This document shows, one piece after another, positions 1 to 64,000 of a stretch of 64,000 nucleotides of DNA. The stretch comes from Lutjanus erythropterus (Eukaryota; Chordata; Actinopteri; Lutjaniformes; Lutjanidae): contig CM034608.1 in NCBI GenBank assembly GCA_020091685.1, positions 4,130,751 through 4,194,750 of the forward strand. Reading direction: 5' to 3'. The translations under genes were made by a program, and so were the position numbers. Each line of letters starts with the position of its first letter. Within the stretch, counting starts at the first letter, position 1. A model generated the notes under the pieces. The model was not told the DNA's origin. It did not search any database and saw only the letters and a list, made by a program, of their open reading frames with translations.

Positions 1-279
1 CCCTCCGTTCAAATCCAGCCGCTGTTGCTGAGGTGGTGGAGGTGAAGTGGCATCAGAGTCTGTGTCTGTACTCTTAGCTACTAGCTTCGTCGCCGCATGT
101 TGTTTCTGTAGGTGTTTCAACAGGTTTGAATTGCTATTTTGGGAAGTAGATAAGATCTTTGATCCAAGACACAACTTACATTTAACTAAAACGTTCTTGT
201 CTTTGTGCTCGACAAAGGTAAAATAGTGAGAATATCTCCATGTAAAGAAACTTGACTTGGGCTCCGCCGCCGCTGCCAT
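1..279 (-). CDS. BED-zinc-finger ORF, N-terminal part (hAT transposase-like or ZBED-like), cut by window edge
   Basis: Ninety-three codons are open from an ATG at 279 (context catcATGG) to the left edge, so only the N-terminus is present. It begins MAAAAEPKSSFF. An aromatic stretch (WRYSHYFTF, about residues 12-20) leads into CKLC at about 31-34 and then HLQKQH at about 53-58, the C-x2-C...H-x4-H pattern of a BED-type zinc finger, a DNA-binding domain of hAT transposases and of domesticated ZBED genes. A Ser/Asp and proline/glutamine linker follows. An intact frame and good start context argue for a young or functional copy. No catalytic domain is visible, so transposon versus host gene cannot be decided. 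A (CA)n tract lies just upstream of the start. Confidence 0.6.
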   Translation of the reverse strand, partial: MAAAAEPKSSFFTWRYSHYFTFVEHKDKNVLVKCKLCLGSKILSTSQNSNSNLLKHLQKQHAATKLVAKSTDTDSDATSPPPPQQQRLDLNGG

Positions 280-340
280 GATGATACCAGTCTTGTAAAC
301 AGACACGCCCATACAGCGTGTCTTCTCCCATCTCCCCGCT

Positions 341-341
<1 letters not shown>

Positions 342-399
<58 letters not shown>

Positions 400-413
400 C
401 ACACACACACACA
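342..413. repeat. (CA)n microsatellite, interrupted
   Basis: A run of CA dinucleotides spans 342-395, is broken by GT at 396-397, and resumes at 398-413. It sits just upstream of the BED-finger start. Several short ORFs (poly Thr-His or Cys-Val) are produced by it and are not genes. Confidence 0.98.
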
Positions 414-529
414 GGAAGATTCAGGACTGTAACGGCGTTACAGTTAGTCCCAATACTGCCTGCAAGCCTGTCATGGAAATATCAAAAATTAAAGCTATAG
501 CAAAGACAGTCAATAGCAGTTTTGCATTT

Positions 530-716
530 TACCATAAAACCATTAGCAGACCTTTATTTTGAAAGGGGTCAATGCTGTGTTCATTGGTAATGATAATGAA
601 CTGTATCTTTTATATAGCCATTATTTGGACCTTATATCATTTGTATCTGGCCCACGGCAGCCTGATGAATTTCTCATGTGGCCTTCCATGAAAAATAATT
701 GCCCATCCCTTCTTTA
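530..716 (-). repeat. Fragment of hAT-like non-autonomous element (copy 1)
   Basis: The end near 690-716 (tgaaaaataattgcccatcc) and the internal text match, with divergence, the elements at 4612-5062 and 37797-38079. Only one half is present. Three copies in one window mark an interspersed family whose termini read roughly GATGGGCAATTATTTTTCAT. Confidence 0.6.
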
Positions 717-1389
717 AAGGGGTAGAGCAATAATTGAGAATTTCATAGACCCACCTATGGTGCACTCAATATACAGGTAGCTCATATGATTACACAACTT
801 TGAATGACTCCTGAAAGCTGCAAGGTCGATGTTTTCATTCAGGCAATACCTGTAAATATTCTTTTTAATATTCTTTTTCTTTTGCCTTCTTTTGTGCAAT
901 ATAACGTGACAGATTACACACACACACACATCGCCATCATAATTGAGAGACATCCCAATGGGAGAATAATTGTCCCACACCTGTGCAAACAGAATGGGTG
1001 GAGCATTATCTAATTAAGATTAAGATTTTGTTTATAGCAGACATTTTAACATGGAATAGTAGAATAAACACAGCTGTTACCAGTGATACTAATTAAGACT
1101 GTTTTATTCGGGTCAAACAGAGTCAGGGGGCAGCTGTTGTGTATGTTGGCTCACTGAAAAGGCTCTGCTGCACTAAATGGAACAGGACCTTAATTAGCAT
1201 CATTGCTAACACCTGTGTTCACTGTACCGTTTCATTGCAAAATGTCTGCTGTGAAAAAGGCCTATGGCTGAAAACACTCTTGATGATGGAAATTCAGAAC
1301 ACTCCCGAATTATACACAGTTGTCAGAGTATTATGACTGTGTTTTCACTTTTGCACTGATAGTGGATTGCTGATCAGGGTTGAAGGAGT

Positions 1390-2130
1390 TACTTTAAAAA
1401 TGTATTCACTAATGACCTGTTAACAAATGTAGTCGGTAACTTAATCCAAGTGTCACAGTATTAAAGTAATGTAAAATGATTACTTTACATTAGTTTTGGA
1501 GTACTTTAAAACGATTAATTAATTAATTAATCCTGTCACATCCTACAATGTACGTCCATGTGCTCCACATTTAGACCGATTTTTCAAGTCTTTCCCATAA
1601 CAGTTATTTTCATTATTGATTAATCTGTTGATTATTTTCTCAATTAAGCGTTCAGTTGCTCGATCCATAAAAATATGACGTCCTCAAATGTCGTATTTTA
1701 TCCACAACTCAAACTCAAAGATATTCACTTTAAAGGAGAAAAGAAACCAGAAAATATTCACATTTAAGAAGCTGGAATCAAAGAATTAGAACCTTTTTTC
1801 TTTTAAAAAAAACTTAATAGTCCATTAATAAGAGAATAATCATTGTAGCTCTAGGTGTTAGTTTTTTAATTTGTACAGATGTTTCTTACTTTGTTGTGCA
1901 GAGTTTATTGATTGATTGATTGATTTACAGACAAAAAAAGTTGAAATTTCCACCCAGTGAAGCATTTTTTCACCAGAGGCCATAATAATGACTTGGCAGC
2001 TGTATGGTAGTGTATCGTGCTTTATTTTGAAATAGTTATCCTACTAATAATTCCTATTTTAACTGTAATCTGATTGCATCTAACTAATTCAGTCAGGCAG
2101 CAATTCATTATCAAAGTAATCTGATTACAG
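1390..2130. repeat. Interspersed repeat, related to 58780-59625
   Basis: Shared phrases include a 'tagtcggtaacttaatccaag' type line, a 'aatgtaaaatgattactttac' type line, and a terminal 'taatctgattac' motif. The copy at 58.8-59.6 kb has the same order of segments. No coding potential is seen in either copy. A (GATT)n stretch lies at 1906-1924. Confidence 0.55.
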
Positions 2131-2511
2131 TTTCAAGCAGTTTTTTTAAAAAATCCAAGCACTTTTCAAACCTTGAAGTGTTTTCCAGCACCTGTACAAA
2201 CACTGTAATTTATACAAAACTCTATGTTCAGGGTGGGGGGGGCTCAGCTTTCCTCAGATACAAGTGGGGGGTCTCCAAGGAAAAATGTTAGGAACCGCTT
2301 CTCTATATAAAGATGAGATTCTATTACTTCACTAATCACTACATCTGATTCAAGAGTCACAACAAGACACAACACATGAGGAAATGAAACATGACAACAA
2401 TTTGAAAACTGGCAGGTAGCTAATAGAGCACTCGCTGATTTTTGTAAAGACAAAAAAACCCACTTTGACTACAGAGATACAGTCTTTAACACTGTTTGAT
2501 TTTTATATTAG

Positions 2512-2513
<2 letters not shown>

Positions 2514-2565
<52 letters not shown>
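2514..2565. repeat. (GT)n microsatellite
   Basis: Twenty-six uninterrupted GT units. Confidence 0.98.
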
Positions 2566-2567
<2 letters not shown>

Positions 2568-3139
2568 TGAGTGAATAAAGTTTTAATGTGCGTCTTCTTG
2601 CGGCTGCTGACAAAATCCCCCGACAGGCAGAGTCAGATGGAAGGTATTACAAAACTTTGATATCATGTCACACACACACTCACATAGACACACTCCAATG
2701 ACTTTTATTCAAATCCATCCAAACAGCTGATCAGCACGACAGAGCAAACTTCCCTGCTGGGATTAAAACAGCTGACAGTAGCGTGCGTGTCTGTGTGTGA
2801 GTAGGTTCATAAAACAGGATGTTATTAAAGGACCACTGGTTTTGAATGTTTTACTTGTTGGTTCATGTCAGATTGCTGTATTTTCTCTGCAGAAGAAAAA
2901 GTATTTAAACATCCACAGAAACATTCATCAATGTGATCGAAATTTTTGGTAAAAATGCAATTGCGAATACAAGGACACTGACAAGGTTGAAGATCTCTCC
3001 CTGATTTTACTCGACATGCGTTCATATCCAAATGTAGTAAAGGTCCTTCCTTCATTATCCATTCTGATCCTAAAGTTTGTTATAGCACCTCAGGAAATTG
3101 TAAAAATTGACATAACGCTCACCTTGAGAGGTAGCTGGA

Positions 3140-3610
3140 TTTGCGAGCTCACGCAAGAATCCATCTTACCAGGCTTCAAGTTATCCTTTGATTGGCTGCA
3201 CCACTTTTGGTGCAGACAGAAGTGTCCTAGGAGGGACTAGTGGTAGCCGTGGTTTTAGGTGTGATGACATCAAGAAGAATCAAGAAGCGATTTGTTTCAA
3301 ACAAACAATGGCAGCTCCTGAAGAGGTTAGCATAGATACTGATACTTATATCAGAAGTGGAGAGTATTTCTGCATTAAAAGAAGAGCAAATAATGACACT
3401 GAAGGCTTTTCTACATGGTAAAGATGTTTTCGTTCTTCTCCCAACTGGCTTCAGCAAGAGTTTGATCTGATTGGTTGAAGTTAGCCCACGTTAGATGTGA
3501 TAGACAGATAGTTCATCCAATCACCAAGTGCGTGCCCTTTTCCAAACAGTTTCTAGGGATGACTTAAACGATTCTCTGTAACAAACCATCCAGTGTGTGA
3601 GGTTAATATA
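3140..3610 (+). pseudogene. Degraded transposon segment with a helicase-like Walker A fragment
   Basis: One frame opens with MAAPEEVSIDTDTYIRS at 3308. A shifted frame around 3413-3470 reads KDVFVLLPTGFSKSLI and then stops. LLPTGFSKS resembles motif I of RecQ-type helicases (PTGxGKS) with one changed glycine. The order resembles a fish repeat that carries a 5' piece of a helicase-like ORF, a match made from memory. Frame shifts and stops make it non-functional. Its 3' part (aacaaaccatcc...tgtg, 3582-3600) is found again at 46261-46282. Confidence 0.45.
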
Positions 3611-4611
3611 ACATCCCCTAATCCAAAAAAAAAGAAAAAGAAACACATAAATTATTTTTTTATTTTCCCTAAATTAGTTTCAATTCTAAATCCCTGAATC
3701 TGATAGAGCACCCCCAGCATTCACCTTTTAAATCCAACTCAGTGTTTAATTTGTTAAAAAAAAATCCTCACACAATCACAGATATAGCTTCTCAAATAAA
3801 TAAATAAACCAATTTGGAAAGAATAATAATAACTAATGGCTTTGGCGACTCCTGCTGGTAAGATTTTCAAAAGGCACTGTGGCAGCCAAGATTTTCTCAC
3901 TTGTCTACAAACAAAAAAAAGATGATTTTACAGATTTCAAAGATGGTGATCACACATAAATTCTAACACATGGTGGTAAAATGGATCAGGACCAGTATGT
4001 ATGAAACTTAGAAACTGGTCCCAAAGTTTTGACTCATGAGTGCAAAAAAAAAACAAAAAAAAACGTAGTAAACCTTAAGACACAGAAGTTTTGTATAAAA
4101 AGGAGCCAAAACTAACTTCTGAGCTCTGAATGCAGTGACTAAAATAAGGACTGTATTGTGTCCAATATCATATATGCTTCAGTATATTCAAGTATACAAG
4201 GAGAACAGTTGTGGAAGTTATTTTCCTCCAGTTATGTTAACAATATCAGACATTACAGATATTTGGGATATCATTCATACAAATCTGAAAGACAGATGTA
4301 TGAACCATTTAAAGTGATAAACTATCTATTCTATATATTAATCCTTTTTCTTATTTATTGCTTCTGTTTCAAACTCACAGGAATCCTTGTATTTCATGTG
4401 ACTGGCACCATGAATACCAATGCACTTCTGAGAATGTAAGTAGATGTAAATGTGAACATTAAGAAGAGACGTTTGTAGTTTCGGTGTGCGGCCTGTAGAT
4501 GTCAGTGCAGAGCTGTTCAGTTACTCTGCTGGAGGAAAGACTCAGTGACTGCGTGTGTTCTTGTATTTCACTTTGTGAGAACCAGTTAGTTTTGGATAGT
4601 CTCAGAAGAGG

Positions 4612-5062
4612 AGTGAGCAATTATTTTTCATGGGGGGCCACATGAGAAATTGATCAGGCTGCTGTGGGCCAGATACAGATGATATAAGGTGTTAATAATG
4701 GCCAAATCTCTAACTTCTACTGTTGGTCACCCTTTCTGAATTGCCATGTGATGAATTGTGGGCTAATATTTTGTTGGTGATGTCCAAAACCTGATGTTTT
4801 ACAGTCTACCATGCAGGCTGCAAGGATAGTAGCAGCAAAAGTAGAAGAAGAACGACATAAACAACATGGATGTGCAGCACTGAGTGAATAAAGTTACAGT
4901 TTAATATAAAAGATACAGTTCAATATTATTACAATGAACACAGTGTTGTTCCCTTTCAAAATATGATGATGGCCATGATGGCCTTGCGGACCACATGAAA
5001 CCTTTCAGTGGGCTGCATCCGGACCCCGGGCCGCATTTTGCCCAGGTCTGTTTTAGAGGATA
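4612..5062 (+). mobile_element. hAT-like non-autonomous element (copy 2, most complete)
   Basis: The left end (gagcaattatttttcatggg) and the right end (gccgcattttgcccaggtct) are imperfect inverses of each other. About 450 bp lie between them without an open frame. The other copies are at 530-716 and 37797-38079. Element superfamily is inferred from terminus shape; target duplications were not identified. Confidence 0.6.
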
Positions 5063-7345
5063 CTTTTGGACAGCGTGGGCATTTGAGGGTTGAGACTTGG
5101 TTTTAGGGTTAAGGTTAGAATTAGATTAGCGTTGAGGTATAGGCTGGGCTACGCTTTAAACAATTTCATGGAGGGTCTTCACAAGTGCAAAAATACAAAG
5201 AAAGATACCTGCAGTTTGTTCTCTCTGATTGCTGCTATCAGTGAAAGAAGTGGAGAGATAAGAAACTCACACAAACACACACGCTCAGTTTCCTCCTCAT
5301 TATATTTATCTCTTCACTCTCTCTCTTCCAGTTTGTTTGCTCTGCTCAGCACTGAAACTCAAATCTACTTCATTTTTCACTTTGCTAAACTTCAGCAGAT
5401 GGAGTTTAAATTGGACCTTCAGTCTGTCATTGGGATGTTTTGGTGCTTTTTGCCTCTGGGTTCATTAGTTGTACTGATTGTTGAGCACTGAAGCCTGTGA
5501 AGATGCCACTAAAATGGAAATGTGGGATAAAAATCATTTAACATTCCTCCTCTTATTCATAGCCTCTTAAATCCCTTCAAATTTGCTCCGATCTCCCGCT
5601 GCTCCTCCTCTGTTCAGACTCCGGGAGCTCCTCTGTCTCCACCCCGCAGCTTCTTAAATCTCCTCCAATCCTTTTAACATCTTATTTAGACAGACTCTCT
5701 GCCGGATGAAGTAATTTCTTCATATGAAGCAATAGAAATTAAAGCAAGAAGTGTCTCAAAATCTCCTCCCGCTGGTGGGTTGAGGACTCCAGCAGCTACT
5801 ACAGTCTGTCAAGGTTAACAGTTCAGTTCATCAGTGTGATTCTGTGTTATTCTTTATGGAAGTTATCTACCCAATCAGATCACTCACTTGAAACCAGCTG
5901 TCATAGGATTGGTTGGATAACAAAGGAGAGATTACTGTGGGATTAAACAAAGAAAAACACCACTTTTTCTTGCCAAAAGCCCTGACATCCATCATTTTTT
6001 CCTATTCTTATCTTCCTCCACCTTATTCCAGACTGCCAGTGGTGGAAAGTAACTAAGTAGTTTTACTCAAGAACTCTGCTCAAGTAAAATACTTAATAAA
6101 GTATTTGGATATCTGTACTTTATATTACTTTATACTTCTACTTAATTGAGGGAAATGTACTTTTTACTCCCATACATTTATTAAGTAAATAAAGATAGAA
6201 GCACATAAAATACAACACATAAAGATTAAAGTAGCGATGATTAGACTAGTGTTGATTTACAACATTCATTCAGTTTTGTCCTGTGTGTGTTAGCAGCCCT
6301 GTAACTGGTTGGGCCTGAGGTCTGAGCGGGTGGACCGGGTCCGAGGCCCCGTGTCCCCATACTCTGCCTCTACCAGCTAACAATATTTTGAGATGATTTA
6401 CTTTTCTGCTTTAGATAAGTTTGAATCTTTGAGTTTTACAAACCCCCAAAGTTATATTTCAAAAGTCATTGAAGTAACTTGCCCTGAAATTTTGAGTTAC
6501 TTCAACTTTTCTTTTAGATATTTTATATTTTAATATTTTAGTTTTCTTGATGAGAAGAACTAAAATATTTGTGATAGCCAGTTAGCTCAGCTTAAATGCA
6601 TTAATTTTTTAGTAAGTAAGTATTTAATTTGTATATGCATGCATCATGATAATACAGTAACAATGGTCAGGAACGTTCATTAATGCACAAATTAACTCTG
6701 GCCTGTTGTGAACTGGGTCACGATGGTTTAATATTTTTATTCACATTGATTTCAGTGATCACTTTAATTCCTGTAGGGACATGTAATTAGTGGTTTTTGA
6801 ATCAAAATACAAATCAATCCAGTTTGTTTCCACTTACGTTTGATTTTTCTAGTTTTGTTCCTCATAACCCCTCTGATCATCTGAGCATCTTCTTTTAGTG
6901 ATGTCATCGTTTCCAGGTTCAACAGTAACTGATACTGGACAAACTATGAACATGAGATAAAAATATGTAATACCAAATAGTTATTCTTTAAGGCTAATTT
7001 ATGTTAACTTAGTTTTATATGATTAGCTTTACTGTTCATTTCAGAGCTGTGAGCTGCAGCAGCTGGCAGGTCGACAGACTGCAGAACAACAGCTGATGTG
7101 TTTGTTTAAGATAAGACAGCAGCTGATAATCAATACAAACCTCATCAATAAGCTCTGGAGATAAGAGACAAGGAGAGCTCCCTCTGAAAATACCTACAGA
7201 TAACACAGTTTTAAAAGAAGAGATACTTCTATTTGTTTTAAAATATTTACTTTGAAACATTATTAGATCATGTAAACGTGCTGTTTTTTTGTTTTTGTTT
7301 TTGAAGTTTGTGTGTCATTTTCATGTTCATATTAGTTTTAAAGTT
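5063..7345. other. Intergenic, no supported gene
   Basis: It contains CT-rich and AT-rich unique-looking DNA. A fragment at 6050-6190 of the 'acttaagtaaaagtact' family is fuller at 56732-57290. A segment at 6380-6490 shares the text 'gatttacttttctgctttag' with 26930-27010 and 48890-48925. The 133-codon ORF at 5090-5491 has no domain and no splice logic. Confidence 0.6.
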
Positions 7346-7850
7346 TGTTAGTCCACAAAACGCTGCTGGAGTTTCACAGCAAAACAGTTTTGCAGAATCT
7401 CCCAAACAGTGGAAGTGAATGGTGACCAGTTTTCAAACGTAAAAAACAACAGAATAAAAACATAAAATGCCTCCATACTGCTCGTCTTGTGTAATCCAAG
7501 TCTCCTAAAGCCCCAACATACTGTTTGCACACTGTCACACCACACACACACAGTTCAGACAGTGTGCATGTGAACGTGGCTCCAACCTAAGGATCTACAG
7601 TGAAGATTCAGGCTAAAAACAAGGTGTAAATTACTTTTTTTTTTTTTCTTTTTTTTTTGTCAACTTGGTATGTTGGGGCTTTAGGAGACTTAAAATGCCT
7701 CCATACTGCTCATCTGGTGTAATCTGTTGTTTTTTACATTTGAAAACTGGTCGCCATTCACTTCCATTGTTTTCCTGTGAAACTCCAGCAGTTTTGTGGA
7801 CTAAAAAACGAAACCCGACCTTTTCATTTTTGGGTGAACTATCCCTTTAA
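7346..7850. mobile_element. Fold-back (MITE-like) element with long inverted arms
   Basis: The left arm (about 7350-7530, starting agtccacaaaacgctgctgg) recurs inverted at about 7665-7805, which ends in the complementary text ctccagcagttttgtggact. A T-rich loop lies between the arms. The right flank ends gggtgaactatccctttaa, a phrase common at the ends of fish repeats (recalled, not searched). The element lies just beyond the tdgf1 3' end. Confidence 0.75.
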
Positions 7851-7924
7851 TGATATAATTGTGTTTTTCCAGAGGCCCATTATTTTCTGTTTCATCTCAC
7901 AACACAAACAAAACTTGTGCAACA

Positions 7925-8932
7925 GAACAATTTTAATAAACACATAATCAATACATGTTTATATTCAGAGGACAAAATGTCACATCAGCTCACAGTTTGT
8001 GCAAACAGACAGAAGACACAAAGTTTGAAACAAGAAACCCTGCGTCTTCTTTTACAAAGAAAAAAAATCACATTGAGCTACAGATCATAAAATGACAAAA
8101 AAAACATACTTTTCATAAAACTCTTATGTACAGTTTCCTTCACATACATTTTGTTCTTCAAGATATCATAAGAGACACACGACCTTCCACTGGAAGGATA
8201 AGTTTTAAGAAGCACAGACACACAACTGCTTTTTTAAAGAGACAGAGCATGAATTCATGTGCAAAGCTGACAAGTGTGATATTTTGTTTGATCTGTTGCC
8301 TTCCATGGTTTTTATTAAATTGCACACTGTGATAATACTTAAAAGTCAGTCAGTACTGAATCCTAAAATATTAAAATCTGCCAATGGAGTGACCTGTTTT
8401 AAAGATATAAAGACACTTATTTCTAAAAAAAAAAAAATGTCTTGAAATAAGAGGAACTGCATTGGAAAAACTGGATTTAGTTCAGATGAAGTAGCTGAAT
8501 TGGTTTCCTTATCTGAAGAAACTGACTGACTTCAGTGAATTCTTGAAAATTTGGTTGGTCCAGAGTCGTCTTTTAAGTTCATTCAACCTTCAGTCCTCAA
8601 AAAGATCCGTTTCATGCAGCCATGAAAACCTCCTGCAGGACCCCATAAACAGTACAGTCCTCAGTCCAACTGCAGAGTTTCAACTTCAAAAAACTGAAAG
8701 TGGTATGTCTTCATAACAACTCCTAACTTCCTGTTTTCAAATAATATTTAATGCCTCAACTACTGTAGCATTCGGACAAAATACAATAAATATTCTTAAA
8801 AGATCTGACTGGGTTTTGGAAACTGATCTTTAGTCCTGAAGAAGCAGTTGACAAATCTTGCACACGTCACAGCTCAGCGTGTTCACATTAAGTCCTGTTG
8901 TTTGTGTCCAGCAACAACTTTGTGCAAAGCCA
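7925..8932 (-). other. tdgf1: Likely tdgf1 3' UTR with candidate poly(A) signals
   Basis: The region after the tdgf1 stop codon has no repeat arms and no open frame. Reading the minus strand, AATAAA occurs at 8316-8311 and an ATTAAA variant near 7934-7929, so the 3' UTR is either about 0.6 kb or about 1 kb long. Transcript evidence would decide. Confidence 0.45.
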
Positions 8933-9039
8933 TCAGAAGAGGAGAAGCAGGAGGAGAAACGGCGTCAGATACAGGAAACAGGCGGTCTGAGCTGTCCTGG
9001 CAGCTGACGAACGATACCAACGCACCTCCTCTGAGTCAT
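8933..9039 (-). CDS. tdgf1: tdgf1 coding exon 6 (last): C-terminal tail and GPI signal
   Basis: The exon follows the acceptor ctccttcccag and completes D178. It encodes [18 protein letters not shown] and then a hydrophobic end ([12 protein letters not shown]) before TGA at 8935-8933. Such a terminal leucine-rich segment with no cytoplasmic tail is the usual GPI-attachment signal of this family. Confidence 0.9.
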
Positions 9040-12000
9040 CTGGGAAGGAGAGAAAGACAGAAGAGCCATGATGAACTGAACTCACTGAACTCAGGTGCTA
9101 TTTTTTATTTAATTATTGATCGCAACTTCCTTGTTTTGTCATATTCTGTGTCTCAATACACTTTAGTCTACTGAGTAGTGACTACTTTTATGGTGTATAT
9201 CATATGCATACATGTAAAGTTACCTATACTCTGCATTTGGTCATGAATTTCCTTTTGCTGAAGTGACACTTCACTTTCCAACAATAGGATTTATCTTATC
9301 TCATCTTAACCAGCACTTCTTTAGTTCCTGATATACATGCTGGAAAGTGACACTTAAAGAAACACTGTAGACTTTAACAAGGAGGCAGGGTCAAACATTT
9401 GGTTTTTAGAAGTGGGGAACCAATGAGATCATAGGTTCTTCAACCAAAAATATAAACTATATCAATCAAGCAAATAATACATTATGATAATTATGGTAAT
9501 CCAACTTCAGAAAAGCCCAAAATCTTTGTAATTTGCTGTATTACTGATTACTACTGACCCTATCTAAAGTCTCACCTATTTACAAAATCCTCATTTAATA
9601 ACAGATAATGTTTAATTTGTTCAATATTGTTCCATACAAAGCACTTCATAACCGTTTTAAAAGGGCTTTATAAATTTACATTTTGGTTAACAAAAATAAA
9701 AACAAAAGTTTGACTGACAAAATCCCCATATTATAATTTTAAAAAGCAATTACTAATACTGAAACTAATAAAAAATAAATTAAACCTTAACATTTTTAAA
9801 CTAAACTGAAAAGATCAAACTCACTCTGGAAACTAACTGAAACTACGCTGAATTGATGACAAAAAAAAAAAAGAAAAACAAAAGGAAAATAAAATTTAAA
9901 GAAAATTACAAACATATAATAACTTCAGGATGACGGACAGTAGATGAAAATGTGGACCCAAGCTTCAACTGTGTAATCGTACCTTATTCTGACATATAAA
10001 AAATGCAACAAAAACATAAAGAAATGTAGCAGAAAGTAACAATTTGACCAGGAATATTTTTAAGAGGTGATGAAGAACCAGGGTTTGAACTTCTCTCTGG
10101 CTCTATTACGTCATTCTTTACAAAACTATTTCTGTCACTATTCTTGTTAACAAACATGTGCAACACCACGTACATCTGTCTGACAATATGTGCCGTTATT
10201 CCCACAATTAAACATGAAACCCCGCCCTCGAGTGTGTCCATTTGAAATTCTGATGTGGTTGGACAACAAGTCATGCAAACCACTTACCCATCCTGCAAAC
10301 TCTTTTGGAAAAGTTCTGCTGGTGAGCAAGAAAAGTGTCACAGAAACAAAGGGAGAAGGCTACACCTTTACATTTAGACAACAGCATGTTATTGTGGGAT
10401 GTTTGTGTGGGAGTCAATTGTTCTCAGAGTGTTTTTGCATTTTGGAATAAAAGCCTCCACCTGTAAATGAGTGGGCGGGGCTTAGCGAGCATTCAGTGGG
10501 AGTTTACTGTGAACGACAGCTTTTGACCGTCTGACTGCCGTGCACGGACGGCTCGTCCACACCTCTGCTGTCCATTCAAATGAAAAACACCACGGCTGGT
10601 GAGAGGACGGCACGGAAAAATACCAACTCACATACAGGCCCCAATTTAACCCTAAACTCTGCCTGACATGTCAAGTTTCTGCTGTTTGATTCTCATAGAG
10701 ATGAACTAAAATGACTGTCTGGAAGGACAAAATCAACCTAAAATGGAGATGTACAGGAGAAATGTTATGATGACGTGTCTGCTGTGTGTATATCTTACCA
10801 CAGTCTTTATGGAAGACGTGAGGGAAGCAGTGAAGGACACCGTAACCACAGCGACAGTATGAGCATCCTTTCTGAACCCACTCACCATGAGGGACGGAAC
10901 CACAGCTCCTACACAGACAGAAAAAAAAAAATGATGATTACGTAACTAAGGAAACAATAACAGCTACTTTGAGGGAGTGATTCATTTAAAAATGACTAAT
11001 TGCAAGTGATGATTTATTTGAGCAGTAGAGAGGCGTTGTTTTTTTCTTTCTTGTTTACCTGATGCGTTGGTCGTACTCGCAGCTCCTCCCTGTGAAGAAT
11101 GGAGGGCAGGCGCAGAAGCTGCCCAGGATGCAGGTTCCTCCGTTCTTACAGCAGCTACGACTCTGCTCAGCACCTACGACAGAAAAGACCACACAACTGC
11201 ACTTAAATAAAATCCTCAAACGTGAAACACCCTTTACTTTCACAGTTTAAAGATATTAAAGACTCCAGACTGGTGCTGGACATTTAAAACCACTTTTCAT
11301 CCAACTCTTTTAAGAGTCTAAACTGGGAGAATTAAATTCAGTTCATAGAACAGAACAACTTCTTTAAAAATATGCACTTAAGGGCTCAGATGAAAAAGTC
11401 CAGTTTGGACTTTAACTTCAATCAGATCCCTGCATCACATTGCCTAAAACACTAAAGACCGAGTAGATCAAAAAATATCATTTGTTAGTTTACATTTCTT
11501 GGCAAAAGCTATTTTTAAGAACATTTACACAAATTACACCTTTAAAAAGTGACAGAGAGAAAATTGGCCCTTTCAGAAAGTGGTGAGGACACGTCATGCA
11601 TTCAGCGTCATTCAATGCATTTGGTTTGTTTCATTCAGTGTAATTTAATTGTAATATTAGTTTACTTTTTGTCTGGTTTTTTGTTTGTTTCTTGTATCTT
11701 CTTCCCTGTTACTTCCTGTTTCTGGTGAGTTTAGATTTTTATTCTATAATTTATTTATCTTGGTTAGACACCTCTAGAGCATCATGTAACCTTGTTCTGA
11801 AAGCTGCAGTGTAAATTAGATTTGTAGTCTCTGTTTGTTCATAGAGCAGGCCTTGGGACCCTGTAAGACCATTTGAAGGCTGCTGCAGGGCCCTCAGACC
11901 TCAGGTTGAGCCCCTCCCTGCCTGTATCTGTATCTGTGAGAAAAACCAGAGTCTCCATCTGGCAGCGCATTCCTGTCGTCCTCTGCTTTACATCAGCAGG

Positions 12001-14340
12001 CAAACACAGCGAGTCAGAACAAACACGTGAAAATAACAGAAAAACACTAAAACTCACTGATGAGCATCTGAGACATTCATCAACCCTCCACAACTTTTCA
12101 TTTACCATGTTTCAACACAAAATTGGAGGGAAAAAAGGAAAGAAGTTTCAATAAGTTTAGATGTAATTAAGTTTAGTTTTTCAAAAATGTCTTGAAAGTT
12201 TGAAAAGATTCAAATATTCTTATATATAATTAGAACAATATCTAAAAATGAAATCAGATTTTTCATGTGTTTGGGGTTTCATTCACATTTCATTATCTTA
12301 TCTGAATCGCTTTATAATTTTTGAATGTTTTGGAGAGGTATATCAATTTTTAAATACTTTTTTATAGAATATTGTAATTTATTTTCTTAGAAAACAAATA
12401 TCGTAAGAACACAAAAATTATCATGTCTAAGTAACCTGTGCAGTCTCCCAGAGTAAAGAAAGGTTTCATGTTTTGCCTTTAACATAGACACTACAAAAAA
12501 ATCTTAAGTTGTTTTTTTAAACCAAAAAAATCTTATTTTCTTGAATAAGGTGCTAATAGTGGGAATATTTAAATATTTTTCCAAAGCAAATCAACTTATC
12601 ATATATACATTATTTTTCAGAATTCTCAAAAAAAATGACAAGGAGACCTGAAAATGTCGTAAAAATGTATTTTTTTTCCTCCTGTCATTTATTTCATGTT
12701 CTGTTTTTCATTTAAAAGCTGCTGTTTGTCCCAGAGTTTTTCTATATGTTAACTTTTTAACTCTGACAGGAATAAATTCTGAAGGGTAAATGTATTTAAA
12801 CTGTTGTATTTACCTCTGCGTATTTATGTATTCTATTCTATTTACTGTATTATTGGTTGAGTTGATTATTGATGACAAATTCTTTACAGAATTTAGGGAT
12901 AACAGAGCTCAGTTACAGAAAGAAAAGTGATAAGTTAGAGTTTTTATGGTCTCTGTCTGTCTGTTTTGGGTAAACTGATAAATTCTCTTCCTCCGTCTCT
13001 ACACACAGTGATGAAGTGTGAACTTACTGCCTGTGAGGCCGATGAAGGGCAGCACGGCGCTGGCGTCGCGGTGTTTACGGTCGCCGCTGTTTGATGAGCC
13101 CACTTGGGTAAACTGATCCAGGAAGTCCTGCGAGGGCTGTTGGGATTTCACCACCATAGAAGAAGATAATGAGGGCGATGAAGATGGGGATGATGAAGAG
13201 GAGGTATGGCCTCTGTTGCACTTGTCTCCCTCGCAGCCTGAAAAATAAAAGACAACAAAGTAAGATTTTATCCAGAAAATAAGTGTGATCACCTTCTTTC
13301 TCCTCCCTCTCATTTACTCAACAACTAGATCAGCAGTTTTGTATTTTTTGGCCCATTTACACACATCATTTACATCACAGCTTACAGTTTTGAAGATCAT
13401 GCTCTTATATTTTAGAAATTTAACTGCATTACTATGCAAAATATAATGCTGAAAGCCAGAGTGAACTGTGACTGTGACGGATCAAACTATTTAAATCTGA
13501 AGTTTTATTGTATGGAAAGTGAAAACCAACATCTGTCTGCAGTGGGCTAAAAAATATGTCCAACAGTTCCAAAACTGTACAGCTGGGGACAATATTCAGT
13601 GTTTTATGTTGATTGGAATCTCTCTTTTTTTTTTTTTTCTGACTGCTGATCATATACATAGATAGATCGTGTTGAGAAGTTCTATTTTCATTAAACATTT
13701 TTATGAAGGCAGTTTTATTTTGAAGTTTGTGTGTTTATAAATGTTGGCACCAAGATTTTCAAATTTACCGCAAATGTGCATGTGTTTACCTGCTTCCTTT
13801 GATACTAATAATCTGTATCAACCCTGGGAAAAAAAACATATTGGTCAACTCCTACTGTACAGCCTGTCAGTTGAAAACAGTCAGCAAGAAACGTTCAGTA
13901 TGGAGCCCCACCAACTTGTTGACTTGCCAGTTTCATCAGCCAGTAATCACCTATCAGCTATAAGGGTGCTGGTGTCCAATATTCACGAATATGAAAACTT
14001 ACTTTTAACAGACCACAATGCAGAAAACATATTGATAACATATCTGTAAATAAACTTCTAGCTGATGTATCAATAGGCTCTTGGATTTTTTATTTCCTAA
14101 TATCAGTATTGGCCCCAAAAATCCAGTATCTGTCTGGCTTTAGTTCAATATATCTGTCAGATTAGTTTATCAAGTTAAAATCAAAGCCACCTGATTTGGC
14201 TTGACTTATAGGCTGTTAAATTTTGTTCTGTTTCAACACACTACACTGTCCTTATCAGAAAAAGAAACATACATCAAAACTCAGATATATGCAATTTATT
14301 CTCGTGCTAAAAATAAATCAGCAGCCAGCAGAGAACAGAG

Positions 14341-14415
<75 letters not shown>

Positions 14416-14618
14416 AAACAGACCTGCAGCAGGCAGAGCATCAGCAGAGTGGAGACAAATCATTGCACAAAACACGATCCTGAAACAATCAGACACAGAA
14501 AACAAACTTTATCTCGAAAACTTTGAATATAAAGTCACAGCTGAGAATGAACAGGTTCATTTAGTCTCCTGACTCACCTGAGCAGCAGCTGCGACGTCCG
14601 ACTCATTTTACCAGACAT
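8933..14618 (-). CDS. tdgf1: EGF-CFC protein (Cripto / one-eyed pinhead type Nodal co-receptor), six coding exons
   Basis: Coding exons (minus strand) are 14618-14578, 14479-14424, 13237-13028, 11173-11059, 10908-10799 and 9039-8933. All five introns are GT-AG and every phase matches, giving 639 nt and 212 residues. A signal sequence covers about 1-32. A Ser-rich spacer follows, then an EGF-like domain (residues 110-134, six Cys, with the fucosylation motif CKNGGTC) and a CFC domain (143-177, six Cys, containing HGEW). A 15-residue hydrophobic C-terminus fits a GPI-anchor signal. Family knowledge: EGF-CFC proteins are membrane-anchored co-receptors for Nodal and related TGF-beta ligands. The EGF part contacts ligand, and the His/Trp pair of the CFC part (H148, W151 here) contacts the type I receptor ALK4. 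They act in mesendoderm and left-right patterning. No truncation is seen. Confidence 0.95.
10799..10908 (-). CDS. tdgf1: tdgf1 coding exon 5: CFC domain
   Basis: Acceptor gtgtag, donor GTG|gtaaga. It encodes [19 protein letters not shown] followed by two more spaced cysteines, all six CFC cysteines (143, 156, 159, 161, 168, 177). H148 and W151 keep the family's ALK4-binding pair. Confidence 0.95.
11059..11173 (-). CDS. tdgf1: tdgf1 coding exon 4: EGF-like domain
   Basis: Acceptor gtcgtag, donor ATCAG|gtaaac. It encodes [19 protein letters not shown] and the closing [10 protein letters not shown], giving the compact EGF fold typical of Cripto with six cysteines. N113, G114 and T116 correspond to the conserved Nodal-binding, O-fucosylated motif. 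Confidence 0.95.
13028..13237 (-). CDS. tdgf1: tdgf1 coding exon 3: variable N-terminal region
   Basis: Acceptor ttttcag, donor GGCA|gtaagt. It encodes residues 34-102: CEGDKCN, a poly-Ser stretch ([15 protein letters not shown]), and the end LPFIGLTG. The Ser codons (TCN) shifted by one base give a spuriously hydrophobic frame, so phase rather than hydropathy fixes the frame here. Confidence 0.9.
14343..14413. repeat. (GT)n microsatellite inside tdgf1 intron 2
   Basis: About 35 uninterrupted units, starting eight bases after the tdgf1 exon 2 donor on the coding strand, where it reads (CA)n. CA tracts just downstream of a donor can act as splicing enhancers or silencers through hnRNP L in vertebrates. 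A regulatory role here is only inferred. Confidence 0.97.
14424..14479 (-). CDS. tdgf1: tdgf1 coding exon 2: rest of signal peptide
   Basis: This 56-base exon has acceptor gattgtttcag and donor GCAG|gtctgt, which is off consensus at +3 and +5. It encodes [18 protein letters not shown], the hydrophobic core and probable cleavage region of the signal peptide. The phases (2 in, 1 out) are the only ones that join exon 1 to exon 3 correctly. Confidence 0.85.
14578..14618 (-). CDS. tdgf1: tdgf1 coding exon 1: start codon and signal-peptide N-terminus
   Basis: ATG at 14618-14616 (context ttcaaATGT) encodes [13 protein letters not shown], followed by the consensus donor TCAG|gtgagt. A very short first coding exon ending within the signal peptide also occurs in mammalian Cripto genes, as recalled. 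The intron to exon 2 is only 98 bp. Confidence 0.85.
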
Positions 14619-15170
14619 TTGAAAAGGAATCCAGAATAAACCTGTGGATTTTTCTTCACAGTCTCAATAAAGTAAAATCAGTTCAGAACAATTTCCAAAC
14701 GGAAACTGTTGCGGAAAAAATGCTGCTAAAACACTAAAAACTATATTTCCCAACCAGAAAAAAATGCAGATTAGTTAGTGTCCGCTGTTTCCAAAGATCA
14801 GAAGAAGGTAAAAGTGTCCATGAATACAGTCCCTGTCCTCTGAGTGTCTTTAAGCTTCCATTGATTTGTAAAAAGTAAAAAAAATGCTCCAGGGTTAGTA
14901 AAATGCAAACACATGAAGCAGTAAATCCTGCAGCAGTGTCTCCTCCTCAGTCAGCGGCTGCTTGTTTCCTCTGAGAACGTCTTTCTGTCCTCCAGGTGAC
15001 TCTCATGCAGGGGGAGGGGCTCCCGAAGCCCCGCCTCCTCACGATCGCTCTCCGTTTCCGTCTGTCTGACGTGTTCAGTTGGAATCAACAATAATGGAAA
15101 CTGTCCAAATATCCGAAGGTCCTCTAAACATTTGCAATCAAAGAGTCTGACAAAGTAACAGTCTGTCATT
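14619..15170 (-). promoter_or_regulatory. tdgf1: tdgf1 5' UTR / proximal upstream region
   Basis: Non-repetitive sequence lies upstream of the tdgf1 start. It includes a GC-richer patch near 15005-15060 with ccccgcctcc, a possible GC box. No clear TATA box at the expected place was identified, so the transcription start is unknown. Beyond 15170 the sequence turns into tandem repeats. Confidence 0.35.
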
Positions 15171-15234
15171 TAAAAAAAAACGACTATCTCTTTTCATCCT
15201 CTGATTTTTTTTCCCCCCTAATTTATGCCCATGG

Positions 15235-15795
15235 GACTAATACTCAAAGATCTACTTTATTCTCAATATTTTGACCTTTTCTCAAAATATAAAAAATAAA
15301 ATAAAATAGAAAACAAACAAACAAAAACATCCTCTTCAGATTTATTTTTAATGGGACTCATACTGAAAGCTCTACTTTATTTCTGACATTTCAACTTTTG
15401 TACTTTATTCTCCAAATTTCAACTTTATTCTCAGTATTCTCGACATTACAACTTTACTGTCAACGTTTCAACTTTCTTCTCAAAATTTCAATTTTACTGT
15501 TATTATTTTTTATTCTCAACATTCAAACTTCATTCTCAACATTTGTACTTTATTCACATTTCAACTTTATGTTTTACTATGGCAATAGGCCTAAAATTCA
15601 AAGTCCCATTTCACTGTTGACACTTCAACCTTATTCACAACATTTTGATTTTTTGTCAAAAATAATGAAAAAAGAAAAACTCAAATGAGTTTCTTTTTTA
15701 TGCCCATTGGACTAATGTTCCAAAGTTCAACTTTATTTTTGACATTTGGACTTTATTCTCAACATTTCAACTTTGTTCTTAAAATGTAAAATTGA
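15235..15795. repeat. Degenerate tandem repeat, about 20-bp unit
   Basis: Variants of ttcaactttattctcaacat recur many times. A longer period is also visible through 'cccatgggactaatactcaa' at about 15228 and 'cccattggactaatgttcca' at about 15703. It is non-coding and lies upstream of tdgf1. Confidence 0.8.
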
Positions 15796-16909
15796 AAAAA
15801 CATCTTTCTACCATCATATATTTCCTTCAGCTACTAGCAACAAAAAAAAAATCTGACATACTTGAAGATAGATAGTTTTCATAGTGATATTTGTGCAGAC
15901 GTTTCCATGTGGTGTGATTTTATTGGGAGATGAAAAATACTCAGTTCAAACTGAAAGTGAAGTGATATAAAAACAAGAAAAACACAGTATGTATATGTCT
16001 GTTGCTGACTAATGTATACAAACAGTGGATGAACAATTACTGTAAAATATAACAAAATAGGAAAAGTTCTGTCTGTTGTCTCTTATGTTACATTTCACAT
16101 CTGTGACTTCTAAGTAAATATGGGTTGGGTTATATTTTGAAAACCTCTCTTGTCTCCTCTCCCTCTTTCTCACTTCTCACCTTCCACCTGCCCCCCACCC
16201 TCTGTGTCTCTCTCAGTGACCCCCTCACCCCTCATTCATACACATGTATAGTAACCTCACCAGCCCATCCAGTCCTGCCTTCACATGTTAATGATCCTGC
16301 TGCTGAAAGGAAATCCACCTTTAAACAACACCTCCTCCTTCTCCTCTGCAGACAACAACAAAACTTCATTTTTCTGTTATTCATTTTTCCATTTTACATA
16401 CATGCCATCCTCTATCATGTATCTTTTAGCCTAAAAACATAATATAATGTGACACAGACCAACTTTACTTCAACACAGGTGACATAGGTGATGCTAGTCA
16501 TAGGCTGGGTTAGGTTTAATTCCTTATGCATTGGAAGGGATTTAAACCACTGATTAGTACTAGTACTACTGGGAAATGAAATAATAATTTAGGATTTTAT
16601 CCATCTCTATTTTCCCAAAGTAATGTCCCAGGAAGTTTGCTGAATATAATCTTGTACTTAAGATAAAAATAAAAATAAAATAGAGACAAAGTTATTTAGT
16701 TTGGAATTTCTAAGCAACAAAAACAGACCCCTTCCAAAAACTTATTTAAAATTCAATTAATAAAAATGAAAAATAATAACACTTGAAAACATCAATTGAT
16801 AAAACTGACTTTAAAACTGTATATATATACATATATAAGAGAGAATTATATTGTATTGATTTCCTTTCTTAGATTTGAGTTAAACATGACCATCTCTTAG
16901 TGAGAGTTA

Positions 16910-17420
16910 TGATACACTGTAAACCTAAACTATTTGTTTTAACAAAAAAACAGGTATCCAGGCTGACTTAAAAAAATTAAGTTGGCTGAATTTGAAAAGA
17001 CAAGTTGAGGTAAGTTTTATGATTCAAAACAAAAAAATGTCAAATAAACTTGATATTAAATTGTACAGTTGTACAAAATAAAACGTGTCCAATAAGCTCA
17101 AAACATTAAGTTGAACCAGCAACTCTTCAGTCACACTGATGGACATGACAAAGAATTTGATTTCCTTTTACATTTTCTCAGTCTGAAATATCAGTTTTAC
17201 TTTTCACACAATGCATGCTGGGAAGCCTCATATGCTGATCATGCTTCTTTAGAAACTAATACTTCAGGTTAGAAGAACTCATGTTTATTTAACTTCTGAA
17301 GTGTTCTGAAGATGAATACTAGAAATTCTAAGTTTAATTAACTTGAATGAATAAAACTTTTATATTTCTGTTAAGTTAAGGAGAAAAGATTAGTTGATTC
17401 CACTAACTTCCTGTATTATT
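16910..17420 (+). repeat. Interspersed repeat, related to 52965-53235
   Basis: It shares 'ccaataagct', 'cagcaactcttcagtcacac' and the following 'ttgatttccttttac' order with the second copy near 52980-53060. Both copies carry AT-rich ends with 'aagtt' motifs. Confidence 0.6.
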
Positions 17421-17939
17421 TTTGCAGCATACACTCATTTTGTTTGTGATTTGGAATTATTTTTCCCTAAAATTAATAAAGTAATTTGTCCTAAATAAGT
17501 CAATGAATATGCAGGAGTTTGTAAAGCATGTAAATTCATCTGGAGCTGAGAGAGAATAAGTTCATCGGTATGCTACAGATGGGTGAGAAAAAATAAATTC
17601 ATTTCTCATCTATCTATACTTCTTGTTTTTGTTTTATACTTTCTACTTTGTTTTGTTGGAGTAAAACCAGAACTAAGCCCCTCCCCTCCATCCAGCTCTG
17701 GTTAATCTGTCCCTGCTTTGACCACAGAGGGACAATCAGAGGTGGAAATGGGTATTTTGTCATCTGTGCAGCATCACAATGCAGTCTGATCTCATGCTAA
17801 TACACAGCAGGAGAGTCAGCAGCAGGAGGGCAAACCTGATGTGCACACAACAGGAAGTCTGCATGTGAAAGATCTGAGGACACAGAGGGGAGAGGAAGAC
17901 GCAGATATATGAAAGAAAGCACAACGTTATCATTATATG

Positions 17940-18220
17940 ATGATGCTAATGTTTACCATGGTCATCTTAGGTTTGCAAGTTAGCATGCTAACATTTGCTA
18001 ATTAGCACAAAGCATAAAGTAGAGCTTATGAAACTGTCGTTTGATTTCCAGGCATTTGATCATAAACTTAAGTATCAGACAAATTTAATAATTGAATTTA
18101 TGATGGTGAACAGTCAGTATGATTCAAATTTTATGGCAATCCATCTTATATTGTTGAGATATTTGGCTGTCCATCACCATCTCAGTTTGAACCAAAGCAC
18201 AGGACCAGATGACTGACATT
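17940..18220 (+). repeat. Common fish dispersed repeat (gttagcatgctaacatttgc type)
   Basis: Characteristic segments in order are gttagcatgctaacatttgc, a 'tttgatcataaac' line, 'ttttatggcaatccatctt', 'ttgttgagatattt' and 'accaaagcacagg'. I recognise this layout as a widespread teleost repeat. It was not searched. Confidence 0.6.
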
Positions 18221-19513
18221 ACAAGTATACAAACAGTAGGTCGACATAATATGAGCTGTGTGTTTTTATGTTTGATTTAAACACATGAGACTATCATCTA
18301 CCTCACATCTATTTTCTGACCAACGCAGTTGTTATTTTCACCCTCTGTGTACGTAGCAGATGTACTTGTGTGTATCTCTGCACACATGGATGAGAGCAAT
18401 TCTTCTGGGTACTTTGCTCCCACATCATGCCCCCACCCTCTGGAAGTTCAAACACATAAAATAAGAAAACTGTATCACTGTTTAACTCTTAGAGCCCAAA
18501 ATCCTCTGGCCAGTCAAGTGAACAATCAAGCTGTTTTTGCAGATCGACAGTGTTGTTATAAATAAAACATAGGGTCCTTCCAGTCTGCCTCCATCAAAGT
18601 GGACAGACTTTACATGCAGCTACTTTATTGAAGCTTCAGGTCATGTGTTTCTCACTTTTTATATTGTTGAGACACGTTGTTTTGCTGATTTGGTGCTGTT
18701 GAAACAAACTCCATTCTAAAAACAGTTGTTTTATGGCAGAGACACATTTTTTCACAGTAAAAACTTCAATTCTACCATCACTGAGATTCTCTTCTGATTC
18801 ATTTTGATCTACAGGCACAATCGGCAGACATGACATTTACTCAGTAACGTGACTACGTAACCTCCGATGACATATTTGTCATTAGCACACATGGTGCCAG
18901 CAGTCATTCAGAACAAACTCTCTTTCTTATAGACCTTAAGAGACAACACTTTGAATCAGATGGCACAAAGCCTTGCAGAACTCAATGCTCGGATTAGACT
19001 GAGCAGAGGATCAAAGAAACAAACGTAGATGGATATGGCCTGTAAGCCATCTGATCATTCTGGCTAGCCGTCTGAATCAGATAAAGTGTGCAGAAAGTGG
19101 CAAACACTTGTGGATGCTTCCAAAGGATGATAATAGTAGCACAGGAGGGGAACTATGTGCAAATGGAGGCTCTTTTTGGGAACATCATGATGTTGATTTC
19201 CCAGTTGAGGGAATGTCAGAGGGGACTGCCTGACACACTACTACCTACACCAAGCCAATCCAGCTCGTCTCTACAGTGTAACACAGAAAAAAATATAGAA
19301 ATGTCTCAAAATGTTATCTTGCAGTTAAATATTCTATGTATAAACATGGACGTTGTTTGGGATGATTCTAACAGCCCATAACCGACTGGGGCCTAAAAAT
19401 ACTAGAACATTTTTTTCAGTATTAAAATTAAATTAACCATCATCATAAATAGAGTATTTTACTTACAATATACAATTAAGTACTAATGGTTTCTTTTTAA
19501 TTTCTTGTTTTAG

Positions 19514-19930
19514 CAACAACTCCAAAAGGAAAACGATCAATCCAGAGTCTCTATTGCCGCAAAACAGAAAGAAAGAAAGGAAAGAAAGAGAGGAGAAAGA
19601 GCAATTATGTCAGCCAGTTCTTCTAAAAGAAAGGTGGGTTTAGTCTGTGACTGGTGGAAATGAATCAGGTTTGGCCACAGTGACCTGTTGCTAACCTAAT
19701 ATTAGTTAATAATATTTTCCGTTAACATTTCACTCCTCTCTTAGCTGACATTTAAACAATGCAGGCAAACTTTTACCAAACTTTTCATGCTGAATCAGTT
19801 GTCCCTGCTGCTCCTGGTCCTCGTCCCACAGATGCAGATTTGGACTCAGCAGCCCTGTCTCCCCACCACGTCCCTAAATGAAGCTGCCCTGCTCCCAGCT
19901 GAACAACGTGAGCAGCACCATGTTAAATGA
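19514..19930 (+). CDS. Possible two-exon gene fragment of unknown function
   Basis: Two segments fit splice rules. 19514-19633 follows the acceptor tgttttag, has 40 open codons (begins QQLQKEND, ends SASSSKRK) and ends in donor AAG|gtgggt. 19745-19930 follows acceptor ctctcttag and is open to TGA at 19928-19930 (61 codons, begins LTFKQCRQTF). Phases agree (0/0). The second segment is also open in another frame (…AAPGPRPTDADLDS…), so the true frame is uncertain. The first part is Lys/Arg/Glu-rich. No upstream start exon was found and no family is recognised. It could be a chance pairing or an old transposon exon. Confidence 0.22.
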
Positions 19931-22900
19931 CGTGCAACAGCATAATTCTTTTCGTTTTATCATTATTATTATTTAAAAAAAGATTAAATCCTTTTCCTTT
20001 ATATATTCTATTTTACTTTACTCAAATGAATGAAGATTTCTAGTAAATGAACTTTCATTTATTTATCATATCCCTCTCCATTATTTCTGTTAATTTTAAA
20101 GTTCATCTAAGATTTTACTGTTTGAAACAAACATTTATATTTGTCTGATCTGTATCTTTTATTTAATTGTTTGTTCTTTCTATCAAGTGGTCCATCACAG
20201 AGCTGATGATGATGATGATGATGGTTTGGAGGTCAGAAGGACCACAGGGGCTCAGTGACTCTGTGTCTCCCTCTGGTGGCTGATTTATAAATACATTCAG
20301 TTTAAAACTGAGTGAGGAAAAGAGAAAGGGTCAGTTCATTATTTTTCAGCCTGGATTTTATTTACCTAATGCTTCCAAAGGAAAATTTAGCACAAATAAA
20401 CTGACAGCTTGAGTTTAGAGAAATGAACTGTTCTGTTGTTCATTACAGCTTCATTAAACCACCTCTAATTCACATGTTTCATGTATCTTTTTTGATTTAA
20501 CCCACACACAAAAGGTCATTTTAAAGCAAGACTTTTTGGTTTTAGGGGGAGTTACGTTCTGGAACTATTTCTTGATGAACAACAGTGTATCCATCCTCCC
20601 TCTGTGCAGCATCTACAGCTACAGTGCAGGTTGACAGATACAAGATTTAGTTTTAGTCTCTGTAAAGGCAAGATAGTACAAAACCTGCAATTACTTTTCC
20701 AATCAGGAACATGTCATAATCGATTGATTATATTTTTCAAGTTTACTCAACACTGAAAGACAATAAGTCTTACACTGTTACAGCACTCAGCTCAAGAAAT
20801 ACTTCCAGTATATACTGTAACTCTGCCGTAAACCACAAATGTTATGCATAGTTAAACAAGTAAGATACAAAATGTCAATTAATTGTAAGTGTTAAAACTG
20901 ATAGGTTTATTGTTAAACTTTTGGCAGATCTAGTCTAGCTGTTTCTTCCTGCTTCCACTCTTCCAGCTGACCACTTCCTGACTCCAGCTCTGTACTTAAA
21001 GCACATAAGACATGATATTCTGTTTCTTGCCCATAAGTCTCTTTCATGATATTAATATGAGGTGTGGTCAGGCGCATTGTTGGCGCATTTCTGTCTTGAA
21101 GGCCTCTGAAGAGTTAACTTTTTTCCTGTTAAGTTTATATTTACAGTTTTTAGTTTTGCAGCTTATTAGCAACATTTGCAGCAGTGATATTACTGCTCCA
21201 AATATAATGTTCAAAATGACTGAAAGCAGCATCTCTAATCATGAAATCATCTTTTAAGTTATGTTCAGCAGCTTGCTTCCTTTGGCGATTTACTTCAATG
21301 AATATAGAGGCTGCTTTCAGTAATTAATGAAGCAACTTTTACATGCACACTGTAATGTAACAGCAGTCATGCTGCTGCGCTTTGTGTGTAAATGTACATA
21401 CAGCCTCTTTCTTTCTTGCCTTTTTCATCCACCTGCTACACATCTGCTATAAATCAGAATGGTCATTTCCATGACTCAGCCCTTAACCACAGTGCCTGCA
21501 TCACTACCTGTGGGTCATTTCAGCATCTCCGTTTGCTTCCTCAACTTGCCCTCATATAGACAGCAATGTACCAGAGGCAAGCACGCCTGGCTCTTAAAGG
21601 GAAAGAAAGATGACATTCTGAGTACTTTAATTTATGTTACACCCCAAACACGCCTAGGTCTTGTGCCTTATTTTGCACCTAGATTAGGTGGCATTTAAAT
21701 AGCAATGTGGAACTGGACACTCCCTAAAAGCTTTCTTGCACCATGCACTTAAGACCATGTACTATAGATCATGTAAACAGAGCCCAAGATGAGTTTCAGA
21801 TGCGCAGCAGAAATGTGGGCTTGACTTTTGTGCATGCATCTTAACCTCAGGCTTGTAAACTGCTGTCTAGTTGCTTGACCACAAGAAACAGGCAAGAGTG
21901 TCACATAAGAGACACATATTCCTAATGTGCCATATACACGTCTAAAGAATGCTCCTAAAACCTAAATATTATTGGCATATCTGAAATTACTTAATCAGAA
22001 AATACTGCGTTCAGAATAAATCAGAATATCGACATGGAATATGCTATTTATATGACCTGTACAAAATATGGAATATTGTCAAATTCTGAATGATAATGGA
22101 ATATTAGTTTGCAGGTAAATGTAGTCACTGCCAGAAAGTTATAACATGCATTATGCAAAATGTTTTTGTCATCATACAATAGAAGTGTCTCACAAAATAC
22201 ACACTTTTGTTATTTGACAAATGCATCTTTCATAACTTTATTGCAGTTAAATATTTAATATTTATACATTATCTTTACATCAGTCGTGTACACACCATTA
22301 TACAAACTGTTTAAGACTAATCTCTGTATCGTCTTTCACATCTGTATCACTGGACATGACATTTTCTCATGTTACACTTTTTACATATTCTTCCCTAACA
22401 CCTGTCATCCCTCTTAAAGTGCGTGAAATTCCCAGACTATCACCACCTCCTGTGCTCAAGAATTTGCCGTATTTGGCCGACAACATGCTCACTGTTTAGT
22501 TCATGTTTTAGCACTGAAGATAAAACATACAAAAATTAGAGATCTGTTGGCTAAAGTTTACAGCTTGCAGTTCATCATTCGTGTTTTTTCCGGACTTTTC
22601 CTTAACATTAGCTGCAGTTTGACTGTTATTTCAACCATTTGATCATTTCTGATCACTCTATGTTTTTATTTGGTACAAACACAAACTTTTTATCACTGGA
22701 GGAAAGTTAGCAAACATTAGCATTTTGAGACAAAAATCAGGGGAAACAGCTGCAGTGGTATAAGAGACAAAAATGGACTAGTTGACATAAAGACAACAAT
22801 GATTTTGTGTGTGGTTTTTTTTTGTCTTACCCTGATAGTCTGTCATTTTACACTTTAAGCTGTTCAGTTTAATTAAATTTACAAGCATTGCTGCCCTCAA

Positions 22901-23220
22901 GTGGAACTCATGAGAATACATGGGAATACGAGTACACAGAATGTCAGGCATGTTTGACTTGTGAGTGTGAATGATTTTGGGTTTTCTGCTTTTCACTGTC
23001 ATGTTAAAAAGGAGAGTAGATGACAAAGACAACTAACTTCTATGGCTGGGTATCATACATACGACATGTTGCTTTCTGTACCAATACCTACATACATACT
23101 TCTTTACTTAAAGAAACAGTTCTGCCTTTATATTTACAAAAGAAGCCAAAAGTGTGCACAGCTACAGTAAGTATGGTGGATTAAAGTCCTGCATGGTGAG
23201 GTCACAAGACACAGCCAGCA
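19931..23220. other. Intergenic, nothing supported
   Basis: AT-rich unique-looking DNA with a short (GAT)n at about 20202-20222. ORFs up to 85 codons show neither domains nor splice context. Confidence 0.6.
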
Positions 23221-23221
23221 G

Positions 23222-23332
23222 GGCCGTCCACACCAAAACCTACAACAATAACTATAAATATATTTTTAAAGAAATCATATTAACTCAAGCAAAATTATAA
23301 TTATAGTTATTGGTGTGGACGGCTGTTAACTT
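23222..23332. mobile_element. Short MITE with inverted termini (GCCGTCCACACCAA)
   Basis: The left end gccgtccacaccaaaacc and the right end ggtgtggacggc are inverted repeats. The inner parts (aataactataa / ttatagttatt) also pair, so the whole 110 bp can fold into a hairpin. It is non-coding. Confidence 0.75.
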
Positions 23333-23524
23333 GACCAACACTGGTGTAAACAAAGGATTTTAATCTGGAGCTATCAGTGCATAGTGTTAAGAACCCATGA
23401 CTGGTTGGGTCTACAGGCACATTCAGGACCATAAGCATTAAAGGGTGACTTTGGCATTTTTCAACCCTTGACTGTATTTCCTAGTTTTTCTGTCTGACTG
23501 ACTAATGAGGACAAAAAATTGTCT

Positions 23525-23800
23525 GCTGTAAGCTGTTAGCTTTGGTTAGGCTGCTGTTCGTGTGATGTCTGTATGTTAGCTGATAGCTTTGGTTAGCATG
23601 CTGTTAGTGTGGTTTCTGTATGTTAGCGGCTAGCTTTGGTTAGCATGCTGCTAGTGTGGCTATTGCATGTTAGCTTTGAAGCTTTGGTTACCCTGCTTTT
23701 AGTGTGGCTACTGTAAACTGCTATCTTTGGTTATCCTGCTGTCATTGTGGCTATGGTTAGCTGTTAGCTCAGGTAAGGCTGCTGTTAGTTTGTTCAGCTA
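23525..23800 (+). repeat. Minisatellite, about 53-bp unit, five degenerate copies
   Basis: The core 'gctttggttagcatgctg' followed by 'ttagtgtgg' and a 'tgtatgttag' segment recurs at about 53-60 bp spacing. It lies downstream of the W1 gene. Confidence 0.75.
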
Positions 23801-24309
23801 CCATCTTTAGCCACAAACATAAATTATAAATACAATGATGGAATAGAAAAATAAAAATGCAAAGCCATCGACAATGTTTTAATAAAAAATTAATTATCCA
23901 GGAGGATTATGTTAAGGCCAGTAACGTTTTCCTGCCTCATCAATGGTCATGTGATATGCATTTTCAGGTGTGTTAGTATAGACAGGTTATTCCTGTAATG
24001 GTGCAAAAATACCTGTCTGGACAGAGATAGTTTCCATTTTAAAAGACTGTACTAAAACTAAAACACAGCAGTGAGGACATCACCTTCGTTTCATATCTGC
24101 CGACTGCAATGCACTCCCTCAATAGTGGACCTATTTCAAAATTTGTTGTCCCCAGACACAAAAACATGGGAAAAATAATGTCCAGGTTGAAAAACACCTA
24201 AGTCACCCTGTAAGGTTTGATACCCAGCTTCTCTAACTTCCCTGGAATCCAACATTTTTGAAAATGTCAGTCAGTGTACTATTCACAATCTTTGAACTCT
24301 CAGACAAAT

Positions 24310-26413
24310 TCAACTCTTTTCCTCTTCTTCTTCCTCCTCCTCTTCCTTGTCTTCTTCTTTAGTGTCTACATCCTGTGTTGCATTATTGGTCATCTTCCAG
24401 CTGAGAGTCCATTCACTCTTTGGCATACCCTGTTTTTCCTGCATCAGTCCCAGGTACCTCTGACTCCGGTGCTCGGTGGAGAAGCACACCACCTTGTCCT
24501 CATCCGGCTTCTTCCGACAGATCCTCCATGACTCCTTCCAAGCTCGCCACTCCTCTGTCTCCTCTTCCTCCGCTTCCTCCTCCTCCTCTTCAATCCCGTC
24601 TCCCATTCTGTGAGCCACCGCCACCATCCACGACTGCTTCCAGGAGGAGAAGGAGGTGCTGAGCTTGTGGAACTGCAGATGGAGCGGGACGGTGGGCTTC
24701 CGTTTGGTTCGTCTCTTTTCTTTTCCTGCTTTGTTGCCCACTTTCTCTTGGCTGTTCTCCTCTTCTATTTTGATCGTCATCTCCTCTTTGTTGGTCTTTT
24801 CCTCATCATCTGCTTCATCCTTTTCCTTCTCATCCACCTCTTCATCCTCCTCCTCTTTGTCTATTTCTCTTGCTTCATCCTCCTCATCATCCACTTCTTC
24901 ATCCTTTTCATCCCTCTCATTTACTTCCTCCTCCTTATCTACTTCTTCTTCCTCTTCCTCATCGACCTTTTCTTCCTCCTCATCTTGGTCTTTTTCTTCA
25001 GCTCCATCCTCCTCATTGTCCACTTCATCCTTTTCATCCTTTTTATCGCTCTCATTTACTTCCTCCTCCTTATCTACTTCTTCTTCCTCTTCCTCATCGA
25101 CATTTTCTTCCTCCTCCTCTTTGTCTTCTTCTTCAGCTCCATCCTCCTGATTGTCCACTTCACCCTTTTCTTCCTTTTTATCCCTCTCATTTACTTCATC
25201 CTCCTCCTTGACTCCTTTATTGTCCTCCTCTTTCTTCTCATCTTCATCTGCTTCACCCTCCTCGTCCTCTTCTTCCTCCTCCTCTTCTTCTGCCTCTTCG
25301 TATTTCTCCCCCGTACCTACACTATCTCCTTCGTCATCTTCATCTTTATTTCTCATCTCCTTGTCCACTTTTTCTTCCTTCTCCCTTGCTCCTTCATCCT
25401 CCTCTTTGTCTGTTTCTTTCTCTTCCTGTTCTATAGTGCACTCCTCGGCAATGAACCACTCTTCATCTGTGTCTTCATCCTCCTCCTCTTCCTCCTTCTG
25501 GTCAGCTTCTTTGTCCTTATCCTCCTTGTCTACACCTTTACCCTCCTCCTTTACTTTATTCTCCTCACCCTTTTCATTAACTTCTTCATCCTCCTCCTCC
25601 TCCTCTCCTTCTTCTTCATCTTCCTCCTCCTCTACATTTTTGTCCTTGTTTTCGTTGTCCTCCTTATTTGCTTCTTCATTCTCCTCCTCCTCTTCTTCCT
25701 CCTTCTCAACTTCTTTGTCCTCTTCCTCCTCTTCTTCTTCCTCATCTTCCTTGGCTACTTCTTCGCCTTTCTCCTCCTCGTCTGGTTCTTTGTCCTCCTC
25801 TTTTTCCTCTTCATCTGCATCCTCTTCATCATTTTCTTTTTTGCGTACTTGTTTGTCTCTCTCCTCCTTTTGTTCATCCTCCTCCTCGTCTTCATCCTCT
25901 TCCTTGCTTTCCTCCTCCTCATCCAAGTGTCTGTCCTCCTCCTCTTTCTTATTTACTGCTTTGTCCTTCTCGTTGTCGACTTCTTCGTCCTCCTCTTCTT
26001 CCTCCTCCTCCTCATCAAGTCCTTCATCCTCCTCCTCCTCCTTATCTCCTTCATCCTCCTCATCATTCTTTTTAACTTGTTCTTGCTCAATTTCGTCAAC
26101 ATTTTCCTTCTGCTCCTCCTCCTCTTCATCTACTCCTTCATCCTCCTCATTGTACACACCTTCATCCTCCTTTTCCTCTTCCTCCTCTGCATCTTCCATG
26201 AACTCCTCCTCTTCTTCCTCCTCTTCCGTCTCGTCCAGTTCGAACTCTTCTGGTGGGATCCATCTTTTAGGAATCTTCCAGGCCTCATTCCACTCCTTGC
26301 TGTTTGCAATTTTATCTTCCAGGTCTGACATGAGGAGGAAATTCATGGATTTACGTCTCGTCTTCAGCAAGTCGCTGTGCCGATGATGGGACTGTACTGA
26401 ACCTCTGCACCAC
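24310..26413 (-). CDS. W1 coding exon 5 (last): W pair, acidic block, three C-terminal W pairs
   Basis: The exon opens after acceptor ccacag with G completing an Arg codon, then WCRGSVQSHHRH. After EWNEAW (pair at 395-399) comes about 500 residues of Glu, Asp and Lys with Val and Asn, then a basic patch (KEKRRTKRKP) and pairs SWKQSW, WKESW and WTLSW, ending in another poly-Glu tail and TGA at 24312-24310. The opposite strand shows long Ser-rich and Leu/Phe-rich open frames that are shadows of GAR codons. Confidence 0.8.
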
Positions 26414-29400
26414 CTGTGGAGACAGTTGTAGTTTGGGTTTATTTTGATCAGATAAGTTTGATGAATGATACAAAAAACTGAGCATGAAAGTTCAAGCTCG
26501 ACCTTGTGATGATGTGATGGGAAGTTTTTTTTTTCTCAATGCAAGCATTCTTACTATTTTCCATTTAAAGGACATTAACACTAAAATATTAACTCAAGAA
26601 TCAATTTGACCAACACTGATTTTTGAAGATAAAGTTGGGCACACACTGTATGATTTTAGAAATGTTGTTTAATTTCAGCTCCTTCTGTGCAAGTAAATCG
26701 TCTGCAATTTAAAGCCAAAGTTAACGATTTATGTGCTCACACGTTTGTGTAAAATATAAAATAAAATGGCCCGTCTGCCCCTTAACATTTGTCAATAAAG
26801 ATTTGTTTTAAAGCTCTGAAGCAGGTGAAAGTTTGTTTGCTTTGTTTGCATCGTCTGTGCCACCCTGTGTGCTGAAACACAGTAAAAGAAATAGTTGTAG
26901 TTTTAAGTTTTGAAATAAACTTTAAAAAGTTTTGCCGACATATAATATTTAGTCCTGATAATTTACTTTTCTTTTTTAGATAAACTCAAATCTTTGCATT
27001 TTAGAAAAGCGCAAAAAAAAACAAAAAAAAAAAAACAAAGAACTATTTTTTATGTTTTTTTAAAACTCAAAGACTTAAGTTTTTCTAAAGATGAAGAGTT
27101 AATTATCTCAACAAAAGATTAGTTGTTGATAAAGCTTCTTCAGAGCTTAAGATTTTTAAAAAAATATATATATTGGGGGGGTTATGCCTTTAATACAGAT
27201 GTGAATGAGGAATGACATGTCAAGCTGTCATGCTCACTCTTCTGATAAAGACGATCTGACAGCTGTGATCCCAGCCATGCTCACTTGGCAGGTCTGTTTA
27301 GATTTATTAGGCTTTATAATTTTTTTTTTCCTTATTAGTGAGCTTATCTTTGAAGACACATGCACACCCGACTGTTTAACGTTAATGAAAAGTGTTCTGT
27401 GACACACGCGGATGCTTTTAACTTCAATATTTACAATTTATTGCTGGTAGAAAATATGTTCAAATAAAACTTAACTAATCCACACTCCCGTGTGAGGAAG
27501 AGAATGACCATAACTGAAGGTGTTTTGTGATTGTAAAGATATGTGTGTGTTTCGGTCAAACCTATCTTGTGCTGAAAGACCACAGACTTTGCGTTTTGAC
27601 CAGGTTTTGGCTGGTCTAAAGCGCAAGCGTTTTTTACCCCACTGTGCTGAGCACAAGATAGCAAACACGTCAGGCCATGCCTTCGTTTTGCCTTCATGTT
27701 TAGCCCTCCTGCCCACAGTGGCACAGACCCAGCACGAGTGCGTTTGCTATCTTACGCTCATGGCAAGAATGGCACTTGCACTGGTGTAAGATAGCAAAAC
27801 CGCTTGCGCTGGTGGCACAATGGCTTTGCGTTGGGTGTAAGATAGGGCCCTCAGTGTCAACCCACCTGATCTGCTGCCTGTATCCCCAGCAGGAATTCCA
27901 GCTCTTTTCACGTTCTTCTGCTTCCTCAGGGGGAGCTGCAGCCAGCATCCAAGATTCACTCCATCCGGTCAGGAACACATCATTTATCCACGCTATCTCT
28001 GTGGGTCCAGGGCTGTAGTAGCTTTCACTTAGTGTCTCGTAGTAGTCTGAGTAGTACTGTGCTTCAAATTCTAACCCAGACAGCTGCCAAGCATCGTACC
28101 AGTCCCAGTCCCAGTCCCAGGGCAGGTCCTGTTTGATGATTACAACATACATTTTTATTAACAATAATAAAAATGGATGTCCTGATTGCTCAGTGGTCAT
28201 GTAGCACCTGACCTTTGACCTGACATGGTCAACAAAGTCAACAGAGTAAAAGATAACAAGAAAACTATAAATGCAATGATGTTGATCCCCACCTCCTCCT
28301 CTAGTTCATCGAGCTGCTCAGCCTTGTTGCTGAGGTATGGTTGGTAATCAGGCCAGAGATGATCCCAGTCCTGTTTCTGCTGTCTGAAGGGAAAGTTCAT
28401 GATTTTCCAAGTACCAGCCCAGACAGGAAGACAATACGTCTCTATTACAGGTTTGGAAGTCATTTTTCTTTCAAACAAAACCTCCCACTTGAAGTGTTTC
28501 TCTTCAGAGGGCTCAAACTGGGCAGGAGTCTTCGCCTGAAAACAGAAGAAAAAACAAAGCTGGTTTAACTGCTTAACTTTGTACCCATCCTACAGTTGTC
28601 TCTCTTCTCTTGTAGTCTGGGGAGGTTATGGATGAATCAGACTGAGACAGATGTTAGTTATAAGCTGTAGAACAGGTGATTGGCAGTACACTACAACAAC
28701 ACAAACTCACCTGGCTGGACAAACACTGCTTGGGTTTTTTTTAGCGGAGTGTGGAAGGACATGACTGAAGTGTCATGGTCACAGATCGTTATTTCTATTT
28801 GGTTTTCAGTCTCAAGAGGGCAGGTCTTACCTGTCTTAAGTCTGCTTGAGATATGAAGCAACTGACACCGTGACGGATATTGCACAATAACCCTCACTGG
28901 ACTGGAATAGGCAGCCACTGGATGGACAAATCTGGTTTTGGGGTATACCAGAACACCACATGTCTGAATTGCAAGCACTGTAAAGTTCGCTTGAAAGTGG
29001 CATGCTGCTAATCAGGGCATAAAGCTATTGAGACCGTGATGTATAATGCATGATAACCTTCATCCTGGACTAGTTCCTGTCTGTGTCTACCTAAAGAAAA
29101 TGAAAAGCATGCAAGCCCTGTGCATTATCATTGGAGTGAGAAGAGAACCGGAGCAGACATGAGCAGGCTGGCCCAGCCACGAGGTCGAGACAGCAACACT
29201 GAAAAATGAGTGAAGCAGTGGCGTCAATTTTCAGGTAAGGCCTCCATCCTTTTCTTGTAATGGCAATCAAGTCACGTCTGTATGTATGGCCTGTTAGTAG
29301 CTGGTACAACTACAAGACTTTAACAGTCATTAAATCCCTGTAGCTGATGAATGCTAACAAAGTGTGGCTTATTTCTGAATTACTAGTTTTTGAATTTCTT

Positions 29401-30307
29401 TCAAATACGATCAGGTGTACACTGCAAGATAAGACCGCTATGTGCAATGCCAGGCTGGAGTTGTGCACAGCATTGAACTGGTAATGAATCTGGGTTTGGG
29501 ATTTTCCAGAACACCACATGTCTCAGTTGTGGATACTGTGCAGGTTGCTTGCAAGTGGCATGCTGCCAATTAAGGCATAAAGCAACTGAGACCATGATGT
29601 ATAATGCATGATAACCCACAGAACTATTTTGGTTTGTTTTCTGTTTGTCTCTATTGGTTAATTTCAATGAAATTAAAGTGTTAGCAGCATTGAACAGGTC
29701 TTTGCATCCATCAGGGTGTGTGCCTGCCATGACCCATCATCAGGCTGGGCATTTGTTAAAATACAATGCGTTGAAAGTCCAAAAATTAACCACAAAGTAC
29801 TGACTGATAGAGAGCTGGACATTATGATGTCACAGTTAAGTTGGCCTTTGACTTTTTGGTTAAGGATAACTTAAAGAACCTGTGGCGATGGGGGCGCCCA
29901 CCCTTCATCAGCTGCCTCAGCAGGTGCCTTCAAGCTACTTGTTTGGTTCCTTGATTGGCTTCTTGATTGGCTACTTCCAACATGGCAGCCAGGCTCAGTT
30001 CTTCACTCCAGAATCTTTCATCTTTCAGACCTCTTTTGCAGCGACTGACACTAGTTAGGTGCTATTTTAGATGTCAAGGTAGTGTTAGAGACACTTATAC
30101 AAATAACAGTTGTATTCCAGCTGTTACGCAAAGGCTTTAAATCTGTGTTTTTGTTCTTTTTCACTTCTCCCCAATTTAACTTAATTGAAATGAATGATTC
30201 AAGACTCAGAAGTGAAGTTATAAATTTGAGTTAATTTGCTAAAGATAAATTTACATTGTGTAGAGTTCACGATTTGCAGACTTGTGCAGACTGGACAAAA
30301 GCTTTAA

Positions 30308-30358
<51 letters not shown>

Positions 30359-33300
30359 TTGGTCTGATGAGCTAACTTTCAGATTTGAGAGTTCCCACCC
30401 CTCAGACACACCTTTTTGCTCAGCCAGGAAGGGAACTGTCCCAACAACCACAGTAAGTCAAAGACAAAGAAACACATTTAATATAACAGAAAAGAGTGTG
30501 TTTAACCCCACAGTGTGAGTATGTGTGCACTCCATTTAAACAGTGTGAGGATACAAGCAAATTAACAACATCAAACAAACTGTGTCATGTGAATTGTGTT
30601 GAATTGGGTGTGTTTGACTGCAGATGAAATGAACTTGAGCAGGTGAGTGTAAATGGCTGTTAGTATGTGTGTCTGTTAGCATGGCTGTTAACATGGCTTT
30701 TAACATGGCTGTTAGCGTGAGTAGCTGTTAACATAGCTGTTAGTATCTGTGGCTGTTAGCATGGCTTTTAGCATGTGTAACTGTTAGCATGTGTGAGGAG
30801 GACGAAAAAGCAAATCCAATAGGGTCCTTGCACAATTTGGTGCTTGGGCCCTAATGAAAACCATGCAAACTCAGTGCATGATTATTGGAGTGAGAAGAGA
30901 ACTGGAGGAAACATGAACAGAGGGTGTTTTGCTGTAATATATTTTGTATATTTTCCATAGCTTTTAATAATAACAACTTGACTTCACTTTGTGCGGATGA
31001 AGAGTCAAATGATGCAACAAACGCCCCTTTTAATGTGAGTGCGCGTGAGTCTGATGAAGAAAGCCTGAGTTAACAAAGTCATGACCACTGTCATGATGCC
31101 TGTTATCTCTGATCGGGGTTTTAGGTTTTGTTGAGCCAGCTCATGAAAAAAGTCGAGTCAACAACACCGAAATGAATAAATTAATGGCGTCAAGTTTTTG
31201 GAAAGGCCTGCATCCTTTTCTTATACTGGCAACCAAGGCATTTCTATATGTATGGCCTCTTAGATGCTGGTACAACTATAAAACCTAACAGTAATTAAAT
31301 CTTAGTAGTTGGTAAATGTCTTCCAAATATGATTAGATATATGTAAGTCAGCGTGTGCAGTGCCAGGATAGAGTTGTGACTCCCGACATTGCAACACAAA
31401 TATCTGTACTTTCTATTCCTTACAAACAAGCTTGATACTCAAGTGTTAACATAAGACAAAAACAACATAAAAAGACTTAAGACGAAAACGACATAAAATA
31501 CATCACAATACGAAAACAATGTAAAAAGACATGACACATGACAAAAAAAGACAAAACACTAGAACATCGTAAAAAAGACTTAACAAGACAAATACAACTT
31601 AAAAGATGTAACAGGATGAAAACTAAAAGATCTAACGACAAATCAATGTTAAAGGTTTAACATACAATGAAACAAGTCGAAAATTCTGTAAAAAACATAA
31701 CATGACAAAATGTAAAAGACTTAACAAGATAAAACTTACATATAAGATACAACAAGATGAAAACAGCATGCAGGGGTGAGGGTTTACTGAGCCTGCCAAA
31801 TATCACCATCAGGGCAGCATGCTGTCATGTCTGGAATATAGAGTAAAAGTAATTTCTGCTCAGATATGAAGTGTGTTGCTTTATGTCTGTCATTCTCTCC
31901 CTCTTTCTCCCATTTTATTTTAACAGTTATTTTTAACAGAATAGTGCACATCTGTAGGGCTATACTGTATTTTTTAAGCTTGATGTTTGGCTGCTTTGTG
32001 TAGAAAAGGAACGAGTCCACAGTTTCAAGATTGAACCTTTTTTGTCATCTTTTGAGCACCAATCAGCTGAGCTGACAGAGCACACTGCTGCAGCCAGCAT
32101 GTGTGTGTGTTTGAGATGGCGACAGAGAGAGAGGCAAAGGAATGTCGGATGATTATTGCACACAGTGTTTCTGAGAGTCATTAATACTTCCTGTGATATC
32201 AATCAGATTTTGTGGTCAGTGTACAAACACATGCATCCATGGCCACTCTGAAACCACAGATCCTCCCCACAACAAATCCCAGTTTAACTCCTCCTTACTG
32301 TAGCTGTGTGCGCTCACTGCTGATGCTGTTCGTTACTGCAAACATGTACACCTGACTTGACCTGGCTCAGCACTCTTAACCTTTCCCGTATACGTCATAC
32401 TGCGCCCGTACACCAAAACAGCCAGGGAGCTTTGTGGCTCACCAGAGTTGTTCATGTACCTGAAACAAGACAGTGCACTCAGTAGTTGTTAGCCTGTTAA
32501 CCAGTGGATATCAGCCTTATTCCATAGATTCTTGCTAAAGGACCTGAAGACACTTGTTGCTGTGGATACCAACACATCACTTGGCTGAACGGAGATGATT
32601 TACAGATGTTTCATGTGGCTAATAAACTGCTTTTATAAAGTTATATGAGGCAACATTTTCATGATTATATATCTAGTTATATTTAATTAAATCACAAGAA
32701 AATCTAGGCTGTAGAGCAGAAATGACAAGCCATCTATTTATTATTTTATCTTATTTCTTTTCTACCTCCAAATAATTATTCTCTATTGTGATAAATTAAT
32801 TTAATTTTATATTTTAATTTTCCATCGATAGAAAAAAAGAAAAACAACATTATTCACAATGATGGTGTTGAAAATTAAACCTTTGGGATGTCCAAATACC
32901 CCGGTATAGCATAACACCCATATATAGCCCATCCATCCATCCATCCATCCATCTTCTTCCACTTATCCGTGGCTGGATCACAGTGGCAGCAGTCTAAGCA
33001 GGGATGCCCAGAAGTTCAGTTGCTTATGACAACCCTTGCTTTGAAGATGTTATGTTGCATACAGCTTAATATTTTTAGAGGGTAATAAAGGATACTGCTT
33101 TACTTCTACCTCTTACTCACACATTTAGTTAGTGTTCCCACCACTCTTGTGACCTAAAAGATGTGCAATATGAAATACTTAACATACTGTATATATTTAT
33201 AAGTCTGAACCCAGGTATGTGTCTGAAGTTAAAGTTTCCAGCGCTAGCCAAATCAAATATTCCCTGACACACTTTTCCCAAAACATAGCTGAAACCATAT

Positions 33301-36300
33301 CTGAAAACTGACCAACAGTCTGAGTTTCAGTATCTTTTAAAATGAAGCCGTGAGTTTGTGCAGTCTCAGTACCTGTTTCCAGGAGTGACTCCATTCCTCA
33401 GCAGGAGACGCCCAGTCAGCCTCTGATCCGTACCCGTCTGATTTGTACTTCCTGTTTTTCGTCAGCTCTATGGTTGTGAATCCTGCGATTGTGGGTTTTG
33501 TCTCGTTGGCTGTCAGGTAAAGATACTGTGGGGGCTTCAGGCTCATCCAGGAGTCTTTCCAGTATATACGGAACGCATCCACCTCGACTTTGCGTTTCTG
33601 CCTGCTAAGTTTGGGTGAAGGCGGTTTCTTGGGAGGAGGCGGAGGAGGAGGCTCGGGTTTGGCTTTGGGAGGAGGGGGGACAACTTTGAATCTGACTTTC
33701 GACTTGTTTTCTGCTTCAGGTGGGCTACTGACGAGTTTGGAGTAGTCTCCAGGGGCAACAATCGACCAGTGATAATTCCACTTTGAGCGAGTTCTGCAGA
33801 TTAAAAAAAAAAGACAAAAAAATCTACTCATTTGTTGTCAGAAGGAGTAGATGCTGAGAAACGTAGCTCTGACATGTATGAATAAGTCCAGCAACTCATT
33901 AAAATGCCCTCAAGTATCGCCAACATTGCTGTGGTGGCTGTGGTTCAACTGAACACAGATGTTCAGGTTCTTGAGGATTAGCAGTCGCCTTCAGAGGTGG
34001 CAAAAGTCCACACATTCTGTACTCAAGTAGAAGTACAGGTAACGGTGTGAAAAAGACTCTAATAGCAGAAGTAGTGATTCAACTTCTTTACTCAAGAAAA
34101 AGCAGGAAAGTACAGACTCTGAAATGTCAAAGTGTAAAAGTCGCCTTCTGAAGGACATTTCTACTGACTGTTTCTGTGCAAAGATAACTGAACCTCATCT
34201 TTTCTTCATGGTCAACTATCTCTCTTTGTCTGTTTTGTCTTGTTACATTTTTATTTATATTGTTTTCATTTTGCTAAATCTTTTACATGATTTTGTCCTG
34301 TTGCATGATTTTCATCTCTTACGTCTTTGAAATCATTTTTGTCTTATAATATCTTCTTATGTTGTTTTCAAATTGTTACATCTTGTTACGCCATTTTTGT
34401 CTTGCTTCTGTCTTTTCATCTTACTGTCTTTAACGTCATTCTCCTCTTTTTACGTCGAATCTGTCTTGTTAGATCTTTTATGTCATTTTCATCTTGTTAC
34501 ATCATATTTTTCTTGTTACATCTTTTACATCATTTTCGTCTTGTTGCGTCTTTAACATGATTTTGTGTTGTTATATCTTATGATGTTTCTGAATTGTTAC
34601 ATCTTGTTACGTCATTGTTGTCTTTATGATGTTTTCATCTTACTATGTCTTATTATGTCATATTTTTCTTGTTACACCTTTTACATCATTTTCATCTTCT
34701 GTATTGTTGTGTCATTTTCATCTTGTTAGATATTTTACGTAGTTTTTGTCTTGTTACGTAATATCCGTCCTGTTACACCTTTTATGTTTTGTCTTACTAC
34801 CTAGTTTTAATTTTAGTACATCCTTCATATGATTTCCTTTTTGTTACATCATATTTGTCTTAAGTTTTGTACATCATTTTCATCTTATATATTGTTGCGT
34901 CATTTGAGTCTAGTTATATCTTTTGGCCTTTTACGTCATTTATGTCTTGGTACGTCTTTGACATGATTTGGTCTTGTCACGTCCTCATGTCTTTCACACA
35001 ATTTTCATCTTATTGCGACTTGTTACATCATATTTGTCTTGTTACACCTTTTACATCATCTTCATCTTATGTATTGTTGCTTTTTTTCATATTGTTACAT
35101 ATTTTACATATTTTTTCTCTTGTTATGTCTACTTACATCTTAAACATAATTTTCATCTTGTTACATTATTGTCATGTTACACCTTTTAATGGCATTTTCG
35201 TCTTGTTACATCTAGCAATGTTATTTTCATCTTGCATTGAAACTGAAGTAACAGCCTGTTTTGAAAATGTAAGGAGTAGAAAGTTCAGATATTTGTGTTC
35301 AAATGTAGGGAGTCAAAAGTTGTTAGAAAAATAAATCTTCAAGTTAAGTACACATACCTCAAAAATCTACTGACGTACAGTCAGTATTTGTACTACCATA
35401 GTATTTGTAGTATTTATCCATGTTTGCATAGTTTTTAAACCGACAGTTCATCCCAAAATCAAAACTACATATTTCTCCCCTGGCTTGTAGTGCTGTTTAA
35501 TCATCTAGATTTTTTTTTGGTGTGAGTTGCAGAGTTTTGGAGATATCAGCTGTAAAGATATCTTCATTCAAAAATTCAAAACAAGTGTCTCTGTCCAAAA
35601 TTCATGACCCAGTTACTCAAGATAATCCAAAGACCTTGTTGTGAGTAGTTTTACGTGGCAACCACTTTCTTTCTATTGGAAAGATTCTGAAGTAGATTTT
35701 ACTTCAGGAAAAAATGAAGTTCCTACATGAAACTGCTTACAACAAGGTCTGTGGGTGAACTTGAGTAACCAGGTTATAATTTCTGTAAAGAGATACTGCT
35801 GATGAGTTTTTCATATTATTTTTTCTTTTTTCACACTTTGAGCACCACAAGCCAAGTGCCATTTTGTCCTATTTTATCAATGAGAAGGCGGACATCTCTA
35901 CAGCTGAGATCTCTAAAACTTTGCACCAAACACACACCAAAATACACTGCCTGGCCAAAAACAAATCACACCCTCTAATATTTCATTTAATTTTTTAGTT
36001 TTGATTACAACATGCACTCGCCATAACATCGTTTCAATAAGCTTATGCAACATCACAGCATTTATTTCTGTCCACCTCTCTTCTTACTGTGATGCCCCCA
36101 TCACTCTGGAACACAGTCTTCCTGGAGGATGATGGTTCTCCACTATCCTTCCAGGTTTTAATAATGTGTTGGACAGTTCTTAACACAGTTTTAGTAGTTT
36201 CATCAATCTACTTAGCTGTTTTCTTTGCTTGATGCAGGTCAATAATTTGACTCTTCTGAAACAGAGTAACATCTTTTCCTCGACCACAGGATATGTCTTC

Positions 36301-36663
36301 AAACATGTTAAGAAATGAGAAGCTGCTCACTGCATCAGTTAGAGTTCAATAACTTGTTACCAGCTGAAACATATTAATCACTGCAGTAATTATCCAATGG
36401 AAGGATCTGAACTATTTGATTAGTTAAATTCAGGTGGTGACTTTTTATGGCCTGGCAGTGTAGTGTAGATGGATAAATAGCACAACAGCCCAGAGGAAAA
36501 ATATCATAAATAAAATCATGTGTTCTCACATGTTGTGGTTACTTTTCTTCCTGAATTCAGCGTCCTGTTTGTTCTGCTCTGCCACGATCTGAGCTTTCTG
36601 CTCCCATTGGTCTCTCAGCCGCCCGTTGCCGAACGTCCTCCTCTCCTCCTTTTTTGACAACAT
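24310..36663 (-). CDS. W1: tryptophan-pair (W-x3-W) protein with a large acidic domain, five coding exons, 1054 aa
   Basis: Exons (minus strand): 36663-36530, 33793-33373, 28535-28293, 28128-27866, 26413-24310. All junctions are GT-AG and all phases agree (2, 0, 0, 2). The protein has twelve W-x3-W pairs, at about residues 50, 123, 179, 224, 242, 276, 322, 343, 395, 945, 979 and 1022, often followed by a basic or bulky residue (KW, SWK, SWM, SWR). A proline run lies at 84-105 (PPPPKAKPEPPPPPPPKKPP) and an acidic E/D/K block at about 410-930. There is no signal peptide, membrane segment or known domain. In a helix the paired Trp would sit on one face; that is inference. It shares the repeat signature with W2 (61545-64000). 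No function is known to me. A possible extra first exon is noted at 42372-42378. Confidence 0.8.
24830..25230. repeat. 135-bp (45-residue) minisatellite within the W1 acidic block
   Basis: The text 'ctcatttacttcctcctcc' starts at 24916 and 25051, and a close variant at 25186, exactly 135 bp apart. In the protein each unit reads EVNERD...DEVDNEEDGAEE...VDEEEEEEVDKEE with a few changes. An in-frame period multiple of three keeps the reading frame when copies are gained or lost. Confidence 0.9.
26930..27847 (+). repeat. Interspersed repeat in W1 intron 4, related to 48760-49755
   Basis: The copies share successive segments: 'aatttacttttcttttttag', 'ataaagacgatctgacagct', 'ggtctgtttagatttatta', 'ccacactcccgtgtgaggaa', 'tgctgaaagaccacagactt' and a 3' part rich in 'aagatag' motifs. 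The homology stops near 27847, only 18 bases from the W1 exon 4 donor at 27865. No intact ORF is present, and the superfamily was not identified. Confidence 0.75.
27866..28128 (-). CDS. W1 coding exon 4: DW repeats and three W pairs
   Basis: Acceptor atcaaacag, donor ATCAG|gtgggt. It encodes DLPWDWDWDWYDAW (a short W-x-W ladder ending in a pair), a Tyr-rich acidic stretch (QYYSDYYETLSESYYS), then WSESW and WNSCW. The (GAC TGG)n ladder is a 6-bp microsatellite in the coding strand. Confidence 0.8.
28293..28535 (-). CDS. W1 coding exon 3: W pairs WAGTW and WDHLW
   Basis: Acceptor tctgttttcag, donor GAGGAG|gtgggg, phase 0 at both ends, 81 codons. It starts AKTPAQFEPSEEKHFKWEV and ends in LDELEEE. 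Confidence 0.8.
28916..31380 (-). repeat. Locally duplicated blocks in W1 intron 2
   Basis: Three blocks recur. The segment at 28916-29062 (…agaacaccacatgtctga…) returns at 29490-29620. 29101-29350 (…gtgagaagagaaccggag…, …tggcctgttagtagctggta…) returns at 30857-31330. A (CA)n tract lies at 30310-30357 and 'gctgttagcatgg' tandem repeats at 30655-30795. Minus-strand ORFs inside are not exons. Confidence 0.7.
30310..30357. repeat. (CA)n microsatellite
   Basis: Twenty-three or more uninterrupted CA units inside W1 intron 2. Confidence 0.97.
31440..31775. repeat. Degenerate tandem repeat, inverted relative to 34210-35240
   Basis: Units such as acaaaaacaacataaaaag alternate with 'cttaacaagac'. 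Reverse-complemented they give the 'cttgttaagtcttttac' type text of the larger array in intron 1, so the two arrays are one satellite family in opposite orientation. Confidence 0.7.
32927..33025 (+). repeat. (ATCC)n plus non-LTR retrotransposon 3' fragment
   Basis: A short ATCC tract is followed by 'cttcttccacttatccgtgg' and 'ggcagcagtctaagcaggga', a phrase I recognise as typical of a common fish LINE terminus. A different piece of a similar element lies at 57972-58165. Confidence 0.55.
33373..33793 (-). CDS. W1 coding exon 2: three W pairs and proline-rich linker
   Basis: Acceptor tttaatctgcag, donor AAACAG|gtactg, 421 bases. It encodes KWNYHW, the linker VVPPPPKAKPEPPPPPPPKK and a basic patch (KLSRQKRKVE), then YWKDSWM and EWSHSWKQ. 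The proline run resembles SH3/WW/EVH1-ligand sequences, without a diagnostic core. Confidence 0.8.
34210..35240 (+). repeat. Satellite-like tandem array in W1 intron 1, about 25-30 bp unit
   Basis: Variants of ttttcatcttgttacatc and 'ttacgtcattttcgtcttgtt' repeat for about 1 kb with no spacers. Flanks at 34010-34130 carry the 'actcaagtagaagtac' motif also found at 6050-6190 and 56740-57290, so the array probably grew inside that element. ORFs inside are Phe/Leu/His-rich artefacts. Confidence 0.85.
35440..35941 (+). repeat. Dispersed fish repeat next to a Tc1-like element
   Basis: Segments 'cagttcatcccaaaatcaaa', 'ctggcttgtagtgctgttta', 'ggtgtgagttgcagagtttt' and 'aagaccttgttgtgagtag' follow an order I recognise from other teleost genomes. 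It is non-coding. Confidence 0.55.
35942..36467. mobile_element. Tc1/mariner-like non-autonomous element
   Basis: The left end is acactgcctggccaaaaac and the right end ttatggcctggcagtgta, inverted and flanked by TA on both sides, as for Tc1/mariner insertions. About 520 bp lie between them, with no intact transposase frame. It sits in W1 intron 1, 60 bases from the exon 1 donor. Confidence 0.8.
36530..36663 (-). CDS. W1 first certain coding exon
   Basis: ATG at 36663-36661 encodes MLSKKEERRTFGNGRLRDQW and then EQKAQIVAEQNKQDAEF. Donor AACAT|gtgaga is the only candidate that keeps frame with exon 2; the upstream AAAA|gtaacc would shift it. The exon is preceded by an acceptor (tgtcttttag) at 36674-36665, so at least one more exon lies upstream. 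Confidence 0.75.
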
Positions 36664-37299
36664 TGTGTTTCCTAAAAGACACACACAACAAACAAGCAAT
36701 GAACAACAAAAATGATAGATGCTTTGTTCAATAGAGACTGAGGACCTCCAACGTCGAACCAATCAACTGACTCAACTGAGGAGAATAGAGAGGAGAACCA
36801 TCCCTTCTGGTGGACCACCATGATCTAACTTTGGAAGAAGGTGAGAAACAAATTATTGTTTCTGTCTGAATTGCACTACAAATTACACAGGAGTTGATTT
36901 TCAGTTTGAAGTCACAGTTTGTCATAAAACTGCTCAGAATCAGACTAAAGAAACCTAATTAGAAAGACCACACACCCATGAGTTACATCATGACTTTCTT
37001 TCTCCAAAAGCTAATCTTAGCAGCTGAAGCTACGATGCCTGTGTGTTTTTGTACCAAGATGTACTCACAACAGTGGGTCTCACTCCCTCTGTCACTTCCT
37101 GGACAATAAAACACATCAGGAAAGAAAAAGTTATAAGGGGCAGCCACACTGGCTTTGATGACATGTATTGTGCGAGAGTTCACAGTTTGGTACTAAACTA
37201 CAAAAAAAAACAAAAAACAAAGGCATGACTCTATGGGGGGACAGCATTGCGTCTTGCCACTGCACTAGCAATTATCTTGCATTTAGAAATGCCTAGACG
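36664..37299. other. W1 upstream intron, nothing else supported
   Basis: Apart from the acceptor directly 5' of W1 exon 1, no exon or repeat boundary could be supported here. A possible donor-like 'gtgagt' on the minus strand near 37070 is weaker than the one at 42371. Confidence 0.4.
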
Positions 37300-37502
37300 G
37301 AGCACCCCTATAGCTTAGTTGGTAGCACGCACCCCGTGTACTGAGGCTGTTAGTCCTCTGCAGCAGCCGCGGGCTCAACTCCTGCCTGCAGCCCATTGGC
37401 TGCATGTCATCCCCTCTCCTTCTACCCCATTTCCTGTCATATCTTCAGCTGTCCCTATCAAAATAAAGGCAAAAGCTCAAAAAATAATCTTGGAAAAAAA
37501 AA
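37300..37502 (+). mobile_element. tRNA-derived SINE
   Basis: An A box (tagcttagttgg, 37311-37322) and a degenerate B box (ggctcaactcc, 37372-37382) are spaced as in tRNA genes. Next come a tRNA-unrelated body (cattggctgcatgtcatccc) and an A-rich tail after 'aaataaaggcaaaagc'. The cloverleaf is broken, so this is a SINE head and not a functional tRNA gene. Confidence 0.8.
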
Positions 37503-37796
37503 GAAATGCTCTGACAATTGGTAGGCAGGAAGTGATTTGCACCACAAGACTACAGAAAAAGGAACAACTGTGGTTCATTCAGGGTTCATGTTTCCTGTCA
37601 AAGTTATCTGAAATTTTAAGATACATTTTTTTTATGTAATTACATAACGTTGCTTGTGTCATGTGTCTTAGTTGTACTTGGTTTAACCATGATTTCCTAA
37701 ATGTAACCAGTTGGTTTTGTTGCCTAAACCTGACCAAACTGCAACCGTTTGACAACATTTACTATGTGTTAAGAAGGCTTTCTGGCAAGTGTCTCT

Positions 37797-38079
37797 AAAG
37801 CAGATCAGGGTAAAATGCAGCCCAGGGGCCAGGTGTGGTTCACTGAAAGGTTTCATGTGCCCTGCAAGACCGTCTACCATTAAACTGTTATCAGACTTTT
37901 ATTTTGAAAGCTCCTATTGAACTGTATCTTTTATATTACTCTGTAACTTTACTCACTCAGTGCTGTATGGCCACATTGTTTAAGTTTATATTATTAGACC
38001 ACAATTCATCACATGGCAACTCAGAAGGGGTAACCAGCAGTATGAAAAATAATTGCCCATCCCTGCTCTAAAGGGTACG
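37797..38079 (-). repeat. hAT-like non-autonomous element (copy 3), internally deleted
   Basis: It runs opposite to the 4612-5062 copy: 'gtaaaatgcagcccaggggc' at one end and 'aaaataattgcccatccctg' at the other. About 170 bp of the longer copy is missing. Confidence 0.65.
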
Positions 38080-38715
38080 TTGTGCATCAGTAGTGTTCCT
38101 GACAAAGACGTCAATATTTAACATCAGATCTGGGATGATCCTGGTTGGATGTGTACTTCAAACTAAATGTATCAAGCTGAACAAATCCAGCCACAACATC
38201 TGTCTGTTCCCTCAACCTTATTTAAGATGCTAAACAATGAAGAAAACAGTCAATTCTGTTTGGACTACATGTACAAACAACAAGAAACTGCTCTGAAGAC
38301 ATGTCTGGAAACTTCTGATCCCCTTCTGTTTACTCTTTCTTGCTTTCAAAATATTCTTCTAGACACACTAGGCTGTGAAACATTAAGCATACATACGCAT
38401 AATTCATATTCGTTTCCAGTTTCATATCTAGAATACAAGACCGATAGCTTTAGTCCTGTTTTGGTCCAGTTCTCAGTGCTGCGTCTTGTTGAAGACTGAC
38501 TCATTAAACTGGGACACAAGACGACAGGCGTCACTCTATAATTAAACATGACTCAGCAACGTGCCTCAAGGAGAAGTAACAGGAGAGGTTGAGATTTTAA
38601 AATGATCTGTCATTAATTAATACCACATTGTTTGTATTTCTCTCAACACACGTAAACAATGAGATATCTACATTTGAGAAACAATTTTCTATGTCATTTC
38701 CACATAAACAAGAAA

Positions 38716-39723
38716 TGGTTACACTTTAGTTCAAGGGGTAAGACATAAGACTGTCATAACCATGTCATGACACTTGGCATGACTGTTAGCGTTTTTATTA
38801 TTACATGTGTCATTACACATCATTCAGTCAATTATGTCACTTTTAACAAATTTGAATTTGTTTGTGACGTCTTTCTATGACAACTTGACATTAACCAAGA
38901 CAACCTGTCAATGTGTTTGTTATGACAACTTGACATTGTCAGACTTCAAGAAACTGTTTAGCTTTTTGTTTTAAATGTTACATCATACTGTCATATGTGG
39001 CTGGTTTTGACACTGGTCATCATGAGACAATTATATGTGTTATGAATATTTTCCTTACCCCGGTGCTGAGTCAACAAATTAGACAACTAGCTCCACAGCT
39101 AACAACAGACAGTAGTTAGCCTACTTTAGTAACAAGTAAGCTAGCTAACCACTATTTGTCCATCAAGTAACTCTATTACATGAATTACTATTGGTACTGC
39201 ACAGTTTCGTCAAACTGGCCTTATCACATTTAATAACATCTTTATGACAAGTCCAAAATGTACAACTCTACTTGAGGTTAAGGAAAATATTAATGACACA
39301 CTTGGTGCCATGATGGCCAATGTCAAAACCAACCACATGACAGCATAACATATTGTTAAATCGTCACGCTAAACAGTCTGATAATGTCAAGTTGTCATAA
39401 CATAGCCATAATTGGCTTGACATTATTGGTTTATGTCAAGTTGTCATAGGACAGACATGGACAGGTTATGTTGTCTTGTTTAATATTATCATAAGAAAAA
39501 CATTGGTAGGTTGTGTTGTTTTGATTAATGTCAAGAGTTATAAGAAAGACATCTCAAACAATATCAATTTTGCATTAAAAATTACATAATTGATGAATGA
39601 CTCTTAATGACAAAAGTAATAAACATTCACAAAGACTCCTTCATGTTCATGATAGTGTAATGACATGGTTATGAAAGTGTAGTGACAGTCTAATGCGGTC
39701 CCCTTAAAATAAAGTGTTATCCA
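38716..39723. mobile_element. Fold-back transposon with about 1-kb palindromic arms
   Basis: The left end tggttacactttagttcaag and the right end ccttaaaataaagtgttatcca are inverted. Inner motifs (ataaccatgtcatgac / atgacatggttatga; cttgacattgtc / gataatgtcaag) pair throughout, so nearly the whole element is an inverted repeat. No transposase frame is present. hAT-like by terminus look only. Confidence 0.8.
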
Positions 39724-40578
39724 AGAAACTTTTGTCAATATTTAGATGTTTTTATTGGGGAAAAAACATACATGGATGTCATTCCTCATTTAACAGAATT
39801 CTCAGATGTCAGGATGTGTTTGAACACACCAACAAAACTTCCTGCTCTCAAATGGATCAACATGCAAAGATAAAGTAACTTTGACAAAACTAAAGTTGAC
39901 TAAACAGTGATGGATCTCTGTCAGTTGATTTTTTTAAAATAGAAATTAAGTTAAACCAATGAGAATCAGGATAAAACGGTGAAAGGTTTGGGAAATTATA
40001 GTTAATAAGCTGAAATATATCAGAAAAACATATTTATGGTCATTTTAACTGACTTCTATAATACAGAAAAGCCATAGAATGAAATTGAGAACCCTGTTTA
40101 AAATGGGGTCACAGACTTTAATCCTTGTCTGTCTGTAAAATGGACTCAGGGATTAACCCCTGTCTGTGTTGATAAATGAGGCTGACTCATCCAAATAACC
40201 ATGACTTAAAATTAGGAAATGAGCTCAGGCCTCCTTCCATCATCTCCCTGCACATGATGATATTAAAGAAGTCCCCGATGTAGACTGATGAGAATCAGAT
40301 AACAGTGACCTCACTAGTATTTTCCTCTTTTGATGGAGCTAGTTAGCAACTTCCTCCTAAGCCGTGCTAAGCTAGTCCAAACATGCTCTGGACCTCTTTC
40401 TATGCTGGAGATGAAAGTGATATCCATCTTGCAGAAAGTCCCTCGAGGCAAATCTGTGATATTATGTTACTTAAATAAAATGGACTCCTATGACGCTGTG
40501 GAAAAAATAGCTAACAGGCTGATTTTCTTTCTGTTTTTCTGGAGAGTTGATGCATATTGACAGTGACAGTGGCTTTCA

Positions 40579-41056
40579 TTACCAGTCAAAAGTTTGGATA
40601 TATCTTCTCAGTCAATGTCATTCAGTTCTTTATTTTTTATCATTTCTGTACATTGTAGATTAATATTGGAGATATCAAAACTGAAATATTAAAATATATT
40701 AAATAAAAAGTTGTATGCAAAAAATGTGAAAACAAGGTAAAATATGTTTTGTATTTTAAATTCTTGAAAAGCAAATAAAGACTCTTGCACATCTTCTGCA
40801 CTTGAAATCAGAGATTTGTCAAATCTTTGGCTGCAGATGTGGAAGCTTTTTATTGTGGATCCAGGGTCTTATACTACACACCTGTCATACAAGTGTCAAG
40901 TCTTTTTGCTCTTTGATATTTCAGATTATTCAAAGTAGCCATTTTTTGTTTGGATGACAATTTGCACACTATTGAAATATTCTGAGCAAAATCTTACAAA
41001 AAATAAAGGAAAAACACTGAATGAGAAGTGTGTCCAAATTTTTTGACTGGTACTTT
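40579..41056. mobile_element. Tc1-like non-autonomous element
   Basis: The left end accagtcaaaagtttggata and the right end tccaaattttttgactggta are inverted copies, with 'tcttctcag' / 'atgagaagtgtg' just inside. The interior is AT-rich and has no ORF. Confidence 0.8.
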
Positions 41057-41064
41057 TCATAGAA

Positions 41065-42371
41065 AAAAAATGGACACATGTTTTGACATGTAACAAACAC
41101 CACTAGTGTGGAGTAGGCTATTCCACCCATTTAGTACTGAACTCCAATAACATTATCAGACAGCAGACAATTTTTAATTTAAAAACAAATGCGGACCACC
41201 TTGTGCTGGGATCACATCAGCCGTGACACACATCACCATGTTGACATTCGCACCCATGAGTAAAGTTTCATACTCAGCAGGATAAATGTGGGTGAGCAAC
41301 TAACCCCAAGTAACCCCAACTGCTCCAGTGGAGCTGCAGATCAGACTGTGGGTGCACTGGGCAGCTGTGTTAATGTGTATAACTCTGCAAATGTGATCAG
41401 AGCATTCCTGCAAAAGAGAGGCTTCCTCTCAGTCAGACTTACCTGAACAAATGACAGTTTAAAAAATGTGAGCCAGGGCCGTAAAGTCAGGGGGCCAGTG
41501 GCCGCTTCCCTACTTCTCACCCCTACTACTGCCCTTGCTTGTTCCACAACTGTCTTCAAACTATACCACCAGCCTGACAACTGCATCTTGCATGTATCAC
41601 AGTGAAAATACACAAAAACCATGTCTGTGCTACAGCAGGTGTCTCCAGGAAAGAAACAAGATAAAGTCGTGAATGCTCCAGCTGTGGTTGATGACACATG
41701 ATAAAATGCCCTCTAAGGTGGCTCAGTGTACAAGAAAATGTGGTAACGTGGCCTCAGGAATCCCATTCCAATGTAGTAAGCATGAAGTGGCCTCTAGGGG
41801 TGGCTGCCAATGCAGAAAAAATGTAAAGGTGACATCTAGGGTGCCTTCCAGTAGAGAAAGTGTGATGCAGTGTCATATATAAAAAAAATGAGTTCACCTC
41901 TTCGTGCTTCTAAATGGTTAAAGGGTTAATAGTTTCCTGTGTTTTTATTAGGTGTAGTAGTTTTATAATAAATGCATCACAAGTTTCGCCACGCTGGTGC
42001 CCCCCCACCCTTTTTCATTTTTTGTGCCCCTGCCTCTCAGACAGTCCACCACTGCACTCAAGACTTTATACAACTGACTTTGGTGTGTAAAATCAATGGA
42101 GCTCCCTTTCAGATTGCCTTGGACATCCTTCGTCGGTCACATGACCTTCAGCTTGCACCGTCTAACAGTCTCTCAAGAGTGTTAAGCCTGGAACTAGCTT
42201 AGCACAAAGATTGCAAACCTGGCTCATTCAAACTTTAAAAAATACTCATCACAGCAGAACTGTTTTGAAATATTAGATCCGAACCAAAATAAATTAATAA
42301 ATACCATTTTAAAATTTGATTTTCAGGGTCAGTAAAGTAAAAGAGAAATCAGTAAACAGATTCTGACTTAC
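41065..42371. other. Intergenic, degenerate repeats
   Basis: Around 41700-41880 a 'gtggcctctaggggtggct' motif recurs as decayed tandem copies. 42090-42190 resembles 45740-45835. The 118-codon minus ORF at 41341-41697 has no domain. No gene supported. Confidence 0.5.
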
Positions 42372-42378
42372 CTGACAT
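42372..42378 (-). CDS. Candidate upstream start exon of W1 (ATG TCA G)
   Basis: On the minus strand ATGTCAG is followed by a full-consensus donor (CAG|gtaagt). Joined to the acceptor before W1 exon 1 at 36664, it reads in frame MSGNT and then MLSKKEE. The preceding bases (acagaaaaATG) give an A at -3. Frame agreement alone has a one-in-three chance and the intron would be 5.7 kb, so this is a candidate only. Confidence 0.3.
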
Positions 42379-42474
42379 TTTTCTGTGTCTATCACAGTCT
42401 GCCTGTGTGTTTACATCCCCTGCTGTAACCAACAATAGTATACATTACGGTGAACCACCGTATGTGTCCACTGT

Positions 42475-42560
42475 CTGTCTCTCTCTCTGCCTGTCTGTCT
42501 GTCTCTAATCTTTACAGTGAAGTGCCTGTCTGTCTCTCTGCTTGTCTGTCTATCGCTCTC
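42475..42560. repeat. (CTGT)n-rich low-complexity tract
   Basis: Repeated 'ctgtctgtctgtctctct' runs, imperfect. It lies next to the candidate W1 start exon. Confidence 0.7.
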
Positions 42561-45160
42561 TGTCTATAATCTGTTTCTGCAGTTAACTTTTATTAGCTTA
42601 CTCTACGTCTGTCCTCTGTATCTGGTCCGTGGTGAGCAGGCTTCCCCCTCCTTGCTATTTTTACATCATACTTCAACAGCTCCAGAGCAGCAGCTCTAAA
42701 TTTAGTGGCGGGGTGAGGCAAACACGAGGAGAGTGGCCGGCACCCTGCAAATGCAGAGAACAGACTTGAATTGAATGAAAACATTTATGTGAAATTAATC
42801 TGTATTCAACAGGTGCAACAACACAAACAGACAGGGCAGCTGTTAGCATGTCTGAGCCAATCAGAAAGCAGGGCTGTGAGCTAACCAGAGTCTTTCTGCA
42901 CGCTGAATCACAGCAGTCACATACATTACAATGGCAAAGATCCAAGCAGATGCTTTCTTCGATGTGGCAAGCGGCCAGTCAGTGTGGGGACTGTCGTGGC
43001 TGGTATAGAGTTGCAGTCGTTCAGTTTTCCTGTAGTAAAAATCTGTCTCTTTTTCTCAAAGACAGTTTGAGGTGACTGAGAGTTGAAACACTTAAAGGTT
43101 TTGCACAACAGATGAAGAACAACATAAATGGTTTTTAAATAAAGAGTCAAAGGTACACGCCTGTGGACATAAAAGGAGACATATCAACTACAACTCCCAA
43201 GATGCATTTCAGTAAGAAACATCCATTCAAAAGAAATATCCATTCATAGTTAGAAACTGCAGATGTTAGTCAGTACCTAAATCTTTTCAAAGATTGACTT
43301 ATAGGGAAATCTCACCACTTTTAATGTGGATGTCCTGTCAGTGTTGATGGTACATGTAGTCAGTTGAAGCCAAAATACACTGGAATGAGATTTGAACAGT
43401 AGTCTATGGCAAGAAACAAATTATATTTTGTTCCTGTTTTAATTGTTATGAATTACAAATATGTTGTCAATTTAAAGCGTAATTTTACAAGATGAGAAAG
43501 TCTCAGTTTGTGGTAGTTTAGTTTTCTGTGAAACTGCTCAGGGAACTATGTCTCTCGTCTCACAAAATATATGTCATCAACACTTGCATGTTTTATCCTG
43601 GTTCTTTTATCGGTCATGATGAGAAAAAATGATTAAGTACTAAGTACTTGTGTGACAACATCCCAGTATGAAAACCCACAGACATCATAGCCTTAGTGGC
43701 AAACGTTAGCTTTTGGGGGGGTTTAAATTGACAAACATCATATGTGCAATTTGTTGCACAATTCAAATTGGATCAAAAAATAATTTGCCCTTCACCATTG
43801 GCTACAGTTCAATTTTTTTCTGAAGTTAGGTCCCATTAGGGACATGACTTTGCCTCTCTGTAGAAGACTATTGGAAAACGATGCCTCTCACTACAAAAAC
43901 TTTCTTCAATTGTGGAAAAAAAAGTGGTGGAGCATCGTTCTAGTGTGCTTCAACATCTGAAAGAATGAGAGGTCTCATTTCAACCCTTTTTAGGAGATCA
44001 CATCTTTTTCCCCAGCAGTTAGATTTACTCCACACACAGAGTACATCAAATGGTGGTCACCTGACAAGTCATGTGATTGTGGATATTGATAGTAAGGACG
44101 TAATACCATACAGATATAATACAAAAACATTTACAGTCAGACCAAGCTCAATATTACACTAAAAATAAAGCAGGTGAAAGGCCTGCAGTGCCTAGAGCAT
44201 CACATTGAATCTCACATGACTACAACATCAGGTAAAACCATCATAATGACATACAAATTCAAGGTGAAAATTTGTGCAAAATGATTTTATAGAGGTGCCT
44301 GTATTACTATAAAAAAGCAATGATACATGATGAAAAATACCACAGTGATGTACCAAACATTTCTAGAACAAGCCTCCCTGAAAAGTCTGTTTTAATAGTT
44401 TTAATAATAGTTTTAATAGAGTTTTAATAAACTGGTCTTGAGGTAGCAACGGCAGTCCTGTGTTACAGGAACCGTTTTCCTTTTCATACTCTGGGACAAG
44501 ACACTTCATCTCCAGCTGCTCATCACTATTTATGACTGATGAGGTCCAGCTGAAACTGGACTAATAATGCTCATAAACAAGTATTTCTGCATGACTGACA
44601 CAGATGATAAATAAAGCCAAAAGACTCAGCAAAGTGCAGCATGACTCAGCAGAATAAACAGTGTTTGGATATTCCTTGATGTGTCCATGTGGGACTGACG
44701 ATGACCTCACCAAAACTGTCCAATGAACGAGTTAGCCATCACTCCATGGGACTTCAGCTTTACACCTGTTGGTTTATTTGTAAAAACCTGAACAGGCAGT
44801 AACCGCAAGTTAAGAGCGGATCATTTATGTCTTAGTTGTGGACAAACTACAGCCGTGAATACAAGCCAGTGAGACTTAGTGGACTTTATTGATACATATT
44901 AAAGCAGGAGAGCTGTTACTGCTGCTGTTCACAGGTCAGTCTTCTGTGAGGTCAAGCAGCAGCAGGAGACCCCTTCACCTGTAACAGTATCCTCAAGTCA
45001 TCCTGCTGCTGCTGACAGAAAACTGCAGCAGGTCAATCTGAGCTGCAGACCAGGCGGCTTCACTACTATTTTTACAACAGCGACCCTGAGGCAATCTGCA
45101 GAGACCCGCTGTCCGAACGTTTTATGTTTTCAGGTACATATATTTTGACAAATTATGTTC
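42561..45160. other. Intergenic, nothing supported
   Basis: No domain-bearing ORF, paired splice sites or terminal inverted repeats were recognised. Composition is ordinary AT-rich DNA. Confidence 0.5.
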
Positions 45161-45169
45161 TAGTCATAG

Positions 45170-45420
45170 CACCAAATCTGTTCTTATCAAAGCACAGGAC
45201 TTTCTTAGTAACCATGGGTAATGCATTTTCTTAAGTGGCCCCTCTTGCTCTGTGGTGTTCCCCAAGGCTCCATCCATGGCCTCTGGTTGTTCTTTGCATA
45301 CACACAACCAATTAGGACAATGAGACATTTGCTAATACCATTATGCAAATAATGCACTTATTTATGTCCCATTACAAATCCATGTATAATCACCTGAAAA
45401 TAAGAATTATTATGTTTTTG
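45170..45420 (+). pseudogene. L2-type reverse transcriptase fragment 1
   Basis: The decayed text matches the second fragment: 'aaccatgggtaatgc', 'ctctgtggtgttccccaagg' (the CGVPQGS region of non-LTR reverse transcriptases) and, about 100 bases on, 'cttatttatgtcccattaca' (LIYVPL, after a ruined YADD box). Stops and frame shifts throughout. Confidence 0.6.
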
Positions 45421-45949
45421 TTACCCTAGAATGAGCCCTTTAATATCTACAGAGGGTGAGGGTCCTCCTTCATGGAGTTCACCATGTTGCACTGCCATGT
45501 TTCTACAGTAGCCCAGAACAGAAACACAGACTGAACACTGTCTCTAGGTACGAGGTTTCACATTTTGCCCAAGTGTTGTGGCCACCGAAGGTTGCCCTAC
45601 TCACATGGAAGGGGAAGGTGAGACGACATGTTTGTAACCTGCAAGCTCACCACTAAATCCCACATACTGGGCTTTATACAACTCTTTTCACATATGCAGT
45701 AGTAGCCTCCAACATTTGAAAATTGATTTTGATGTGTTAAATCAGAGGAGTTGCCTTTCAAATTGTCCTGTCATTGGTCTCAAGATCTTCAGCTTCCACT
45801 CTATAGTAGTCTCTCTGGAGCTGTTCAGCTTAGCTGTATCTGCAAGGACCAAATCTGAGAGGAGTTTTGTATTTTCAGCTGTGTGTAGTCTGTTTTTATC
45901 AAAGCACTTTTTACTTACAGCTGATGCTGATTACTGTGTTTTTTAAAAA

Positions 45950-46365
45950 TTCTTCTTGAAATTAGCACTTGACATTGTGGATCACTCTATTCTACTGGAT
46001 CACCATGAAAAGCGGGTTGGCATCAGGGACATTGCTCTGAAATGCTTTAAATCATATTTATCAAACAGGATTTTCTCAGTAGTTATGGGCAATGCCTGCT
46101 CCTCAAGATCCCTTCTGATCTGTGGTGGTCCCCAAGGCTCCACCCTCCACCCTTGGCCTCTTATTGTTCTAAATATTACCGCTGGAAGACTTACTTAGCA
46201 CGCAAGAATTCATCTTGCCAGTTACCTGTTTTAATGACGACTTCCCAAATGATTCTGTGTAACAAACCATCTGGTGTGTCAGGTTACTGGGACACATCTT
46301 AAACAAACACAAGTTCCAACACTATTCTCACGCCTATGATACAAACATTTATGTCCTATTAAAGA
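45950..46365 (+). pseudogene. L2-type reverse transcriptase fragment 2
   Basis: The frame at 45956-46198 reads LALDIVDHSILLDHHEKRVG, ALKCFKSYLSNRIFSVVMGN and CGGPQGSTLHPW. These are finger/palm motifs of L2/CR1-like non-LTR reverse transcriptases, with CGGPQGS replacing the usual CGVPQGS. Later 'acaaacatttatgtcctatt' continues as NIYVLLK, where YADD should precede. It is truncated and interrupted. Confidence 0.7.
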
Positions 46366-47500
46366 CTGGTAAAGAAGGCAATTTTATTAATCTTTTTCTT
46401 CCAGAAATAAAGGGCTACATGTCCAAACACCTTCTCCAGCCAAACAAAAAAAACAGAACAAATCAGAAACCTCTTCAGCCATTCTGTTATTTTACAGAAA
46501 CATCTTGGGTCCTTGTCTTCAAATATCAAATCCGCAGCCATAAAGCTAGGAGTGATAACAGTGACTTTCATTTGAAAAACATAAAACCCTCCTCCTCCTC
46601 CTCCTCTTCAACCACTTCATATTCTGGCCATCCTCCTTCTCTCTCCCTTCTTTCCCTCACAGAATTTCTCCCTCTATCCCCTTTTCTTTTAACTGCTTTT
46701 CTCCTCTCATCTGTCTCATATTCATCCACACTCACTGGCAGGTTTCTAGATTTCAGTGTAACCTGATATGAGTCAAAATGAGACTCCATTTCAAAAAAGA
46801 AGCATAAACAGGAACAGTGTGAATCACTGATGAAACCTGAACTCTAGTTGCAGTCTGTCAGCACTAAACCAGCAGGGTCAGCATGCACAAACCAAACCTA
46901 ATCCTTCACTAATATACGTAATTTATTGAATATAGCTAATAAAGGTTGCCCTGTGGTGTTCTTTGTTGTCATGACAACACAGTGGTCCAATTCTGGGCAA
47001 TAATGGATAACAGAAGTTTTGACCACAACTGAATCATCAACATGTAAGGTCTATGGAAAAATACTCAGTTATGCAGCTCAAAGAGGAAAATAATTAATTA
47101 AAAAACATATATTCTTAAATGTGAGAAACACAGCCCACTGGAGACTGCAGCATGGGGGAAAACACAGGCTTTAATTCAACGCACACACATGCGCCCTCAC
47201 CTATTTTTAACACCACGTTGGCAAAAAAGCAGGTTTTTAAATGTCAGTATGGTTCTTTGTCAAGAAAATGTGACTTTCATAGTGTGTGCTGCAGACTACA
47301 AAAACTAAGCTTTCACTTATCATCTCTGCATATCTGTCATACCTACAGAGGAATTTATTATTCTGATTTTTTATATGTGTCACATTCATAATGTAAGACT
47401 TTTATGAAACTCGCTGTGGTTGAATACTAATAAAACAGACAGTTTAAGGTTAATAATTCTTCACTTCCTGTCACACGGGAGACCAAAGTCCTTTTCCAGA
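46366..47500. other. Intergenic, no supported gene
   Basis: It begins with a piece shared with the 3540-3610 repeat (aacaaaccatctggtgtgtc at 46264). A (TCC)n tract lies at 46589-46610. Nothing else is supported. Confidence 0.5.
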
Positions 47501-48130
47501 TATGGAATATGTGTCTGTTAAAAGGACTTGTGGGGAGGATTTAGTGGCATCTAGTGGTCAGCTTGCAGATTGCAAACACCCTCCCCTTCCAAGTGTGTGG
47601 GAGAACCTACAGTGGCAGTGGATACATCCCAGGTCTCTTATTTGTCGTTTCTTCGCTCCTCATTCGAACTGGAAGTTCTTCTGGTCTGCCATCTTGCTGG
47701 CCCATCCATCAGTGCACATACTGACCTTAAATGTGTGTCTTTCAGCCAGTACCATAAAGGAGGATTTTTTTTCCTCAATCAGGAAAAAACAAGATGGAGG
47801 CTAACTAGATTATGCACAGTGACCATAATACCGTAGTGAATGAAGTACCCATTGCAGAACTTGCTGCTGTACGAGAGATATGAAGCTCTAAGACAAACAT
47901 TTACAAGAATGGTGGTCCTGCTAACTTTGCTAAATGTCGCTACTCCTTTTGACCTAGAGAAGCAGGGTCAAGTCATATTTAGGAATGAAAAAAGCAGTTT
48001 TTGCTTCAATGTAGAAGAAACAAACACTTTTGTTTTCTTGGATGAAGAAATTGATTTTTATTGTCATTATTTTCTGTTAATATATCATTACTGGTCTTAC
48101 CTTAAATGCACTACAGTACAGCATAAGTGA
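47501..48130 (+). repeat. Dispersed repeat (tagtggcatctagtggtcag type)
   Basis: The segments 'gatttagtggcatctagtgg', 'cagattgcaaacaccctcc' and 'gaacctacagtggca' are familiar as a teleost repeat. Overlapping ORFs (47502-47836, 47840-48130) carry no domains. Confidence 0.5.
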
Positions 48131-48544
48131 TTTTTTTTGGTTAGTATTCCAATTTATTTGGGGCTGTTGAACCAAAATATTTGCTGATAAATGGAACAGA
48201 CCAGTAGCCATTTGTTCATAATAAAAGCATAGTTTTTTTCTTTAAAGTGTTTTATTTGGATTTTTATTATTCCATTTTTATGTGTTTTTCTGTATAGTTC
48301 CAATGGTAATTTCTTTTTCTGGATGTTTAGTGGTTTATTGAATATATGTTTGATTTCAATTCTGATGTATTGGCTTTAACATGCTTTTATAATATCAATT
48401 TTGATGTTTCTAGTTAGTTTACCCATTTCATATAGACATGCTCTGTCCATCATGTGGCAGACAGTGTTGCCCAGCTCTGCCTCGATCGGTTCAGCTTTGT
48501 GAGTAGACCTGCAGCTTGAATATTTTATGTTGTCCAGTGTGTCT

Positions 48545-48730
48545 CCTATCCTGGTCCTCCGGAGCTGCCGCCCTGCTCAAACACACCTGATTCAGATGAT
48601 CAGCTCTATCATGAAGCCTCTGCCTGAAGCCTGAAGCCTGATAATGAACTGATCATGTGAATCAGGTGTGTTTGAGCAGGGAAATATCTAAAACATGCAG
48701 GACAGTGAGCTCTGAGGACCAGGATAGAGG
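48545..48730. mobile_element. Short palindromic element
   Basis: The left end tcctatcctggtcctcc and the right end gaggaccaggatagagga are inverted, and the internal 'ctgctcaaacacacctgatt' pairs with 'aatcaggtgtgtttgagcag'. The whole 185 bp can fold back. It is non-coding. Confidence 0.85.
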
Positions 48731-48759
48731 AAACACTGTTGTCTCTTTTAAGATGGCTT

Positions 48760-49755
48760 AGAAAGCTCTACTAAAAAGTTGAAACAACTCAAAATTTCAA
48801 GGCAGCATACTGAAATCGATTTTTGAGCTTTGAGCCCAACTCAAACTCTCAAGTTTTGAGAAATTAACCACTAATCTTTTGTTGAGATAATTTACTTTTC
48901 TTCTTTAGATAAATCCTTGAGTTTTGGAGACTCCAAAAATGTGTACTTAAAAAATTTAACGAGTTAAGAGACTCTGAATGATGGATAATTTTTTTATATT
49001 TTAAATTAAAAGCATTTAATTTTCAGTCACCAAAATAATGACGACTCACACAGGTCACTGTGACCAAATTTTGAATCTTGACACTACAGCTGCTCCAGCT
49101 GTCATGCTGACTCATCTGATAAAGACGATCTGACAGCCGTGATCCTGTCCTGTGTGCACTCTGCAGGTCTGTTTAGATTTATTACACTTTATAATTATGA
49201 AATAAACTCTTTTAGTTTTAATTTCTAAAGAAATTAACTTTAAAGACACGTGCGCACTGCTGTTTAACATTTATGAAAAGTGTTCTGTGATTGTGGAGAC
49301 GTGTGTCAAGCGAGACATATGCACACTTTTTACTTAAATATTTACACTATATTGCTGATAGAAAATATGTCCAAATGACACATTATCAATCCACACTCCT
49401 GTATGAGGAAGAGAATGACCATAAAGGAAGGTGTTTTGTGATTGTGAAGACGTGTGTGTGTTTCAGCTAAACGCACCAGCTGCTATCTTGTGCTGAAAGA
49501 CCACAGACTTTGCACTTCGACCAGGTTTTAGCTGGTCTAAAGCGCAAGCGGTTTTTACTCCAATGCGCCGAGCACAAGAAATGCACCAGGCCACACCTTC
49601 ATGTTTAGACCTCCTGCCCACAGCTGCACAGACCAGACGCAAGTGCATTTGCTATCTTGCGGACATGGCAAAAAAATGGCACTTGCTCTGCTGTAAGATA
49701 GCGAAACCAATTGCGCCAGAGGCACAATGGCTTTGTGCCGGGTGTGAGACAGAGG
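48760..49755 (+). repeat. Second copy of the repeat found in W1 intron 4
   Basis: It aligns by segment order with 26930-27847, ending in 'aatggctttgtgccgggtgt'. The two copies are visibly diverged but keep length and order, so they are independent insertions or an old duplication. Confidence 0.75.
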
Positions 49756-50596
49756 TTATTTAGGTTCCAGTCTTTATGCTAAGCTAACAAGCTGCTGGTT
49801 GTAGCTTCATATTCAGCTTACAGAAATGAGTGGCATCACTCACTACTGAAAAATAGACATTATTATTTTAACAAACATTGCAGATTTGATACCTCTTTTC
49901 TTTTTGGTATTAAATAATTTAAATAATCTTAACAGTGCTTGGATTAATCCCGGTATTGTTTAATCTATTTCTCTCAACAGCAAAAGTTGGGCAAACAATT
50001 ACATACTTAACACTTGGACACTTAACTCTTGGATCTCAAAGATGAAATACTTATTTAGTCACTTATCTAGTCTTTGAAATTTAGAGATGACAGTTACTGC
50101 ATATCAGTTTAAACATTTAGTTTTGTACATAACACAGGAAAAGGGGGGGTCTGATTACACTGAGGATTGCTTGATACTTCATTATTCCAAACTTAAACAT
50201 CCATATCATAGTCATGTCAGTTTAAGATATGTCAGGCTTAATTACAGGTACATATGTGTATAAAGTAATGTTACGTTCATTAAGACATCCAGAAGTTCCT
50301 TTCAAGGGAGCCACAGTGAAAATTTTTATAACTTATTCCTGGACAGTGTATATGATGTTGAGACATCTATTAAATATTATTTTTGTGTCACCTCAATATT
50401 TATTGACTATTTGTTGTGAATACATATTCCATCTCGTCCATCTGTGGACTGCAGTTGTGAGTTGTTTCTCATACTGAAAGCAATGACAAGGAGTCAGCAA
50501 ATTCAAGTTAAAGTTTACTTTATTTTTATTATTGTTATAATTATCATTTCATTCATACCTACAAATAATTTCGAGTCAGCAGTGATCTTAACCTGC

Positions 50597-50712
50597 GTGT
50601 CTCTGGACTGTGGGTGGAAACCGGAGCTCCCGGAGAAAAACCACACCGACATGGGGAGCTCATTAAAGCTCCACACAGCTACAGTGCTAACCACTGCAGC
50701 ATCGTGCCATCC
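50597..50712 (+). repeat. Fragment of a common fish repeat (ggactgtgggtggaaaccgg type)
   Basis: The text 'ctggactgtgggtggaaacc', 'cggagaaaaaccacaccgac' and 'gtgctaaccactgcagcatc' follows a layout I recognise from many fish genomes. AATAAA on the minus strand at 50719-50714 could serve the gene at 51167-52245. Confidence 0.6.
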
Positions 50713-50953
50713 TTTTATTATTATCTGAGATATAAATATAAATAATTAAAAAATATATTTATAATTAATCGTCTCACCGTACTAGGGCTGCCATGGCCAT
50801 TAATCATTGTCAATATTTCAAAATTACAAGTGTGTCATTTAAATATTAGAATGGTTTTTTTTTACTTTTCCTGTCTTTACCTTTCTTGCCTTCCCTTGAG
50901 GCCTTTGTAGAGCCCCTTGGCTCTGGGTCTTCCTCCTCATCTCCTAGTCTATC

Positions 50954-51166
50954 TCACTTTCTTTTCCTTTTCCTGAATGGGCTGGGCTGAGGTCCTTCTT
51001 CAGCAGCCTTATTACTAGGACCTGCATGCTCGGTTGGACTGTCTCGAGTGTTCTTGTGTTCACAGTCAGTGTCCCTGTTAGAAGTGCAGTCAAACTCATC
51101 CCTCAGTCCATCCTCCTCTCTTGACCTCTTCCTGGATGGGCCGGGCAGGGGTTCGACTGGACTATT
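50954..51166 (-). pseudogene. In-frame continuation of the GPSRKRSR repeat after the stop codon
   Basis: Directly after TGA (51169-51167), in the same frame, 70 codons stay open to a second TGA at 50956-50954. They read NSPVEPLPGPSRKRSREEDG, DEFDCTSNRDTDCEH, then GPSNKAAEEG and PFRKRKRK. This is one further repeat unit plus a part unit of the protein upstream. It is either the remains of a longer ancestral protein cut by a nonsense change, a readthrough tail, or a sign of allelic variation at the stop. Confidence 0.7.
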
Positions 51167-52245
51167 TCAAGTATTATCATCATAGTCGCTGTTGTCGGTG
51201 TCACTTTCGGAGGTGCAGTCGAACTCATCCCACCATGTGAAAAATTTGAAGCGTCTCACTTTAACTTTCTGTCCACCCTCCTTTCTTGACCTCTTCCTGG
51301 ACGGGCCAGACAGAGGGTCGTCTTTAGCAACTTCAGCGCTTGCACTTGCATGTTCGGCTGCAGGTTGGCTATTCCCAGTCTCGTCAGTATTACTAAAGTC
51401 ACCGCCAGTGTTGTCAGTCCCACTATCAGAGGTGCCATTGCATGGTGCCAAGCGTTTCCTGCTCTGCTCTTCAGCTTGTCCATCCTCCTCTCTCGACCTC
51501 TCCCTGGACGGACTGGGCAGAGCGTCGTCTTCAGCAACCTCAGCGTTGGCACCTGTGTGTTGAACTGGATGTTTTACAGTATTTTTGTCATTATTATTAG
51601 CGTTACAGTGTGTGTCAGTGTCACTATCAGTGTCACTATCAGAGGTGTCATCTTGCAATCTGAACCGTTTCCTGCTTCTGTTTTCGATGCCCGCCCCATC
51701 GTCCTTCCTTGACCTCTTCCTGGACGGTCCAGGCAGAGGGTCGTCTTCTTCTGCAATCTGGTTGACTCCAACCCCATCACTAACACCAACCCTGATGTCT
51801 TCTGCATGTTCATTATTGCCCTCAAAGTTGTCAATGTTGCCATGGTTTTCGTTGTTGTCAACATTGCCATGGTTTTCGTTGTTTTCAACGTTGCCAGGGT
51901 TTTCGTTGTTTTCAACGTTGCCATGGTTTTCGTTATTGTCAGCGTTGCAATGGTTTTCACCATTATTATCATGGTTGACATAGTTGACAGCGTGTTCTTC
52001 GTTCCGAAGTTCGTCTGGCCAAACTAGATCCAGCAAAGCGTTTATCCACTCAAAGTACCCTTGGATAAGTTGACCAGCTGGTGGCTGATTGTGTGCTGGG
52101 ATATGCGGAACGTTTGGGCCTGTAAGATCAGTTAGAGAAATATGTTAGAATAGAATTCATTAGAAATGATGATGAAATGTTTGAAATGATGAAACAAATA
52201 CTTACGATTTCCATCATTGTGCCCAGCATCTCCTGTTCCTTCCAT
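51167..52245 (-). CDS. Repeat protein with GPSRKRSR basic blocks and SDSDTD acidic blocks, two coding exons, 330 aa
   Basis: Exons 52245-52206 (MEGTGDAGHNDGN) and 52119-51167 join across an 86-bp GT-AG intron with matching phase. The protein starts with a short W/L-rich segment (GYFEWINALLDLVWPDELRN, about 33-52). Asn-rich nine-residue repeats (NVENNENHG) follow, then three units of about 65 residues, each with AE-x-A-x-DDPLPGPSRKRSR, a second basic patch and TSDSDTD. KRSRK/RKR clusters fit nuclear targeting, which is inferred. Similar GPSRKR linkers occur at the start of some fish multi-copy proteins (for example Pim-like kinases, as recalled), but no kinase or other domain follows here. No family is recognised. 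The stop falls between repeat units. Confidence 0.65.
51840..51962. repeat. 27-bp coding minisatellite (nine-residue NENHGN units)
   Basis: 'gttttcgttgttttcaacg' followed by 'ttgccatg' repeats about four and a half times at 27-bp spacing within the gene at 51167-52245. The period is a multiple of three and keeps the frame. Confidence 0.9.
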
Positions 52246-52319
52246 TTTGACTGCTTAAATAGATAACAGAAACCAAAGAAAAGTTAATTTACAGTATCAC
52301 AATTTTATCCATCCTACTT

Positions 52320-52321
52320 AA

Positions 52322-52353
<32 letters not shown>

Positions 52354-52395
52354 ATATGTGTGTGTATGTATATAAATATACATATATATGTATAA
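52320..52395. repeat. (TA)n(TG)n compound microsatellite
   Basis: Alternating TA, TG and TATG stretches. It lies in the 5' UTR intron of the GPSRKRSR gene. Confidence 0.9.
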
Positions 52396-52782
52396 TGTTG
52401 TAGAATTGTGACAGCTTCAAACAGCCCTTAATACATTATTATTTTTGGGCAATGTTCAACATTATCAATTAATAAATTCTGCTCAATTTTAACTGCTTTC
52501 TGAGTGTTTTCTTACTGTTAGACTAGTCGACTAGTCTAAAGTAAAATTTTCATTTAATCTACAGGGAGAGTAAACATCCCTATACCACATACAACCACAC
52601 TTAAAATAATCCAAACTATCCCTTTAATTGAACTCTTAAATAGTGACTAAGTTTGCAAAATAAAACTAAATGTATACTATGCCAGTGACTAATTAAGCAG
52701 ACACCATCAGAGTCATGTTGGTATTTCACTATAAATATTATAGACTAGATTATTAAGAAGATGTAAAGGGTTATACACTTAC

Positions 52783-52930
52783 CTTCCCAACAATAAAATA
52801 GTGAGAAATCCGTGTGTTATAAACTGTTGTTTCTTATCAAACTGCAGCTCCTGTAATGTCTTAGAATCTGAGAATGTCTTAGTGATGGCAGAATTCCGTG
52901 TCCTTTCAGAGATGAAAGTCATGAATGCTT
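52783..52930 (-). promoter_or_regulatory. Candidate 5' UTR exon of the GPSRKRSR gene
   Basis: On the minus strand GGGAAG|gtaagt is a full-consensus donor ending at 52783. An acceptor (tttaagcag) lies five bases before the ATG at 52245. Together they imply a non-coding first exon and an intron of about 530 bp. The exon's 5' end is not defined; the right boundary given is a guess. Confidence 0.4.
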
Positions 52931-52964
52931 TGATGTATGACATCACCATAGAATTTTGATGACA

Positions 52965-53330
52965 TCACAATAGAATGTTGCCAATAAGCTGTAGATATTA
53001 AGTCAAACCAACAACTCTTCAGTCACACTGGCAAACTTGATTTCTTTTTACATTTCTTTTTAGGTTAAAAAATCAGTGTTTCTCAGTCAGAAGACCTAAA
53101 TATGAAAAAAATTAAAGTTAATTAACCTGAATATATACAAGTTGTTTGTTTAAGTTCTGCACTGTTCTGAAAAAAAAAATATTTAAATTGAATTAACTTG
53201 AATAAATAAAATGAAATGTGAATAATTTAGTGCTGTCAATCAAATTAAAATATTTAATCATGATTAATTGCATGAGTGTCTGTAGTTAATTGCGATTAAT
53301 CACACATTTTTTATTTTCCCTAACGGTCAG
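52965..53330 (+). repeat. Two dispersed repeats
   Basis: 52965-53235 is the second copy of the 16910-17420 family. 53230-53320 reads gtgctgtcaatcaaatt, 'atcatgattaattgcat' and 'attgcgattaatcacacatt', a motif set I recognise as a common teleost element. Confidence 0.6.
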
Positions 53331-54212
53331 TTCCAAACGTACCTTCAGCGACTCTCTCAGTCCAAATCAGCTCAGCAGTTCACTTCAGCTCACTTCAGTT
53401 CCAACAACCAGACACAGAAAAAAAAAAAAACATCCTGTCACCGTCCTCTGGCTCTGGTGGCTCAAACATGTCTGGACATGTACAATAAAACCGCTAAACA
53501 GAGCGTCCATTTTTCAAGTCATTTTCAGGTCATAGCAGTGTTTGACACTGAGACAGGGTAGTGGACACATCTCCAATGTTTCACAGCAGGAAAACTGCTA
53601 ATTTTTTCATAATTTTGAGACCAAATTTTATATACTTAGCAATTTCTTTTAATAATTCAAATTTGGCTTGGTGGTTAATAACAAGTTTCTGACATGTAAC
53701 AAACTCAAAACACACATTTGTTGTGGTTTTACACGACCTTTAAAGAAATAATTTAGAATTAATCACTACTAAACAAATAAACAGATACATATAAATAGCG
53801 ATTTTCACAAAATACTGCTGGTTCTGTGGTGTTGGCATTTCAAATCTGAAGTCTGCAGCGTGTGATAGGAGCATCATTTAAGCATAGTCATTAATGTGAA
53901 CCAAAAAAAAAAGTCTGATCAGCCCAGTAGCTTTTGAGATTAGCTGCAGAAAAAAATACAGCAAAGGATATTGATGCAAACTGCTGTGTTTCTGATGCAT
54001 GTGTCTTAGATATACTTTAGTACAGTCAATGAAGTGACAAGGTCTAAATAAGTGGCTTCAGTATTGACTGAAGCTTGGTGGCGAAAAAAAACCCTGTATA
54101 TAGTATGAAGCACACGTTTGATGCTTTTGTACTGATGCTTTTCAAAAAATTACCAGCACAAAACTCAAATAAGGGAAGTACATGTGAGCAGTCATTGTTT
54201 CTTCACCTCATG

Positions 54213-54245
<33 letters not shown>

Positions 54246-55505
54246 AGGCTAGACAGAACCAGTTTTCTGTGGTATCATATCCTTTTTTTTCCCTCTGTAC
54301 TTTTTGTTATCTTATCAGAAAATCTGAGGTCTCTGTTGTGTAATTCTCAGTAAATCTGATTCATTTTTTATTCTTGTATTTCCCTCAACAATAAAGAAAC
54401 AATAAAAATGTCCACACTTGTTCCTAAAACTAACTTTCAGCTCTTTTATGGACTGTTTATCAGACTTTCAGTATTTCAGTGGTGAGTTTTACATTTCAGT
54501 TTCATTTCACAGACAGATGATGTGTGGTAGATGTCTTGTAGTGAATACAATCCATTTAGCTTGAATTATATTTTGCTCACTAAAGGTTTAATGTAGTCTC
54601 AAAGTGGGACAGAATTGAGTAAGCATGAAAAAAGTCTCTGCCTAAAATAATTTTAACCTGCGAGAGCCATGGAAAGAAATAAAAAAAAAAAAAAAGAGAG
54701 AGAATACTACAGTGTTTGTCATCATCACTATCATCCAATTCTCTGACTGACCCACCTTTCAGCACTATGTACAAATGCCAGAAGTGTACTATGAAATAAG
54801 CTCAGTCACCATTTTTCAAACAAATTAATACAATCTAATACAACGAACGTGTATTAAATCCTCCTTTGAAACTGTGTAAAGACCGTCTCCAGTGAAAATC
54901 CTATTTTTAACCTTGTTAACATGTCCATGTGGTGTTTTTCATGTGTTACGAGACATATCAGGAGCAAAATAAGCAGTGAACGCCATGTCTGAGTATTTCT
55001 CAAAGCCATGTCTCAAAAAAAACAGATTCAGTCAGGCTGGGTGTATGATGTCACAAACCTTAGGAACCAATCCTGTTAAATCAAGGAGGTGGTGCTATAC
55101 ATATCATTAGCAGCGATTCCCCGCCCACAGGAGAAGACAGGTGTAGCTACTTGCTGTGATTAGCTAGGAAGAGGGGTGTGAGGTGTGTGCAAAGAGGTCG
55201 GGGACTATTTGCATATTTATGAAACCTTGAATACTAAATGAGGCAAAGTGTAGAGCTACATGTAAGACATTTTAACAAGGTATTCAAATTTATCTTAGAT
55301 TCTTGCCGAGCATTTTAAATAGTTTAAAACATGACTGGAGGTGGACTGTAGTGCTGTTGAATTATATTTCAAGCTGACAGGTGTTTCTGATGTTTAGCCT
55401 ACCATCACTGATAAAAATGTGACAAAATAGCAGAAAAAGTAAGAAAAACTGCATTTTCTTTTTGTTGTTGTTGTTGGTTAAGTTCTTTTCTTTTTCCCTC
55501 TTCCA
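53331..55505. other. Intergenic, nothing supported except a (GT)n tract
   Basis: A (GT)n of 14 units lies at 54215-54243. 55100-55200 is slightly GC-richer and may be the promoter side of the P-loop gene. ORFs here are short and featureless. Confidence 0.5.
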
Positions 55506-55683
55506 GTGCTGAGGCTCCATGGTCAGACCCTTCATGTACTGAACACTTTGCACCAGCAAGTGGCAGCAGATTCCTCAGACATCCAGGGAGAGTCGGGCAG
55601 CAAACATTTTTCCAGCAGTAGAATTATTTTATCATTTGGATTTCTGTCCTTGCTGTGCACAGCTGTCTGTACCAGACATCACC

Positions 55684-56422
55684 ATGGCCATGTGAGTAAC
55701 ATTAACAGCATCAACTACTAGATTATACTGCATATATTATTAATACTGTTTATATTATTCTTTCTAATTTTATGTAAGCTACTGTGTTTAAATCTTGAAA
55801 GTTACATTGTCCACATGACTTCAACATGTTGCACAAAAACAAAACCAATGCAGACAACAATTGTTGTAAAAATAGATCCTGTAGCACAGCAGATGAGCAT
55901 GAGATTTTGTCCCCTGTGGTAAATGAAAGAATATTAAATCACATGTACATTTTATCTGCACCTGAGCCACTTAAAATGATGTGAAAGTGTAAATGTGGTG
56001 AATGACCAGCAATCAAAGTGTAATAAGGAAGAAAAATACAAAGTTAAAATAACTGTTGAGTTAATTTTTTTCTTTTACGCAGGAATACTGACACTTCATC
56101 CAAATATGAGGACATCATTTCCAGAAGTAGCAAAATCCCACCTGAATGTCCCTCACAGTACCGTCTAACAACACAGACAGAAGATGTTGGAACTCTGAGA
56201 ACAATGACCTCAGGTGTAAAAGATCACAACAAGATTAACAAAACCATCTTTATTGTTGGTGACACACGAGGAGGAAAGTCTGCTCTAGTCAATACTCCAG
56301 TTAACCAAGCCAGTCAGTTGTCCCTGTACGCACACTACGCAAGTTGTGCAGGGCCCGGCGAGGTGCACGAGGGCCCCACCTCCCCCTCGTGTCACAGCGG
56401 GTGTCAGTGTTTACAACTTTAA
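55684..56422 (+). CDS. P-loop NTPase-like N-terminal fragment, two exons, 115 aa, probably truncated
   Basis: Exon 55684-55691 (ATGGCCAT, strong start context, donor gtgagt) joins 56083-56422 in frame to give MAMNTDTSSKYEDIISRSSK and so on. A 5' UTR part probably starts after the acceptor ctcttccag at 55506. A Walker A motif is clear: FIVGDTRGGKSALVN (GxxxxGKS) at about residues 61-75, after NKINKT. This start resembles a multi-copy teleost family with a GETGAGKS-type P-loop, recalled and not searched. In that family a G-domain of over 200 residues follows. Here the sequence departs after VNTPVNQ into a GC-rich tail ending HSGCQCLQL and stops, with no Walker B or NKxD motif. It is likely a truncated or chimeric pseudogene. 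Confidence 0.5.
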
Positions 56423-56731
56423 TGAGAGGATGAAACAGAACTGAAGAGAAAATAACATCCAGAGAGAGAACAGGGTGGACAGTAATCAGGTAAACTTTCC
56501 TCTTCTACAACTGTGATATCAATCATTCACAGTAACATTAAATTGTTGATAGTTTGCAGTGATGCTCCTCCCTCTGTCTGTCTGATGTTAGCTGTGACTT
56601 TGTATCTGACAGAAGTGAGAATGAAATACAACTATTTATCATGTTTAATGAACACTAACGTGCAGCAGCATTTCTAATCTGTAGCTCTGTCCAGACAACA
56701 TATGGACATGATGTTTGTCCTCTGAGGTGAC

Positions 56732-57292
56732 CAGGAGTGTAAAAAGTATTCAGATCCTTTACTGAAGCAAAAGTACTAATACCACACTGTAAAAATACTT
56801 CACTACAAGTAAAAGTCCTGCATTCACAAAACCTTACTGAAGTAAAAGTATGTCAATATTATCAGACAAATGTACTTAAAGTAAAAGTATTCATGTTGCA
56901 GTAAAATGTTCTGTCAGTGTTATTATGTCTTTTAGTTTCTGGATTAATATTATTGCATTAATGTTTCTGCTGTTTACTGCTGTAGATGTTTAAGGTTGAG
57001 CTCATTTTAACTACTTTAGAGGCCATTGTTGGCTGGTTTAATCTACAGCAATGCATCATGGTCTATAAGACCATCAAATGTATGTAGCATCACTGTCCTG
57101 TGAGAACCATGTATCTCTGAAAAGTTAGAAAACAACCTTTTTTCAGTTTTATGGGTTAAAATGTTAAGTATTTACCTCTGGGATGTAGTTTAGAAACATA
57201 AAGTTGGATAAAATGTAACTTAAGTAATGTACAAAATAAGTACAGTACTTGATGTAAATGTACTCAGTTACTGTCTACCACTGATTACAGCT
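56732..57292 (+). mobile_element. Dispersed element with aagtaaaagtact motifs
   Basis: The left end (gagtgtaaaaagtattcaga) and the right end (actcagttactgtctaccac) bound about 560 bp that contain repeated 'aagtaaaagtact' and 'gtacttaa' phrases. Shorter relatives lie at 6050-6190 and 34010-34130. I recognise it as a widespread teleost repeat. It is non-coding. Confidence 0.65.
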
Positions 57293-57780
57293 CTGAAGTA
57301 ATGAAAGATGGGAATTAATGGATTGATATTGACTGATGATTGATTAAATATTGAATTTAAAATCAATTAACTGACTAATTACCAGGAAGCAGACCCAAAG
57401 CTTAGTGTTATGTTTTAGTATTTTCTACATTTTATATATTCTATTTTTTTAATTTATGTTAATTATGTTAAATAATTTATGATATTCACTTACCTTAAGA
57501 TTGTACACAAAATATTCTATTCAATAAATATTGGGGTTTTTTGTACCTCATTCTTTTCTATATAGATCTTCTTATTCTTTGACTGACAGATTGAACAAAC
57601 TGTTTTAAAGGAGGAAGGACTGTACTGGGAGCACTGGGTTGTCAGGTGTGACTGTGCGAGTCAGTCAGGAGGAATTTAGCAGAATTTTCTGAAGAGGAGG
57701 ACAGACAAGGATATTTGCTGTTACTATCTTATTTTCTGAAGGCTGACAGCTAAAGTTTTGACCAGTGGAGTTATTATTTA

Positions 57781-57942
57781 GCACAAGAAAAAGCAGTGGA
57801 CTGTGAACTCTCATCCTCAAACAAGCGAAAACAGAAAATAAGGACTAACATTGGTGTGGCCTTTACCAGATGGAAATCTCTGATGAGGGATAAATGTTTT
57901 CACAGTGATGCCAAAGTTGCCTCTTTTCTGCTGGACAGGTAA
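57781..57942 (+). pseudogene. Short coding-like fragment (RTNIGVAFTRWKSL ... ASFLLDR)
   Basis: One frame reads KQKIRTNIGVAFTRWKSLMR, DKCFHSDAKVASFLLDR and then TAA, where an overlapping gtaatt could be a weak donor. Basic residues, a W-containing helix and a FLLD ending look protein-like and resemble fragments recalled from fish transposon-associated exons. The end 'ctgctggaca' recurs at 58320 and 59757. Confidence 0.3.
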
Positions 57943-57971
57943 TTCATCCTACACACGTAATTGCACTTTAT

Positions 57972-58165
57972 TATGAGATCTGTGGCCTCCTCCCAACTGG
58001 ACGTGCCTAGAACACCTCTTTCAGGAGGCGACCACATGGCATCCTTTCAAGATGCCTGAACCACCTCAGCCAGCTTCTTTTTATTCAAAGGAGCAGCGGC
58101 TCTACTCCAAGTCCCTCATGGATGACTGAGCTTCTCACCCTATCCCTGAGGGAGATGCCAGCTAG
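57972..58165 (-). repeat. Non-LTR retrotransposon fragment
   Basis: 'ctcccaactggacgtgccta', 'ggagcagcggctctactcca' and 'gcttctcaccctatccctga' match the layout of a common fish LINE end. Strand is uncertain. The (ATCC)n-associated piece at 32927-33025 is probably from a similar element. Confidence 0.6.
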
Positions 58166-58306
58166 CTTACATCTAAGCAAGCATTGATCCAATGATGAAA
58201 TACAGCAGGTATTGTATCTACATGATAGATGATAGAAATACACTCATTAATGTGGAAAAAGGAAGTGCAGGGACTCGATTAGTGCAGCAGACCTTGAGAC
58301 CTTGGG

Positions 58307-58680
58307 TTCTAGTTTCCTGCTGGACAAACAGCAGGGGAAGGGGGATTATGTATTGTCATGAATGACATTTAGCCTTCATTCACACACGTACTGGTAAATT
58401 GGTGAGAGTAGTTGGTGATTATCTCTGCATGACAGTGTGATCAGATAAGTATGAAGTATGCTGAGGTGTAATGAGAAGAGCATTCTGGGAATTCGCTGTC
58501 CCCAACGGACCTTCAAGTGGCTCTGAATGTTGGGTCGTGACCCACATGTTCTTCAGCAGTGTGAAAAATGATAAAGAGATGGCTGTGGTTGATAACAATG
58601 TCATAGCTTTCGTTTCTGCAGCCTGACATTTGTGCAGATTTCCTGTATTTAGGCCAAGACCCAAACCATCTGAGTGGGCA
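58307..58680 (+). repeat. Local duplication, copy A
   Basis: It aligns with 59747-60108 from 'gttctagtttcctgctggac' through 'cccaaaccatctgagtgggc'. Copy A has a roughly 35-base stretch (around 58490-58530) reduced in copy B. Spacing is 1440 bp. Confidence 0.85.
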
Positions 58681-58779
58681 AAGTGGTACTTAACTACAGT
58701 ACTTGAGTAAATGTACTTATTTACATTCTACCATAAATTGTACTGCACATACAGGAAATTACAAAAATTTCAAACCTGC

Positions 58780-59625
58780 AATTAAAATGTGAATAATGTA
58801 ACAATCAACAGTATGAAAAATAAATATATTACCTTAAAAATGTATTCCAATCCATTTACTAATTACCTGATAAAATGTAGTCAGTTACCTAATCTAAGTA
58901 TCACAATATTAAAACAATGTAACATGATTACTTTATGTTACTTTTGGTTTACTTTAATACAAAGTATGTTCAAAATGTTAACCCTAATATAATGTTTTAT
59001 GTTTGTGAGGTCTATTGTTTGGTCAGTTATTCCTTCCTTTGTTATGCACTAATACACATTTAAATTAATAGAGGGTAATTATCACAGTTAAATGTTCACA
59101 TTTCCTGTAAACTGTTGTAAAGCTATTCTGGGACTTCTTGTTTTTACCCACCCATCCTGGTCATGAGCGTCACATACAATTGCAAAATATTTTTCAGTGG
59201 TACATAGTGTTTACACATTAGCAAGCGAATTGAAGTTTATATAGCTAATGTTAGCAATTGGTTCTACCTGTAATATTATAAGCAGAGGGCAGAACTGTCA
59301 CTGTCCCGTGATGATGTTCCTTGTTTCTGATTTAGAGATTTACTGACGATAAACTGACGGTGAAATATTTGTCTAGTGAAGCATTTTCTCACCCAACACC
59401 ATTATGGTAATAAAATAATCTGGTTTCACAGAGACCAGAGTGGTGCAGTAAAATGTGTTTAGTGTTATAATGTGTGCACACTGCACATGGTCGTATATCA
59501 TTCTTTATTTTTAAATGTACTTTAAAATTGTAATCCTGCTAATAATCCCCATCTTTACCAAACATTACTGTAATCTGATTACGTCATTACGTTTTTTCTG
59601 TAACTGTAATGGAATACAGTCACTT
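58780..59625 (+). repeat. Interspersed repeat between the duplicated blocks
   Basis: Related to 1390-2130 (see there). It ends with 'taatctgattacgtcattac'. No ORF. Confidence 0.5.
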
Positions 59626-59746
59626 TCTTTTTGCTTTAAATCCTGATTATGTAATCCAGGTACATGCAATCCGTTACTCTCCAAAACTGACCACTTGTCA
59701 GAGGTTTCATTTGAACAAATGGTGCATTGTGAACTGTGTTCAGTGT

Positions 59747-60108
59747 TCTAGTTTCCTGCTGGACAAACAGCAGGGGAAGGAGGATTATGTATTGTCATAA
59801 AGGACATTTAGCCTTCATTAACACACACAGTGTGACAGGTCAGTATAAAGAGATATGGGTTTATGAGTGCATCAGGCAAGTATGAAGTATGCAGAGGTGT
59901 AATGAGAAGAGCATTCTGGCAAACTGTCCCTGATGGGTTGTGACCCACATGTTCTTCAGCAGAGTGAAAAATGATAAGAGATGGCTGTGGTTGATAACAA
60001 TGTTGTTAGCCTGTCATAGTTTTTGTTTCTGCAGCCTGACATTTGTGCAGATTTCCTGTATTAGTTCTTGGGCCAAGACCCAAACCATCTGAGTGGGCAA
60101 ATTGTAGT
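59747..60108 (+). repeat. Local duplication, copy B
   Basis: Partner of 58307-58680. It carries an extra 'gttgttagcctgtcatag' relative to copy A. The frame FLLDKQQGKEDYVLS at its start echoes FLLDR at 57930. Confidence 0.85.
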
Positions 60109-61420
60109 TGTGCCTTTTTAAATTCCTCTGCATCCTTAGCCTCGTGTTTTGATATAATAGATTTTGCTGACAAGCCGCTTATTTGTAACTATCACCTCTT
60201 AAAATCATGGACTGCTGTTGTTCAAAACTGGGAAAGAGCCTTTTGGAGAACCTCATTAAGACACAAAGACCTTGATGAACATTTGGAATCAAAATTGCAT
60301 TTTTCTGTGATTGGCTGGTGAGCACTTCTGTTCTACAGGTCACTCAGAGATCCACTAATTGCCAGCACATGTTGGAAAGCCACCCGCCTCCATCTCAACA
60401 ACTCTTTGTTGTTGGCATGTACAGTCATTTCATGCTCAACTGCTATCCACACACATCCAGTTTTGAACCATTCAGTAGTTGCACCTTAACAGGCTACCAG
60501 ATATTAATATTAATATTCCTTTCTGTGTTTACAATAATAGCCAAATACCTTCCTTATTTATCTATCCTTTACATTATTCAAATTAATGTTACACTGCTTA
60601 TAGTGTTGAATGGCAAAAGCTCACTGTCTTTTAAATATATTTTTGCATATTTGCTTTTCTATGTTTTATATTTTCATACTTATACATTTTTATGTCCCTG
60701 TTAGCACCTTGGCTAATGACAAACAAAATTTCATTCCTGTGTACACTGTCTATGGAAATGACAAATAAACAAGTTTAACTCAAGTAGTAATATAGTGTTA
60801 AATTTAATTTTTGAATTTTGCTCATGTGAAAAATGATCCAACCCATGACTCTAAACTTGATGTGAGCCAAACTGCAGGTTTTCTGATCTGTTTCACCTCT
60901 ACTGGCCACCAATCAGAGATCCTGACAGTTGGATCGTTTGCTTTAGTCAGCAGTGAAATCTGATCAAATCATACCCACCCAGTCCTGAAGAAGTGGATTA
61001 GCTGAGCTATCAGTTTTAAACTCTTAATAATAAGATACTTTTTCCAAACATTAACTTTATTGCTTATTTAGTCATAAATATTCAATGTTATAAAGAAATA
61101 CTTCAAACCACATTTTCAGATTTAACCTCTTAGTAGCCTATTAATACACTGTGGATAATTTTAGACAAACTATTAAGGTATAAATTTTGTGGAAGTACCA
61201 TTATGTTAATCATTTGGTTGTACATAACTCCTTATATATAATGAGTGTATTTTGTGTTACAGTGTAAAAATTCACGCAGCAATTGCCAATATTTTAAATC
61301 CTTTAATCATAACAGTAAGTGGCATTGCATCAACTTTTATAAACACACATTTCAACTAAGAACCATATATTTTCAACTAGTAGGAAAGAAAGAAAAGCTG
61401 CAGGTAGTACAGAATTTAGT
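60109..61420. other. Intergenic, no supported gene
   Basis: ORFs at 60043-60321 and 60318-60704 have no recognisable domain. The second is driven by AT-rich, Phe/Leu-coding DNA. No splice-supported exon was found. Confidence 0.5.
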
Positions 61421-61423
61421 GTT

Positions 61424-61429
61424 TTTATT
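61424..61429 (-). terminator. Candidate poly(A) signal of W2
   Basis: AATAAA on the minus strand, about 115 bases after the W2 stop codon, a normal distance for a short 3' UTR. Confidence 0.5.
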
Positions 61430-61544
61430 TACTGACATGGTTTGTATGTGCCCTGTTTAATGCTTCAGGTTATCTGATGTAAGATATCTGAAGAAAGTGT
61501 TCCATCTGATTTGACTGAACCAAAAGTTGACTGAGCCATGACTT

Positions 61545-64000
61545 CTACTTGGCCTTAGGGCCATTCATTGGTGGATATGGTGGAATGAGGAACTTCCATG
61601 ACTTATTCCAACCTGAGAGTGACTTGGTTTGCTTCAAACTGCTTGGCTGGACAAAGAACCTCCAAGATTCTGCCCACTCTTCAAAGAAGTTGTCTTCCTC
61701 AACCATCTTAGGCTTCTTTCCTGAAGTAGGGCCTCTCATGGGACGTGGTTGTGTTTTACCCAACAGGTGGACTCCTGCCCACTTCCTTTTGTCAATGTCT
61801 TTGTCAATGCTGGCGTACAAATGCTCCTTCATTTTTCTATGTCTTGTAATAATAACTCTTGGGTCAACAGATTCCTTTGACATAGTTTTGTCTTTGATCT
61901 GTACACTGGCCCTCTGCAGGAACCGCATGGAGTTTATCCAAAGCTTGAAGATTGCAGGGCTACTGCAGAAGGTGGCGATGGTGGTGTTTTGTTTGTTCTT
62001 TCCTCTTGACCACATGACTGCATAGTGACATGGGTTAGGAAAGGACTCAACCCAGGGACGCTCCACCTGGGGCATGGGGTTGGCAATCCGGAACGACATT
62101 CCCCACTTAGATCCATGCCCATTGGTAGGGGTATGATGCTGCTGAATACTGCTGCTCATGCTTTTCCCAGACATCCCTGGGTTCAGAAGTGATCCATTTT
62201 TCCATGAAACGTTCCACTGTTTCTCAGGATATCGTTCCCTGAACATCTGATTATCAAAGGATCGGCTCATTTTAGCTTGGGCTTTCTGTAGGGACATCTT
62301 CCCTCTCCGGTGGTGGATCTCCATTAACATATAGACCTCGTTCTCTCTTGGCACCCGCTCAGCCCAGAGCTCTGTGTTAAAGCCAGATGACTTCCAGGCC
62401 TCTCTCCACTGGGTTAGAGATGGCTTATCATGGTGGAACTGAGTTTCTGAGAACATCCAGGCATCCTGCCAGTCAAAAACGGACCTAGCATGGACTGAGT
62501 GTCCAACTGACCTGTGTGTGTGTGAATTGTCAGGATATTGGGAAGCCATACTTGACCTTCCTTGGCTGGTTTGTGCGCTACCTTGCCCTTGTGATCGCTG
62601 CTGGGGCCTCGCAAACCTCCATGATTCTCCCCAGCTTCGCTCCCCAGTTGGCCCATTCTTAGGGAGTTCAACAGGCGCAAAGTGGTTCTGGTCCCTTGCG
62701 CGGTCCACTCGGATTTGGGGGATGGTGGGCCAACCCTGTTGCCACAATTCAGGCTCCTGATGCAGAGGCTGACAGTTGAATTTCCATGAGTCTTTCAGGT
62801 CTGAGGCATTAGGCTTCATGTCTCCTGTCTTCTCAGATGATCTGAAAGGCCTTGAAGGGTCAGGCCTCATTCTTCTTCTCTCCATCCTCATTCTGTGCTT
62901 CAGTGCCCTCCAGGAATCCCTCCACTCTGGGGCAGGTAAGACAATTTCCAGGTGTCTCAGGCGAAGCAGGTTGGATTGGGTGAATTCTCTTCTTGGGTGA
63001 TATAACACACTGTGTTTCAACTGCTCATAGGATGGGTCTACTTTATCTGAAGTTGGATAATGCCCTTTCTCCACCTTCTGGGCCTCCATCTTTGGTGGCG
63101 AGAGCTTCAGGACTTTCTCTATTTCTTCACATGGTTTAGAGTTGTTTTTTGTCACCTGCCACGCCTTGCTCCACTCAGAGAGAGCCTTAAATTCATCACA
63201 GAGTTGCATGTATAGATCTCTGTACTTCTGCTCATGATACACAAACATGTCTTCATGGAGACGTGACTCTTTTTGATGGCTGTGATGACTATAGGTTTCA
63301 CCATGATCTTGCCTCTGAGAGGGATCAGCATTCTTGTGGTTGTTGGAGACCACCATGGCTGCTCTCCATGACTCGGCCCACTCAGTCGAACTGTGAGATT
63401 TTTTGACTTTGAGCAACTTGGAGTTGTTGCATCCATGGTGGTTGGCAAGCCTCCAACATTCTTCCCAATTGGAGCTCATCTTTCTATGATTATCTTGCTT
63501 GTTAGCCATAGACTCATTCATTTGACCATTATTTTCGGTAAAACCAACCTCCTGACTTGCTGGCTTAGTGGATCTCCATGAGTCGCTCCATTCTGATGAG
63601 CTCAAGGCCTCATAGTGATGCTGAGTTTCCATCAACAGGGTGAACAATCCAGATTTGTGGACATCCTCTCCATCTACTGTATCCCCCCTCTTATTCTTTT
63701 TGTCAGATTTTCTCCAGGACATCTGCCACTCCTCAGTGGGGAGACTAAAGTCTAGCTCTTCTGACTCCACCATCCTATAGTCAGGTTTCTTCCAGAGATG
63801 AAGGCTGTGAGGATCCATCAAGTTGGGTCCGTTTAGCCAAGGTTTGCCTGGTTCAGAGTAAGGCTGATGAGTAGCAAACATCCAGCACCTGCCCCAGCCT
63901 GGTGTAGCTTCAGCGCCTTCTTCTGCTTGTGGCAAAGATTTGTTGTTCTTCCATGACTTTCCCCACACCATAGCAGAAGGTTGATTCTGGGTGATGGACA
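61545..64000 (-). CDS. W2: tryptophan-pair (W-x3-W) repeat protein, C-terminal part of over 800 aa, 5' end outside window
   Basis: A single frame is open from the right edge to TAG at 61547-61545. The first Met in view is at 63971, but codons before it are also open (SITQNQPSA), so the gene probably continues outside. Numbering from that Met, 808 residues carry fifteen W-x3-W pairs at 3, 26, 82, 128, 169, 198, 267, 350, 410, 447, 501, 522, 586, 766 and 788, with consensus E-W-x-x-S-W-R/K-F (EWAESWRF, GWNKSWKF, EWRDSWRA). At least four more sites have one Trp replaced (LKDSW 392, WGMSF 623, WVESF 640, WINSM 678). Between pairs lie 15-80 variable, polar, basic residues. No signal peptide, membrane segment or known domain is seen. 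Unlike W1 it lacks the acidic block. Its function is unknown. The two genes lie on the same strand, 25 kb apart. Confidence 0.85.
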   Translation of the reverse strand, partial: SITQNQPSAMVWGKSWKNNKSLPQAEEGAEATPGWGRCWMFATHQPYSEPGKPWLNGPNLMDPHSLHLWKKPDYRMVESEELDFSLPTEEWQMSWRKSDKKNKRGDTVDGEDVHKSGLFTLLMETQHHYEALSSSEWSDSWRSTKPASQEVGFTENNGQMNESMANKQDNHRKMSSNWEECWRLANHHGCNNSKLLKVKKSHSSTEWAESWRAAMVVSNNHKNADPSQRQDHGETYSHHSHQKESRLHEDMFVYHEQKYRDLYMQLCDEFKALSEWSKAWQVTKNNSKPCEEIEKVLKLSPPKMEAQKVEKGHYPTSDKVDPSYEQLKHSVLYHPRREFTQSNLLRLRHLEIVLPAPEWRDSWRALKHRMRMERRRMRPDPSRPFRSSEKTGDMKPNASDLKDSWKFNCQPLHQEPELWQQGWPTIPQIRVDRARDQNHFAPVELPKNGPTGERSWGESWRFARPQQRSQGQGSAQTSQGRSSMASQYPDNSHTHRSVGHSVHARSVFDWQDAWMFSETQFHHDKPSLTQWREAWKSSGFNTELWAERVPRENEVYMLMEIHHRRGKMSLQKAQAKMSRSFDNQMFRERYPEKQWNVSWKNGSLLNPGMSGKSMSSSIQQHHTPTNGHGSKWGMSFRIANPMPQVERPWVESFPNPCHYAVMWSRGKNKQNTTIATFCSSPAIFKLWINSMRFLQRASVQIKDKTMSKESVDPRVIITRHRKMKEHLYASIDKDIDKRKWAGVHLLGKTQPRPMRGPTSGKKPKMVEEDNFFEEWAESWRFFVQPSSLKQTKSLSGWNKSWKFLIPPYPPMNGPKAK

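Follow-up and report, generated by a model that had tools for sequence, protein, structure and literature searches.

The question raised by this locus is what kind of protein is encoded by two adjacent genes, here called W1 and W2, in which tryptophans recur in pairs of the form W-x3-W. Both genes lie in tandem on the minus strand of a 64,000-nucleotide stretch of the Lutjanus erythropterus genome (the window). The gene models rest on splice signals and reading frame. W1 is an intact gene running from 36663 to 24310, with five coding exons and 1,054 amino acids. All four of its introns are GT-AG with matching phases, and this five-exon model, in which every phase fits, predates the recognition of the link to FAM240 discussed below. 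For W2, the frame that is open at the window edge (61545-63998) belongs to a large exon that continues to 64263, and exon 1 (68720-68584) lies another 4.3 kb upstream of that exon, beyond the window edge. This exon was located by tblastn of a plain fam240 peptide against the 154-kb locus (E 3.5e-5), and its phase-2 donor joins the large exon in frame to give an open reading frame of 951 amino acids. The coordinates proposed in a sequence-only reading were exact for W1, while the 5' end of W2 had been missed. The parts of the two genes and their neighbour in the window are as follows.

36530..36663, minus strand: W1 coding exon 1; first part of the probable FAM240-like module, with the ATG at 36663, an acceptor 8 nt before the ATG and a phase-2 donor (AT/GTGAGA)
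33373..33793, minus strand: W1 exon 2; second Trp of the module as the fifth full codon, within KWNYHW, then a Pro-rich stretch and the pairs YWKDSW and EWSHSW
28293..28535, minus strand: W1 exon 3; pairs VWAGTW and DWDHLW, each with a negative score against the motif
27866..28128, minus strand: W1 exon 4; WDWDWDWYDAW (hexanucleotide repeat), GWSESW and SWNSCW, the last below zero against the motif
24310..26413, minus strand: W1 exon 5; EWNEAW, a Glu/Asp-rich stretch, then SWKQSW, AWKESW, EWTLSW and the stop
61545..64000, minus strand: W2 exon 2, in-window part; 15 W-x3-W pairs in a basic chain, stop at 61545-61547
10674..10937, minus strand: CFC-domain stretch of tdgf1 (Pfam CFC, E 3.6e-18), a neighbour gene between W1 and a plain fam240

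Fourteen W-x3-W pairs are present in W1. Three of these fall in WDWDWDWYDAW, encoded by a repeat of the hexanucleotide TGGGAC, and when this simple-repeat stretch is taken once the count becomes the twelve originally claimed. The fifteen pairs claimed for W2 were counted exactly (61545-63998); they start 21-180 residues from one another, and i/i+4 is the only tryptophan spacing below 10 in this protein. That so dense a repeat with fixed spacing is not due to chance was confirmed by shuffling, which gave on average 1.07 pairs and never more than 7 for the W1 pieces (5,000 shuffles), and on average 1.8 and never more than 8 for W2 (20,000 shuffles). The first pair of W1, KWNYHW, belongs to the FAM240-like module as its conserved second Trp, and its score against the tail motif is at background level. 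Because of this, and because WDWDWDW is a simple repeat, the tail of W1 holds at most about 11 pairs, seven of which score above zero against the motif. Scores below zero were obtained for VWAGTW, DWDHLW, WYDAW and SWNSCW in W1 and for ELWQQGW in W2, which also has two clear degenerate copies, LKDSW and WGMSF.

The motif around the pair can be written [E/D]-W-x-[E/D]-[S/A/C]-W-[K/R/M]-hydrophobic-A, with S or P frequent at -4, and has the appearance of a capped helix. When scored by residue class, the columns differing from the flanks at p<0.01 occur only within -1 to +9 (besides both W, these are -1, +2, +3, +5, +6, +7 and +9). Column -4 is distinct by single residue only (p 0.006, with 65 columns tested). 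Several more distant columns (-30, -22 and +34 among them) also have single-residue scores below 0.01, partly as an effect of neighbouring pairs, which place Trp there while the null omits it. S, T, D or P at -4 is found together with E, D or Q at -1 in 9 of 26 pairs, for an expectation of about 1.2 from the residue frequencies (0.25 and 0.18) and about 6.5 from the marginal counts (12 and 14). The serines at +3 are encoded by both TCN and AGC codons, so it is the residue and not the DNA that has been kept.

Outside these columns little is shared. Comparison of the W2 spacers with one another gave no match at E<1 except self, and when everything but the motif residues was shuffled, the similarity between W1 and W2 was equalled in 545 of 1,000 shuffles for the N part (not significant) and 14 of 1,000 for the C part (marginal). 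A longer conserved repeat unit is not claimed, since the W1-W2 alignment that would represent it, 33% over 61 columns, is the one equalled by those 14 fixed-motif shuffles. The earlier description of the spacers as unrelated is thus essentially right, and its proposal that selection acts on the pair agrees with the column scores, which confine conservation to the pair plus a few flanking positions. Near-unrelated spacers beside a pair, S/A and K/R that stay the same with different codons suggest selection on the protein. The chains differ in charge, with a net -249 for W1 and +38 for W2; much of the former comes from the acidic stretch in exon 5 (485 residues, 62% Glu+Asp, net charge -236). 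Together with a VILMF content of only 0.08-0.19, these charges fit disordered chains.

Does the pair repeat, then, define a family of its own? The idea that W1 and W2 stand alone did not hold, as both open with a module common to plain FAM240-like genes. We take the small two-exon gene that shares this start to be a probable member of FAM240, a family that comprises FAM240A/B/C. Two plain copies are found in the same genome, one about 16 kb past tdgf1, the gene near which W1 and W2 also lie, and the other on contig 9. They encode 81 and 77 amino acids and have no W-x3-W repeat tails. The features of FAM240 used here are defined from these two copies and not from a curated model. The first exons of W1 and W2 resemble the start of the plain gene, including [LIM][KR]xxWEx[RK], and four of four genes agree in gene structure: a phase-2 intron, a W-E exactly 24 codons before it, a W as the fifth full codon past it, and a W-E core exon that begins 0-11 nt ahead of the ATG.

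Similarity scores are stronger for W2. Against a profile built from both plain copies, W2 reached 32.6 bits, a value that none of 4,998 scored shuffles equalled, and the ungapped comparison anchored at the intron gave 152 against a shuffle maximum of 62 (0 of 50,000). The same anchored comparison gave 62 for W1 against a shuffle maximum of 60 (0 of 50,000), and 2 of 50,000 shuffles were as high when W2 was added as a third member. W1 is weak in free alignment, with 107 of 4,994 and 178 of 4,997 shuffles as high for the gapped plain-copy profile and 436 of 20,000 for pairwise comparison. Genome-wide, a plain fam240 query matched W2 exon 1 at E 0.15 only, and W1 was not among the matches listed. 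The reverse search with the W2 module recovered the two pieces of that module plus two weak matches (E 8.0 and 8.9), the plain copies not being among those listed, and Pfam models matched neither the plain copies nor the start of W2. Taken together, the identity of the module is well supported for W2 and fairly supported for W1. At 1,054 and 951 amino acids both proteins are far longer than the roughly 80 of plain FAM240, and are therefore tailed variants rather than plain members. The tail repeats do not look like an amplified FAM240 motif, as the module Trp sites score like background (percentiles 0.2 to 0.65).

The tail itself has no named counterpart in the collections searched, in keeping with the statement of the sequence-only reading that no named domain has this signature. 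Nothing near cut-off came from Pfam (best E 0.016), NCBIfam (best 0.094) or PDB, against which the repeat profile reached E 3.4 at best, and W2 had no match in viral, prokaryote and phage collections. Among the matches listed, the literature on WxxxW repeats held no matching repeat family, and that on tdgf1 synteny and FAM240A/TDGF1/LRRC2 held nothing useful. Within the genome itself, where searches scored the best candidates only, W2 found itself alone, and residues 1-411 of W1 found its five exons plus eight weak matches (E 0.02-7.1), two of which were inspected and showed no relation. A large family or a mobile element was rejected on these searches, since the best candidates included no further W-pair gene. 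The DNA pattern EWxxSW[K/R] occurs at 88 sites, and its reversed control at 29. Six of the 88 are in W1/W2 and no other two lie less than 50 kb apart; 16 sites are one identical dispersed 21-mer. Of the 82 sites outside the two genes, 8 were inspected with about 1.1 kb of surrounding sequence, and each showed one pair in its open frame. This pattern catches 5 of 15 pairs in W2 and 1 of 14 in W1, which means that a gene like W1 could escape it.

The explanation we favour, at a shade under an even chance, is that W1 and W2 are FAM240-family proteins with multivalent docking tails. Behind a small N-terminal module with two Trp (W-E, phase-2 intron, W) there would be a long tail, probably without structure, in which a short-helix motif, [S/P]xx[E/D]Wx[E/D][S/A/C]W[K/R/M]-hydrophobic-A, recurs about ten times in W1 and fifteen times in W2. 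Each copy may fold into a short amphipathic helix upon binding and place its two Trp rings, on one helix face, in a groove of a partner domain. Many copies would provide avidity, so that one protein could gather many partner molecules. Helix, disorder, docking and multivalency are all what we infer. A short docking helix used repeatedly would account for the data most economically, and a role of the tail as a multivalent docking array is put forward tentatively.

Four other explanations can be weighed against the same data. The Trp pairs could be aromatic stickers of a condensate scaffold, contacting themselves, RNA or charged partners without a dedicated groove, and acidic W1 and basic W2 might then co-condense. 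Their opposite net charges, low aliphatic content and many dispersed aromatics speak for this; however, both the i/i+4 spacing and the E/D, S/A and K/R positions are fixed here, which stickers would not require, and we consider this reading unlikely. Slightly less likely still is decoration of a periodic polymer (microtubule or actin filament), one subunit per pair, as is known for other proteins in which short aromatic motifs recur. The many copies per chain and the variable gaps in W2, which suggest flexible linkers, would suit such a role, but the spacing is irregular with no lattice period visible, and no cytoskeletal family appeared among the Pfam and PDB matches. The literature on such repeats gave nothing useful among the matches listed.

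The remaining two concern origin. If the tail were a lineage-specific expansion of low functional value, the pairs would come from recent duplication and have no binding role, as the simple repeats of W1 (WDWDWDW and the Glu-rich stretch) and the lack of a copy elsewhere in the genome searches might suggest. Against this, the spacers are nearly unrelated while pair, S/A and K/R persist with different codons, and W2 keeps a 951-residue frame open, which makes this reading quite improbable. The most doubtful of the four is that W1 and W2 are unrelated neighbours that converged on one motif. Almost no spacer similarity, structures that differ after exon 2 (five coding exons in W1, two in W2) and the weak module of W1 in free alignment would agree with convergence, yet the genes are same-strand neighbours with a common phase-2 intron and with W-E and W equidistant from it on both sides.

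A bolder reading, with somewhat less than an even chance, is that W-pairs form a multivalent docking module not described before. FAM240 would then be the smallest form within a wider vertebrate family, in which the long members collect many copies of a partner. If the docking reading is true, a domain that binds one W-pair peptide would lead to the first molecular function for FAM240 relatives. W1 and W2 also seem to show, in a clean natural case, how a short linear motif is repeated under selection: two Trp and a few flanking residues are held, and nearly everything between has been replaced.

Among known systems, FAM240 itself is the closest at the N-terminus and differs in its lack of a tail. 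Its proteins are very small and are not known to have a function. FAM240C is counted among newly called coding genes in one account (PMC6886504), and a table in another gives the function of FAM240A/B as 'unknown' (PMC11797053). Longer relatives, whose repeat is strict and can be tested, provide a way in. The V protein of paramyxoviruses has a W-X3-W-X9-W motif that is reported to matter for blocking host signalling (PMC11054343). It shares the W-x3-W spacing but is a single motif with a third Trp, and a W nine residues after the pair is found in 1 of 15 W2 pairs and 0 of 14 in W1. Human PEX5 is comparable to the tail. Two papers describe eight diaromatic WxxxF/Y motifs in its disordered N-terminal chain, some of them in amphipathic helices, recognised by the PEX14 NTD and PEX13 SH3 (PMC11024197, PMC8086558). 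Many i/i+4 diaromatic motifs along a chain, in W1 and W2 one that is probably disordered, are thus common to both. In contrast, W1 and W2 together have 29 W-x3-W, 3 W-x3-F (one in W1, two in W2) and no W-x3-Y in either; their pairs carry S/A before and K/R/M after the second W, their N-terminus is another one, and Pfam scans of W2 and the W1 exon pieces gave no TPR domain, the C-terminal feature of PEX5. By this analogy the tail would act like the WxxxF/Y motifs of PEX5, in proteins that are nevertheless not PEX5.

Both tryptophan-pair genes, W1 and W2, are carried on the minus strand of the window, which corresponds to C18:4130751-4194750 in the 937.6-Mb genome examined. The W1 product (1,054 aa) was assembled from five open stretches, with introns that are all GT-AG and phases that are all consistent. 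Inside the window W2 is one long open frame that continues past the edge, and its locus was extended by 60 kb upstream and 30 kb downstream. An exon upstream of W2, with its acceptor 11 nt ahead of the ATG, reads ...MDKSALT and ends in a phase-2 donor; this joins the large exon in frame over a 4.3-kb intron, for a total of 951 aa.

Gene models (window numbering)
36663-36530, minus strand, W1 coding exon 1 (open stretch, splice signals)
33793-33373, minus strand, W1 coding exon 2 (open stretch, splice signals)
28535-28293, minus strand, W1 coding exon 3 (open stretch, splice signals)
28128-27866, minus strand, W1 coding exon 4 (open stretch, splice signals)
26413-24310, minus strand, W1 coding exon 5 (open stretch, splice signals; stop at 24310)
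64263 (start, after ...ttttccccacag) to 61545 (stop), minus strand, W2 large exon (open frame, splice acceptor context)
-5398 to -5519, minus strand, exon 1 of a small plain gene past tdgf1 (gene model)
from -13928, minus strand, exon 2 of the same plain gene (gene model)

Other frames were seen in the neighbourhood. Between W1 and W2, an open frame of 325 aa (51167-52144, minus strand) contains a 27-base tandem repeat with NENHGNVDN-like units and also has repeated PSRKRSR-like segments; its best Pfam E-value is 0.65. Beyond the window, upstream of W2, lies a GIMAP/AIG1 GTPase frame (C18, window numbering 85354-86157, minus strand; Pfam AIG1, E 4.4e-69), together with two further AIG1-like frames recognized by eye (89353-89967 and 93356-94039, plus strand). 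A frame at 103848-104327 (plus strand), also beyond the window, has by eye the look of the DNAJC25 J domain.

Within its 817 residues inside the window, W2 has 15 W-x3-W pairs and 39 Trp (4.8%), against a mean of 1.8 pairs and a maximum of 8 in 20,000 shuffles, and apart from i/i+4 no Trp-Trp spacing under 10 residues occurs in it. W1 has 14 pairs, or 12 with the WDWDWDWYDAW stretch taken once, whereas in 5,000 shuffles of the W1 pieces the mean was 1.07 and the highest count 7. When 27 instances were scored by residue class with a cut-off of p<0.01, the columns that passed besides both W (numbered from the first W) were -1 (acidic), +2 (acidic), +3 (S 15, A 5, C 3), +5 (K 8, R 8, M 5), +6 (hydrophobic), +7 and +9, with none beyond -1 to +9. 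By single residue, column -4 reaches p 0.006 (S 7, P 5); several distant columns pass as well, which is partly due to a null that omits Trp although neighbouring pairs place Trp there. S/T/D/P at -4 occurs together with E/D/Q at -1 in 9/26 pairs, with about 1.2 expected from residue frequencies and about 6.5 from the marginal counts (12 and 14). This combination would form a helix capping box, and each motif may be a short helix, complete in itself, that presents the two rings on the same face.

The serine ahead of the second Trp is encoded by TCA, TCC, TCT, TCG and AGC. Two clear degenerate copies in W2, LKDSW (score 9.7) and WGMSF (score 6.3), retain the motif apart from one lost Trp, and six half-pairs across W1 and W2 score at least 3.0, against a mean of 2.4 such half-pairs in shuffled proteins. 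In leave-one-out scoring, the hexanucleotide pair aside, VWAGTW, DWDHLW and SWNSCW in W1 and ELWQQGW in W2 fall below zero. The sequence-only reading held that selection appears to act on the pair, and with a few neighbouring residues included this seems essentially right. At E<1, W2 searched against itself gives only the self match. With motif residues fixed and the rest shuffled, the likeness between W1 and W2 is not significant for the N-terminal part (545/1,000 shuffles as high) and marginal for the C-terminal part (14/1,000).

Searches of the same genome with W2, the W2 module (its small N-terminal two-Trp part) and W1 residues 1-411 gave no other tail copies, weak matches aside, two of which were inspected. 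A DNA pattern coding for EWxxSW[K/R] has 88 genome sites, six of them in W1/W2, and those outside form no clusters within 50 kb. At each of eight inspected sites among these 82 (about 1.1 kb read per site) there is one pair in open frame. Since most of the known copies escape this pattern, it does not prove that there are no others. Among the 88 sites genome-wide, the 21-mer GAGTGGAACCTGTCTTGGAAA occurs 16 times and is therefore probably a dispersed repeat.

The evidence for relatives begins at tdgf1, whose CFC stretch matches Pfam at E 3.6e-18. About 16 kb past it lies the small plain gene, on the same strand and of 81 aa, which no Pfam model matches. We take this gene to be FAM240, a name that none of the searches gave, with the order of TDGF1 and FAM240A in human as background. 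In a search of the 154-kb locus the first-exon peptide of this gene found the exon upstream of W2 at 68684-68565 (E 3.5e-5); genome-wide, the same place reached only E 0.15, W1 was not among the matches listed, and C9:424248 (E 8.8e-4) proved to be another plain copy, whose second exon lies at C9:431986. The profile built from these two plain copies scored 32.6 bits against the W2 start (0/4,998 scored shuffles as high) and only 5.3 bits against the W1 start (107/4,994). In the reverse genome search with the W2 module the plain copies were not among the matches listed.

Intron position adds to this comparison. In all four genes (the two plain copies, W1 and W2) the ATG lies 0-11 nt into the first coding exon, W-E lies exactly 24 codons ahead of the phase-2 donor, and W is the fifth full codon of the next exon. 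The W1 donor was picked on frame grounds before the FAM240 link was noticed; W2 exon 1 was found by seeking FAM240 likeness. With ungapped, intron-anchored scoring and 50,000 shuffles, W1 scored 62 against the two plain copies (shuffle maximum 60; 0/50,000 as high), with 2/50,000 as high when compared with three members, and W2 scored 152 against the plain copies (shuffle maximum 62). The shared intron position argues for W1 as a family member, and W1 probably carries a FAM240-like module; the weak genome-wide searches count somewhat against this.

W1 and W2 would then be tailed FAM240-family proteins, in which a flexible chain behind the small module carries an array of short Trp-pair helices, about ten or fifteen in number. 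As a whole, this reading is tentative, and we consider it close to evenly balanced. The chains differ in charge: in W1, 485 residues form an acidic stretch (net -236), and W2 is basic overall (net +38). The Glu/Asp-rich stretch of W1 exon 5 (24824-26061) is composed of several overlapping tandem-repeat arrays, so its length may differ among individuals. Derivation of the tail repeats from FAM240's own two Trp sites was also considered; it is not visible, and those sites score like background.

The nearest published mechanism found is that of PEX5, where PEX14 and PEX13 recognize eight WxxxF/Y motifs that lie within a disordered region (PMC11024197; PMC8086558). No TPR domain was found in W1/W2. 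The second aromatic also differs, F being rare and Y absent in W1/W2, and the motif flanks are unlike those of PEX5. The parallel with PEX5 goes no further than a likeness.
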